Assembly (NCBI GenBank): GCA_950295325.1
Contig: OX485807.1
Span: 23,281,666-23,345,665 of the forward strand
Direction of reading: 5' to 3'
From: Polytrichum commune
Lineage: Eukaryota > Streptophyta > Polytrichopsida > Polytrichales > Polytrichaceae
DNA length: 64,000 bases
In this document: positions 1 through 64,000 of the stretch, one piece after another
Layout: every line of letters begins with the position of its first letter
How positions within the stretch are numbered: the first letter of the stretch is position 1
Translations under genes and position numbers: made by a program
The notes under the pieces: generated by a model
What the model saw: only the letters and a program-made list of their open reading frames with translations
Told to the model about the DNA's origin: nothing
The model's database searches: none

Positions 1-1341
1 TTATGCATTTTAAAGAGGAAGCACCATATATTACATGAATAACAAATGAAGAAACCAGATCTGAACAATTATTGTTGTAGTTAAGGATAAGAAAGGTCAT
101 GGTCGTATATAATACCAAAGAATTAACCATATTAGATGTTGTTGGCGTGTTATGTCTTCATTGGACATGAACACAACCAATGTAAACCATAGCAAATGGC
201 CCTCACGACATGGTTGATGCCACACTTGATATCATACACGTGTCACTGTACTACAGATTGTAGCAAGGCTCCTCGGGTATAAATCTAGTACAAAGCAGAT
301 AGGTTTTCTTCACTCTGCTGTGTAATCGTGGTCTTCAAGATTTGCATCATAAGTCAGATCTGCTTATCGGTTGTCCTTTTTTCTGCTTCTAGTAACATTT
401 TCAAGCAATTCTTCAACATCAGTATGTCTTTTTTTCTTAAGTGACAAGTATTCTTGCTCTCTTTCGCCTTTTCATTCAAAGTCAAGTGCAACATTTTAGT
501 CACTGACACATAATTCTGCCATGTCATTCATGTATGGTTCTGCATTTGAAGTGGTTTTGTGCTTAACTTAGCATCCTTTATTACAAACCACTGAGAGTGA
601 GTGCTATTTTTGGACTGTAAATTGTTTGTGAGAGATGTTAGGGTGAACATGATGCAAAGATAGGGGTCACATAAGATCAGCATGATAATTAGGCGAAAAT
701 TGAGGCCTAGTTTTGTACAGTGCTTAATAGTAGTGGCACTATACTGGTCTGCTATACTTTTTCTAGATAGACTCACTGTGAAAAACATCAGTGTATATAT
801 TTGATAAATTTCATTTGACGTTCAACTTTAAATCCAAAGTGTTACATGACATTTTCAAAAACAAAACAATATGTCAATTGATATGTGCATTTGATTCATA
901 ATGTCACCTCATTGTAGTTTACACAACATTTCAGAAAACTAAAATGAGGTTTATTCAAGTTGCTTATTAGTACAAGTCACTTCAATTTTTAAAGTGTCAA
1001 TTGACGTTTTATTTTTTCTTTCATGTGTCAAATTTTAAAATGTGCATGTCAATTGATGTGCATTTTTTTTTGGTGCAAATTTTTGCATGTCAAATGCCAA
1101 AAACTTGCAAAAACTTTGTCAAAATACACCTTGAAGAACATCCTATGCCATAAATATCTGCATTGTAGTACACATCGATCTGATTGCAGTACAATAGGGA
1201 TTTTAGCCCTAACCCTTAGAATTTTTTGATTTCTGGGTTTTAGGATTGATAGTTTAGTAAGCAATGGAGATGGTAACCTTGAAAGAGTGATATTATTGAA
1301 GAGAGACTTTTGGCTTCAGGCTCAATTCTGTAAGAGCGATT
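1..1341. other. AT-rich flank, no gene seen
   Basis: No reading frame here looks like protein and no RNA gene is recognisable. The short open frames near 528-788 and 1023-1264 lack any recognisable motif and lie in low-complexity AT-rich DNA. Confidence 0.5.
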
Positions 1342-1540
1342 GGGGAGATTTTTGGGCATAATCAGTTTGCAAGTCCAACCGGTTACATGTTGACATCCTC
1401 CGGTTTTCCTTAGAATATACTTCGATAAATTGAGGTATATTCTGTAGATTCTGATCGGTAATTTTCCTGTAGTCTTGAACTTAACCGGTTATTTCTCAAA
1501 CTCAACAGGTTCATCTGTAACTAAGTGCCTGTTCTCCCTG
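1342..1540 (+). repeat. MITE-like 200-bp repeat, copy 1
   Basis: This copy begins GGGGAGATTTTTGGGCATAA and ends TTCTCCC, so its outermost bases are inverted repeats of each other. Inside are several ACCGGTT-type motifs and the phrase TTATTTCTCAAACTCAAC. Four other copies occur at 1885-2075 (inverted), 52892-53110, 53589-53797 and 59529-59737 (inverted). No coding capacity is visible. A non-autonomous DNA transposon is the simplest reading; a clear target duplication was not found. Confidence 0.7.
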
Positions 1541-1884
1541 ATCTTTGTTCTGTAACCCACCAGTAATAACTTCCTTTAGTAGAGTCAAACTTCTCCTGTT
1601 GATTGCAAACAATTAAGTTCTGTTACAGACATCCATGCCTTCCAGTAAGCTGCAAAGTTTGAAGTTTAGGTGTTCATTAAACTAACCATAAACATTAAAG
1701 GTGTTATGAATAACTTAATGTGTTCAGGTGTCAACCAGGAGAAATAAAGTCTACTGGTTGTTTTCTTAATTCTTCAGCTAAATTGATCCCTTAAACTGGG
1801 AATGACCAGTCCGGATTTCCATTGGCACTTTCGAACTCCTCATTCTCCAACTACATTAAGTTATTCGTCTCCACACCAATGACC

Positions 1885-2075
1885 GGGGAGAACCGGCCAC
1901 AGACAAACTGGTTGAGTTTGAGAAATAACTGATTGAAGTTCAAGACTTCAGGAAAATTTCTGGTCATTTTAGAGGAATTTTTTGAATATACCTCAAATTG
2001 ATAAAGACCACAACATGTAACCGGTTGGCCTTGGAATTGCTAGGATTTTGACCGATTACGCCCAAAAATCTCCCC
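1885..2075 (-). repeat. MITE-like 200-bp repeat, copy 2 (inverted)
   Basis: Reverse-strand copy of the family at 1342-1540. The two copies face each other across about 344 bp, so 1342-2075 could also be one foldback element with 200-bp arms. The spacer 1541-1884 contains nothing recognisable. Confidence 0.7.
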
Positions 2076-2999
2076 AGACACTGCTCCACACCACTTCTCA
2101 TCAAAAGCGGGTAGTCCTTCATTTCAGACACCATGACATCCTTGATGCAGTTTATGTGATTGCTGGAGGGCCTCTCTGATCATGGGTTTCTCATTTATTT
2201 CCATCTGTCTTGTAATGGATTGTTTATTGAACATTTGTCTTGGAAAACACGGAAACCATTGCTACTTGGGGGAACGTGGATACAACACTGGAGACAAGTC
2301 CTGACCTCCTGACTCCTTTTGAGTTCAACTATATAAAATGACATATCTATATAAGTCAACTACGTAGCATTAATTGCTCAACTGTTAATTAGCAGCAACT
2401 CACCCACATTAAATCCCACCTCAAAAAGTAAGGTGGCCATTGAACACCATTAATTACTCGTGCCTACGGTATCATCATTGGGTTAGGCTTTGTAATTAGC
2501 AATCTTCTACATCAATTTATGTAGGATCAGCGACAGGAATAGAAAGAAACCAGGATGCATGCTGGACCCACTCCTACTATTATTACCTGCCAAGGGAAAA
2601 TGTCTTGCTCTTTGAGTTGGGCCTCACCTATATATCTCTCCTATGTAAAGAGGGTCTGATGATAAAAACCTGCCCTTTGCAGGTTGGTGGCTAATTCATT
2701 ATAATTGAATCTTCATAACCTTACTCATGTTCTAGGTCAATCCACCATGGGCCTAAGAATTTTCAACGAATATGTCTCATATATTTTGGGTTCCCTTTCT
2801 ACAATGGATAGTATTCAACCTATGAAATGCGTGGGTGACTATGAAACAAAACCCCTATATACAAAATATTCATAGAGACAAACAAATGTATATGTACTAA
2901 CAATAGGTTAGAAAATGGACTCATATATTTATACTACTTAAGCTTTTCATTTTAATGAGATATTTGTCACTCTAAATACACAACACATAAATCATGAAA
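2076..2999. other. Gene-free stretch
   Basis: AT-rich sequence with no supported gene, RNA or repeat beyond short simple motifs. Confidence 0.5.
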
Positions 3000-3360
3000 T
3001 AAGCAAGCATTTACCACATATATAATTCATTTTCATTTTCCAACGTGAAAGTCATTCAACATTTTTTCAACCATAGGATATAACTCATAATAATGTGATT
3101 CTAAAACACGTGTCATTTGGATGAACTAAGGTAAATTGGATGAAACTAGCACATTTATTGAAAATTTTCCTCTAGACCTTAGGTGACCCTTTTGTACATC
3201 TACCTTTAGTTTGAGATTATTAATAGCCTTTTAAAATGTACACACTAGAGAAAAATAATACGTCTTAGTTATATACACTTTGTACGCTAATGCCTCAAAT
3301 AATACCCCTTCCTACACTCACGTCAGTTTGTACATGGCATGAAGAGTTCACCCCCGCGAA
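3000..3360 (+). repeat. Dispersed repeat R1, copy 1
   Basis: This stretch matches 45060-45540, including the shared phrases 'ccataggatataactca', 'cttttgtacatctaccttta' and 'caaataataccccttc.tacactca'. A third, partial copy sits inside the outer element near 27840-27990. The repeat is non-coding, and its class is unknown. Confidence 0.55.
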
Positions 3361-4586
3361 CCTAGGTGGGAGTTATTGGAATTGCTACGATCCCATTATA
3401 TAATTAAAAAATAATTGTCACCTTGTGTAGCATGCATGTTGTGCAACAAGCAAGGGCCCCACGTGGCACTATGAGTCTATCGTGCACCTACTAGGCATGT
3501 CTCTACTATAATCAAGACGAGCAGGATATTTTATGCCAACCATTTGCTATCCATTCTCATCTTAGAAGAAAGTATTATTAGATGACATGCTAAGTAATGT
3601 TATTGTTTCTCTCTTTTCTTCTAAAACAAATATTGGAGACAAATGAAACAAATTGTAATTCATTGTCAAAAAACCATGTACAAGACCTCAGGAACCTTAA
3701 AAAAAGAAGCAAGGAAACCCTCTTGGGTGCACTCAAGGATGTGCAAATGGATGTGATGTGGCCCTTGGCCACCACATCACATCACAAATGAGGTGACGCT
3801 CAGGATATTGTAAAAAAAATTTAATGGGCCAATTTTTTGTAAAAGCAAAAAAAAAATTTTGGTCGACTGCTCTAGTCGACTACTATATTATATCCAACAT
3901 GTGTCAGTTTCTTATATTTCTATAGATATTTGAGGAAATTCTCTCTAGGAGTAAAACATTTCCTTATACACACATGAGACTAGTATTTATCTATGATTTC
4001 AGTATGTATGGTCTCTATTGCATTTAGAGGGTTTCATTAAGGGGTCCTCAATGCACGTAGCTCCAACCATCAAAGTAGAGTCCCCCCCTATCCAAGCCCT
4101 CCATGAGGCAAGAAAATTATCTCATACAAACGTACCTCTCATTCATCCAGTTCATGAAAACCTTGAGAAGTGAATAGGATGCAATCAAAATATATGCTTT
4201 GGATCCAACCATCATACTACTAAGGACTAAATAGAGAGAAGTCCTCACATTTTATAAGGACTTATGTTTGAGGGGTGTTCGAAGCATTATTATTAATTAA
4301 ATGTGATGGCGATATCCATAAATGTGCAAAATTTTGACTATAACTCTAAGTGAAGTTCAAAACAAAAGCATGATGATTATTGACAGGAGTGTCAAGGATT
4401 GTGAAATAAGGTGGCACATGACACAATTTTGCAGGTACACCTTATCGTAGTTGGACCCGTATTTATTTGAAGTTGATTTGACATTGGATTTATTATTACA
4501 AACCTATATAGGTGGTCAAGTTTTATGTTGGATGGATGATAGGTATGCTCATATGTTACAATTCCCTCTTAGTATGAATGACTCTA
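3361..4586. other. Gene-free stretch
   Basis: There is no supported gene. A short open frame at 3597-3791 is readable on both strands and has no motif. A-runs occur near 3845. Confidence 0.5.
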
Positions 4587-4832
4587 CACCATTTATGGTA
4601 TTCATTGTCACATACATTACTTGCGAATGGCCTAGTAAACTAAATGCATAGAGGTCTCAAAGCATTATGTCCGCTAATTACCAATATGATATTATTTGTC
4701 AACATAAGTAATTTTTTACATGAAAAAATTATATTAGGATATTTAACATAGCACATTGGGGTACTTGAGATGATAGCTATGCATGTTAGTATGCAAGGGG
4801 TTCATATATTATTGAGCATACTACTAGCAAGT
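4587..4832 (+). repeat. Dispersed repeat R2, left part, split by the outer element
   Basis: The sequence is collinear with 54303-54544 (shared 'ttatggtatt', 'agaggtctcaaag', 'tagcacattggg'). It stops at the AAGT before 4833 and resumes at 41590. The open frame at 4451-4651 overlaps this repeat and is probably not a gene. Confidence 0.75.
4829..4832. repeat. Target-site duplication of outer element, left copy (AAGT)
   Basis: AAGT directly precedes the left inverted repeat and is repeated directly after the right one at 41590-41593. The related empty site at 54541-54544 has a single AAGT, so a 4-bp duplication fits. Confidence 0.8.
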
Positions 4833-4860
4833 AACACTATATTCGTTAATTGGAGACTTT
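4833..4860 (+). repeat. Left terminal inverted repeat of outer element
   Basis: Begins AACACTATATTCGTTAA and matches the reverse complement of 41562-41589 with one mismatch. The first 17 bases are identical to the terminal repeat of the inner element. Confidence 0.85.
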
Positions 4861-5084
4861 GGAAAGTCTCAAAATAAATTGGACCCGTAGTTTCGGATGT
4901 GAATATTGTGAACGTAGCGAACATGGGGAACATGGGGAACAATGGCAACATAATGTTTTAAAGATCCATATGTGATGAATATATATGTTTCTAAATATAG
5001 TAATTATTCAGTTGATAATCAAAACTATGCCAACACAATATTCCAATGACACGAAATTGCAAATTAGCATCTGCAATATAATTA

Positions 5085-5357
5085 TATAGTTTAGGGTCCA
5101 CATCCGTAAAAACACAGACATAAAAAACATTTGGATTCCACATCCGTAAATCAATGCATCCATGCAATATAATTATATAGTTTAGGGTCCATATCCGTAA
5201 TAACACAAACATAAAAAACATTTGGATTCCACATCCGTAAATCAATGCATCCATGCAATATAATTATATAGTTTAGGGTCCATATCCGTAATAACACAAA
5301 CATAAAAAAACATTTGGATTCCACATCCGTAAATCAATGCATCCATGCAATATAATT
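5085..5357. repeat. Three 91-bp subterminal tandem repeats
   Basis: A unit of about 91 bp starts near 5090, 5181 and 5272. Each carries 'catccgtaa' twice, which is close to a half-site of the outer element's palindrome. They lie between the left terminus and the 3' end of the transposase gene. The inner element has a comparable tandem block just inside its left end (9782-10066). Subterminal arrays of half-sites are where transposase or accessory proteins bind in EnSpm-like elements, so a transposition role is possible but inferred. Confidence 0.75.
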
Positions 5358-5472
5358 GTAATCTATAAAATTGCTATAAAATGTGTCTAATATAGTATTC
5401 GACCCCAATGTCATATATTTTATGAAAAACCAATACACATTCAAATATCTTTGGTCCAAACCTACGTCAATA

Positions 5473-8400
5473 TCATTCACCATCTTCATCTTCTGCTTCA
5501 TTTCCATTCTCGACATTGTTTTCTGCAGCAGCAATACGTGCCAAGTTGTCTTTGGCAAAATCTATATGTTTTTGGGGGATGGTCATTGTTTCAGTTTTGG
5601 AACCTTTGCGTGGTTTCCAAGCACAAAGTATGGTATCCATGTTTATCCATATTGGTTCGTATGCTGAGTCCATTGTCCATTTGAAACCTTTTTTCGTATC
5701 CCACCCTAAATATGTGCGGAGCACATTTTGATCTTTGGTGCTTGGACGGCAATATTCCACCTCAATTTGACGAAAATTTGGGCTAGTTGGAACAAAATTT
5801 GGTGATGACAATGCTTTCACCAACCAAATCGGTTTAGGATGTTCCTCATCTCCAGGACGTACGAGGACCATATAACCTTCGTAGCAATCAATAGCCACAC
5901 GAAATGATGGAGCCGGGCGATTACGAGCAGGGCCAACATAATGGTCGTCCGCCGCGAACTCTTCACGAACGTCCCCATTGTTGAAGAACATGGCCTCAGA
6001 TTCCACGATTGTCACTCGGCTTTGTGGCCAAAAACCTTGTGTCAAACATGATGGTCTATCGTCTTCGGGTGCTAGCAACGCTGAGCGGATGCGATCCCAA
6101 TACGCAATCAATGGTTCGTGGGTATCCCGAACACGTCTTGTGATGTCTTCCTCGCACAAATCTTTCCAGTACTCGATGAATCCAGATATACCTTTGATGA
6201 TTTCTGGTCCATTCCTCATGGGGTTGGGTTTGCAGGGCTTCGGCTCCCCATCAGGTAGCATACATTTGCCATCTTCGTTTTGGCGCCATACGAGTATCCC
6301 TTCCTCTGGGCCCCAATTCGGGGAGGTACACAAAACTTTGAATTGCATGGCCGGCAGACCATCATCACGCATATAGAATCGGAATTGTTGAGCCTTGGTA
6401 TGGCCCACTAAGCGGTCACCTCCCTTAAGAATGAATGGTTTGATAAACGATTTGAAATCGGGCACTTCTTCAATCAAATGCGGGATGACTGGCACATTAT
6501 CCAAATCCATGTACGATTTCATGAGAAGAGGAATTGTGGGAAAATCCTCCTCGTGCAACTTCATACTCCAACGTCCGAATGAAGCGTCAATGTCATCGTG
6601 CGTGTGGCCAACCATCAAAAAAGACACAAACACTTCTTTGAAAATGCCCTTGGCTACGAGCAATGACCAAAAACAAAATACGTATCGACATTTGTTGTCC
6701 TTGGCACAATTGTCAAGTTGCACGTGTAGAGTTGGAGGCAAAGGTTTAGCAAGAACGGGTTGTTCAGGCGGTTCTTGCAGTGAAGATAGGCAAACCTCCT
6801 TCCCCTCTAGCACAGCCTCATAAATCGGTGTTGTTCCACATCCAACAAAAAGAGCACGAGAGGATGATGTGGGCGGACTCTCAAGATCTCGTAGAAGTTT
6901 TGCAAAAGACCCTACGGTATGATTGGCGTCGCCAGGATAGAAATCCAAGCCATAATGTGCATATTTCACGTCCACATGACCATGTGCGATCATACCTGCA
7001 TTTAGCCACACAAATCGTATATATGAATGAAATTCAAAAATTTCCCCAAGCAAGCAAAAAAATGTACACTTACGGACGTACATCCGTAAATCTTAACAAT
7101 GAGTATGTGGGCGCGCAAAAAATAAATGTGAAAACCAACAAACATGTGACAGATATTGGAAGCTTGAAATATCCATCTGTAGCCTTTATTTTCCGCACAT
7201 AACAAGGGCACGCCGTCTTTGCATGGTCCATTTTGTCATGAATGATTGTCAAAACCTCATTCGGCCTCATTATCGATAATGCGCGATTCTTGTAGTAGTC
7301 TTGACGGTGTGCCTCCTGGTTGTTGACATGCTCAATGTATTTCAGTTGATGTCGGTTGTGGGACTCAGTCCCAATGGGATGTGCATCTCGAAGGCCTTTA
7401 TATTTCTCACAAGCAGAACACCTGGCAAACTTATCCCCAGGTCTCTTCGTAATGTATTCTGCGAATTGTTGATTCTTGATCACACTCAATTTTGACAACG
7501 AAATCGGCCCACATCCAGCCTTTTCGCCAACTTCATTAACATCCATAAGTATGTTCTTCCATTTTGTCCCTGTAGGCAAAACCATCTGAACAACATTTTC
7601 CCCCGACGGCAGAGTTCGCGTCTTGTGTGGCATCGCATCTGCCAATGGCATAATGATGGTTGATAGTGTTGCAGCCGCTTGGAGTGTTGCCTCCTTAGGC
7701 TTCTTTGTGCCAGAGTTGCCATGGAACCGAGAACGGCGTCCTTGCATCGAGTAGTTCCGGAACCTATAAAAATCTGCCTTTGAAACTGCATGTATAATGT
7801 ACCATGCCTTGCAACATATCTCGACATTTTCCAAGGTCACAACCTTACGACCTTCGACATCAAGATGCATGTTGCGATGGACTTCAAGTTTCTTTGCAGA
7901 TCGCATACGAAAGTCCGCGAGCCACATCTCTTGTCTCAAAGATTTGATCTTGTCACGGGGAAATAGTTGGCAACATCTCTTTGCACAACAATCCTTTGTT
8001 GCTACGGACCTAATAGATGCATCTCCCAATGTTTGATCTCGACGACGTTGCGTGGGTTCACGAGGCAAACGAACGGAATCATATTTACGCCGACCCATTC
8101 TAGGGCGCATTGTGGAAAACAATGCCGATTGCATTTGATCAAAACGGCGGGAATGATTCCTCAAGCTGACACCATCATGAAGAACACTGCGCAACGGCCA
8201 TCGACGAAGAGAGAATCTCCAACCAGAAGGCACTTCCAACGGATGTAAAGAATTCAAAATGCACACCCCCACATCTTCTTCCCCAAGGGGATTTGCATCA
8301 ATACAATCCGTAGGATTCGAGTTCCGACAAACACCATCGGCCACGGGGACGCCACATCCATTGAGGAAGACGACATCAAGATCAATCCACTGCTCCCGGG

Positions 8401-8548
8401 AATAACCCTCACATGGTGGGAGGAATTCATCCTCTACATTGGCGACACCAATTGTAGTTTCTTGTTCCACGACAACTTCAAACTCGCTAGCATAGCTTGA
8501 TGCTTCCGACGAAAAATCAACCCCACTATCACTGACGTTGGAATCCAT
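5473..8548 (-). CDS. Transposase-like protein, outer element (DUF7869-type)
   Basis: Two exons, 8548-7144 and 6995-5473, join in phase 1 to give about 975 residues with no stop. I chose ATG 8548 because a splice acceptor (CTCTTGTAG) lies five bases before it, as in the inner paralogue. The N-terminal half has Cys/His-rich stretches (ATKDCC..RCCQLFPRDK and CSACEK). The second half holds the motifs HDKMDHAK, LDNCAKDN and VGHTHDDID, which match the plant and animal family I know as DUF7869. The acidic residues in these three motifs are candidates for a DDD/E catalytic triad of an RNase H-like transposase (inference). A C-terminal region with RPGDE...PIWL and AWKPRK is shared with the inner copy. 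The intron (6996-7143) contains one outer-type palindrome. The 5' splice site is T|GTTTGT, slightly unusual. It probably acts in the nucleus on the element ends. Confidence 0.8.
7071..7090. repeat. Outer-type palindrome in transposase intron
   Basis: TTACGGACGTACATCCGTAA lies within the single coding-region intron of the outer transposase. It is a diverged centre of the ACGGAC...GTCCGT family. Confidence 0.8.
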
Positions 8549-8692
8549 GGCCACTACAAGAGAGCCAAATGAAGAGTATGTCAAAATATCCCATTCAATA
8601 AATGTCATGGATAGCCCTAACGCTTATTATTGTCAATGAAACACAATGTGAACACTAGTGGATTTCATGGCTTGAAAACAAAGCTAGCATTG

Positions 8693-9527
8693 GTATACGA
8701 ACGTGCGTCCGTATACCTCCATGTAATAACATCAGCAGCGCAAGCACACGCGCATACGGATACATTGATGTGTTCATAGGAGCGGAAAGGAGGAGGCAAA
8801 AAAAACATCACTGGTTTATGGACGCGCATCCGTAAATCGGCTCGTACACAGAGTTCAGTTAAACCCTCAACCAAAACAAAGGTATACGGACGCGCGTCCG
8901 TAAACATCCGTATGACAAACATCAATGTAGTCCTAGACAGAGGTTCAAGGAAGCAAGAGGTCCTCCAAACACGGCCATGTATACACAGGCCTGACGACTC
9001 ATGAAATTTGAAGAGGTTTGAACACGCCCATACGCGCTTCCTAAAATGTTTAATCACTGTCAAATTATTATAGTATGACACATAGGGTGATGTAGGCTAA
9101 GGGATGCGAGCTCCCAACCCTTCATGACCGTACAGTCTCACTGCAGTCTCAGTCTACATGGCACATTATGGTAACAAAGATTTCCAGGTTTACGGACGCG
9201 CGTCCGTAAACCTCTGTGGACCTCATTCCTAGCATAAAGACAGTGATCGATGGAATACACCTCTGTGGACATCATTACTAGCCTAAATACAATGTCCAAC
9301 GCGCCAAGGGGTTTACGGACGCGCGTCCGTAAACTTCCATGGTAATATATTGTCGTTGTGGTGTTCTACACGACAGGTGGTGTAGGTGACCTACAGAACT
9401 ATAGCACCAAAGGTATGCAGGTTTACGGACGCGCGTCCGTAAACCTCAACGTACATGAGTATTGGCTCAAACAAATAAAGGTTCAATGAACCAATATGTT
9501 TAAGGTTTACGGACGCGCGTCCGTAAA
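8693..9527. repeat. Cluster of eight outer-type palindromes upstream of the transposase
   Basis: Sites occur at about 8693, 8815, 8882, 9189, 9312, 9422 and 9506, with a half-site (catccgta) just after 8905. Four of them (9189-9210, 9312-9333, 9422-9443, 9506-9527) are the same perfect 22-bp palindrome with TTT/AAA edges around ACGGACGCGCGTCCGT. They lie between the transposase ATG and the inner insertion, in what appears to be a 5' leader intron. Regular CpG content makes them possible methylation-sensitive binding sites. Confidence 0.85.
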
Positions 9528-9600
9528 TCTCCGTGATTTGCGGCGTGAAAATAGGATCATTGCACCAGAAAGGATAACTGTCCAAAATTTTAAAAAAATC

Positions 9601-9627
9601 AGCACACTACAAGGAGAGTGCAACCCA
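9601..9627 (+). repeat. Short duplicate of outer leader sequence at the insertion point
   Basis: AGCACACTACAAGGAGAG plus GTGCAACCCA here is nearly repeated at about 27147-27171 (agcacactacaagagcgcaaccca) on the far side of the inner element. The distal copy lies inside the likely 5' untranslated exon of the outer transposase. It may be an older local duplication, or an imprint of the insertion. Confidence 0.55.
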
Positions 9628-9630
9628 AAT

Positions 9631-9658
9631 AACACTATATTCGTTAAATTGAGACTTT
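9631..9658 (+). repeat. Left terminal inverted repeat of inner element
   Basis: This is an exact reverse complement of 27020-27047. The preceding AAAT (9627-9630) recurs at 27048-27051 as the presumed 4-bp target duplication. Confidence 0.87.
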
Positions 9659-9781
9659 TTGGGCATTTTGAGACATTCACATAAATAAGAACAAGGATAA
9701 ATGGAACACATATTGGAGAAAGTTGTAAGATGCGAACACTTTGAAGCAGGTGTTTAGACCAAGAACCCCATAAATAACTCA

Positions 9782-10066
9782 TATTTGTGATGGTTTAGGG
9801 TGGGCAATCCAAATCTTAGACCACATTTAAGGGGAAACCTTAAAACATTCATATTATTGCACACAAAATATTAGAGCTTGTATGAATATGGTTTAGGTAG
9901 GGCAATCCAAACCATAGATCTTATTGAAGGGTTAATATGTTAACCAATATAATATTGCATACAAAATATTCCAAACTCATATTTGTGATGGTTTAGGTAG
10001 GGCAATCCAAACCTTAGACCATATGGAAGGGGAAATCATGTCTAACTTGTATTATTGCAAAAAAAA
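9782..10066. repeat. Degenerate subterminal tandem repeats of inner element
   Basis: Three diverged units about 98 bp apart share 'tggtttagg', 'gggcaatccaaa' and 'acaaaatatt'. GGGCAATCCAAA resembles a worn half of the inner palindrome. The block mirrors the 91-bp subterminal array at the outer element's transposase end, though here it lies at the cargo end. Confidence 0.6.
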
Positions 10067-10178
10067 ACATACAAAGTGTGGCATGTAAAATGCATATCAT
10101 GCTAACACCACACATGCATTGGATAGTGCGACCCAAAATGTTCTTGCCTATGGCCCAAAACCCTACGCCTACTATGGC

Positions 10179-10496
10179 CTATCTAGCCTCGGATACTACC
10201 TCTTTTTCTTTTGCTTTTTTTTCTTTTGCCTCTTTTTCTTTTGCCTCTTTTTCTTTTGCTGCAGCTTCTTTTGCTCGCATTGCTTCAACATTCCTGAAAA
10301 TCTCCGCCCCGCGACTATAGCCATTCTTGGGGTGAACGCCATCAATAACACATTTTGTATTCCGTCGGCCGCCCGAATTATACGACGAAGAATTTGAATA
10401 CGATGAAGTGGATTGTCTTGCATTTCTGGTCATGGAGTAGAAACGCTCCAACTCGATGGACGCACTAGACCGCATAGGTTTACGGGTGGGAGCAAC
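10179..10496 (-). CDS. Inner cargo gene, exon 6: basic tail with SRG-EIFR-EAM motif
   Basis: The exon runs from the acceptor GTTGCAG (before 10496) to the stop at 10179, 318 nt (105 residues). It begins VAPTRKP and contains a serine/tyrosine-rich stretch. It then has YSRGAEIFRNVEAMRAKE, conserved in the outer copy at 41160-41205 as FSRGPEIFRAMEAMKAKE. It ends in a KEKEAKEKEA-type charged helix that is probably coiled coil. It joins exon 5 in phase 0. A DNA- or partner-binding tail is possible, but no known domain was recognised. Confidence 0.6.
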   Translation of the reverse strand, partial: VAPTRKPMRSSASIELERFYSMTRNARQSTSSYSNSSSYNSGGRRNTKCVIDGVHPKNGYSRGAEIFRNVEAMRAKEAAAKEKEAKEKEAKEKKAKEKEVVSEAR

Positions 10497-10526
10497 CTGC
10501 AACGCGTCAACGCAAGAACACATGTG

Positions 10527-10548
10527 TTAGTTTAGGGAGGAAGACCCA
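10527..10548. repeat. Worn inner-type palindrome in intron 5
   Basis: 'gtttgggtcttcctccctaaac' keeps the left half-site and a weak right half. The homologous outer intron at 40864-40886 also holds a worn site, so a palindrome at this place probably predates the split of the two elements. Confidence 0.45.
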
Positions 10549-10634
10549 AACGTGTCACACGATCATTTTTTAAGTGCAAAATGATTGTAATGCGCGGATA
10601 ACCATGTTTTTTGGGGGGGTTGGGGGGGGTTCAC

Positions 10635-10988
10635 CTTGTCACCGGGGGCGTTCCCGTCGGAGTTGGCGAGGAGGGGCAAGGCATCCCGCAAAGGAATAGG
10701 AAGGGTTCCACTCTTCGTAGGCCGAGCGTCCATCCGCAGCCGCCGTTGAGGTGTACTACTGCCGCCGGGCCGAGAGGGGGATGTCCGGACGCATTTGCGA
10801 TTTATGCCTTTGAACGGTGACGGGGACGCAGATCGCCGGAAGATTTGCTTGGGTGGGGGGCTATCGACGACGCCGGCGTCAAGAGGCTCCTTGGAGTAGT
10901 CGATGGTTGACGCGGCGTCGTAAACGGTCTCGTAGAAGAAGCTCCCCAAGTCTGACTCGCTGACGACGTCAATCGAGGGCTCCAAACG
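10635..10988 (-). CDS. Inner cargo gene, exon 5: S/T-P-rich segment
   Basis: The exon is 354 nt (118 codons), between the acceptor GGCTCCAG and the donor GACAAG|GTGAAC. The conserved core is DYSK followed by GVVDSPPPK, also found in the outer copy (40540-40590). The rest is rich in SP/TP and basic residues, as expected of a disordered, phosphorylated tail. No start codon is evident. Its phase-0 acceptor fits splicing from exon 3 (skipping the HAD exon) as well as an independent gene. Confidence 0.55.
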
Positions 10989-11131
10989 CTGGAGCCAAAA
11001 TTGGAACAAAACAAAACCCAAGGAAAAGGGGGGAGATAGAGCGCGTGAAAATCAAGATACATATGAAGCGTAAATTACACAAAATGGGCAGGCGCATATA
11101 CACACACGCACATACAAACACACGTACTGTC

Positions 11132-11935
11132 TCAAATGAGCTTGTTAAATTTCGCGTGAGATAACAACTCTCTGTACAAATGGTCTCGTGGATCCAAGTA
11201 TCTCTCGCCTATGGGATTATTCCTAACAAAATTGTTTACGGGAAGTCCGCTTCCCCAGAGCGCCTGGAGGTATTTACTAAGGTCTAACAAAAATCGGTCC
11301 CGGACCTTCTCGACCGTCCAGGTAGGGCACACTATGAAGTTGGCCGTCGGGTTCAACATGTTCTTTGCGGCGCTGTCGTCCACTATGAGCGTGTTCTCGC
11401 GGGTGGGGCGGACGTCGTAGGGGACGCCTATCAAGGACGGTCGCTGGTCCCAAAAAATGGGCTTCAAGACCTTGAGGTATTGGGGGGAAGCGGGGTTGTT
11501 TGGTTTTTTGACGACTTTGCCGTCCTGTGTGTACAATATTCTACAGGCTTCCTGTGCTAGGACCATGCAGGGGGGCTCGATGCCCTTGAAGATGAACTCC
11601 ACGACCGCATTGGTGTTCTCGGCCGTCATGGAGCTCCACACGACCACCCACCATCGTTGTTGGGCGATCTGGAGGAAGGTCCGAAGCCACGGGCGGAGGT
11701 GAACTAGCTTGCTCTTTATGAACGTGGGCGGCCCGTCGTAATTAGCATCCTCGGGCTTGCAAAAGGGCACTGTGGGGGCCCTAGGGCAATGAACGCACTG
11801 CACGAGGACACCGTTCAGGTCTAACACCAGGAATCGTTTCTTCGGCAGCGGGGGCGGGGCGGGGCGGGTAAAACCGGGGGGGCCGCCGTGCTGCCCTCTG
11901 CGCTCCTTGGAGAAGAGCGTCGGGGAGCCGCTACG
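11132..11935 (-). CDS. Inner cargo gene, exon 4: FCP1-like HAD domain
   Basis: The exon runs from the acceptor AGCATAG (before 11935) to the stop at 11132, 267 codons plus stop, in phase 0 with exon 3. A proline-rich lead (about 35 residues) precedes KKRFLVLDLNGVL. Later motifs are VVWSSM, QYLKVLK and LIVDDSAAKNML, the HAD motifs I-IV in the order seen in FCP1/NIF-type phosphatases. Plant members of this family commonly carry DLNG in place of DxDxT, so the second acidic residue is Asn here as well. Catalysis with Asn is uncertain. The exon ends FNKLI, like the outer copy. Confidence 0.75.
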   Translation of the reverse strand, partial: RSGSPTLFSKERRGQHGGPPGFTRPAPPPLPKKRFLVLDLNGVLVQCVHCPRAPTVPFCKPEDANYDGPPTFIKSKLVHLRPWLRTFLQIAQQRWWVVVWSSMTAENTNAVVEFIFKGIEPPCMVLAQEACRILYTQDGKVVKKPNNPASPQYLKVLKPIFWDQRPSLIGVPYDVRPTRENTLIVDDSAAKNMLNPTANFIVCPTWTVEKVRDRFLLDLSKYLQALWGSGLPVNNFVRNNPIGERYLDPRDHLYRELLSHAKFNKLI

Positions 11936-12422
11936 CTATGCTCCGAGCCCTGCGGATACGAGCGAGAGAAAACGGTGGGCGACTTATGTCATGCTATGTC
12001 CAAACGAAGCATTAAGGAAACGAGTGTTCTTGGTGCAAACACAAAACCAATTGATTCATTTTGGAGGGGGGTGCAACAAGGGATACAAGAGAGACAAGAG
12101 CATACAAAATACATTCAAACACAATATACAAGTATATAGGAGTCAAAAATGGTGATTGTATTGTATACAATGCTCTATGTACATTTTGATTGGGGGGAGC
12201 CGCGTTGAACGATGCGTTCAAACTAGCCTACTTCTAAATCTAAGAAAATTTGAAGAGACGGGCCGCCGTGATGAAGACTTCGTCGCAAGCCGGGGTAGGT
12301 GGACGAACGAATGGTCGGGGGGATGTGGCGAAGGGCGCGAGTGCCGGGGGGGGGGGGGGCGACGTGTGTGTGAGTTTAGGGTAGCTAGGGGACACGACCA
12401 AGGCAAGAAGACAAAGACCCAT

Positions 12423-13396
12423 TGTCGCGCACCTCTCCATAAGGAGTGCCCGAAACACCATGGGCACAAGGGGGACCCCGGAGTGACACCCGGGACTTGT
12501 GGCGCCATTGGTGAGAGGGCCCAAGTGATCCTAGTGTGGGTGAGGGCCCCGGGCGTTGGGAACGCCTCCCACCCACGGAGACTAGGATGCACAAGGGTAA
12601 GGCCATAAGCTATGCGTAGCTCATGGCGTGGTGATTCTAGAAAGCTCAAGAACGCCTCAATCGGAGGTGTGAGCTAGGAGTTATGGCCATTTGAGTGGGG
12701 CGCTGTCCCGGGACAGCGCCCTGGTACAGCAGTGCCTGGGAGTGATTCCCGGGACTGCCAAGGTTCAAACAGGCATAACTTCCTCAAGACTTGCTCCAAT
12801 GGAGCAAGTGAGGAGTGCATCGGCATCTACGTGAAGCGTAGATGAACATGGATTGGTTGGTTGTTATGATCAGACATCATACAAGGAAGTTATGATGGTC
12901 TGAAGCTGCTGGGGGGGTTCTAGGCCCAGCAGCTGAAGGAAAATGTCCACTTGGCCCCAACTCTTGGTAGAGAGACAAGAGGTTGGTTGACGGTGGGGTA
13001 GGGGCCCCGCGTGAAGTCCTAGAGGCTTATATGGGTGAGGTGGTGTGGCCTCACCCACCCGAGGCCGAACGGCACGGCCTCCATGGGCATTGGCCCATTG
13101 TGAGGCCATAGTTGCCTAGTATGGTTCGGGTTGTTGTAGTGTTGCTCCGGCAACGCGATGATCAACATAGGATTGGACTTCCATGGATGGAAGTCCACAT
13201 TGGGGAAATGGGTTACCGACTAAGGGGTGAGTCCCGAAAGCAAAGTAGGAGGGTTGGTTCCCTCCTATGAACTATTGGTCCGGGGTAAGAGGAGCTATCC
13301 ATTAGCATGGCGGAATGCGAAGGGTTAGCGACTCGTAACCTTTGCTAGAATGGAAAATTGGCAAGATTATTAAGGGACCTAGCAAGGGTTGCGACA
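12423..13396. mobile_element. Solo-LTR-like insert, 974 bp
   Basis: Its ends are TGTCGC...GCGACA, and the 5-bp direct repeat CCCAT flanks it at 12418-12422 and 13397-13401. The GC-rich body has no retrotransposon genes. It includes a perfect 24-bp palindrome (12698-12721, GGGCGCTGTCCC and its complement) followed by an imperfect one (about 12730-12760). TG...CA ends with a 5-bp duplication are typical of LTRs, and without internal genes a solo LTR is the best reading. Open frames here are GC artefacts. Confidence 0.7.
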
Positions 13397-13405
13397 CCCA
13401 TGGAG

Positions 13406-13425
13406 TTTGGGTCGACCGACCCAAA
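13406..13425. repeat. Inner-type palindrome in intron 3
   Basis: Perfect TTTGGGTCG/CGACCCAAA halves around AC, five bases beyond the right target duplication of the LTR-like insert. Confidence 0.85.
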
Positions 13426-13447
13426 CTGAGTGGGGTCAGTGCATTAC

Positions 13448-14917
13448 CTCGCCTTGGTCGTGCCTTGACGACGTTGATGCCGGCATCGCCTGCGCTGCCC
13501 CACCTCTGTCACCGCCGCCTCCGACGACGACGTCAGCCGCAACCTGCTCCTGCAAAGGCTGACTGTCAGGCCTTTGTCCCAACCCAACCTCCGCATGCGC
13601 ATCATGCATTGGTTCATCGACTGGGTTAGGAGTAGAGGTATCACCAGGCCCTTGCGGGCCTTCAACGTCTAACATGCCCTCGTCCACCGGGCTCTGGTCG
13701 GGGACGGGGTTTGGGTCGGCCGACCCAAACCCTGCTGCTTGGCGAGCGTCGCTCTGGGACGCTGCAACGTCGGCACTGTTTGGGTCGGACGACCCAAACA
13801 TGTGGGGGTCGTCCCGCTGGTGGTGTGGGGGCGAGAGGATGGGAGGCCGGAGCGGCGGGGGCGCCAACGAGCTGGACGCACCGGGGACGCGCCAAAGGTT
13901 GGGGTCGTCCACATGCTGGACGGGCGCGTAAGGACGGGCGTGCGGCTGCAGCAACTGTGCGAAGCTGAAGGAATGCTGCAGCGTGGGCCGCGGGGCGATA
14001 TCCTGTGGCGGGAAGCCTGTGGGCAAGTGCGGGAATGAACTCGGGGGAGCCATCACCAATCCCTGCGCCAGCATGCCCTGGATCACTTGCGTGATGAGCT
14101 CCGCTTGGGACGGAGTTTGGGCCATCGCCCTTTGCCGCTCCTGCTCCAACAGGAGAGCCCTCAACTCCGCCACTTCGTTGCGGACCGAGGGTTCCTCGGC
14201 AGCAGCCCTCTGCAGTCGCACACGCTGCTCCTCGTCTCGGAGCATTTTTGCGTTCGCCTCCTCCACGGTGAGGACCTCCGGTTTCACCCTCACATTCCCG
14301 GCGAACGCTCTGGGGGAGGCAGGATCCGACCTCAGCCTCTTGGCGAGTTCCATGTCGTCCTCGTCCTCTGAGCTTATTGCGATTGTCTCCTCCACCGCAT
14401 AGTCCCCGTACAGCTTCTTCCCCTTCATCCTTCTCCGCTCCCTGAAGGTGGCCGTCGCGTCCCTCGAGTACATGTCCTTCGCGTCGTCCACCGTCAACGC
14501 GGGCACCAGCCTGCTTTGCGGCGTGGCAGCCCGCATGGCCTTCTTCCGCTGAGGGGCCTCGGATTCTTGAGTGAATCCTGTTGCCCCTTCCTCCACCTCC
14601 CCCTCCACTTTCTCTGCTTCCTCCTCCTCCTCCTCCCCCCCCTCCTCCCCAACCTCGCCACCTGCTCCCATCGACGGATTGCCCGGATGCAACCCGATGA
14701 GCGGCTTTGGCAATTGAACGGGGGCACGCATGGCGAATTCACCCGGGTTGATTCGCCTCGCCATATCCAAAGGATTCTCGCCCCCCTCGACTATCTCTTC
14801 AACGTAGGATCCGGGTATCCAGTCAAGGATGTCCATTTTCTTGGCCAGTGCCTTCTGGGTCCTGTAAAATTGAACATCGGCATCCTCCACATAGGAGTAG
14901 ATGTTCAACCCAGACAT
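13448..14917 (-). CDS. Inner cargo gene, exon 3: acidic/coiled-coil region with palindrome-encoded peptides
   Basis: The exon is 1470 nt (490 codons), between the acceptor TTGTGCAG|ATG and the donor GGCGAG|GTAATG. Its first 40 residues (SGLNIYSYVEDADVQFYR) complete the methyltransferase-like fold begun in exon 2. It continues with a Glu-rich stretch, the motif ETIAISSEDEDD (a SUMO-interaction-type sequence), the sumoylation-type VKPE, a coiled coil (AEEPSVRNEVAELRALLLEQ) and a Pro/Gln-rich tail. Two inner-type palindromes (13710-13729 and 13779-13798) are read in frame as FGSADPNP and FGSSDPN. The outer exon 3 has the same length and motif order. Confidence 0.7.
13710..13798. repeat. Two inner-type palindromes inside exon 3
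   Basis: Perfect 20-bp sites at 13710-13729 and 13779-13798 are translated as FGSxDPN. The outer gene has its own palindrome at the corresponding place (39115-39137), read as FADARPEP. Confidence 0.85.
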
Positions 14918-15001
14918 CTGCACAATCCAAATCAATAGTATTAGTATAAACTAATGAAGAGTAAGGAAAAATGACATCCAAAATAAAATAAGAATAGTTA
15001 G

Positions 15002-15163
15002 TTTGGGTCGAGCGACCCAAACTAGGGCATGCACAGTTTGGGTCGAGCGACCCAAACTATGGGCATACCCAGTTTGGGTCGCTCGACCCAAACTAGGGCG
15101 TGCACAGTTTGGGTCGCTCGACCCAAACTAGGGGCAAACACAATTTGGATCGCTCGACCCAAA
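15002..15163. repeat. Five inner-type palindromes in intron 2-3
   Basis: Sites lie at 15002, 15037, 15073, 15108 and (one mismatch) 15144, about 35 bp apart. They fill much of the intron between exon 2 (ends 15199) and exon 3 (starts 14917). The two central bases vary (AG or CT), so the halves rather than the centre are conserved. Confidence 0.88.
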
Positions 15164-15198
15164 CCGTCCGTATAGGGCTTTCAGGGTTCTTTGCTTAC

Positions 15199-16530
15199 CA
15201 TTGCTGCAAAAATCGGTTTGGATCCCCCGAAAACGTTGAAGATGCAGTCCCCTCTCTTGGTGAGGGTCCTCATCATCCGCAGGTAGAACTCCATGCGCAG
15301 CTCATCCGCGGGGTAGTTGGCGTACTTCGCCTCGTCATACAAGCTCCTGCTGGTACCCAACCCTTTTTGGACTTGGAAGAGCTTTTCCATCCTGGCTATA
15401 GGATGGTTGGGCACCTTAAGTAGATCAGCTTTGTACACGAAGTACAAGCACAACACGTTGACGATCTTCGTCTTCTTGTCTTTCAACGTGTTGTACGCCC
15501 CCTCCGCCGGTGCAGCAACGTAGTGAGATTTCGAGACGGCATACTCCGGCTGCAATTTGCGCACGATCTCGTAAACCTGCTCTGCCCTCCTGTCCTCGAC
15601 AATCCAGAGCCAGACGTCGACCTCCCTGAATTTGGGGCTGGCGTAGTCCACGAACTTCGACAAGAAAGCATCGTAAAAAGGGGTGCTCATAGTCCCCTCG
15701 AATGAGGCTCCAGGGATATTCCTGAAGTCTATCATTCCGAAGGGGAAGCGGTCCCCGGCTTTAGTCCTGATCGCCTTCCTGGACTCAGAGCCCGGCCAAC
15801 CTTGGATCCTGAGAGGCTCGACGGTGACCATGTTGAATTGCGCATCGCCTTCGAAACTGACGATCTTCTTCTCCTTTATGAAGTTGGAGAAGGCCCGCGC
15901 TGAGTGTTCGGGAAGCACCCGGTTCCTCCCCCCCTTCACGAGCTTGGATCTGAGGAAGTCGTCTCCCGCCTCCCTCATGAGTGCCGCCATGGACGCACTG
16001 GTGAACTTATATTCGGCTTTGAAGGCCCTCCAGTGCGCCTCGTCGACCTCTCCGTCCACGATGAGCTTCTTCTCGGGCACCAGCTTGTGCAGCTCTTGGA
16101 CGATGGTCGTCTTCTTCTTCCTGTTCTCCGTCCATTCCTTCATGGTGTAGCATGAAGGGACGAAGATCTTGGGTTTGGTGAAGACGATCTTGGGGTGGAC
16201 CCAGCATCTCTTCGCCGTCGTCTCCACGTGTAGGATGTGGGACGCCGCTTTTCCCATCTCTGTCTCGGAAAGACCTTGAAGCGCTCTGAAGAACTCCCTC
16301 ACCAGAGGCTTCATTTGCTTGAAGCGCGTAGTCTGGTTGAAGAGCATGCCGGTGTCGGGGTCCATAAGGTCCCCCGTCTCGTGTTTTTCAAAAACACTCC
16401 TCCATTTTCCCCACACGGAGTCGGACGTGGTGATCAAATATATTTCTCCTCGCAACTCGTTATATTTTTTTTGCTTGTGGCTAGCATTATCTATCGAGGA
16501 GAATTTATTGATCATCTGATATTTGAAGTC
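15199..16530 (-). CDS. Inner cargo gene, exon 2: methyltransferase-like region
   Basis: The exon is 1332 nt (444 codons) from the acceptor CGTGTGCAG to the donor GCAATG|GTAAGC, open throughout. The C-terminal part reads GDCIFNVFGGSKPIFAAM and continues in exon 3 as MSGLNIYSYVEDAD. This matches the order of motif I (FxGSG...AA) and the motif II acidic residue in permuted N4/N6-type DNA methyltransferases. Upstream, FPFGMIDFRNIPG stands where DPPY/W is expected, followed by VDVWLWIVED. The catalytic motif is therefore degenerate. The order ParB-like (exon 1) then methyltransferase-like recalls phage and bacterial ParB-methylase fusions. Family assignment is inference; the outer copy shares all these points. 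Confidence 0.6.
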
Positions 16531-16593
16531 CTGCACACGTAGCCAACAATTCATGTTAGACAACATCTCATGGAATAACAAATGAAACAGCAG

Positions 16594-16727
16594 TTTGGGT
16601 CGATCGACCCAAACTATAAACCTGGTAAAGACAACAAAGCCATGCAAGAGTTTGGGTCGAGCGACCCAAACTATGAATTTGTTGAAGACACTAAAACAAT
16701 GAAAGAGTTTGGGTCGGTCGACCCAAA
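16594..16727. repeat. Three inner-type palindromes in intron 1-2
   Basis: Perfect sites at 16594, 16651 and 16708, exactly 57 bp apart, lie within the intron 16736-16531 that separates exon 1 from exon 2. Confidence 0.88.
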
Positions 16728-16736
16728 CATACTCAC

Positions 16737-18062
16737 CTCCCATTTGGGGTTCTTATCTTTAGCATTCTCCCTTTCCCTGGGAGGCCTGCCATAAAACTCC
16801 CACACCTCCCACGAGGCCATGATGTTTCTGATTCACGATGCCTGATAGGCCCTCTTTTTGTTCCCCATGTTGAAGAACCTGGAGATGTCGCTGAGGACCG
16901 TCTCGTTGTCCGACCAAACCACCAAAGCCTTCCAAACTTTTAGTTTCTCCTTCTGGTTGTTCGGGTCGTTCCACTCGGTCATCAGCTGGATTTTTTTTTA
17001 TGCCTCCACACTGTGCTGCCCGTCAATCAACTAGAAGTCTCCTTTGGAGATTGTCGGCCACATATCAGGCGTCGGCATTCTCTTCAACCCTTGTGGCATG
17101 ACAACAATCGTCTGCCTGTCGTCCTTGAACTGCCCGCCCAAGATTTGAGCGACCATCCAGTCGACGTAGGCGTCCTCCTTGGCTCGGACACATTTCTCGG
17201 GTGGCGCAAGGTGGCACTGCGCAATGTTGACCTCGAACTTGAAGTCCCTGCCCATGAAGAAGCAGTGCAGGCATTTTGTTTCGAAGTTGGTGTTTATTTT
17301 TTGTATTTCGCCTGCATCCACCTCCTGGCCAGGCTTCGGCATCCGGAGCTCCGGGGAAACAGGCTCGTCAGTCATCACCGATGACTCTCTTCCCCTTTTG
17401 GAAGGGGTCGTTTGACGGCTTGTTGATGGCGTTGGCGTCTCGCTATCAGCCGGCGTTGTTGTAGTACTTGTCCGTCTCGACTCCACAGGGACCGCCCGCG
17501 GTTTCCTCACAGTTTGTGGTCTTGAGGACCCTGCGCCTTCTTCCGTCGGTGCCTTCCACCTCACAGGCTGTTGTGTCTTGGGTTTGCTTTGCAGCGCCTT
17601 GTTTAGAACCGTGATGGCCTGTTTTAACTTCGTGAACCTGCTCGCAACCTTCGTGTTGGTTACACTGCCATCTATGAATATGGCCTCCGGTTGTATGGTT
17701 TCAGGGTCGACGCAGGTCTCCTTGGCGTACAGGGGGTCGAAGGGCTCGGAGAACTGGTGCATGAACATGTGGACGTTCTGCACGGCGGAGTTCTCCAGTA
17801 TGACGTCTACATAGTCCCCGAGAGACTGGACAGACGCAACCTCCCATCCCGTCAGCGTTGCCCAGGTGTGCTGCTCGTGGGTCCCCACCTTCACCACGAA
17901 TAGCAGCTTGAACATGGATGCCTTCACCACCTGAACGGACCATGCCAGAACGACGCCATCTTTTGGGACGTAAGAATCGTCCTGTGGAGTTTCATACTCC
18001 TGCCAAAGGTGGTCTGGCGCGAGCATGAACCACCTTTCACCTGGTCTCTTTTTAGGGGCCAT
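16737..18062 (-). pseudogene. Inner cargo gene, exon 1: ParB-like region, broken by three stops
   Basis: The exon is 1326 nt in one frame from ATG 18062, directly after the acceptor GGGTTGCAG, to the donor ATGGGAG|GTGAGT. It holds an N-terminal domain of about 130 residues, an S/T/P/K-rich linker, then a domain ending LIDGQHSVEA...WKALVVWSD...ISRFFNMGNK. The DGQH motif and following layout resemble ParB/DGQHR-type domains. Compared with the intact outer copy, in-frame stops occur at 17031-17033 (TAG), 16998-17000 (TAA, in an A-run) and 16833-16835 (TGA, where the outer copy has Trp). No frameshift is needed, so the decay looks recent. Confidence 0.7.
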
Positions 18063-19060
18063 CTGCAACCCAAGAAATCGAAACTGTGAGTTTCGGTCGA
18101 TCGACCCAAAGTATTGCAATGTGCATTTAACATTTGGAGGATTAACCCAAACATTACTTAATTTTCAAAGTCGTTTTAAAAGATCTTTTAGATTTTAAAT
18201 TATGGTTTAGGTGGTCACCCTGCAATGTTTGAGTCGAGCGACCCAAACATGATGAGGCTGCAAATTTATGTAGTTTAACCCATTCATTTCAGACTGCAAT
18301 GTTTGGGTCGAACGACCCAAACATTTACTTAATTTTCAAAATTCTTTTATATTTTACAATGTGTTTTAGTTCTTCTCCGTGTAATGTTTGGGTCGAGTGA
18401 CCCAAACATGATGAGGCTGCAAATTTAGGTAGCTCAACCCATTCATTTCAGACTGCAATGTTTGGGTCGAACGACCCAAACATTTACTTCATTTTCAAAG
18501 TTCTTTTATATTTTACAATGTGGTTTGTTCTTCTCCCTGTAATGTTTGGGTCGAGCAACCCAAACATGATGAGGCTGCAAGTTTAGGAAGCTCAACCCAT
18601 TCATTTTAGACTGCAATGTTTGGGTCGAACGACCCAAACATTTACTTCATTTTCAAAGTTCTTTTATATTTTACAATGTGGTTTACTTCTTCTCCCTGTA
18701 ATGTTTGGGTCGAGCGACCCAAACATAATGAGGCTCCAATGTTTGGGTCGCTCGACCCAAACAAGAGGTTGCAATGTTTGGGTCGCTCGACCCAAACAAG
18801 ACGCTGCAATGTTTGGGTCGCTCGACCCAAACAAGACGCTGCAATGTTTGGGTCGATCGACCCAAACATTTAGTTCATTTTAGGCTGCAATTCAAATATT
18901 TATTATATTTTAATATGAGTTTGGGTCGTCTCCCCAAACTACTGTGTTTCCAGATGCATGTTTAATGCTTCGGCAACATATACAATGCTTATGCATTGTA
19001 TATGTAACAGGAACCTAAAGGGAATGATGCAAATTGTGTGCACTGATGCAAATTGCTTAC
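18063..19060 (-). other. Inner cargo gene, 5' leader intron
   Basis: The donor AGACAAG|GTAAGC (intron starts 19060) and the acceptor TTGCAG|ATG put the intron end exactly at the start codon. The outer gene has the same arrangement (33895-34808). It holds the palindrome cluster 18091-18866. Confidence 0.65.
18091..18866. repeat. Cluster of twelve inner-type palindromes in the leader intron
   Basis: Sites start at 18091, 18228, 18302, 18387, 18461, 18545, 18619, 18704, 18742, 18777, 18812 and 18847. The upstream four are spaced 35 bp. The middle part consists of about 158-bp repeats carrying two sites each. Some carry single changes (18091, 18228, 18387, 18545). Open frames on both strands here are by-products of the repeats. 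Confidence 0.88.
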
Positions 19061-19920
19061 CTTGTCTTTCAAACTCTTGAAAGCTGCTCTCACAATCTGC
19101 TTCTTACAACCAGACTCAGAAACTCTGTTGTGGCACTAAAGAACAACTCTCACAAAGACCTCAGAAACACAATGAATCTCTCAAGCACCCTAAAACTTTC
19201 TCACAAACCCCCTGATTCTTGCAAACTCAGGCCTAATTTGAAAGACCTCTACCTTTCTATCACACTCGACCGTGCTCACTTCTACTCAACCTAAAATCAC
19301 TCCATGCATGAAATTTACAAAACAAGTAAGGAGTTCAACACAATAAACCGCTCCGAACTCACTCAAAGCTAACACTCTGGACCAAGAAGAGAGAATAACA
19401 AGAGGAAGACAATAACAAGAGGAATAGAATGAGAGAAGAGGAGGAGAAGCATCAGAGAGGAGGACAGGAATGAAGGAGAAAGAAGAATGAAAGGAAGCGG
19501 CGCGACCAAGACAAAAGCAAAAGGTGCGAAAGGAAGCGCTTGGCGCGGCGCTATGGAAAGCGGCGGCGGCGTTTCCAAGAGCGGCGCTTGGCGCGGAGGA
19601 AGAGAGGAAGAAAAAGAGAGAAAGAAAAAAGAGGAGGGGAGAGAAGGAGAGAGCGGAAGGGGTCACCCTAAACCCTCGAATCCGGGCCATTAGATTGCGC
19701 CGGGCCCATCAACGGCTCAGAAGCCTCGCGGGCCAACACCCTGCCAGGTGTCGACACCTCCTTGGTTAAGGTGGTTGCCCGCGAGGCTTGTGGTGTTGAC
19801 ACCTGCCACCCTAGGCAGATTGCCTTCCTGGTTGTCCTTGCCCCTAGGTGCGGGACATAGGAGGGCCGGCGCCTCTCTTGGCCGCCCGGCCCCGGCCTTC
19901 TAACCCGCTATTCATTAGCG
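19061..19920 (-). promoter_or_regulatory. Promoter and pyrimidine-rich leader of inner cargo gene
   Basis: Read on the minus strand, GGGTTTAGGGTGACC (near 19675) is followed by about 300 bases rich in CT runs, then by sequence leading to the donor at 19060. The outer gene has the same order: TTTAGGG motif then CT-rich leader (30190-30480). Telo-box plus pyrimidine-rich leader is a known plant promoter style for growth-linked genes. Exact start site and exon limits are not determined. The frames at 19286-19690 are low-complexity by-products. Confidence 0.5.
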
Positions 19921-21295
19921 GCAATTCAATACCACTCAAAAACCTACGTGGACTAAGGTATTCCACAAAATTAACACCATCGCCAACTCATATTTTAATG
20001 GTGTTCAATTGAATGATCACCCGTTGGAATTGATAACATCGTAGAATGTAGCCATTATCGTTTTGGTGTATGAATAATGTAATTTATGGAATCATATGAG
20101 AGTGTTACAAAGTCTAAGAGGAGTAAGTCATAATTATATTGCAATCCACAAAGGCAATTACACGGTGCAATAATATAAATATGGTAACCATTCACATGGT
20201 TAACAGTTTAGGATTATGTATTGTAATTTATATGATGGTTGTTGGTAGAGGACAATGCTCTAGTCTATAATGGATACCCTAACAAGTAGCATTAGAGTGA
20301 ACATTAATATATGTACTTAGAAGTTCACATTTGAAGTACATGGGAGAAACAAATGATTACAAATGTATCTACTGCAACCCCATGGAGTTCACATATCATA
20401 TGAAGTCATTTAAACATTCAATTTGATGTTTGATGATGCCTAAACCCTAAACCCTAAACCCTAAACCCTAAACAACACAAACCATAACTGGATGGCACAT
20501 AGGTCAAATGACATGGGCCTTGGTGCTTGTAGTTTCCAATACAAATGTATAATGTCATCACAACATCCTAATTCACAAACGTGAAAGATGGATGTGTGGT
20601 TTTTCACGAATGAACGCACTAAAGGAAATAAATGATATTGTGCTCACAAGTAGGTGATACAATATTAACCTATAACCTTGTCACCTTGTAAGAAGAGCAT
20701 AAGAACTAGATTATAATAGATAGGATGTTGTTCATGTTAACATGTTATTTGGAATAGTGAAATATTATATATTAATTTAAGGTAGATTTCATGTTGTGAA
20801 TGATATGAGGACATACCTTTTGAACTTTGCATGTTTTGCTCACACACATTGCTAGAGTTCAAGGGACTTCACGATAGGTTCAAACATCATTGAAACATTG
20901 AATGTGCCAAATGTCATTTGTGGTTTATGGTTCCATTAATGACTTCCACATAGGTACTAGGTTATTGTCACACTTGGAGCCTTGAGGATGAAGCAATATT
21001 GGGTGCACACATTACAACACAACAGATGTTCTTTTAACTAGCGGAAATTGAAAGTTGGCCAAATTATTCAAGTTTGTCATGGCATTAATTATTTGTTTTC
21101 AAAATATAAGTCCTCATGTGAGAGTGTAAGTAATTGCATTAACTATTATATTTAGTGACTTTTAGTGACTTTTAGTATATGAAGTTTTGTAATACATGCA
21201 CATCTTTTGTCAATATATTGTTTGAAATATACCATAATGTTTGACTACAAGTAGAGTAAAACCCCTTAATAGATATAATCTTACATATTGTCACA
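19921..21295. other. Intergenic core of inner element
   Basis: AT-rich DNA between the divergent genes has no palindromes and no supported gene. It contains the telomere-like block 20441-20473. Confidence 0.5.
20441..20473. repeat. Interstitial telomere-like repeat
   Basis: About four and a half units of CCCTAAA, the plant telomere unit, in AT-rich DNA. It lies inside the element, so it is not a chromosome end. Confidence 0.85.
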
Positions 21296-21421
21296 GGGTT
21301 ATTGGTATTCAGTGTATGCGTTCATATGTAGTGTATCAAAATCTTTATATCCTTTTTAGTTATATGATAGTTAGTGTTTGATACACTTAAAACGAACGCA
21401 TACACTTCCTATTACTAACCC
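21296..21421. repeat. 126-bp hairpin, MITE-like
   Basis: Arms 21296-21340 and 21377-21421 are imperfect inverted repeats of 45 bp beginning GGGTTA and ending TAACCC. The core is GTGTATGCGTTC. The right arm continues into repeat R3, also found near 46365. Confidence 0.6.
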
Positions 21422-21665
21422 TATGAGAGTAAGTAACATTAAATGTAAACTCAAACACTAAATATCCACTGTGGTGATATATGGAAGTTACATATAGGAA
21501 TTTAGTATTAGTAAGGATGTGAGAAAAAAATACAACAATGATAAAAGGAGAAAGGAGATGGCAATAGGGAAGGTGGTGGTGTATTCATGTATAAAACTAA
21601 TTATGAAAGAGTTGAAGAATAGTGTTGACCAAGTTAGGGTGGTAACAACTTTAAATAATATATGT
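21377..21665 (+). repeat. Dispersed repeat R3, copy 1
   Basis: Collinear with 46345-46645 (shared 'ttaaatgtaaactcaaacac', 'gataaaaggaga', 'gttagggtggtaacaac'). Non-coding; class unknown. Confidence 0.65.
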
Positions 21666-21829
21666 TGAATTATTCATTTGATGGTTGGGGCAACGAAGAG
21701 CCAAGCTAAATATACATTGTCTATTATTGACAAGAAGCGGGAAATTGAGTCAGAAGGTTTGAATTAACGTCCAAAGGAGACTAGGCGGGAAAGGCATCCA
21801 AAGAGGATGCCCAAAGCGGAGGCGGGTAG

Positions 21830-21836
21830 TATAAAG
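21830..21836 (+). promoter_or_regulatory. TATA box, likely promoter of inner transposase
   Basis: TATAAAG follows a G/C-rich stretch (GGAGGCGGGTAG) and precedes a CT-rich leader (GGTTCTTTCTTTC). It lies 1.6 kb upstream of the transposase ATG, with the palindromic array between. The leader intron would then carry the array; its acceptor is probably TGTGTAG at 23445-23451. Confidence 0.5.
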
Positions 21837-22051
21837 AGCCCAACCCCCCCAAATGCTGGTTCTTTCTTTCATGTCCCAATCCTGAGATTGCTGCAAGCTC
21901 TCTAAGTTGGAGCTGTAATACACGGTTTGTGTACGTTTCCATTCATGAGCAGCTAATTACAACAAATATCTACGAGTTCAGTTGTTCCAAATAGGTTATA
22001 TATAGATTAATAGAGAATCACCCGAATAAATAGGCGGATTTTGCGGAATTG

Positions 22052-23245
22052 TTTGGGTCGGTCGACCCAAACCCAGCCTTACAGTGTGGGTGCTCTCTGT
22101 TGTGAGCCTGAACCCATCCTGCCTCAAGGTTTGGGTCGATCGACCCAAACCCAGCCCTACAGTGTGGGTGCTCATTGTTGTGAGCCTGAACCCATCCTGC
22201 CTCAAGGTTTGGGTCGATCGACCCAAACCCAGCCCTACAGTGTGGGTGCTCACTGTTGTGAGCCTGAACCCATCCTGCCAAAAGGTTTGGGTCGGTCGAC
22301 CCAAACCCAGCCCTACAGTGTGGGTGCTCACTGTTGTGAGCCTGAACCCATCCTGCCAAAAGGTTTGGGTCGGTCGACCCAAACCCAGCCCTACAGTGTG
22401 GGTGCTCACTGTTGTGAGCCTGAACCCATCCTGCCAAAAGGTTTGGGTCGGTCGACCCAAACCCAGCCCTACAGTGTGGGTGCTCACTGTTGTGAGCCTG
22501 AACCCATCCTGCCAAAAGGTTTGGGTCGGTCGACCCAAACCCAGCCCTACAGTGTGGGTGCTCACTGTTGTGAGCCTGAACCCATCCTGCCAAAAGGTTT
22601 GGGTCGGTCGACCCAAACCCAGCCCTAAAGTGTGGGTGCTCACTGTTGTGAGCCTGAACCCATCCTGCCAAAAGGTTTGGGTCGGTCGACCCAAACCCAG
22701 CCCTACAGTGTGGGTGCTCACTGTTGTGAGCCTGAACCCATCCTGCCAAAAGGTTTGGGTCGGTCGACCCAAACCCAACCCTACAGTGTGGGTGCTCACT
22801 GTTGTGAGCCTGAACCCATCCTGCCAAAAGGTTTGGGTCGGTCGACCCAAACCCAGCCCCAAAGTGTGGATGCTGTGTGTAGTGAGCCTGAACTCATCCT
22901 GCCTCGAGGTTTGGGTCGCTCGACCCAAACCCAGCCCTCTAAGTGTGGGTGTTGTCTTTAGTGAGCCTGAACCCATCATGCCAGAAGGTTTGGGTCGATC
23001 GACCCAAACCCAGCCCTCTAAGTGTGGGTGCTCTCTGGAGTGACTCTAAACCCATCCTGCCAAAAAGTTTGGGTCGCTCGACCCAAACCCAGCCCCCTAA
23101 GTATGGGTGCTCATTATCGTGACCTTAAACCCATCCTGCCTCGAGGTTTGGGTCGCTCGACCCAAACCCAGCCCCCTAAGTATGGGTGCTCCTTGTCGTG
23201 ACCTTAAACCCATCCTCCCAAAAGGTTTGGGTCGCTCGACCCAAA
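22052..23245. repeat. Array of sixteen palindromes at 78-bp period
   Basis: Palindromes start at 22052 and recur every 78 bp (79 in the last units) up to 23226. Spacers are near-identical (CAGCCCTACAGTGTGGGTGC type), so these are true tandem repeats. Because 78 is a multiple of three, long frames stay open on both strands; these are not proteins. The central two bases change along the array (GT, AT, GT, CT, AT, CT). The array sits in the leader of the inner transposase gene and is well placed for autoregulation by an element-encoded binding protein (inference). Confidence 0.92.
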
Positions 23246-23459
23246 CCCAGCCTCTAAGTGTGGATGGGATCTGGATGACAGTGTGGCCACTGGCCATCCA
23301 AAACCTTTACGAACCCAATGGCATATTAGTCATATGAACTTGTATGAGCACTGAGTATTTGCAATTTTGTTTATATATGATGGTTTTTGTGGTCTTCGAT
23401 TTGAACCTACAATTTTTGTGATTTTTTGACAATGTTCAATGTTCATGTGTGTAGGCAGA

Positions 23460-26400
23460 ATGGATGGGTTTAGTGAAATTGGGGATTGGTCATCTGATGA
23501 CATGGCCACTTGGCCATCTGCATCTGATGATGACTTAGACATTGTCGGGGAGGCTACTATGGCTGACAGTGCGGATGAAGATCATTTGGATTTACCTTCG
23601 TCTTCCGTACCGCAGTGTCCCATTGTTGAATGTACGGGACTTTCAAGGGCTTCGTGGGTGAATTTGGAGGTGATACTTCTTAACGATAGTGGAGTTGTTG
23701 TGGCGGAGGGGATTTGCCGTAACACCCATCCGCAAGATTGCATTGATGAAAACCCGCTTGGCACCGAGGACGTTGGGGTTGTCATATTGGAGTCGGTCGT
23801 TCATTCCGAGGTGGATCCCACTCATAGGTTCTCCCTCCGCAGGTGGCCGTTGAGGAATGTCACAATTGATGGAGTTAGCTTGCGTGAACATGAGCAACGA
23901 CACATGCAAATCGAAAAGGAGGTGCAAGCAAACATGCGGCCGCGCAAGGGTCAAAGAAAGTACGATACATTGGCACGTCCTGCTCCGTCTGCAACTGATT
24001 GTAAACGTCAAAGGTTGCTCGGGGAGGAGTCCATTAGAGAAGTTGCCACAAAGGATTGTTGTGTGCATCGTTGTTGCCAATTGTTTCCAAGGGATAAATT
24101 GAAGGCCATCCGCGAAGAAATGTGGCTTGGAGATTTCCGTCTAAGATCCACAAGAAAACTTGATGTCCATAGGGCGATACATGTGAATGGGATGGGTCGC
24201 AAGGTCATCACCATTGAAAGCATGGACGTGTGTTGTAAGGCATGGTACACCATTCACGGTGTGTCGAAAGCGGACTTTTATCGACAAGCTGCTTATGCCA
24301 AGGAAGGCCGCCGGTCCCGTCACCATGGTAATGTGGGTTTAAAGAAGCCTAGGGAAGCAACAAGGCAAGCAACGGCCACTCTAGCAACCATCATTGTCCC
24401 CCTTGCCGATGCAATGCCGCACAAAACACGCACGCTCACAACCGGTGAAAAGGTTGTGGAGAAAGTTCTTCCCACAGGCACAAAATGGAAAGACATATTG
24501 TTGGACGTGAATGCAGTTGGCGAGAAGATTGGGTTGGAGCCAATTTCATTGTCAAAATTGAGTGCAATTAAGAAACAAAACTTTAGCGAATACATTACAA
24601 AAAGACAAGGGGACAAATTTGCCAGGTGCTCTAATTGCGAGAAGTTGAAGCGCCTCCGGGATGCACACACGATGGGTACCGAGTCATATGCAGCGCATCA
24701 ATTGAACTATTTCAAGCACGTAAACATGCAAGAGGCACACCGTAATGATTATTACACAAATAGAGCTTTGTCCATCTCCAGGCCCTTGGAGGTTCTTACG
24801 GTCATCCATGATAAAATGGACCATGCCAAAACAGCCTCCCCATGTTTTGCAAATCGAATCAAGGCCACGGATGGGTTTTTTAAGTTGCCTGTATCGGTTA
24901 CAGGTGAACTTCGAAACAATGTCATGACATATCCTAAATGTTGTGGTTTTTTATTCCGTGATGTACTTGAGAACATGGATTCACTCAAAATGGTTTAATT
25001 ATATCTAATCACGTTGGGTTGGCATTACAGGAATGATTGCACATGGACACGGTGATGTCAAGTTTGCTCATTATGCTCTTGATTTGTATCCAGCGGATTC
25101 AAACCACACAATAGGGTCATTTGCAAGGCTTTTACGTGATTTAGAGAAACCGCCAGCCTATTCTTCAGGATTGTTATTTGAAAACACGGGTTCAACACCT
25201 CTATATGAAGCGTTGTTGGATGGAAAAGATGTATGCTTTCATTCGTTGCCAGAGCCACCCAGTGATCCCGTGATTGCCAAAAAGTTGCCTCCCACTTTGC
25301 GTGTCCAATTGGACAATTGTGCCAAGGACAATAAAAGTAGATATGTTTTTGCATATTGGTCGTTGTTGGTTGCGAAAGGCATTTTCAAGGAGGTTTTTGT
25401 GTCCTTCCTATTGGTAGGCCACACGCACGATGATATTGATGCATCTTTTGGGCGGTGGAGCATGAAGTTGCGGGAGGAGGATTTCCCTACAATCCCGTTA
25501 TTGATGAAGTCGTACATGGATTTGGATAACGTTCCGGTCATCCCCCATATGATTGAGGAGGTGCCAGACTTCAAGGCATTTATAGAACCTTATATTCGAA
25601 GTGGAGCTCACCGATTGATCGGGCATACGAAGGCACAACAATTCCGCTTCTATATGCGTGACGATGGTGTCCCGGCCATGCAATACAAGTTGTTGTGCAC
25701 GACACAAGACTGGAGCCCGCCGGAGGGTCTTCTTGTGTGGCGCGTGGATGCGGATGGAAAGACCATGTTACCGGATGGGGAGCCTAGGCCTTGCAAGCCA
25801 ATAGCCATGAAGAATTTGGAGGATATTTTGAAAGGTATATCAGGCTTCATACAATATTGGGAGAGTTTGAAAATAGCGGATGTTGGCGGATCATGTTGGC
25901 ATCGTTATGGGAGTTGGATACATTATTGGACACGTGTTCGTGCCGCCTTGGCAGACCTCCACCAAGATAGCCCTCATACTTTGAGGCATGGATTTTGGCC
26001 ACAAACACGAGTCGATGTACAAGCTTCGGAGCCTAGTCTTTTGGGAAATGGAGAGGTTCGAGAGGAGTTTGATGTGGACGACCATTACGTGGGGCCGGCT
26101 AGTAGTCGTCCACCACCATCTTTCCGCATTGCAGTGGATTGTCATGAAGGTTATATGCTCATTTTACGTCCTGGAGACGAGACATATGCAAAGCCAGTGT
26201 GGGTGGCAAGAGCTTTGTCCAAACCCAATTTTGTAACTTCCAGCCCTCATTTTCGACAGATACAAGTGGAGTACTATCGACCGACAGCAAGGAATGAAGA
26301 TGTGATTCGGCATTATACAGGCTGGGATACAAACCCTAACTTTCGGTGGAAGGTGGATTCTGAGCACGGTCCATCTTGGGTAGATACAGATTCCATATTC

Positions 26401-26517
26401 ATAGCATGGAAACCACGGAAAAACCATAGTGGATCAGTGTCCATCCCTCAAAAGTACATAACTTTTGCAAAAGACAACCTTGCTCGGATTGCACAAGAAG
26501 CAACCCACGTTGAATGA
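23460..26517 (+). CDS. Transposase-like protein, inner element (DUF7869-type)
   Basis: Exons 23460-24903 and 25031-26517 join in phase 1 (GTTACAG|GTGAAC ... TTACAG|GAATGATT) to give about 976 residues, open throughout. ATG 23460 follows an acceptor (GTGTAG) by eight bases, as in the outer copy. Cys-rich N-terminal motifs (ATKDCCVHRCC and CSNCEK) are followed by HDKMDHAK (about residue 450), VQLDNCAKDN (about 576) and VGHTHDDIDASF (about 613). These are the DUF7869-type motifs proposed as the acidic triad. The C-terminal region has LRPGDE...PVWVARAL and AWKPRK. Homology to the outer copy extends over the whole length, including the intron position. It is the likely mobilising enzyme of the inner element; activity is inferred. 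Confidence 0.82.
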
Positions 26518-27019
26518 GAAGTTGGTAGGATTGTGTTAGCATGATTATAGTTTAATACGTAATTATAGCAATATAAATTACACATATGTGTGCTCTTCAA
26601 AATTGGGGCAGAGTTTGGGTAGAACTTACGAATACTATATTGTTTGGAGTTGGATGAATATCCATTTACTATATTTCAAAAAAAAATGAAGTTCATCTTA
26701 TTATTATGTTTGGGACTATATTGTCGAATGAAGAAATATGCATTTATTACATGCACTTTGTATGTTGCAATGTCTATATTCTATTGTGCATGCTAATAAT
26801 AGAAATCAGTTTATATGTTTTTTGGGTGAAACTTGTTTGGAGTGCTCTACCCAATGTGTTTTTGTTGATGAAGTTGGTGTCGAGTGCTCTACCATATGTG
26901 CTTATGTCCGCACATCATAGATTTGGGATATTAGAACATATAATATAATTGAGATTGTTGACAATATAGTTTCGGGCCTCTTCAAGTTCTTTGATCCATA
27001 TATTAATTTGAGACTAGAG
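26518..27019. other. Right subterminal region of inner element
   Basis: AT-rich sequence with scattered degenerate motifs ('tgtttggagt', 'gagtgctctacc' twice). The two frames at 26706-26948 overlap each other and lack protein character. Confidence 0.5.
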
Positions 27020-27047
27020 AAAGTCTCAATTTAACGAATATAGTGTT
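27020..27047 (-). repeat. Right terminal inverted repeat of inner element
   Basis: Exact reverse complement of 9631-9658, followed by AAAT (27048-27051). Confidence 0.87.
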
Positions 27048-27125
27048 AAATACAAATTGTGTACCCTAATGGGCTCAGGACTTCGGGTTTAGGGTATAAT
27101 AGGTCCATTGCAATAGGATCTTTAC

Positions 27126-27290
27126 CTGCACAAAATCTGTAGCAGGAGCACACTACAAGAGCGCAACCCACAGCTGAGATGCAAAAAGAGTCCCGACGGT
27201 GGGGGGTGTCCCCTTAAGTACTGATCGCTTTACCTTGGATCCGTTTTCCAACATAGGATACCAGCCACCAACTATGTCCTATAAATACAA
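27126..27290 (-). promoter_or_regulatory. Probable leader exon and promoter of outer transposase
   Basis: On the minus strand a classical donor, TGTGCAG|GTAAAG, ends at 27126. It is preceded by a short leader and a TATTTATA motif (27280-27287). Splicing from here to the acceptor before 8548 would place the whole inner element inside this leader intron. The same TATA motif reads TATAAATA on the plus strand, so direction is uncertain. Confidence 0.4.
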
Positions 27291-30189
27291 ACCTAGCATT
27301 ACTACATTCCGTGTGCCAGCCTTACAATGGAATGTGTATTCATGTGGACTACATGCATAGACCATGAGTCCACATAATGACAAAGAAAAAGGCATCTATG
27401 TATTTGTGGTATACAACAAAGTAAATTGGCTAATATTATATGAGCAATAAACATTGTTGAGGGGTGGTTTATAATATTGGAGTACCTAATATGAAGAGTA
27501 CATTTAAAAAAACGTAGACAACAAAATTAAATTAGCAACAACAATAGTACATGGAGTATAAAAATACATGTAATCAAAATTAAATTAGCAACTACTTTAT
27601 TGTTTTGCATACAATGTAATGGTATTGACCATAATATCATGCTATCTCCTCTCATCTTGCATTTAATATTATAATTACATTGGCCACCACCTAACCATCC
27701 AACATTTTTAATTTACCCACCTATACACACCTATACATAATTGTATTCATATCTGATACAGAAACTTTGATTACCGTAAGGCCATGATAGTAGCACATCT
27801 ATTGTCCTAGGTAACATGGGTTGCATTAAATTCAATATTATCAATTTTCTCTCTAAACCTTAGGGGCCCCTTCCGTACATCAACATTTACTTCAAAAAAA
27901 CTAATTATACTAGCCTTCTTCATGTACTATACGTGAGGAAAAACATATTTTAGTACCTCATGTACATTACCTACATTAATTAATACTCAAACAATACCAA
28001 TTGTTGCTCCAAGTAACATTCTTACCCTCAACCCTAAACCCTATAACCACCCAAACCTAAACAAACATATGGACATAGAGATGCAAGCATGGTTAACTGA
28101 ACAACTCCTGATACATGTCAAGGCTTAAGTGGAAAGTAATTCAAAACAAGCAAGCAAACAATTATACCAATTGTTGTTCTACGTAATACTATTAACCCAT
28201 AAAATATAATGGACAGAAAGGGAGGGTAGGGTATCTAAATAGTAATAAGGCAACCAATATTAAGTCGGTGACACAAGGGGGATACTCTTAACCCTAAACC
28301 CTAAACCCTAAACCGTATAAACGACTCCCGACTCATGTCAAGGCTTAAAATTCTCTAAAACAAAACCATCAAGATTTCAAAAGTCAAGCAAATTTATGTT
28401 TACAAATTATTCTTGAAGACATGGTAAGTGGTGAAAAAGTAGGTGACATAGAACAAAGATTTATCAAATTGTGAATGGCAATCCGATATGTGGTCTTAAT
28501 TTGGCTAAGGAAAAAGGTACATGGGTTGCGTAACCTTACCTTTCATTTTTTTAATCTTTGTTTGCCTGGGTAAAATCCACCCCTTAGAGGCAAGTACAAG
28601 ATTTAGCCGAGACTTGTTATTCTTTGATGGGATACAATATGAAAACAATTAAGCCTTCAAAACATTTAAGATCATCAAAGTTATGTTCTAAGTCATATTT
28701 ATCCATTTGCTTTAAACCTTTACTTTTGAAGATAGGTTTTGAACATCATATATTGGTATTCTATAATCGAATACTTAACACAACCATACATGTCGTGGAA
28801 ACAAAACTCCAATATAAACAACAATTTGCTACTACTTATAGGCGATAATACAAGCTCATGCCTAGGTTTGGAAGGATTGCATGAATCCTGAAGGTTGTTT
28901 AATGGACAAGAGGGATGTAAATTCAACACCTACCCATTCCTTTTGTTCTAATACAAGCTTAGACCTATGTGCAGAGGGATTGAATTAACCCCTAACGTTG
29001 TTTAAGATATTATAAGCATTTGATCTTAACCCATATTATCTCGATGTTTGGTTTTGTTAATTGTGTTTCAAACATGCTTAATTTAAATATCATTAATAAT
29101 GATATTCACATCAAAGCATCCCAAGTGTCCAACTTCAATAAAGTCCCCAAGTTGCTATTGATAGTATAATTTAGGTTGAAAATCCCCTTTCACAAATTAT
29201 TGCGATAATTGAGGGATTCATAAGGGTGTAGGGGTTTAGGGTTAATTGAATTTTTGGCCAATGGGTATATTATTGTCCCAATTGCATTTGAATCCCACCT
29301 TTGTGGTAAAAAATTACAAAATGCTTTATCTTTTTTATTATTGATGTTATTTAATTGATGCCAATGACATAATATACAATGAATAGTTAATATAGCATTC
29401 CATAATTCTAAATATTAAGCAATACTACTTATAATATTTAGTGTACTAGTAATTTAAAGCCCGCTTACCTTCATATCACAACAAGTCCACAAAGAAAATC
29501 TTACACTTGAGTTACTCAACCTCAACCCATACTTCAAAATTATGTTTACTATTGGGCCTAGATGGTTATTATAATTTGAGCATTGAGATTCCTTTATTTT
29601 TGGTCAGCAATTGTTTTTGGTATTTGTTTTTGGACTCACCACATACAATCCATCCTCTATAAATGTTATGCTCTGGAATATAATTTTCCTTACATTTATT
29701 GTGAGTTAACATTGTAACAACTATAAAGGGAGCTTTTTGAATGCTTAACAAATTTGATTCATTACAATTATGGAGGGAGAGTTTTGCAAAATTATAAAAT
29801 ATAAAATATGTGTATCAATCACAATATAACCCATATTAATAATTTGATCACAAAAGTCAAATTTGGTGGCTTTTGCCACTTTGAAAGGTTGTGACTCAAT
29901 GTAATGGATGTCATCTCACAATATTGGATGTAGTTCGTAGGTTAACATTTATAAGTGGCAAATTAACAAAGAGGGGAATAAATTATTCTTAACATGTAAC
30001 AAAGTTTACATTCTAGTTAGCAATATGAGAGGAGTACGAATTTGTTAACAAATACAATTATGAGTTAACATGTGGAAGTGTAACATTTATCGAGGGTGGA
30101 CTCTAGCAATCACAAAATAGACCAATAGACATATGCCACGTAAGGGTTACATGTGGCCTTTGGGCGCGGGTTGATGGGACGTCTAGGTA
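27291..30189. other. Intergenic core of outer element
   Basis: AT-rich, no supported gene. It holds a partial R1 repeat (about 27840-27990) and CCCTAAA blocks near 28030 and 28288-28313. 'catgtcaaggcttaa' occurs twice (28115 and 28335). Confidence 0.5.
28288..28313. repeat. Interstitial telomere-like repeat
   Basis: Three to four CCCTAAA units. The inner element has an equivalent block at 20441-20473, in the same intergenic position. Confidence 0.8.
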
Positions 30190-30560
30190 GGGAGTGGATG
30201 TGACGTTTAGGGTTTAGGGTTTCGATACACTCCCTTGCTCTTTGCTCCTTTCGCTCCTTTTTGCTCATTTTGCTCCTTTCGCTTACTCCCTTTCGCTCCT
30301 TTCCTCCTCGCCCACCATCGTTCCTTTCCTCCTCGCCCTTGCTCCTCGCCCTTGCTGGTCCTCCTTCTCCTCCTTCTCCCTTGCTACTATTACCGGTCCT
30401 CCTTCTCCCTTGCTGGTCCTCCTTCTCCTCCTCCTCCTTGTTGTTTCTCCTCTTTCTCCTCCTCCTTGCTCTTAGTTCCATAAGAGCGCCAGGAGCTCCA
30501 GGCAGGTGCTTTTTTCTTTCCCTCTTTGCTAGATGTGCTGTTCCAGGTGCTAATTAGGTG
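30190..30560 (+). promoter_or_regulatory. Promoter and pyrimidine-rich leader of outer cargo gene
   Basis: GTTTAGGGTTTAGGGTTTCG (about 30205) is followed by about 270 bases of CT-rich repeats (TTGCTCCTTTCGCTCC). It is equivalent in order and orientation to the leader of the inner cargo gene. Open frames within the CT repeats are not considered coding. The leader is interrupted downstream by the LTR-like insert and resumes at 33561. Confidence 0.5.
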
Positions 30561-30721
30561 ATTTGAGTTTATGTATTGATGCACAAGAGGAGGATTGTGA
30601 GTATTGTGTGAGCATGCAATGTTTTGTTGCACTCACAATTGCAAGTAACATCAGAAATTAAGTAGTTTTTTGCTTGCAGTCTCATTAGGACATTAATGGA
30701 GTAGTTTCAGTTGTTGCAAGG

Positions 30722-33560
30722 TGTGGTACTTTTGGGCCACCCCCTTTCGAGGGAGCCTAAAAGTATCACACAAGCCCTTCGGTGAAGGTGGCCTGCATTT
30801 GCAGGCGCCCAAGCCGAACCCGGATGATAGGTGTATAACGTGAGTAGTTAGATTTTTAAGGGAGATTAAATATGCGTCGTAGTACCTCCGGAGGTTAGGC
30901 CTTAGTTTTTTACTAGTGTGGCTTTAAACTCCACTAACCAATTTCATATCTAGTTCTAACCTTAACCTACAACCTATTCTACGCGCAGACGCACTAGCCT
31001 TGAAACCAAGGCAATCCTAATTTGTGAATTGGGATGGTTCTGATACACCCAACCGGGTGTGACTCATACCACCCTAACTCAACGAACGGAATAACGACAA
31101 TTTGATGGACCATTCAATTCTTCCTATTTCTTTATTTAGTTCTATTTAGTTTTCTAAGCGGGGGAACTTGGCCTAAGTCCCACCCTTCACACAAATTCCT
31201 TCTTAATTACTTACTTTTGTTTGCACGTCCTAACTCACTACATTAACATATTAGGCATCACCCCTTACCTCGGGTCTCTTGCCAACAAGGGTTTACGATT
31301 TATTTTGTATGTTTTGATTGTTAAATGTGTTTACACTGGATAGACCACGAAATGCAACTCAATGGGACCAGGGTGACGGGCGACCTGTAGGTTCAACCTG
31401 TTGCGCAATCTTCATAAATTGGGGCCATTACTCCCAATCTATGGGGCCAACAACATAATAGTGGATTCGCGGGTCATTAACCCCACCTTTCCACCAACAA
31501 CATTCAGAGTGGTCGTGTCGGTGATTAATCCGACTTACTACACACGAAACTTGCTAATAAATGAAGCTACTACCACAAAACATACCAAGGGCCCCGAAAA
31601 CAATGGAATTGGGTACTCCCTTGGCGGTCAAGTGGTCAAGCCACTTGACCTTACGAGATAGGTGAGTGGGTTTAGAAATGCGTACCTTAGCCGTGCTCCC
31701 TCCAATCCTAAATGGAAGGCTTAAGGTTAGTTAATTTACCTCAATTTTCCTCGGTTGATTTGGGCTTGATGTAGGCCGAGCCGCTACCTCCTTCCTTGCT
31801 CCACTTTCCGAGCGTCGACCTTGCCTCCTTCTTTGTAACTAGTTTGGTAGTAAGCGTACCTTAGTTAACAATTAAAATATAAAGTGTTATTCTGCCCTGT
31901 AATTTAATCCTAAGCATAATATTTATACTTAGTGCACCAAATTATCTTTCCAATGATCTAAAAATCACTCTAATCGGATAAGAAATGCAAAAGTTATGAG
32001 GGTTGGAAGTGTGAGGTCGATTCAACCGACCCTTCCAACCCACCTATCTACCTTCAAACTTCAAAAATTCATAGCACATTCCTTACTACTTGGATCTAGG
32101 CTTTCCTTATACCATTGGAAAGCTATGAACAAGCTCTAACTAGAAAAATTATGACATCAGCAGGTTAAGCTAATAGAAATTCAGCGGACTCCTTGTAACA
32201 CAGCAGTCAATCAAGAAGGCTTAAACTATGTATCTCGCCTTCAACAATTCATATCTAATTCAAATCTTAGTCAAATCAAACGTTCTATATGACCCTGGAG
32301 AGATATTAAAAAGATGTATTTGATAAAAATATGTGATTAGAAAGGTAAGCCGAAGTGAACCCAGCAGGTCCTCTGTAATGCAGCAGTCAACCAAAAGTTC
32401 TCAAACTATGTGTCCCATCTTGCACAATTCATATCTAATTCAAATCATGCTCAAATCAAATGTTCTAAGCCATTTTGGAAAGCTACACAAAAGTTCTACT
32501 TGGGAAAAATATAATTTCTTGGAATTAAAATTCCTATTGGGCTCGCAGGTCTGATCCAGCAGCCGCTACCCACAAGACCACCCAGTTTTTCTACTCCATC
32601 TTTGAAAATCCATAACTAATTGTCATCTCAACCAAATCACAAATGGGAAACGGCTATGGATAGCTATATGAAATCTCTCTAAGAGAAAAATGATAAGTAT
32701 CTTGTTCTAGCTTTTGAACTAAGCCTTCAGGGCATTGGCAGATGAGGTCTATAATGCCTCTACTCAAAACTCTACCATCCAACCTACCTCTACAAAAGAA
32801 GGAATAATTTTGTTGGTGTGTTAATAAACACACAACCTAACTAGGAGAGAGAGAGTAGAGGAGGTTCTCAAGCCTTTCTTCTAGACCATTGAGAATACAT
32901 GCTAAAGGATTTTTTCCTAACTACATTGAAGCAGGGCTTCGCCCAAAAACTAGAGAAAGAGAGAGAGCTACAAGGTGGAAGGAGGGGTTTTTAAACCCTC
33001 TCACAAAAGGGTTGGACCCCTCCTCCACCGGATCCATTTTTCAAACCCTTTCCCGAAATTTTGGCTCGGGGGTTTTCCCGGTTGAGGTTGCCACCCTCTC
33101 GCCGAGGTGGCTCCGACAAAAAACCTTTAGAAATCTTTCTAATTTTTCCGCCATCGAGTTGGCAAGGGGGCAAGTGGGCAAGTATCCCCCTTGCTCTCTT
33201 TCTTTTTTGTCTTCAAAATTCTTCACGCCGATTTTATCTTCTTACGTAAAACACCTCCAATAGTCTTGTGTGCCTCACACTAACTAATAAACTAACACTT
33301 GCTTAGCTAGCATCTACTAACATTTGCTTAATAACTAGCATCTACTAATATTTGCTTAGCTAGTTGTTTTTACTAGCTAGCACATTTTTTCTACTTTGCT
33401 ATCTTCTAGCACTACTTAGTTTCATTTTGACCTTCCTTCTTCTAGGCTAAATGCTAAATGAACTAATTTTCCCTAAATTCCCTATCAATTCTAACTTTTA
33501 ATCCTAACATTCTAACTAAAAGTGATCCCGCAGAGTGGTGGACCACTCAAAGGGTTCACA
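30722..33560. mobile_element. Solo-LTR-like insert, 2.8 kb
   Basis: It begins TGTGGTAC and ends GGTTCACA, and CAAGG is duplicated at 30717-30721 and 33561-33565. No reverse transcriptase, gag or second LTR is seen. The body contains diverged internal repeats between about 31930 and 32700 (such as 'attcatatctaattcaaatc' at about 32246 and 32427). It splits the 5' leader of the outer cargo gene. A solo LTR or another non-autonomous retroelement fits; the inserted frames at 31401-31661 and 32889-33263 have no known motif. Confidence 0.65.
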
Positions 33561-33848
33561 CAAGGGTTTTAGGGTTGGAGTATTTCAGTTGTTTCAGAGT
33601 GCTCCTCCTTTCAGTTTGTAATTGTCTTCACTTCATTTGAATTCACTTTTTCCAAGTTCTAAGAAATCATATGTTTTGCTTTGTTCACTTCTATCTGATG
33701 TCAATGTTCAATCCAGTGCAATCTTTGTAGTAGGGTTTTTTTGGTGGGTTTGATGCATTTTAGGAGCAACACACAGTTTAGTTGAATCTTGAATGTGCAC
33801 ATTGCATTACCAGAGGTTTCTAACTTCAATTTTATTGTTAATTTGCAG

Positions 33849-33894
33849 TCTGTTCTAGCTGCAGCTGTGGTTGAGCAGCAAACATTGTACAAAG
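33849..33894 (+). other. Outer cargo gene, last leader exon
   Basis: The acceptor AATTTGCAG and the donor ACAAAG|GTAAGT bound a 46-base exon. The inner gene has a comparable segment ending AGACAAG|GTAAGC at 19061. Confidence 0.5.
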
Positions 33895-34150
33895 GTAAGT
33901 GTTTCTAGTACATTGCAAATTGAAATGGAACATTCTTCTTAGTTTGGAGTGTAGAATCTGTTATTGCAATGCAACACCTGATATATTCTAATTTGGAGTG
34001 CAAATCCATGTTGCATTCCAAGTAAAGATGAACATTGCACATGAATGGAATGCAACAAAAAACCTGTTCCGAAAATTTCGGAGCAATATCCAGAAACACA
34101 GTAATTGTGCAAAGTAATTAAATTCAGAGTAATTAAAAAATGGCCTGAAG

Positions 34151-34754
34151 TTTACGGACGCGCGTCCGTAAACTTCAGGGAACCCTGGGAATATGCATCG
34201 CACTATGTGTGAACAGTTTACGGACGCACGTCCGTAAATTGTAGATATATTTAAAAACATGAATGATAAGTTTACGGACGTGCGTCCGTAAACTTGAAAT
34301 ATCTAAATACACTAAATGTGGTACATGATACATGTGCAGAGTTTACGGACGCGCGTCCGTAAACTAGGCAGCAAAAGCTATGAAAATCTCAGAGTATAAT
34401 ACATGTCATGGGTTTTCAAAATAAGTTCTACAAAATATACAAGTTCTACACAACAAAAATGAACTTATTTTCCAAGAATTTACGGACGCACGTCCGTAAA
34501 TTAAGGCTACATAATAATAAAAAACATATTATATTCATGGAATATAGAAATAGAAACTTTTGGATGATATATGTACAGAGTTTACGGACGCGCGTCCGTA
34601 AACTCTGCACATATATCATGTATGTGATTTCTTTTTATAAGATATCTCAAGTTTACGGACATGCGTCCGTAAATTTGACATGTACTATAACATAATACAT
34701 AACCACATTATATAGGAAAGGGTACGCAAAGGTTTACGACCGCGCGTTCGTAAG
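34151..34754. repeat. Eight outer-type palindromes in the cargo leader intron
   Basis: Sites start at 34151, 34217, 34271, 34342, 34479, 34581, 34652 and (worn) 34733. All lie in the intron 33895-34808, which ends at the ATG. Centre bases vary (CGCG, CGCA, GTGC, ATGC) while ACGGAC and GTCCGT are kept. Confidence 0.88.
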
Positions 34755-34808
34755 ATAGGCTCTGCATCCCCAGACCTTAATACTGACTTGTATATTTTAC
34801 ATTTGCAG

Positions 34809-36095
34809 ATGGAATCTACAAAAAGACCCGCTATTGATTTATTCGCAGAGCTTGTCCATCCTCCGCTTCCAAAAGCCATCAAAGACATAAGCCACAACGA
34901 CCATTACAAGCCACGCGAAGACATTGTAGATAACTGGACAGTTATTGTAGAAAAAAATGAAAAGGATATATTTGTCCTTAGATTTGCCTATCAAATAAAA
35001 GCAGATATACATGAATCCGAGAAGTGGATGAAGGTAAAAAACTGGACAGTAGAGTGTGCGGTAGCCCAAGGTGATTATGTTGTCATTGACCTTGAAAAGA
35101 AAAATGATAGGATCACATTCATTTTGCACGAGTTGTACCATCCGTTCAACAAAAATGAATGTGAAAATGCCAGCCCAGATGCGTTTTGCTTCAATTTACA
35201 GAATGAATTCCAAGACTATGCATGCAATGCACCCTGGACGGGTAAACGGCTTGGACGTCTCTTGAACAATGTGACAAGAGTAAATGGGGCATTACTGGAA
35301 GCCAAGAAAGGAAAGGCGAAAAAACCAGTTCCTGAACGACCTAAACGTGTTCCTAAACACATGCCAGAAGCCTCGAGACCCTCACAGAGTGGGGCATCAA
35401 GAGGGAGCAAGCAGACTAGTAAACGCTCCCACTCACAGATGGAGTCGTCAGGGCTAACAGAGGGTCCAGATGTGAGCTCTACTCTTACTGTCGCACCACT
35501 CCTGAAGAAAGGACAACGCCCTGACGCCGAACTTTCCACAAAGATTTTCCAAGAGTTCGACGAGAAGACAAAGGGCTGCTGGCCACTTGGAAGATATTTC
35601 ACGTTTGATGTGGATGTCTACAAATGCCACAAGGGCACGGAGAGTATGAATACTCGTGCCAAAGAAGAGACCGGGGTGTGGTGGCAAATGAATAACATTA
35701 TGAACAACCCCAAATTTGATAAGCAAACCATATGTGTGACACCAAAGGATCCTGTGGTTGAAGTCACAGCGCAAAACTGGCCAATTCTCAAAGATGGAGA
35801 GTTCTACATAGTCGACGGCCAACATAGTGTGATGGCTGCAAAAGCTCTCCTAGAGGACGATGAGTGGAAGAGCCCTTTGAAAGAGACAATCCGATACTGG
35901 AAGGCATTCGTCGTCCATTCCAAAGACTCGAACCAGCTCATCGCAATATCTGCCTTCATGAACCAAGGGAATAAAGTGAGGCAGTTCGAGGCTTCATGGG
36001 CTGCCAACATCGTGGCTGGAAGGACCTTGTGGGTAGAGCACGATTGTCCCCCAAAAGAGAGGGAGAATGCAGTCATCAAGAATCCCAAATGGCAG
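34809..36095 (+). CDS. Outer cargo gene, exon 1: ParB-like region
   Basis: ATG directly follows TTTGCAG; 1287 nt (429 codons) to the donor TGGCAG|GTATGT, open throughout. Residues 1 to about 130 form a domain shared with the inner copy. A K/S/P-rich linker follows, then a domain with FTFDVDVYKCHKG, YIVDGQHSVMAAKALL (about residues 333-348), WKAFVVHSKD and AFMNQGNK. A DGQH(R/S) motif followed by an AA-K-L helix and an N-rich end is the layout of ParB/DGQHR-type domains. In phage proteins such domains are often fused ahead of DNA methylases, which is what exon 2 suggests here. Function is inferred. Confidence 0.65.
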
Positions 36096-36112
36096 GTATG
36101 TCTCAGTATAAT

Positions 36113-36134
36113 TTTACGGACGCGCGTCCGTAAA
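36113..36134. repeat. Outer-type palindrome in intron 1-2
   Basis: A perfect site inside the 117-bp intron 36096-36212. The inner gene's equivalent intron holds three of its own palindromes. Confidence 0.88.
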
Positions 36135-36212
36135 CTTCTTCCCATCTCCTTCCAATTCTTTAATTCCTTTGATTTAAGCTCTGCTGATTTCTTGTAATAC
36201 ATGGCATTGCAG

Positions 36213-37532
36213 ACATTCAGCAATGCCATCTTGACAAAGTTCTCCAGCATTGACTTGAAGACAAGCGGCATGAAGACGGTGCAGGAGCTGAAGGGGGAAC
36301 TTAAGCTCATCACCGCCACAGAAGAGACATGGGCAATTTGGTTGCGCCTATTCGATGCCCACAACAACGGAGACCTTATCAATCCGGATGCAGAAAACAC
36401 GTACAAGAGCGACTCGAAGGTTAAGGTGCCACCTATCCTGAGAGAGTTCTTTCGTCCCCTCCAAGGATTGCTCGACTCCGAACTGTACAGAGCGGCACAA
36501 CACATCCTATTGGAGACTCCGAGGAGGACACTGCCCTACCCCAAAATCTTCCTGAAGCGGCCGAAGCACATGAAGCCTTCCACGTACCACATTAAGGAAT
36601 GGTGCGAATACAGGAAGAAGAAGACCATGGCTATAAGGGAAATTAGCAAGCTGTTGCCCTCCCACAACCTCACTGATACAGATGGTGAAATAATGTGGGA
36701 AAACTGGAGGACGCTCAAGGAGGAATATCACATCAATGGGGTCTCCATGCGATCATTGATAAGAGGCGCATCTCCCTTCCTAGCCCAAAGATCTAGGAGG
36801 AACGAGAAGAAAGGGTCTATCGACGAAAGAGAGACGGCGTTGTACGTCCATTTCCTTGACAGAAAAAAGAAAGCAAAATTCGAAGGGGTCGCAAGATTCT
36901 GCACTGTTACAACGGCCTTGAAGTTTGGCACATGGGACACACATGCTTCAAGAGCCTCTGTGAGAGATGACCCCCGGGGTTGTCCGTTCGCACTATTTGA
37001 TTTCCGTGCATTTCCCGGATCTTGGAGACAAAACGCTAGCGGGACCGCTTTCTATGACAACTTCTTCAAGGCCTTCAAGAGCTATCGGTCGCCTGCCCTC
37101 TTCGAGCCAAATGTGTGGCTCTGGATCGTAGATCAAGAGAGGTCCGCATCGGTCGTCCAGCTTTACACATCGACGATGAACCTCCAATACGATCTTTACC
37201 ACAGCACATACATCCCCGCGAAGACGGAAGGGATCAGTGTTATTGAAGAGGCAAGAGGGGCGAAGCAGGTCGGGGCTTTGGCACTTTATTTCTTGACACA
37301 CAAGTCTTCACCAAGTGGGCGGATGCCTATCAAAGCGCAGAACGTGTTCAAGAAAGTATACTCGTTGCCACCACCACACCCCAAGGAGCTTGTCGCGGAG
37401 ACTATGTATGCAATCTACCCGGCGTACGAGCTCCGAATGGATTTTTATATTGGAGTCTTGAAGGCTGTGACTGTGATGAGTGAAACAGTTTACAACGTCT
37501 TCGGAGGCACCAAATTTGTTTATGCGGCATTG
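36213..37532 (+). CDS. Outer cargo gene, exon 2: methyltransferase-like region
   Basis: 1320 nt (440 codons), phase 0 at both ends, open. After an N-terminal helical part (FSSIDLKTSG, REFFRPLQGL), the C-terminal half has CPFALFDFRAFPG and VWLWIVDQER. It ends TVYNVFGGTKFVYAAL, continuing in exon 3 as MLGLQVNSFVEARD. NVFGG...AAL...VEA corresponds to motif I and motif II of permuted N4/N6-type DNA methyltransferases, and DFRAFP occupies the DPPY position. The SAM-binding Gly pair is kept, but the catalytic tetrapeptide is not. Binding without methylation is therefore possible. Overall similarity to the inner copy is clear along the full exon. Confidence 0.6.
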
Positions 37533-37578
37533 GTAAGTACTTGTATGCACCTCTTTCCATGGTTCATCTGAATTGAAA

Positions 37579-37649
37579 TTTACGGCCGCGCGTCCGTAAC
37601 ATTGGCCACACAAATATGCAGTGTAAATTTACGGCCGCGCGTCCGTAAA
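37579..37649. repeat. Two outer-type palindromes in intron 2-3
   Basis: Sites at 37579-37598 and 37628-37649 share the variant ACGGCCGCGCGTCCGT, so they probably arose by local duplication. They lie in the intron 37533-37729. Confidence 0.85.
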
Positions 37650-37729
37650 TTGCAGTGCTTCATGATTATATTTGTCCTCATACTTGCTTGCAACAATGGA
37701 ATGACTATAATTTCCTTGTTTTGGTGCAG

Positions 37730-39199
37730 ATGCTTGGGTTGCAGGTAAATTCGTTTGTGGAGGCTCGCGACATGGATGAGGCGAATACTCATAGGGTTCT
37801 TGCCTCGAAAATGGATATCGAAGACATCATCGATGTCCTTACCCCCCATCCTGTGGTGCCTCTTGCCTCAAAAGAAGAGGGAACTCCTGCGACGGAGTGG
37901 GACAGTGACGGAGACCAAGAGCCCGTCTCCCCAAGAGAGCAGCCAGCCAGACAAGATCACGTGCCCGGCCTTGTTCATGATCCTGTTCATCCTCATCAAT
38001 TTGTCTTGGGCGAAGACCACATGGATACAGAGGGGGCGCATGAAGACTTCACTCCAATAAGGGTCCATCCTACCCCTATTTCCTCTCCCTTTGGGACTCC
38101 CACTTCTCGAGTTGGGTTTCCTTCCACTGCGGGTCCATCGCGTGCTGCTGGGCTTATGGCAGAGAAGGATGTGGACGTTGCGACAGAAGCCGGATGCACA
38201 GCCTCATCTGGAGGGGGATCTGAACAGGCAGAGCTACCACCTATGGAGGGTAGAGATGTGCTGGAGTTGATTTTGAGGCCGGATATCGCCTCATACCGTG
38301 AGAGTCGTCGACAGAGGAAGAAGACTCCTTACAACGAGTACCCTGAAGGCGCCGTCTTGGAACTCTCCGATGAAGACGAGGATGAGGTTAGGATGTACAA
38401 TGCCCTCTCTGCGTTGCCTTCTGAACCTGGCAAGGTGAAGAAAGAGCCGATGTCTGTGGCCGAATTGGACGAGAAATTGGAGAAGAGAATGAAGGAAGAG
38501 CTTGACCAACGGCTTCGAGAAGCTAACGAGGAGCACGCCAGAAAGATGGCCGCCATCCAAGCTGAGATGGAGGAGGCTAGGTTGGAGTCTGCTAGAAGGC
38601 ACGCCGATCTCATGGCTCAAAATCAACAATTCTTGGCCCAGAGCCAACAATTTATGAGCCTCATGCAGAGCTTGCAAGCAAGACCCCCAGTAATGTATGC
38701 AGCTCCCGAAGCCGGCATGTCGATGCCTCCCACTCTCATGCGGCCTCCGTCTAGTAGCCATACGGTGTACATACCATAGCATACCTATCCACCCCCCGCC
38801 TTGTATGTCCCGCCCTCTCCCCAGGTTGCCGACACCCCAGAGCCCTCCTCTCATAGCGTACAAGAGGAGGAGAGACCTGCACGTTATACGGCAGGTGCTC
38901 ACGAGAAAGGCGCCATTGAAGACATCACAACCATTGGCAGCCAAGAAGATGAAGATATGCGGGGCAGCCAAGAGGATGAACATATGCGGGGCAGCCAAGA
39001 AGATGAACATATGCGGGGCAGCCAAGACACCACAGATGAAGATCAACCTCATGTCGATACCCAGGGGTCGCAAGCGGCTGGAGGCGCCTTGGTGGTGGAG
39101 GATAGCATGCACAATTTTGCGGACGCGCGTCCGGAACCTGTGCCCACGATGGGGCCTGGTGAGGGAGGCACTGCTGGCGAGGGCCTCTCCGCTGAAGAG
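37730..39199 (+). pseudogene. Outer cargo gene, exon 3: acidic/coiled-coil region with one stop
   Basis: 1470 nt (490 codons), the same length as the inner exon 3, from the acceptor GGTGCAG|ATG to the donor GAAGAG|GTAATC. Motif order is VEARDMDEANTHRVLASKM, then an acidic/Pro-rich part, then RESRRQRKKTPYNEY. Next come AVLELSDEDEDE (SUMO-interaction type), KVKKEP (sumoylation type) and a long coiled coil (KLEKRMKEELDQRLREANEE). Three repeats of QEDEHMRGS-type sequence end the exon. A single in-frame TAG at 38777-38779, between YIP and HTYPP, breaks it; CAG to TAG would explain it. If the stop is read, the protein ends here with domains one and two intact. Confidence 0.65.
39115..39137. repeat. 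Outer-type palindrome inside exon 3
   Basis: TTTTGCGGACGCGCGTCCGG is read in frame as FADARPEP near the exon's end, matching the position of palindromes in the inner exon 3. Confidence 0.8.
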
Positions 39200-39228
39200 G
39201 TAATCCACCTTTGAGCTTGCCTCCCACG

Positions 39229-39249
39229 TTACGGACGCGCGTCCGAAAC
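39229..39249. repeat. Outer-type palindrome in intron 3-4
   Basis: TTACGGACGCGCGTCCGAAA lies 30 bases after the donor. The inner gene has one site in the same place (13406-13425). Confidence 0.85.
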
Positions 39250-39539
39250 TTCCTTGTCTGCCAACTTCGTGGCGTGTGCATATTGTCGAGTTCGATGCTC
39301 GGCTTCGCCCGGCGGGTGGATGCAATTTTGCCAGCATAGATTCAATTAGTTTTAGGGGAGACCTTTTGTGACAATGTAAATTATTCGCGAAATGTATTAA
39401 ACCAATCACATTAATACAAAATTTTTGAACTGCGTATTAGTATTTTTTTTGCCTTATATTTGTTTGTTGAGTTTGTGCATGCTTGTCAATTGGTTTTCAT
39501 GGGTAGTACCATTCACCTAGATAGTATTTTCCATCACAG

Positions 39540-40307
39540 GGTCCGTCGGAGATATGTCGCAACCCCGCTGAAAGACCAAGCCGGCCCATGAGGAAACCGT
39601 TCATAATATTTGACCTCAATGGGGTGCTTTGTCATTCCATGCATATCTCCAATAGTGCGTCGAAGGGTCCCTTCCGTAGTCCACAAGACATGGATTACGG
39701 CGGACAGTTCGATACTCTCATTAACAAGAAGGTTGTACGGGCCCGGCCGGGGTTGAGGTGCTTCCTTCGTGATGTCCTTGGCTTGGCCCATGTCATCATC
39801 TGGAGCTCTATGCTTATGGACAACACGAAGGCCATCGTCGGTTTCCTTTTCCGAGAACTCGCAATGCCATGCTTGCTTCTCGGTCAAGAACACTGCGATG
39901 ACCTTTATGACCGTAATGGCAACATTGTACCCAAGGTCGGAGGAGGCCGAGGGCCTCAATTCCTAAAGGTACTGAGGAAGAACCTTTGGGTGGGCGTCCC
40001 TATGTTGGAGGGGGTGCCCCACGGTTGTTGGCCCACCCCGGAGAACACGCTCCTCATTGACGACAGCCCGGCAAAGAGTATTCTCAATCCCCTGGGCAGT
40101 TGCATATTCCCGGATCCTTGGGAGAGTGATAGAAATGACAACTTTCTAGAGAATGAACTAGGACCCTACATTAGGAGGCTTGCCTATCACCCCGGAAGTG
40201 TCCCGGATTTTGTCCTCTCCAACCCCATTGGCAATAGGCCTCTAGGCCCAAGAGATGAGGAATTTAGGAGGTTGTACGGCTATGCCAAACTCAATAAATT
40301 AATATGA
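39540..40307 (+). CDS. Outer cargo gene, exon 4: FCP1-like HAD domain
   Basis: The exon runs from the acceptor CATCACAG to the stop TGA (255 codons plus stop), in phase 0 with exon 3. PFIIFDLNGVLCHS (motif I, Asn in the second acidic position), VIIWSSM (motif II), PQFLKVLRK (motif III Lys) and LLIDDSPAKSILNP (motif IV) define an FCP1/NIF-type HAD domain. The closest pattern I know is the plant DLNG-type FCP1-like family, so capture of a plant gene is plausible. An internal ATG before RKPF could allow separate translation. The exon ends LNKLI as in the inner copy. Confidence 0.78.
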   Translation, partial: GPSEICRNPAERPSRPMRKPFIIFDLNGVLCHSMHISNSASKGPFRSPQDMDYGGQFDTLINKKVVRARPGLRCFLRDVLGLAHVIIWSSMLMDNTKAIVGFLFRELAMPCLLLGQEHCDDLYDRNGNIVPKVGGGRGPQFLKVLRKNLWVGVPMLEGVPHGCWPTPENTLLIDDSPAKSILNPLGSCIFPDPWESDRNDNFLENELGPYIRRLAYHPGSVPDFVLSNPIGNRPLGPRDEEFRRLYGYAKLNKLI

Positions 40308-40395
40308 TAACTGCTTTTTGGGTTTGTACTTGGACTCTCCATGTTTATATCTAACATTTCTCCCCGTATTTTGTAAATGTATTTTTGTGTCTTAG

Positions 40396-40791
40396 TTGCC
40401 TCACCAAGGATCCCAAAGTCTCGTCCATGGCATGTGTGCATCTAAACCAGGCCCCAGCTCCCCTTCCATCGGTGTGACCGACATTTCAATGCCTTCACTA
40501 TTTCAATTTTCTGCCGTCGATGCCGCCTCTGCTGTTGATTACTCCAAAGACTCGGGGTTTGAAGACGGAGTTGTCGATAGCCCTCCTCCAAAGGTTGCAA
40601 AACTCAATTACGCTCCATCTCCATCTCCATCTCCCCTCCGCAATGAGAAGCACGTTCGAAACCCACGGTCGACCAGACACCTTTGTATGGATGAACCCCA
40701 AATTGGTGTCCCGGCGTTTACGAGCGTCCCTGTTGTGCTTGTGGCCCCCCTCGATGTCGCAGAAGCTCAAACCACCGCCCCGCAGGCCAAG
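40396..40791 (+). CDS. Outer cargo gene, exon 5: S/T-P-rich segment
   Basis: 396 nt (132 codons) between the acceptor TGTCTTAG and the donor GGCCAAG|GTGCCC. The conserved core is AASAVDYSKD...GVVDSPPPK, then SPSPSPL and a Pro/Thr-rich end. It lacks an obvious start at its 5' edge and is in phase 0 with exon 3, so an alternative C-terminus that skips the HAD exon is possible. Confidence 0.55.
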
Positions 40792-40932
40792 GTGCCCAAT
40801 TATTGGCATTCTCAAGTTTTTTCTTCATGATTTCCGTGGATTAGTGCATTTTATATTATTGGGTTTTTCGGACTTCCATCCGTAACTTATACTAACCCAC
40901 ATCATTATATGTATTTATGGTCATTGTTTCAG

Positions 40933-41280
40933 ACCCCAATACACATGAATGTGGGCCGTTCATCCTCGACTTCGTCATTGGATAGGCGAACACTGAAGAC
41001 TGCTTCTTGCGAGTCTGATCGTTGTTTGGCCCTACGGAAGAGTGAAAGACGTTCATTTTCCCAATCGCATTCGTATTCCACTTATTCGGTAGGGGGTCGG
41101 CAAATATGGGCAAATGGCACATATTCGGGGTCGACAAATACACAAGGTTTTAGCCGCGGACCCGAGATCTTTAGAGCCATGGAGGCCATGAAAGCAAAAG
41201 AACGTGAAACGGCCATAAATGCTAATAATAGTATTGCAAAAGCAAAAGTAGTGAGTCGTAATCATGATCCGAACGTATAG
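40933..41280 (+). CDS. Outer cargo gene, exon 6: tail with SRG-EIFR-EAM motif
   Basis: 348 nt (115 codons plus stop), acceptor TTGTTTCAG. A Ser/Arg/Tyr-rich part leads to FSRGPEIFRAMEAMKAKERE, the best conserved stretch of this small protein in both elements, then an Asn/Ala/Lys helix. No known domain was recognised. The intron before it holds a worn palindrome at about 40864-40886. Confidence 0.6.
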   Translation, partial: TPIHMNVGRSSSTSSLDRRTLKTASCESDRCLALRKSERRSFSQSHSYSTYSVGGRQIWANGTYSGSTNTQGFSRGPEIFRAMEAMKAKERETAINANNSIAKAKVVSRNHDPNV

Positions 41281-41561
41281 GCTATATTAACATACATGTA
41301 GTTGTGGAATTATGTTTCTAGGACTTTCGCCTAATATTGGATATTCCACTTGTATTTTGTACTTCAACCCCTATTCAATAAATATGATATTGATTTTCCA
41401 TATGCAAATGTTTTCATATATCCTATTTTCTTATTTTTATGTGTGGTTCCATGCATTTGAGTCTCTTATTTGTTTCCAAAATTGGGAACATAGCATATTT
41501 TTAGTGTTTTCCTTCCTACAAATGTGAAAGCCACGTCCTTAAATAGTCTCAAAATCAACAA
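41281..41561. other. Right subterminal region of outer element
   Basis: T-rich sequence between the last cargo exon and the right terminus. The frame 41312-41527 is hydrophobic by composition only. Confidence 0.5.
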
Positions 41562-41589
41562 AAAGTCTCCAATTACCGAATATAGTGTT
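41562..41589 (-). repeat. Right terminal inverted repeat of outer element
   Basis: Reverse complement of 4833-4860 with one mismatch. AAGT (41590-41593) follows. Confidence 0.85.
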
Positions 41590-41770
41590 AAGTGTCATGT
41601 GTTGACATTTTGGTATGTAAGACAAAGATATTCTTAATCATACTAATGCCAAGTGTCATTTGTGAACACTTTAGACAACTTGTAGACCATTATGTAACAT
41701 AGGCATACACCTCATAAGTGCTCATAACCCTATTGAACATATTCATGCCAAGTGTAGTTAGCCAAAATAA
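41590..41770 (+). repeat. Dispersed repeat R2, right part
   Basis: Resumes the R2 sequence interrupted at 4832 and aligns with 54541-54700 ('aagtgtcatg', 'agacaacttgtagaccatt'). Confidence 0.75.
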
Positions 41771-42959
41771 CCAAAATTCAAGGTACATACTCTCAAGGAA
41801 GGTTGGACATGTGTCTGTTGTAGGCATTTGTCACATTACAATTAGTCAATTAGACAAAATGGTTGTTCTTTTACTCTAAGCGCATCACTGACATGTCTTT
41901 CAGTCTTCTTTCCCTCGAAGGGTTCCTCTCATGATCTCTCTTTCAATATGTCATTCAATCTTAATATCTTATGGTTGTGATTTGTAAGTCTTTGTTCCCT
42001 CACGGTGAAGTCTGACAATAGTCTTTAGTAAACATGATTTTTTTTAGTGTAACAATTGTCTTTGTAACCATTAGCCAATGCATCTTCAAATCATAACAAA
42101 TGCCTTCATTAATTGGTCAATGTTAATTCCAATTCAAGACAAATTTCTCATTTGTTACTTCCAAGATTTAATTATTACTTATAATCATGAAATTAATAGC
42201 TAGAACCAAGGTCAAGCTATAGTCTCAACTACCTTGCACAACCTGCATCAACAACAACAACTAGGGTAACACACAACACCATGATAGTTAAGTTGGTTAG
42301 CTTTCATTTCACTCTCATATATCATAGTTCCTAAACTAGATATCAATCTAAGATGCTCACTACATCCAAGGACAACTCCTACCTAAATAAAAAATAAAAC
42401 CCGGAGTTTTATATCCTAACACTTTAACTCACCCTTCACCATCCCAACTTATTAGAACTACATTCTCATCATCTTTAGGTGATAGAATGGCTCACTAATC
42501 TCATCTCCTACAGATTCACAAACAAGACTATAGTCTTCGTCTCAACTGTAATCACACATTGAATATCAAGACTCATCTTATTGTCTGCTCTTCACCGGTT
42601 TTAGCAATAGTCAAGTAACCTTTCTCTCACACGAACCCTTGATCTTCCCTCTTCCCGCCCTCATAACTAGTGCGGGTTTGGTGTCAATTCTAGTACCCAC
42701 CGAACACTAGTTGTCACCCAATAAAAGAGGGACCAACCTTGAAACCAAGCTCCTCAAAGCTAGGCACATGTCATGGCTTAAATTCTTTCACCTTAGCTTA
42801 GTACCGAACTCACTCCGTTTTGAGACCAACGTTTTGAACGAACATGCATGTGGGGTCTCCATGCACGTACATGATTAAACTATGAGAGAGATTAAACTAT
42901 GAGAGAGATTAGCATTAGAAACCCTGAGTCATCAGTCTCGTGAAATCCACTTGGAATCA
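41771..42959. other. Gene-free stretch
   Basis: No supported gene. A direct repeat of 'actatgagagagatta' occurs near 42878 and 42896. Confidence 0.5.
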
Positions 42960-43640
42960 CTGTCACCACAAACCTACAGAAATTAAGCACGTTTGTACGA
43001 AATGCCCTTTAACTTAACTGGGCAGCAGCTCGCTCGGGAAGAGCGGTGGGCTGCCATTGATGAGCGCATTGAAAGCCCCTACAAGTTAGCGCAGCGCACG
43101 AGACCCGAGGCCGCGCGCAGAGGCAGACGATTTCTTTTTCTCTCTCGATCGCTCGATCCGAGGCTGCTAGCGGCCGCTCGCTCGTGTCTGGAAGAGAATG
43201 ATGGGCGAGAGACATGAATGATGATAGAAACCTTCAAAGAAATTCATCAGGAGTAGTAATTAAAGGCGAATATATACCCAGCCAGGCTCTTAGAATACTC
43301 TTCAAAAACAAAAGGGTGGATGGATGTCGGAGGGGCAGCAGTTATAACAGTAGTCGTCATCACTTGTGAGCTTTTGTTTTCCTCGCCGTGTTTTAATTGC
43401 GAGCCTGCACCGATTCCGCCCTGGGCGGGGCTGGCTGGCTTGCATGCATGCCCCAGCTGCTGCTGTTGCTGCTGCTGCTGCCTCTGCCTCGGAGTCTCTT
43501 TCTCCCAAGCAAGCAGGAGGCAGCAGAAGCTCCGCCTGCTTCATCAGAGATCGCCTCAATCGAGAGCCTCAGTCTCCGCATGATCGTAATTCTCGTCCCG
43601 TGGAAACAAGTAAATAAATGCTGGTAGAATATGCAGCTGA
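42960..43640. other. GC-rich island with CTG run
   Basis: Locally GC-rich, with a (CTG)n-type tract at about 43448-43480 and a 74-residue frame (42993-43217, plus) rich in Arg/Ala/Glu. It resembles a promoter or first-exon region of a host gene, but no motif, splice structure or downstream exon is evident. Frames on both strands around the CTG tract are low-complexity. Confidence 0.35.
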
Positions 43641-45059
43641 TATGAGCCTGAATTCCATAACATTATTCAGCCATGTGGGTCGGTTCCATGACACTGTAGC
43701 GTGTCGATTATATTATGTGGGTCCCCGAATACAGTAAGAGTATTCATTCACTATTCATATTACATTTACGCTGACACTTGGAACTTTGGGTGGAGGTATC
43801 CTCCCAGCACTATTCACATGACGCACAACTCATCCGGTCCGATTCATAAGAGACATTGTTCACCCTGGTATTACTCACTAAAAATACTATTAATGACAGC
43901 ATTGTCATGGACAAAACCAACACGATTCCCAATACTTTTACTGTTCATACCGGCACTAGTGTTCTTTATTTATATTGGTATCAATTTCTTCCTGTTTTTA
44001 AAAATTCTTTCCATGAAGGTAAGATAGTGGAGGCCCATGTTGTATGCTAAATATAGAATGGAACACAACCATGCAACTAAATAATGTTATGTTATTGTAA
44101 CACCGTTTCTGATTTTTGAGCATCATATATCATACAAAATTACATAATCATGTCTAATTTTTTAGTTGGATTGAAAGTCAACCAAACTTGGATTGTACAT
44201 GTTCTATGATGTTCAAATGACGTATTTGACATAACATTACACAACTTAGCCATGGCCCACAAAATGTCATGACTAAGCTAAGGAATGTTATGGACCCTTG
44301 TTGGTAAACAATAAAGTTTATAGCAAAAAATATTATAGCATATCATGATTTCAATACTAAGTGACACTAAATGCCGGCCATAAATAACGTACATTAATAA
44401 GGGTAAATAGTATCATTGGGCAAATGCATAGTGTGACTCATCTTTGGCAATCCTATAATGTGGCCCACAATATTATACACAATCACTCATGAAAAATGAT
44501 AGTACAATGCGATCTTAGTTGCGCTTGTCATGTCCTTGTAGATTATCCACCTCCTTTCTCTAGGTTGGAATCGGTCTTCCAAATGCACACTAGTATGTGT
44601 AAATCAATAAAAAAAAAATCAAAATCTATAACATGGGCTTTTGAGATGTGAGTTGGTAAATAATATGCACCTATCATATCATCCCCAGTGTATGTGTTTC
44701 TAGTGAGGAAATAAGCTCAAGAGTGCGGTTCACAATATTTACCATAATCAGTGTCGTTGCCAAAGTTCTATATTGTGTTACAAGTGTTGCTTGAGTCTTG
44801 GTTGTGGGTGAGACAGTTTAACTTAGGCTTTGAGGTTGATTGACCCTTTGATGACCTGCATATATTGTCTTCATATCAACCCTCAAAGAACTACACTGAT
44901 ATGGTTGCCTCATGCTAATTTATCATTATTCTACACTGTTTTGAATATTATTACCACAATAGCAATATACATGAAAATGTTTTTATGGTGGTTTTTTTCG
45001 AATATATAAATAAATACATAAATTTTTGTAATCTAATTTTGACCCAAGTTAATTTGTAT
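43641..45059. other. Gene-free stretch
   Basis: AT-rich; two overlapping short frames (43701-44050) have no motif. Confidence 0.5.
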
Positions 45060-45540
45060 GGGTAAAGAGGTGACCTTGTATTTTCAAACATAACTGAACA
45101 CTTTTTTTCCATAGGATGTAACTCAAACAATGCATCAAACGAATGAAGAGAAGAGCACAATAACTTAGCCACAATCTGGAGAGTAAAACTCAAGGGAATG
45201 GGTGAGCGTTCCAAAAGCCTCCAGTTAGTTAAATTCTAGAACCCAAATGTAAACTCTAACAAGAAAGGACATGATGGTCATTGGGGACTTTTCCCACATG
45301 ACAACAATGAATGAAACTAACACTTATGTTGTCAATTTTTACCCTAAATCTTGGGGTCCCCTTTTGTAAATCAACCTTTACTTCCTAATTCTTAATAGTG
45401 TTTCTAAATGTACATGCACTAACGATAAAGTAGTACTTCTCCCTTACGTTTACTATGTATGATAGTGGCTCAAATAATACCCCTTCTTACACTCAAGTTA
45501 GTTCGTATGTGGTATGAGGAGTCTCCCCCTGCAGGTCAAA
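45060..45540 (+). repeat. Dispersed repeat R1, copy 2
   Basis: Collinear with 3000-3360 and partly with 27840-27990. Confidence 0.55.
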
Positions 45541-46344
45541 CTTCAAATATTTTTCTGTGTTGCAAAATTTATTATGAAAGGAAAGACTAGTGTTAAAGTT
45601 AATATTCACTTGAAATATCTTTCATTTGCCACCACATGATGAAACCCATCGTTGCAATCAATCAAGACACTATATTTCATTTGATCTTGATGTTCTAGAT
45701 CTGGATATATTATGAGTTCCAGAAACTAAATGATTCCAATTTTATTTTTGAAATAATAATTCATGAGTACCTTGATTGAAACCACATAGATGTAGTCTAA
45801 AAGTTATCATTAACAATTACCTCTTTTTAATGTTTGACTCAATTCCATATTAGGTCACCAAGCCACACTCCACAATACATCTTTGATGTTAGGTTTACTG
45901 CCTTGTCCTTTAGGGCTTAACCTTTAGGGCTCTCTAAACTCCATGATACATAATATCACACTTGCGGCAACCAAAATGCTCTTGACATTAAGGAGTTTTG
46001 TAATGTTAACATGGATGTGTGATAAAATAGGAATCAATATAGCATGTGACATTATGAAATAACACAAACTTAAACCAACATTGCAATAATTTATATGATG
46101 ACAACGTGATGCGTGCGAGCGTGTAGTTTGAATTCTTTGGTGGTTTACTTTATTGTCAAAGCTGTGACATTTGAGAGGAAAACATGACAACAAGGAGCGA
46201 GATTTGAGTTGAGAACATCCATTCCCTAGGGTTTCAAGGATGTAAGAGATTGAGTGACATTAAGGAGGTTGATATTACATAGTTTAGAGTATATTACCCT
46301 TGTGGCAGCCTCAGAGCTGAGTACCCTAAATAGGATATTTAGTA
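45541..46344. other. Gene-free stretch
   Basis: No supported gene or RNA. Confidence 0.5.
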
Positions 46345-46645
46345 TTTGAAACACTAAATACGAATGCATACACTAAATATCAATAACCCTATGAAAGTAA
46401 GTGACATTAAATGTAAACTCAAACACTAAATATCAACTATGGTAATATGTGGAAGTTACATGTTTGAATTTAGTGTTCGTAAGGATATAGAAAAAAAAAA
46501 AAAAAAAAAAAACCCTACGATAAAAGGAGAATTCCATCATATCTTCTAGCATATCTTCTAAACATATCTTCTAACACTAATTGTCAAAGAATTGAAAATT
46601 AATGTTGAACAGGGTAGGGTGGTAACAACATTAAATATAATCAAA
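46345..46645 (+). repeat. Dispersed repeat R3, copy 2, with A-run
   Basis: Matches 21377-21665, found inside the inner element. This copy carries 22 consecutive A at 46491-46512. Confidence 0.65.
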
Positions 46646-47737
46646 CACTAGATATCCTATTTAGTGTAGTGTGTTTGTTTATGTGGGTGAGAGTACTAGT
46701 CTTGGATGCCCGGGGTGGCAACTCAAACAAATAATTCCAGGGGGCTCGTCTGGAAATTTCACAAAGACATAGATTATGTACACATAATTGTACATATAAT
46801 CTAGATTATGTTTCAAATAATCTACAACTTTCAATTATTGAAGAGGGGTTGAAGAGTTTCAGATGAGAAGCGGGCGAGAAGCCACCGGGAGAAGTCGGGA
46901 ACAAAGTTACGATTAGGGGGTTCAAGCCAAAATAATCTCTATTATCTTCAAAAATTTGTAGATTATATCAATTATAATTAACTACGATGGAGACTAGATT
47001 ATGGACTCGCCCCCTTGTCTAAGAGAAAGTACACACCAATTTCAAATTATTCATGTATTATAACACATAGACATGTTCAAATCAAAAAATTGTTACGTAC
47101 TAATATTTTGGACGGTCTCAATGTGCACTACATAACTCCATTCTAAGTTCTGTAAGATTGTTCTTTGGTATGAATGTACAAGGATAATATGGATGGATTA
47201 TCTGTTACAAATTATTTTACACTAGTTGCCACCCCGGGCTTGGATGTCGATTACCTTTTAACACCCGATTAAGTTAACACTTAATCCCCACAACACATAC
47301 GGGATTCTGGGTCCTGGGAGGCTTGAGCAAGCAGACCCCTGACGTCATATGTTGCAGTATTGTGGAACCACTTTTGTCTGCACTGGGTCTGCGGTGACAT
47401 CACTTCAAGCGCATCATATTACCCGACTCCAATTCCCATCCATTGGAACACATTTCAAGGCACGTGGATCACATCTTTGAGGTCGGAGAGACTAAGCAAG
47501 CAGCTAGCTAGGTAACAATGACGAATGGGACTAGCTAGCCTAAGGGAGATCTCATGGTGGCAACATATGTATATATATATATATATAGAGTACACTAATA
47601 TTATTTGTAGGAAAAGTTTATGGTTTGAGAACCTCGATCTAATGTCTTTTCAACGCTATTGAATTCCGACAATCCAGGTCTACTTTCTGTGGTTCCAGGC
47701 ATCATCCTTCTCCGGGAACAATGGTCATTGGAAACAT
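46646..47737. other. Gene-free stretch with AT microsatellite
   Basis: An (AT)n run at about 47569-47586. No gene supported. Confidence 0.5.
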
Positions 47738-47959
47738 TTATAAGTATGTGAGACTGTGTCTTTTATCTTGCTCGATCGGTGGATTCCCGGTGAATTTCAG
47801 ATCAAGTTTGGTTGCTTCAAGAGATGTTTGAGATTCTGAGAGATCGATCTGAGGAAGGTAGAATAGAATCTTAGTGTGGGATATAATACTATTATAAGGG
47901 GGGGGGGGGGGGAGGAATGTCGGTGCTTCAGACTTAGGGTTAGTTTCCACGTCGGCCAC
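47738..47959 (-). CDS. Possible short coding segment, unknown
   Basis: An open frame of 73 residues starting MADVETNPKSEAP, with a Pro run encoded by 15 G (47898-47912, plus strand). The start lies just after a CCCTAA-like motif. It could be a first exon, but no family was recognised. Confidence 0.2.
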   Translation of the reverse strand: MADVETNPKSEAPTFLPPPPPYNSIISHTKILFYLPQIDLSESQTSLEATKLDLKFTGNPPIEQDKRHSLTYL

Positions 47960-49346
47960 TCACCCACCGGACTCTAGATTATAGTGGGTCAGAGTTGTTT
48001 GCATGTAGTTAAGCACAAGCCACCATCCAACCACATTATGGTGGTCTATTAGAATGTGGAGGGTTGTGGACGAGGGCCACTAGACTTCCAGTGCCCACTA
48101 AAGAATCTTAAACCTATAATTGAAGATCATTTTTAGGAGGCAAAGGGGGTTTTAACTTGGAGAAGGAGGTTAGTAGGTGGGCCGGGATTTGAGAAGATGG
48201 GAGTACAACCTATTTTCCGTAGTAGCAACCTCTGTAATGTTACTCACTCTCTAATATCCCAAAACCCTAGGGAACGGATGTTCTTAGTTCAAATCTCACT
48301 CCTTATTGTCACATTTCTCTCCCTTATATCATGAAATTTGCCATCAATGCAAACCACCAAAGAAGTCATCCCACACCCTCGCATTGCACCATGTATCAAT
48401 ATGTGGAGTGTCGTCTTCTTCTTCTTCTCCTTCTCTTTCTTCTACTTCTTCTTCCACTTTTTGAATTGTTGGTATATGGATCTGCCACATTGCCCGGGAA
48501 GGCCAAGTGGGAGGTTGACATGTGAAAATGAATTATATGTTACTTTACTATAGATTTCTCATGTGAGGATTTGTTCTACACCCTAAACTGTAGTCTTCTC
48601 CTTCTCATAGGTGTTGCACATCTCTCGGCAATCCAATCCAACTTGTCTTGGTCAATCCACCCTCTCTTGTTGGGTAGCAACAATAATTGAAAGCTTTGAG
48701 ACACAAAGGAGTCTCCCTAATCAATACATCATTTCAAGTCCTGATGATAAAAAAAAATGGTAGAGGAGCTTGTCTCAGCATCGCCATCATGTTGGACTAC
48801 TTTTCTTTGATCAAGAGGGGAGCTTTTGTGAGATTTTTCTTAATTAGTAGTGAATGGGGCTATTTCAGAGAGTGTCGGAAGACTCAATGATGCCTTAGGA
48901 ATCAGAATTTGATCTTTTACCAAGAAAGTTTGCTAGGTAGAAGCAAGACTCAAATGGATGGGGAGGTAAACCGTTATCAGATGACTCCTTCATGAAGGAG
49001 TATCAAGTGTGAGAAGTATGTTTTTGTCTCTTTTTGTGCCACATGCATTGTGGTATGAATTTGCTAACAACTGACAAAAATTGTTCAAAAAATGTAGGTA
49101 ACCTCGTGAAGAAAGAGCGGTCTTTGTGGTGGATCGCATCATTGATTTAGGGCATGAATCATCATCGATGGAGGATATGTATATGTGACCAAAGAATTAC
49201 AGGTTCCATCTCCATTTGGGTGGGTTTGACTTCATTCACACTAGAATATGGTGGATGAGTGACCTATATGAAAACTCAACCTTAGCCTTTCTCCCTCAAA
49301 TGGTAATTCAACCTTGGATTTGATGATAGGCTGCAAATTTCTAAGG
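47960..49346. other. Gene-free stretch with CTT-rich tract
   Basis: A CTT/CTC-rich simple tract at about 48414-48460 explains the Leu/Phe-rich frames. No gene supported. Confidence 0.5.
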
Positions 49347-49445
49347 GCCGGTTTACATCATGGACCATGAAGTTGGATGTACGGAAGATGGCAATTTTTC
49401 ATGCTCTAACTTGATGGTCCAACTTCCATGGTCCAATTTCTTAAA
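49347..49445. repeat. Small foldback, Tourist-like end
   Basis: Starts GGGCCGGTTTACATCATGG after TAA. It contains inverted copies of GGACCATG(G)AAGTTGGA (about 49365 and 49415). It may be a MITE fragment or an old left end of the nearby Harbinger relic. Confidence 0.35.
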
Positions 49446-49912
49446 AATCAATTTACGAAGCCTTTGGGTCCCTCACTAGGTTTAAACCGAATGTGGACCA
49501 AGAGAAACGATTGTGCACCAAAATGTAAATGTGTTGATTTTTTTAAAATATATGTCCAATAAGAGAACTATTGAAAATGATCTAAGTTTGACCATTCTTT
49601 TGACTTCTCTTGTCTTATCTTCTTGTTTTCGCTTGTTTTCACCTTGAATGTCAACAAGCATGATTGCAATAGAGGAAAGGAGGAAGAAAATGATTTTGCT
49701 CTTAGGATTATTATACATGTTTTTGTACATGCTTGTGAAGCATGTTGTGGACATTTAAACATTGATTTTCTAAGGAGAATGGGAGAAATTTGATATTTTG
49801 GACTTGGGGCATACAGATTGGAACATATGGAGTTAGAAACAAATGTATGGATTTATAGACCGTTTGTTGTTGGTTCATGGATGGAGAAAAAAAATTTAAG
49901 AATTGAACTAAA

Positions 49913-50760
49913 GTGAAATACATTACATTCAGAGTATTGTGTGAGAGGTTGGGCCCCTATTTGAAGAATGAGGATACTCGTTTTAGGATTAAGGTGTTGG
50001 TACAACAAATGGTAGCAATGTCATTTTATAGGTTGGGTAGTGGTGGTGCATTGCAAAATATAGGAAACTTGTATGGAGTCCACAAGATTACATTGTCAAA
50101 AATATTAAGAAAATTTTGTAGTGTTGTTAAGAAGCATTTTCAACCAATTTTTGTACAAACTCCAAGTGAATCGTAGTTTAGGATTTTAGCTTCAAGGTTT
50201 GAATAGTTACATTGTACATCTTATGTTATACGGATAATAGTTGGGCCACATGTTCATGTTTTAGTTCTTGTAATTGGCGGGAAAGACTACTATTGCAAAA
50301 AATCTTTTCACTTAGCAATTCTACATGAAATTGTCAGACTGGATTGTATGTTATGAGATTATCAGTTTGGTTGGGTAAAAAATATTTGTTTTCATGTTAC
50401 AAGAATTAGATGTGGATGCATAGAATATACGTTTCAGCCACATAAACTCATAGAAGACTATATATATATGTGAGGCCTTGGTTGTATCATCCATTCAAAG
50501 GTGGAAATGCTACACTATCCGGAAAGGAGGCAAATTGAAAATTTATTCAGTTTACAACTAGATGTGTGTAGAAAGGGCATTTGGAAATTTTAAGGCTAGA
50601 TGTGATAATGGAGTGATCCGAAGTATCTTTGAGGAGCATGTCCGATATTGTAGCTACTTTTGTAATATTGCACAATTTGTGCATTGTAAAACAACAAAGG
50701 TATTAAAGATGAATGGATTGTTGGAGTAGAAAATAAATTAGCTAGAAGAGTTATTGAGAG
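49913..50760 (+). pseudogene. PIF/Harbinger (HARBI1/ALP1-like) transposase relic
   Basis: The first open part (to 50176) reads FRVLCERLGPYLKNEDTRFR...VAMSFYRLGSGGALQNIGNLYGV and then KILRKFC, the helical N-terminal region of HARBI1-type transposases. After a stop the frame continues to YVIRIIVGPHVHV, where the family has I-D-G-(S/T)-H. The first catalytic Asp has become Val. Later comes DYYCKKSFH, then stops, then AFGNFKARCD near 50580, the usual RAFGxxKxRw region. It is clearly dead. Companion Myb-like gene and intact termini were not found. Confidence 0.8.
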
Positions 50761-51878
50761 AGAAATACGAGAGGGTAGTGAATTACAAGGAGAAAAAGCT
50801 AGGCTTGTTGAAGTAAAAAAATTAAAAAATTAAAAAAAAGAACTAGGGAAGATTTTTCAATTACACATGATATAAATGATGTCAAAAGATATTAATTTTT
50901 ATTCAAATTACATATGAAATCAAGTGATCTTCTTTGTGAAGCTATAGTGATGAATGATTTACCAAAAAATTTGTGGCAATACAAGCTTCAAAAAAAATCC
51001 AACATCTTAGAAACATATAATGAAAGTGAGATAAATAAGGTAGAAGAGTAACTAGAATTTATCTTAAAATAAAATAAAATAATCTATTTTCTTCAAGAAA
51101 TTTGTGGATTTTTGGAATGATGCAAAAAAGAATCCCAGAAGTAGCAACAACTTGTTATAGTAAAATTTCAATATTCTTTTGAGGATGAGGGAAGGCTTTG
51201 GACGGAAGAGAGGAGGGTTTAAATCCTTTTGCATGCGGAAATTACTTAATATAATAGCTAAATCTTGATTTGGGCAGAAAGGGGGACATAAACGCATAAA
51301 GAAGGTTAAGGCTTTCTACAGCCTTATCAGACAACCCACATACAATTATATTAAACTGCATTCAACTTCATTCAACCACATACAACCTTATACAATCTCA
51401 ATTCTTGTAAAAAAAATTAAATTGACGTTTTGAAAATTGTAACTTATTATTTGCTATATTTGCAAATTTCTTGTTCATGTTGCCTCAAATAGCAATTAGG
51501 TGATGCGCTTAAAAAAATTCACTTGATTTTTGTCATGTTTCCTTTTTTGTACGAGATTCTCAATAAAAGGAAGCCTATGTTATATCTACAAACCCCCAAA
51601 AATAATTTTAAAAAATTCATTATAACAGTTTTTCATTTGTCATGGCCTTTTGCGTTTTTCTATCTGACCACCTCTTTTGCCTCTCTCATCGCAAAACCAG
51701 TTGGATCATGTTAGTGAATATTGTAAGCCTTAAAATATTTTTTTGGGGACCTCGAACTTCATGGTCACTTTGACATTTTTTCCTTGGTATAAACCAAAGT
51801 GGTCCCATGATGAGTTCAACAACCAATCACAAATATTATAAGGCCTTGAGATGACTACATGGTCCATGGTGTAAGTAA
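50761..51878. other. Gene-free stretch
   Basis: A/T-rich; the first part may be the decayed tail of the Harbinger relic. Nothing else recognised. Confidence 0.45.
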
Positions 51879-52403
51879 GGGCCTGTTTAGACTTGGGGCC
51901 AAGGCCATTGGGAACGAAGGCCAATATGTCCCATGTGGCATGCAAATGGGCCCCCAAGGCCATTAATAAGAAAGTAACCTAACTTCATTCATTGCTTTCA
52001 TGTGTAAACCTATTTAGGTGGGATTGGGGCCATTTGGAAGCTGCAATTATGAGAGGCTTATCCACGTACCAACGTACTCATGAACTATTCTATGGATAAT
52101 GATTAAAGTATAATAAAATTAGAATTTCTCCCCTCCTATTCAATGCTCAAAGAATAAACTACTACAAGCAAATAAAAGCTCTGACAATGGCCTCAACTAG
52201 AGGGAAAGAGTCCACAAGGTTGGGAGCTCTCTTCCAAGGCTTAAGGCCATTGTCATGATGAATAAAATAATTTATTTGTTAATTGACCCCAACTCATGGT
52301 GTAAACTTGAAAAGGCGAGTCCCAGCCTCTCTACCAATGAGAGGAGTGGATTTCTTGCACCCCAGCCCATTTTTGAGCCCTGACTCCAAGTCTAAACCCG
52401 CCC
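51879..52403. mobile_element. Tourist-like MITE, 525 bp
   Basis: Imperfect terminal repeats (GGGCCTGTTTAGACTTGG and the complement of CCAAGTCTAAACCCGCCC), flanked by TAA on both sides (51876-51878 and 52404-52406). The 3-bp TAA duplication and GGGCC start are typical of PIF/Harbinger-type MITEs, consistent with the transposase relic 1.2 kb upstream. Confidence 0.8.
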
Positions 52404-52891
52404 TAAGTACTAAGTGTAGAAACTTTAATGTTGTGGCATAAATTATTTGTAGATTACATGTTCAGATGGAGCATGTTATGACATGTTTCTTTGGAGGGGA
52501 GGCAAATTAAATGAAACAACTCTTTGGCATGATTGCCTTAAAATCATACAAGGCCACCAGCAGGGTGCATATGATACATTCAAAGCGGCTCTCTAAATTC
52601 ACCACTTTTTTCTAAAGTATTGGTTGGCATGATTATCATAATACATTTGTAGATTTAGAAACATTCTATAATTTCTACAGCGAACAAAGGTACATCTTTG
52701 CTAACTTCTGCGATGGGTGTCAATCAATGCATCCAAGGCTTGTACTCAGTACTGCAATCAACTAAGTGTGGGAACTTGAATACTTAACAATAGAGACCAA
52801 CTTATTTTTAGACTGAATATTATTCAGTTGGTGCAGGTTTTGATGGTGGAAAGTTAAACATGGATCTCCGGAGGTGGACATGTTCACTGTC
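52404..52891. other. Gene-free stretch
   Basis: No supported gene. Confidence 0.5.
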
Positions 52892-53110
52892 GGGGGAGAT
52901 TTTTGGGCATAATTGGTCAAGATCCTAGTGTTTCCAAGTCCCACTGGTTACATGTTGTGATTTTTCGGGTTTTCTTTATGAATTGGAGGTATATTCCATA
53001 TATTCCTCTAAAATTACCAGTTGCTTTCCTAAAGTCTTGACTTCAACTAGTTATTTCTCAAATTCAAGTTATTCAACGATTCATTTGTAAGTAATGATCG
53101 GATCTCCCTG
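52892..53110 (+). repeat. MITE-like 200-bp repeat, copy 3
   Basis: Same family as 1342-1540, preceded by CACTGTC, as copies 2 and 5 are in their own orientation. The family edge may therefore extend by about seven bases. Confidence 0.7.
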
Positions 53111-53588
53111 TTCATTGGTCATGTTGAGGCTAGAGGTTTTATTGGATGCCTAGTTCTTTGAACATGCACTTCGAACACCGCCAGTCTCCTTTGTGCCATA
53201 ATCTTGATAGTTAGTTTTGTGGTTCAATTGGGTGCACCCAAAAAAGTTTCCTTGCTCTCTTCTCCGTGGAGGTCATCCATTGTAAGATATCAAGAGAAAA
53301 TTCCAATTGAGTAAAATTTATAGAAAATCAAACATATCTAATGTAGGATACAAGAAATTGGTTTTGAAAATAGAGTTAATATATTTCAAGAGTATTTATT
53401 AAGTATATATAATATCCCATGAATATACGTATTATTTCATAGCCCCCTACAGATACCCCTTCATCGCACGTGGTTCATATTCCTATGAGGGGCTTACCAA
53501 CAAGCTCTCTAGACTTTTTCTGGATCATGGTGGCCTTGTTTGTTTTTTATGGCATTGAATGAATCTTAGTTCGTTTGTTCAATGATCA

Positions 53589-53797
53589 GGGAGATTTTTG
53601 GGCATAACTGGTTGAAATCCTAGTGTTTGCAAGTCCAACCAGTTACATGTTGACATACTCCGGTTTTCCTTTATTAATTTGGGTTATATTCTATAAATTC
53701 CTCTAAAATGATCGGTGATTCTCCTGTAGTCTTGAAGTTCAACCGGTTATTTCTCAAACTCAACCGGTTCATCTGTACCTAACTGTCGATTCTCCCC
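53589..53797 (+). repeat. MITE-like 200-bp repeat, copy 4
   Basis: Ends are GGGAGATTTTTGGGCATAA and TTCTCCCC; GATCA lies close to both ends. Direct orientation to copy 3, with an unrelated 480-bp spacer. Confidence 0.7.
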
Positions 53798-54302
53798 GAT
53801 CATAGCGTTTGTCTCAAAAATAAATAATAAAAATGATCTTGGAGTTCCAGTGATGGGAATGTGCTTCAACGTATTCTCTGACCCAAGCTTTTATTTGCAC
53901 ACTCTTTTCAACTGAAGTGGTAGCGCCGTCCACCACCAAGTTAAAGTTGTGACCAATGATTGGGCTTCGAATGAAGTTTTATATCTTGGCATCATAGTCT
54001 CTCGTAAACAATATTGTCATCAATATGTTCATCTCCTCCATCACCATTTGTCATCACACCACCATACACCAAAATTACTATGATGTCAATTCTATACATA
54101 TTTATGTATTTATGTATTTATAAAGACAAATGATACATGCTCTTTTGATTGACAAAAACACCCAACAAGGCCACTAGCCAGTTGTACCCATAATAGAGGG
54201 AGGGACAATCTCTAAAATGGATGCACATATTGATAGAATCACAACAATCCCAATTGCACCCACATTCATCTACACATGCACAACATGAACTTCAAAGTTC
54301 AT
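53798..54302. other. Gene-free stretch
   Basis: No supported gene. Confidence 0.5.
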
Positions 54303-54700
54303 TACACCATTTATGGTATTTAATGTCACGTGCATGTGAAGGGCCTAAATTAGACGTCTAGAGGTCTCAAAGTGTCATGCCCGCTAATTGTCAATATGAT
54401 TCCAATTATCGACATGAGTACCTTTTTAAAGTGATAAAATATCTACAGTATGACATTTTACAGTAGCACATTGGGATATATTAGATGATAGTCTTGCATT
54501 TTAGTATCCAAGGGGAAGATATTTTGAGCGTACTAATGGCAAGTGTCATGCGTTTACATTTGAGTATGCAAGAGGAAGATATTCTTGAGCATACTAATGG
54601 CAAGTGTCCTTTATGTACTACACTTTAGTCAACTTGTAGACCATTGTGTAACATAGGCATGCACCTCATAACACTATTGAACATGCTCATGCCAAGATAT
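54303..54700 (+). repeat. Dispersed repeat R2, uninterrupted copy (related empty site)
   Basis: This copy spans the sequence that is split at 4832/41590. The empty target is AAGT at 54541-54544 within 'tactaatggcaagtgtcatg'. Part of the repeat (gcatactaatggcaagtgtc) is itself duplicated about 60 bp later. Confidence 0.8.
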
Positions 54701-54869
54701 TAGAAAGATTACTTGAACGCCAAGTGTCATGTGAGTTGACAATTATGGTGAAGTTGTTAATCATCAATGTAACCTAGGATATGCCTCAATATAGGGTAAG
54801 TGACACTATTAAGCATGTGACACTAAATACCATAAATGATGTAGTAGTTTTTTGCGTCGTGACTTGTGA

Positions 54870-55590
54870 GGAAGATGATTTTACATGATGACCATCGATT
54901 ATGCATAGGTTATCAACATTTAGGGGATGCAAAATGAAGATGAACTAGAAGATGGCTTCCAAAACATTTATACATGTGTTCCCAAACACAAAGCAACAAC
55001 AATCAGTTGCAATGATATATACAAACACACGGATGGACTTTGTTGCAAAGCCAAAAATTCTCAATCACATTTTTGTTTTGCTTCAACAAATGAAAAATAA
55101 AAATAAAAATACAAGGCCACTAGACCCAAAGAAGAGAGCGGGGAAATTCTCTTTGGTAAACCTGGTGGAACCACAAAACCGCAAGAAGAGTGAACAACCT
55201 AAGCATGATTATCAACCATATATTATGATGATGAGTGCTCTCAACAACAAATTGATAATATTGGTGTGTAGATTTTCACTACAGTCTTGGTGTCACTAGG
55301 CTGATAGGGACAATGCCAATGTTTGTTTTCCTCAATGCACATTTATTTGCATCCAATCAATGAAATGAGTTAAAATATATAGGAATTTGATGACGGCCTA
55401 AAAAATGAAAACATCGTGAAGTCCTAACATGAAAACAAAATTATGGGACTCACCACGTAGTTTGTGAGCGCTTGTGGGGTTATCTTCCCAATCTCTGCCA
55501 CCCCATCGAATAGTGGGAAGGCTTGAACAACCTCATCTTTACCCAAGATAAATGGAGCAAAAGCTCCTCCTCAATATACATGTGAAATGC
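54870..55590 (-). pseudogene. MscS-like channel (MSL10-type) pseudogene fragment
   Basis: Reading the minus strand with frameshifts gives, in order: YIEEELLL, LGKDEVVQAFPLFDG..AEIGKIT.QALTNYVV, SDTKTVVK, WLIIM, and VFGNTCINVLEAIF followed by a stop then FIFILHP. The last piece is CIIDG. This is the order in plant class II MscS-like channels from the linker before the pore helix to the start of the MscS domain. At least three frameshifts and several stops break it, and the upstream helices and the C-terminal domain were not found. The plus-strand frame 54952-55299 is its shadow. Confidence 0.78.
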
Positions 55591-57184
55591 ACATAACCTT
55601 AAATTAGTGTCATGCAAAGACCTAGGGATTGACATCAGATCAATTACATTCATGGCAAGTTCTTTCATCTGTCTCCAAAAGAATTACAAATCCTCATTGT
55701 ATGGCACCAAAAATTGAATGATCAGATGCTTAATGTGACTCCTGAAAGATTGTGCAGGTAACTCAACATAATCTATAACAATTTCAACTACAAAGGTATG
55801 CAGATGTTATTTGGTTACTTTATTGAATCAAACACCTATATTTGAATGGTATGTGATTAAGTGAAGATCAAAAACAAACACCACATAGACACGTTTTAAA
55901 GAGATTGGACTATGTCTTTAAATTTTATCAACTATTCCACACTCAATAGTGAACAAAATTGGAAGAACCTATATATTCCGTTAGAGAATCAACAAACATG
56001 CACTTCTCATGACCATAACAAAATAAGGAATGTCTGATATTCAATCCGATTTTTGCTGATGCTTTATTGGAGATTTCTAATGCAACACATGTTTCGTTGT
56101 GGAGAATATGAAAAACGAACTGAATAACACCCACATACCTGGTGATGACCCACGGTGCAATGAGGATTTGTTCGTCGACACCAACGGTGGCCGAGCTGAC
56201 AGAATCTCCACCACATGCTGATTGATCAACGATTCTCGATCGAATTAGAACTCAGAGGCCACCACTCGATCGCATTAAAAGAGTTTAAATGTCATGAACA
56301 CCACAAGGCTGCACTGCAGCGAGCAGAAAGCACTCCAACAGTTTGCTGTTGAGGAGCTTGTGGACTTCTTGCACGTCGGTCGGGGGGAGAAGAAGAGGTG
56401 CCACGTCAATTTATACAAGTCCCAGCCACAGACAATCTCCGCGTGTCTCGATCCAGAGGTCGATCACGAAATACATCAGCACAGTGTTGCGCAGCAAGAA
56501 GTTTCTCTCCACGAAGAACACCCCAATGCGGATGACCCAACCTGCAACTCATCGACCACACACAATCACCGACAAACACATGAACAACTGCCATATGTGT
56601 AATTCCTACACGATACAGGTGATCAACATCCCGAGGTGCCAACTCTCCCTTTTACGACAGTCGTTTTCTAAATCACTTCTGATACTTTTAATGGGTTGGT
56701 CATTTTTTCTTTCACAAAGAGGATCGGAGAAACATTCTTGGAAAGAGACCATTAGGAGGAATAATTGTTACGATTTCTGTCTGAATTAGAAAAGGTTTGG
56801 CTTTCAAATGTGAGTTCTAGAACTTAGTAGAAAAATCTTTTTCCCCGAGATTTAGAAAAATTCTGAAAAATTCCCCGAGCTGCGCCTTCCGGCAGGTTCC
56901 CTATTCCACCCATCTTCACTGTCTCGCATTTTGGGAGGAATGTTGATTGCCACTGATGCACAATGTGGGAGTTGAAAATTAGCGGAGGTCAACCTCGAGT
57001 GAGCCCAGATTATGTAGCTGTGCACCATTTAATATTTTTTGTTTTTTTTAAGACAAATGAAGCTGCTTAAATTTCAATGCCAGAAAACATACAAGCTACT
57101 GGTACCCGTCAAATGAGAGTGGGACAATTTTCATGGGTACAACCCCCAAGAACTTGGGGTGAGAAGCTTCCTAAGCATGATCTA
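55591..57184. other. Relic-rich, no intact gene
   Basis: Minus-strand fragments such as VELPAQSFRSHIKHLIIQFL (about 55710-55790) read like protein but were not identified. On the minus strand a TATAAATT motif (about 56413) precedes a leader, an ATG near 56220 and a good donor CACCAG|GTATGT near 56137. This suggests the start of an old minus-strand gene, possibly the parent of the MSL relic. The plus-strand frame 56294-56602 is not supported. Confidence 0.3.
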
Positions 57185-57385
57185 TTATCCAACATCAGGT
57201 GCTTTAAACTGCCAGTAAATCTTATAATTCGATCTATGATAGAGGAGGTTGTTGTCCTCGCACAGCATGTAGAATTTTGTCGAGGACATCGTCGTAATTG
57301 GAGGTCTGTCTTCATTCTTTGTAACTTTCTCCCATGCAATTCTAGAATAGTCAAAGAGACCTAATTGCCATCTGGTTTGCATCAC
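57185..57385 (-). pseudogene. Protein-like fragment, unknown
   Basis: A 66-residue frame with WQLGLFDYSRIAWEKVT and FYMLCEDNNLLYHRSN has the composition and aromatic content of real protein. It is short, isolated and unidentified; it may be a gene relic. Confidence 0.3.
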
Positions 57386-57910
57386 TTCCTATCAGAATGT
57401 TGGAGGTAAAGCTATTTGTGGTCTTTAAACCCTGGTTTGGAATTGCTAGCATATCATTATTATTAAGAAGCACGGCGAAAGTATTTTAAACAATGTGTAC
57501 AGATTCTAGAAAATTTTATAAAATTCATTCGAAATGAACAATTCAGGACAGGGGGTCTGAATGGCGAACCCTGTGAACCCTGCAGCTCTAGAAAATCGAT
57601 TCTAATTGGTCCTAAACACGACATGTGAAAGTGGAAAAGTTCTCTAATGCAGACGTAAATGATATATATATATCAAAGGAGTCCTCCATGTCCTCTGTTG
57701 AAGCAATGCATTTTCCACTTTCATTTCCATGTCTCGGCCGATTTTCGAGCTCACCTCCAGAACTCCTTCTGCCCCACTCTTTCCCCTGTAATTGAATCTG
57801 TCAACCACTCAAAATGAATTAGTCGATCTCATGTGCTCCAAATTTCACATGTCAATACGGACTAACATCTGACTGACAGTGTGGCTGGAGGCTCCATCAT
57901 AGGTAAGGCC

Positions 57911-58033
57911 ATGGATTCCCCAATGTCAGTGAACTCTGCAGTTGCTGAAAGTTCAGAATCACCTAGAGAAAGTTTGAGAATCTCCTTGCAACGAGTTCAG
58001 ATTCCAGAAGCACCAAGCTCAATGTCAGTCTAG
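57911..58033 (+). CDS. Possible 40-residue coding segment, unknown
   Basis: ATG after GGTAAGGCC starts MDSPMSVNSAVAESSES, then RESLRISLQRVQIPEAPSS and a TAG. The Ser-rich, protein-like composition suggests a first exon or a small relic. No family recognised. Confidence 0.22.
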   Translation: MDSPMSVNSAVAESSESPRESLRISLQRVQIPEAPSSMSV

Positions 58034-58181
58034 AAACTTTGTTTTTCCTGCGCCATTTTTCAAGTATGAGAGCGTGCTATGCTAACTTTGGTCAAGAGAA
58101 AGATAGGGAAAAAGGATATTTAAAGGATCAAGAAACAGAGGAGGGTTTGCACCATGCCCTACACATTATTAGGCGGTGTGG

Positions 58182-58318
58182 GTTCATTCATGTGGGCCCT
58201 GAGAATATAATCATGGGATGCCCCAACCTAGTGCAGATGCAGACTTATTCTGAGTCTCCATGCACTAGGTTGGGACATCCCATGGTTATACACTCAAGGC
58301 CCACATGAACGAACGCGC
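58182..58318. repeat. Long imperfect hairpin
   Basis: Arms 58182-58235 and 58261-58318 pair across a 25-base loop. The inner pairing CATGGGATG-CCCAACCTAGTGCA is nearly perfect, with a few mismatches and bulges further out (GTGGGCCCTGAG). Size and shape fit a plant microRNA-type precursor or a tiny foldback MITE; no known miRNA sequence was recognised. Confidence 0.6.
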
Positions 58319-59528
58319 GCACTACTTCATAGTGTTATGCAAGAGATTGTATCAATCTCTAGTATCTGGTGGAAATGAGGAATTTAGTAGACTGGTGGCA
58401 TGCTTAAATCAAATCAATCTCTGGATTCATTCATACTTTCCTTTCTTAAATCTCTTGGCACAAACATTCCTTTCCCAGGCATCAACGCACGTGGCACATT
58501 GGTTTTGTCCACTTTTGGATCAAGCGGTGAAGTTATGCTGAGATTTTTAATTGACACCTCAAGAAAGTGACTTCTTTTCAAAGATGTATTATATAGTATG
58601 ATTTGAACGTGGCTTCCAAAAGAGAGTTATGAAGGATGAATCTGGACTATTTAATATACAACAGAGAATTATTGGTGGTGGTAAGGCCATTATCCCACCA
58701 TTCCTAAAACATTCAGTTGTTGATGGCAGCATGTTGAGCAGACGGTACGAGGATGCACTTAGATTGGCACCGTATTCAATCTAAGACATTAGTTTTTATG
58801 CATAGTGGCAATGGATCACAACAACATTGGTTTATACTAACACTTATAAATATGACGGAGCATGTGGGTGGTGGTGGTGAGACTGTTGCTCGCCCACCGT
58901 TCACCACCGTTTTGGAAATTGTTGGCCATTGATGGTGGCAAGTTGAGCAGTGTGGGAACGTTGTGCGATCACAACTTCTAGGTTTTTTTGATGTCATTGG
59001 GCTCCCTTGTCTATAACATCATAATTGCAAACCCGAAGTAACTAAGATTTAAGTTCATTTGGATTTATGCATGAAATTTGGACAATTGCAACCACCAATA
59101 TGACATACACTAGATTACAAAACTACACAAATATGATAGTTGGCAAACATGGAATACGAACACTGGAAGTTGTGCTTGTTGTGTTGTTGCTTTTGTTGTT
59201 GTTGTTTGATGTTTTTGTCCCCACAAGTGTACATCCCTTATTATTTATAAACAAGTGATTTGTCCAAATATACTTAAATGTCAAATCATAAATATAAAAC
59301 ACAATTGTGCCTTAAATAATTAGTGTTGAGCGGGTGTTGAACATTGACTTTTAAAATATCCCAACTAGTGAGCTGTCGTGTTTATTCTTAGAATCGGGAA
59401 ATTAATACTATAACTTCTTTTTTTTACGAGAACATTGAACCACTATGCATCTAAAAGTAAGGGTTTGAATAAGGTTGATGTTTGAATAAACATGTGTACC
59501 TTATACATAGATTTGTCCTCAATGAACA
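58319..59528. other. Gene-free stretch
   Basis: No supported gene. The related phrases 'gttgatggcagcatgttgagcag' (58719) and 'ttgatggtggcaagttgagcag' (58930) mark a diverged local duplication. A GTTGTT tract lies near 59180. Confidence 0.45.
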
Positions 59529-59737
59529 GGGAGAACCAGCCACTTGTTACAGATGAACCATTCGAGTTTGAGAGATAACTGGCTGAAGCTCAAGACTTCA
59601 GGAAAATTACTCATCATTTTAGAGGAATTTAGAGAATAAACCTCAAATTAATAAAGAAAAACCAAAAAATGTTGACATCTAACTGGTTGGACTTGGAAAC
59701 ACTAGGATCTCAATCAATTATACCCAAAAATGTCCCT
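59529..59737 (-). repeat. MITE-like 200-bp repeat, copy 5 (inverted)
   Basis: Reverse-strand member of the 1342-1540 family. The CCGGTT motifs are mostly worn to AGTT/CTGG forms. Confidence 0.65.
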
Positions 59738-62688
59738 GGACACTGTTTGTCCTGATTCATTAACCTTCAAATATGTAGACTGGCTATAAACTGCATATTT
59801 AATTGCAAGCCCTTTGCTCGTAATATTCCATGTGAGTAATTTAGTTTCACAGGCTGCAGTGACAGTAACAAGTGCACATTGACAACAATATATTTTAGTG
59901 AAATGAAGAACCCGAGGTGACACACGGCCGACAGAAGCAGTACGGGACACTACAAACACTACTTGACTTGACGAATAAGTTCTTGTGGACATTCCGACAG
60001 CAAACCTAAATAAATGTATAAATTTGATTGAGAGTAGAGGTGTTATAAAATTTCCAGCTGATACATATCATTCCACTATTTGAAAAATAAATACTAGAAA
60101 GTAAGTTGGCAAGGACAACATGACCTTGCACATCAGAATACAGTATAATTGTGTTCTCAATCTGCAGCAGGAACATTGATTGCACGATGTCAGGTTATAA
60201 AACTCTTACATTGCTTCATTGGGAGGAACTGAAACTTGAGTGAGTGTGTAATTTGTAGTATATATCCTTCCAACCAAGTTATATGGAATTTTAAATGTTT
60301 CAAGTACTACTAAGTAGTAAGTTCTATGATGATGGAAAGCAGGTTCATGCACTTTACTTCGATGCAGTGGACTCTCTGGTTTTTAAGGATCCATCATTTT
60401 CCTTCACCCTGGAATCCAGTCAGAATTAATTAATTAGTACTTGCAAGTGATGCTAATTCACAAAATAATGACCTCACAAGAGCTTCATAGTTACAGCCAA
60501 AAAGCTGATAAAGAATCAGGAAGAGCGTCATTAATTAGAATCAATTAGGGATTGTCAGGGTTGCTTTGGACAACGCGGGGCCCAGAGTGGGTAGGTGTTA
60601 GTATGGAATGTGTACGTTAGAATATATTTTGGTTCTTAATTACACTCATTATGCCGGCAATTAAAGTGCAATAGTTGGGACAGCAGTCTTGCATCATCTG
60701 CTGGATTATATTTATATATATAATGCCAGAGTATGCTAGTCCGAGGGGAAGATTGAGAGGCAGAAATTTTCTACACTTGTGGACAGCAATGAACAGAAAA
60801 ATGGTAATGATGTTGAGTCCACTACAACAACTTGTCTGGAACGCGCGTGGAGGTTAGTCAGACACAAGGTAATTAACTCCAGGCTCTAATTTTCTAGTTC
60901 TCATTGGATATGTGCACATGATTTCGGCTTAAGTTTGAAATCATACTGGTGTTATCTTTGTTATAGTATCCCTTGACCACAACCGTGACACAATGGCCAC
61001 AGAATTAGCTCTTATATATAAATTCTATATTAATTCACATACGAATTCTGTGCAACTACGTACAGTAAGTTGAGCACTCAGCAAACAGATAAATAATATT
61101 ACTAAAGATAGCCTTTATATCATCAGGATTTGGATTCACATTCTTTTGAGCCTGTACTTCTGAACTGGAGTGATGTTGAGATTGTAAAACAAGTATTTCA
61201 TCCTGATACTCATCCCGGACCATCAAGTCTGATATACATTCAGCCAAGGCTCTTTGACTGCAACCCAAGATGAAGTATTTTGTAGTACTGCCATTCTAGT
61301 GGGCGGCAATTGGAGTTTGCACTGTACCTCTTTTTGGGTAATTAACTTGGTACTATCATGTATTCGTATAAAACTTGAACTTCGTCTCCATCTTTATATA
61401 TACTACCTCATGGTAGAGTTTAGGCCTGCTTTGTCAGTGAAGTCCAAATATCACCCTGAACCAGGCTGATCCCTGAACCAATTAGCTCATACCGGCAGTT
61501 GTGTGTCTCTCATTTGGAACAAAGCCAAAAGTACTAGAGACAGTTGGCTGGTCACTTTGATCACAGAGCAGGTCCCACTGGCCTGTTGTTGTCCAAAATT
61601 ACAGAATTCTAAATCTCAAAACAATCTGAGTAACTAGACTGCTAATTGAAAGGCCATTGGGTACAGACTTCACCTGCTGCACTGATCCGACAGACCTAGA
61701 AGCACACGTAATTAAGGCAGGTGCCAGATTAGATTCTCTACTTAAAGCTAATTAGTGACCATCATTCACGAATCACCACCAATGGTACATACTACCTGGA
61801 TAGCAGAATATAGTTTTACAAATCATCCACTCAAACACAAGCTAATAGTCATCTTCTATCTACATGACATCGAGGGAACATAACATAATATCAGCTCAGG
61901 CAGGATATATACGAATGGCTCGAGAGGTGATATATTAGTAAATGTGAAATGTCCAGAGGGAACTTGAAATTCGATTGGTTGACCACAGATGACAGTGGAT
62001 CAGTAGTACAAACTACAGCAAAGAAAGATCTAATGGTGAGGAGCTCATAGCTAGGTTCTCAAAATATGCTCTCGTCTAATGATGTTATTAAGTTGAAGTG
62101 TGGACAGCATGAATATGTTGCAGTGTGATCGCTAGAAACATCAATCATCAGGAGAGTTGATGAACTTGCCAGTCTCAAGCCCATCAAATTCAGCACAACA
62201 ATGAAGTTTCAGGATATCTAATATATAGTGCATAGGCATAAGAGTAGTGCAGTATTGGCCAAACCAAAGAATCAATCCACATGCGATCATGCATGGAAAA
62301 ACTAGAACAACACAGCCACGTCTGATCGACTCCTTCGGCAGTATATACAACTAATTTTCCAATTCTTTCATCACGCGGAGGATGAAAAAGAAGCAGCTGT
62401 TTCACAGCTGCTGCTACTTAGCGAATCTGAGGATGTCACACTAAACAGTATACATAATCATCTAGAGTGCTGAAAATTCCTGTTTGATGTCAACAGCCCC
62501 ATGCAGGAAGCAAACATGGCCCGAGGATACACGCTTGCATGATCCTTCATACAGGTGTACATGAACCGAAAACTGGGTCACAATTAGATCCAAGTCACAT
62601 TTCCCGATAGCACATCAAGCTGATGCCTCCTCCAAGACATATATATCTACAACTCTGCAGAAACTGACTGCAACCTAGTCACTTGAAA
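59738..62688. other. Gene-poor stretch with a few exon-like pieces
   Basis: The most protein-like piece is on the minus strand at about 61260-61100. An acceptor GGGTTGCAG is followed by an open segment reading LAECISDLMVRDEYQDEILV. It could be an exon downstream of the gene at 63 kb. No family is recognised and no other feature is supported. Confidence 0.3.
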
Positions 62689-62751
62689 TTAGTAGTCGAG
62701 GTGAGCAATTTCAATGCTGCCTCCTAGTTCAGCTTCCTCGATCGGCTTCTC
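62689..62751 (-). other. Possible terminal exon
   Basis: The acceptor TTATTATAG is followed by a 20-codon open piece (EKPIEEAELGGSIEIAHLDY) and TAA. It lies downstream of, and on the same strand as, the frame at 63008-63745. It may be an alternative last exon or chance. Confidence 0.22.
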
Positions 62752-63007
62752 CTATAATAAATGAGCAGTTTGTAAGTAGAAACTCCTGAACTAATGTACA
62801 AAATTGACTCCCATGAGTTTTGATCTATGTCCTTGTTCAATTGTCATAATGAAGAATTGCAATTATTCTACGACATCCATAAACTGGTACTTGTAGATGA
62901 ATAATTCCAATTCTCTCATTATGGTGATTGACAAGAACATGAACTACTTATTTTTTTGTTTCTAATCTTCTAAAGATTCATGGTAACTCTATACCTATCT
63001 ACGTGTG

Positions 63008-63745
63008 TCATTGTCGTGTAGTGGACATTGTAAGATCCAGTGTAACTCCCTGATCCACATTGTGGGCAGCCTGCAGTTGATCATCCGGGGAGCAGCTCTT
63101 TTCTATTACACTAGCTCCAGTGGACATGGTCAAGTCTAGTTTGATCTCCTCTACTGAGTTAGTACCCTGCAGACTGCGCTCATTACTTTGGTTCTGGGGT
63201 AGTGACAAGAAATCGACTAAGTGGACATGATCCGTCACCATTGCAGTTCGTAAATTATAACTGTCATTTTGGGGGCAGGGTTTAGTAGAGCCGGGCCAAG
63301 AATGGGAGTAGAGTGACAGAGCACTCTCGTTTTGTAACCGAATGACTGCATCCTCTCGTAATCGCTCTTCCTGCACAGCCTGATGATGAAGAGTGTTATA
63401 GGGTGATGACTCTATCTCCATTGTCGGTCTCCTGCCAGCTTGTGAAGTACTGAAGAATTCATGGGCGCGGTCCTCCTCTCTAGTAATATTGTGGTCGAAC
63501 CGAAAAGGGTTGGAAGAATATGTTAAAGCTCTGTGATCCTCAGATTCTTTGTTTGATCCAATGAATAAGTTCTCCAGAAGAGTGTCCTGAAAGGCCAACA
63601 GAATGCTGTTAGACATCTGATTCATGGGGTTGCCACACACAACCACCTTGCAAATTTGGCGGGCCAAGGTAAAACGACTGAAACGAGCCCTTACATGTTG
63701 GTCCCCGCTTTTGGGGGATTGATTTTTGAGTTCAAGCTTGCCCAA
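63008..63745 (-). CDS. Probable last coding exon of a host gene, possible transcription factor
   Basis: The frame is open for about 245 codons but has no ATG at its upstream edge, so it is probably an exon of a gene continuing beyond 64000. The C-terminal end carries two copies of a short motif, EIKLDLTMS and GVTLDLTMS, about 37 residues apart. Alternating Leu resembles EAR-type repression motifs, and (V/I)TLDLT also occurs at the C-terminus of group IIb WRKY proteins. No WRKY domain is in view, so this is only a hint. The rest is Ser/Asn/Gln-rich. Internal acceptors such as GCCTTTCAG|GAC (about 63590) could be the true 5' edge. Confidence 0.4.
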   Translation of the reverse strand: MGKLELKNQSPKSGDQHVRARFSRFTLARQICKVVVCGNPMNQMSNSILLAFQDTLLENLFIGSNKESEDHRALTYSSNPFRFDHNITREEDRAHEFFSTSQAGRRPTMEIESSPYNTLHHQAVQEERLREDAVIRLQNESALSLYSHSWPGSTKPCPQNDSYNLRTAMVTDHVHLVDFLSLPQNQSNERSLQGTNSVEEIKLDLTMSTGASVIEKSCSPDDQLQAAHNVDQGVTLDLTMSTTRQ

Positions 63746-64000
63746 ATTTGAGCTTATAGAATTTTAGTCTGATGTCTACAATTTCAAATTAGGGCTTCAG
63801 CTTGAAAATCAATCCAAAAAATAGGAGGAACCAAAGCTCCCCCATTTAGGCACATGTTACTTGGCCACAAAGGTTGCTTCAACTATATGTGGCTGGGCTT
63901 TTGGAATCAGCAGAAGAAGATTCAGATTGCAGCTTGAACCCCATTTTCTTGTAAGGGACAGTAACTGCGAATCTTCAAGCTGATCCACCCACCATCACCT
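63746..64000. other. Edge region, no assigned feature
   Basis: On the minus strand an ATG at about 63943 opens only a short frame (MGFKLQSESSS) that stops after about 21 codons. It could be an upstream frame in a leader. Confidence 0.25.

Follow-up and report, generated by a model that had tools for sequence, protein, structure and literature searches.

Nested giant DUF7869 transposons with a divergent partner gene in the moss Polytrichum commune

Analyzing a 64,000-nucleotide stretch of the Polytrichum commune genome (the window), we found two nested elements that we interpret as very large cut-and-paste DNA transposons, members of a group that is young, present in many copies and makes 4-bp target duplications. 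For this explanation as a whole, including the gene roles and the placement near the Sola superfamily proposed below, we estimate a probability of roughly two in three. At the core of each element are two divergently oriented genes: gene A, which encodes a DUF7869 protein, and gene B, its partner on the opposite strand. The elements illustrate, in a group that is both young and rich in copies, giant plant-type transposons whose second gene appears conserved rather than captured, and they tie DUF7869 to a precise transposition signature of 4-bp duplications with an empty site.

Element ends, nesting and copies in the genome

The two elements and their boundaries are as follows.

4833..41589, unstranded: outer transposon, gene A end on the left (from terminal inverted repeats, AAGT duplication and copy comparison)
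4829..4832: outer target duplication AAGT, left
41590..41593: outer target duplication AAGT, right
4833..4860, plus strand: outer left terminal inverted repeat
41562..41589, minus strand: outer right terminal inverted repeat
9631..27047, unstranded: inner transposon of 17,417 bp with its gene A end on the right (from terminal inverted repeats, AAAT duplication, empty site and copy comparison)
9627..9630: inner target duplication AAAT, left
27048..27051: inner target duplication AAAT, right
9631..9658, plus strand: inner left terminal inverted repeat
27020..27047, minus strand: inner right terminal inverted repeat

A preliminary description of this DNA had proposed a giant transposon nested within another of the same superfamily, and the ends, the duplications and the empty insertion site bear this out; the terminal repeats and the duplications AAGT (outer) and AAAT (inner) are exactly as it gave them. 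Without its insert, the outer element is 19,336 bp long, and at 4833-41589 it reads AAGT, AACACTATATTCG, the body of the element, CGAATATAGTGTT and AAGT again. The subfamilies differ slightly in their ends, that on the right of the outer element being CGGTAATTGGAGAC. All four exact matches to the terminal 13-mer in the window lie at element ends, and when up to two mismatches are allowed the window holds 10 matches versus 1.45 expected, a number reached by none of 100 shuffles.

The same description had suggested searching the rest of the genome for copies with these ends and 4-bp duplications, and such copies are plentiful, with 1,583 exact AACACTATATTCG ends (776+807) versus 13 (3+10) for reversed controls. 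Among the nearest end pairs, 25 of 32 share exactly four flanking bases and none shares five, while matching duplications are absent from the other seven. The insertion site of the inner element is present uninterrupted in other outer-type copies, the best of which matches 498 of 500 bases without a gap. Homology running past the ends, which would have spoken against them, was looked for in sampled copies and not found: for the five other inner-type copies that score highest, homology in the best alignment always ends at 27047 ±2 bp, and it begins at 4832-4833 in two of the three best-scoring outer-type copies, the best alignment of the third starting inside the element. Those five inner-type copies are 99.4-99.97% identical to the inner element, suggesting that the group is young. 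Similar elements number in the hundreds in this genome.

Gene A and the relation to known superfamilies

Gene A lies near opposite ends of the two elements, and its start codon is approximate in both.

23460..26517, plus strand: inner gene A, candidate DUF7869 transposase (exon 1 to 24903, intron 24904-25030, exon 2 25031-26517)
5473..8548, minus strand: outer gene A (exon 1 to 7144, intron 7143-6996, exon 2 6995-5473)

Both proteins match PF25273 (DUF7869), with E 4.8e-43 for the inner and E 7.2e-40 for the outer gene. The splice sites were read from the sequence, that of the inner gene with support from an uninterrupted relative, L062. Judging from its conserved acidic positions, gene A is probably a DDD-type transposase, which would cut and join DNA at the terminal repeats: 30 of 32 pattern matches have xDN and 32 of 33 have GHTH[DE]D, and DxMD occurs in the gene A proteins of the inner and outer elements, of two more distant lineages (C and D) and of L062. 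Since the search patterns fix the letters of DxMD and of NIF motif I (see below), these were read directly from the proteins. AlphaFold models had a mean pLDDT of 32 for the window exons only and 35 for a 271-residue core with L062, values too low to support an RNase H fold, and a gene A sequence profile gave only a chance match in the PDB (E 0.14). No relatives were confirmed in IMG/VR, and the L062 protein had no match among plasmids.

The preliminary description had set these elements apart from EnSpm/CACTA, and we agree, since they start with AACAC after the duplication and make duplications of 4 rather than 3 bp; the combination of CACTA/CACTG...TAGTG/CAGTG termini with 3-bp duplications is not found here. 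They do resemble EnSpm/CACTA and the wider CMCT clade as large plant DNA transposons with short terminal inverted repeats and the letters CACTA near the end, and CMCT duplications may span 2-5 bp in one account (PMC12730594). Nevertheless, membership of that clade with unusual ends is very improbable. The termini are AACAC or ATGGGG instead of the 5'-CA..TG-3' of most CMCT members; no C(2)C motif occurs in exon 2 of gene A in either window element; in the five sequences scanned, neither C(2)C nor H(3-4)H lies between DN and GHTH, with the acids as assigned in this analysis; and Pfam searches at E up to 1 returned no Transposase_21, no other known transposase and no KDZ family for gene A. The CACTA letters were also considered as a family mark and rejected, as lineage C, with ATGGGG ends, has the same duplication length. 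KDZ (Zisupton) elements are likewise giant and sometimes carry accessory genes, as excerpted from PMC12477816, but Zisupton duplications are given as 8 bp in PMC12730594, whereas here matching extends beyond 4 bp in none of 32 pairs, nor in any of 18 in lineage C.

By description, the closest resemblance is to Sola. According to PMC10741241, Sola transposons make 4-bp duplications, use a DDD transposase, have very variable termini and occur in the moss Physcomitrella, some exceeding 15 kb; Sola2 is described, in an excerpt of PMC3627910, as having AT-rich duplications and short terminal inverted repeats. The present elements share the duplication length, the large variation of termini between groups, the size and the moss host, but at 12-25 kb they are larger than most Sola elements, which PMC10741241 puts at 2-9 kb. 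A further likeness comes from the brown alga Ectocarpus, whose Sola1-1_Ec32, as presented in the relevant part of PMC12477816, is a 21.5-kb element with an accessory gene encoded on the other strand from its transposase; this gene has a ParB-like domain proposed to bind the DNA of its own element. In the algal protein this domain is linked to a DNA methyltransferase, whereas gene B has a NIF/HAD domain instead and no methyltransferase recognized by Pfam. On these described features, the group most likely falls within the Sola superfamily or next to it. The earlier statement that no described plant superfamily fits is therefore doubtful, given the features that the Sola account (PMC10741241) has in common with these elements.

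Alternatively, DUF7869 transposons could form an undescribed superfamily of their own, separate from Sola and defined by a constant divergent partner gene together with 4-bp duplications. In Pfam the transposase has no name other than DUF7869, which appears in no paper in the literature searched, and the termini range from AACAC to ATGGGG. We regard a separate superfamily as unlikely, though a serious contender, because the Sola descriptions match in duplication length, variable ends, size range and occurrence in moss, and include the opposite-strand ParB-like gene of the brown alga.

A divergent partner gene in four lineages

Gene B is read away from gene A, and the following parts of it were located.

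34809..36095, plus strand: outer gene B exon 1, with a DGQHS motif (ParB-like, weak)
36213..37532, plus strand: outer gene B exon 2, a separate domain
39525..40304, plus strand: outer gene B frame, without fixed exon limits, that encodes the NIF/HAD domain with motif DLNGVL
16728..18104, minus strand: inner gene B exon 1 region, with three in-frame stops (17031-17033, 16998-17000, 16833-16835)
15181..16560, minus strand: inner gene B exon 2 (approximate)
11135..11935, minus strand: inner gene B frame with the NIF/HAD domain

The divergent two-gene plan in mirror image that had been proposed holds, with DUF7869 on the plus strand of the inner and the minus strand of the outer element and the NIF exon on the opposite strand in each. 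Nor do the two gene sets always occur apart from each other, an outcome that would have undone the proposal: the seven elements sampled, each fetched at its two ends, all carry the DUF7869 gene at one end and the NIF motif at the opposite one. Among the gene A matches listed, 49 of 86 and 61 of 85 have a divergent gene B within 20 kb, versus random means of 0.4 and 0.2, and the remaining 37 and 24 have none among the gene B matches listed, the lists being cut short. Lineages C and D have different termini and both keep the divergent pair; in lineage C, 38 of 45 gene A matches have a divergent gene B within 35 kb, as picked by eye with no random control, and seven do not. Duplications of 4 bp were found in 15 of 18 pairs in lineage C, matching duplications being absent from the other three, and in the one copy resolved in lineage D. 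Across groups, the termini are AACACTATATTCG, ATGGGGATATTAAC and AACACCGGTTTCG, with ATGGGG at the ends of lineage C. In a further lineage, E (L059-L061), the gene B motif is present with no gene A match within the 7-10 kb fetched.

The preliminary description had called the second gene cargo, a label at odds with its position opposite the DUF7869 gene in all four lineages examined; because of this recurrence, gene B is probably core equipment. NIF/HAD domains are common in plant genes, as would suit a captured host gene that contributes nothing to the element, and a proper ATGT duplication flanks a 3.6-kb element whose gene A is truncated and in which neither a gene B nor a palindrome was detected. 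However, chance capture would require the same layout to arise four times, and identity in exon 2 of gene B is 19-37% between three of the four lineages, making capture improbable. The 3.6-kb element suggests that gene B and the palindromes described below may be dispensable in cis.

The NIF domain (PF03031) was detected in gene B of three of the four lineages, with E 2.1e-15 in the inner element, E 7.6e-12 in the outer element and E 4.6e-11 in lineage C, and was not detectable in lineage D. Catalytic NIF/HAD phosphatases carry the motif DxDx[TV], which is absent from all three domains, where motif I reads DLNG (inner), DLNG (outer) and DVNG (lineage C). Since DxN replaces DxD, the domain may bind rather than dephosphorylate its target. 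A [DN]GQH motif occurs in gene B of the lineages examined, with VDEQH in one lineage D copy. This short motif and one weak match (phrog_1033, E 0.038) faintly recall ParB, which Pfam and PDB profile searches did not find in gene B. Nothing convincing emerged when gene B profiles were compared with Pfam and PDB: exon 1 reached Rad50 at E 0.28 and had no match in phages, and the top PDB hit of exon 2, a covalently connected cytochrome c555 trimer (E 0.0011), was set aside as chance, since no stretch passes alone. A degenerate methyltransferase was also suspected in exon 2 and found no support in Pfam or profile searches.

Lineage-specific palindromes

Each lineage has its own palindrome arm sequence, located mainly in the central spacer and introns.

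18302..23245, unstranded: inner central spacer, with 24 of 34 copies of the palindrome TTTGGGTCGnnCGACCCAAA
34154..34605, unstranded: outer spacer, with 6 of 15 palindromes of the TTTACGGACGCGCGTCCGTAAA type (relaxed pattern)
5072..5344, unstranded: 91-bp tandem array in which the outer palindrome's half-site TCCGTAA occurs six times, at 240-510 bp from the left end of the outer element

The remaining inner copies lie at 16594-16727 and 15002-15127, which are introns by the approximate exon limits, and at 13406, 13710 and 13779; the remaining outer copies lie at 8886-9530 (five), 36116, 37582, 37631 and 39231. In total there are 34 inner and 15 outer palindromes (12 by the strict pattern) and none in the flanks.

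We propose that gene B is probably a self-recognition and regulatory protein, which would bind the palindromes of its own lineage around the shared promoter region and in introns, and would thereby control or protect expression of the element. If gene B does bind these lineage-specific sites, a eukaryotic transposon would here possess a means of recognizing itself, one that is testable at the bench and parallels the ParB-methyltransferase proteins proposed in algal transposons. A stronger version, that these elements form a distinct giant eukaryotic superfamily with an obligate pairing of a DUF7869 transposase and a ParB-like partner reading a private palindrome in promoter region and introns, is also unlikely. 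If true, a self-marking transposon would bring a CTD-phosphatase-like domain to the unit from which it is transcribed, and partner and palindrome would diverge together.

The palindromes could, on the other hand, act as folded RNA or cruciforms, in splicing or as sources of small RNA, or serve as transposase sites, rather than being read by gene B. This is a tentative but substantial possibility, as these inverted repeats in introns and spacer are perfect or nearly so, and outer half-sites occur near the outer ends. Against it, the arms stay constant around two variable central bases and are specific to each lineage, a pattern that would fit a dimer-binding site, and within 2 kb of its ends the inner element contains a single half-site. 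Binding by gene B is the reading we prefer. Since half-sites lie near both ends of the outer element, in the tandem array on the left and about 0.7 kb from the right end, where there is one, the palindromes may also have a role at element ends.

Nested elements and their genome-wide family

The nested pair consists of giant, young, two-gene transposons. In each, gene A, the DUF7869 (PF25273) gene, reads toward one end and gene B, which is longer and has several exons, toward the other, and within the window the two elements are mirror images of one another:

Window 4833-41589: outer element, flanked by AAGT; 19,336 bp minus its insert
Window 9631-27047: inner element, flanked by AAAT; 17,417 bp

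Over 28 bp their terminal repeats match apart from minor differences. What establishes the boundaries of the inner element and its AAAT duplication is that its joined flanks align gaplessly to other outer-type copies in 8 places at ≥98% over at least 498 bases; at the best uninterrupted site (C7:26046942-26047441) 498 of 500 bases match and the junction itself is identical. Homology to the inner element stops within 2 bp of window 27047 in all five of the best-scoring other inner-type copies, rather than running past the end. The nesting, the two duplications and the mirror-image plan put forward in the preliminary description are borne out.

Throughout the genome (408 Mb, 64 contigs), the exact end AACACTATATTCG occurs 776 times forward and 807 times in reverse, whereas the reversed pattern occurs 3 and 10 times. 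Extended by 12 flanking bases (outermost not G), the end pattern has 1,315 matches, and the 100 listed, all on contig C1, give 32 pairs of a left end with the nearest right end, at most 60 kb apart. Flanks are identical over exactly 4 bases in 25 of these pairs (two left ends using one right end in common) and over 5 in none, while shuffled pairs gave a mean of 1.2 and a maximum of 5 four-base matches. The seven non-matching pairs are spaced 24-57 kb in six cases and 7.6 kb in one. With 1,583 exact ends in all, the predicted abundance of copies sharing these ends and 4-bp duplications is confirmed. Five right ends on C1 (21854521, 21889072, 21905923, 21940698 and 21974301) have the same 12 flanking bases (AAATAAGGATAA), which suggests a segmental duplication containing an element end.

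The five best-scoring other inner-type copies are 99.4-99.97% identical to the inner element, and the three best-scoring outer-type copies 98.6-99.4% identical to the outer; since the best-scoring copies were chosen, this indicates recent activity but not how old the family as a whole is. The 86 inner-type gene A matches scored, out of 1,863 candidates, share ≥97% identity with the query, and the 85 scored outer-type matches ≥92%.

Distinct from these, a dispersed repeat whose direct and inverted copies are about 80% alike lies on either side of the elements (window 1899-2007, 52881-53803 and 59520-59745), and a 251-residue reading frame with repeated LDLTMST motifs (window 63008-63763, minus strand) is possibly a host gene.

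Gene pairing and predicted functions

Gene A is present in all 13 C1 elements sampled at one or both ends (one known from its left end only), its match ending about 535 bp from a terminus in 10, 410-440 bp in 2 and 680 bp in 1, and is broken in several. The two gene sets do not always occur apart: a match to NIF motif I of gene B lies opposite gene A in 7/7 elements retrieved at both ends. Genome-wide, a divergent gene B match lies within 20 kb of at least 49 of the 86 inner-type gene A matches (random mean 0.4) and at least 61 of the 85 outer-type ones (0.2), these being lower bounds because only top-scored matches were listed; the other 37 and 24 have none among those matches within that distance. 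An ATGT duplication flanks a 3.6-kb element (C1:11508363-11511968) whose gene A is missing the N-terminal part; it holds no palindrome, and no gene B was detectable in it. The preliminary interpretation is supported in part, as to giant two-gene transposons, but its "cargo" label is not supported, gene B being more likely a conserved partner.

Three acidic positions are kept in gene A, as expected of a DDD transposase: DxMD in the inner, outer, lineage C, lineage D and L062 proteins (C and D being more distant DUF7869 groups with other termini, L062 a relative described below), xDN in 30/32 and GHTH[DE]D in 32/33 pattern matches among retrieved loci. This predicted transposase would act at the terminal repeats, with joining staggered by 4 bp. 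Across the lineages examined, gene B retains [DN]GQH save in one lineage D copy, which reads VDEQH. The gene B sequence weakly resembles ParB (phrog_1033, E 0.038), a likeness that Pfam and PDB profile searches did not support. Motif I of its NIF domain reads DxN, not DxD, in all three proteins read (inner, outer, lineage C), making a predicted binding role as likely as catalysis. Exon 1 of gene B contains three stops in the inner element and is open in the outer. Gene B is predicted to bind palindromes in introns and around the divergent promoters, and to control or protect expression of its element.

The inner palindrome TTTGGGTCGnnCGACCCAAA has 34 copies in the window, every one within the inner element, and 9,731 in the genome (reversed control, 0). 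The outer palindrome differs in sequence and is confined to the outer element (12 copies by a strict pattern, 15 by a relaxed one); neither occurs in the 27 kb of window flanks, and none of 38 outer half-sites (TCCGTAA) falls in the inner element or flanks. The palindromes of lineages C and D are different again, with arms around CCACGGGTG and GGTGAGGCA. Full copies lie mostly in the central spacer (24/34 inner, 11/15 outer) and introns, >2 kb from any element end. Half-sites of the outer palindrome near the outer element's ends, six at 240-510 bp from the left and a seventh some 0.7 kb from the right, argue against an exclusively internal role; in the inner element a single half-site lies less than 2 kb from an end. 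In En/Spm, transposase sites are subterminal. Tandem arrays of 78-79 bp units with one palindrome each (inner spacer, window 22042-23275) and of 91 bp with half-sites (outer left end, window 5072-5344) suggest that palindromes multiply through tandem duplication.

Superfamily comparison and DUF7869 relatives

Judged by termini and motifs against a published definition (PMC12730594), membership in EnSpm/CACTA, already doubted in the preliminary description, and in the wider CMCT clade is rejected. By descriptive features the elements are probably Sola-like: duplication length, variable termini, size and moss occurrence fit the published description of Sola (PMC10741241; for Sola2, PMC3627910). 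The closest published architecture found is Sola1-1_Ec32 of Ectocarpus (PMC12477816), 21.5 kb with an opposite-strand ParB-like methyltransferase protein. DUF7869 had no mention in the literature searched, of which coverage was partial.

The PF25273 profile reveals further groups in this genome (150 scored of 1,491 candidates) and has no matches in 14 control genomes. Lineage C elements have ends ATGGGGATATTAAC, are usually about 25 kb long and show 4-bp duplications in 15/18 pairs and 5-bp in none; their gene B has an NGQHT motif and a NIF domain (E 4.6e-11), and lies divergently within 35 kb of gene A in 38/45 cases, picked by eye without a random control. Lineage D has ends AACACCGGTTTCGTTAAA and one resolved copy, 12.0 kb with a CTTC duplication (C7:2065544-2077540), in which gene B reads VDEQH (VDGQH in a relative, locus L045); no NIF domain was found in lineage D gene B pieces.

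Scans of viral contigs yielded no confirmed relative. L062 (CADCWO010000071.1, 4,327 bp) encodes an uninterrupted full-length gene A relative of 963 residues, 48% and 39% identical to the two inner gene A exons, and supports the gene A splice site; the contig, filed under an uncultured Synechococcales (cyanobacterial) bin, is possibly eukaryotic contamination. Gene B homologues of a fifth group (C6:2457500-2467400, C2:50167500-50177400 and C2:62883000-62890000; INGQH[ST]VAA, about 25% identity) have no gene A match within the 7-10 kb examined. Beside the lineage D element, a second, slightly different terminus, AACACCCTTTTCATTAAAGG (L056:361, minus strand), hints at further subfamilies.
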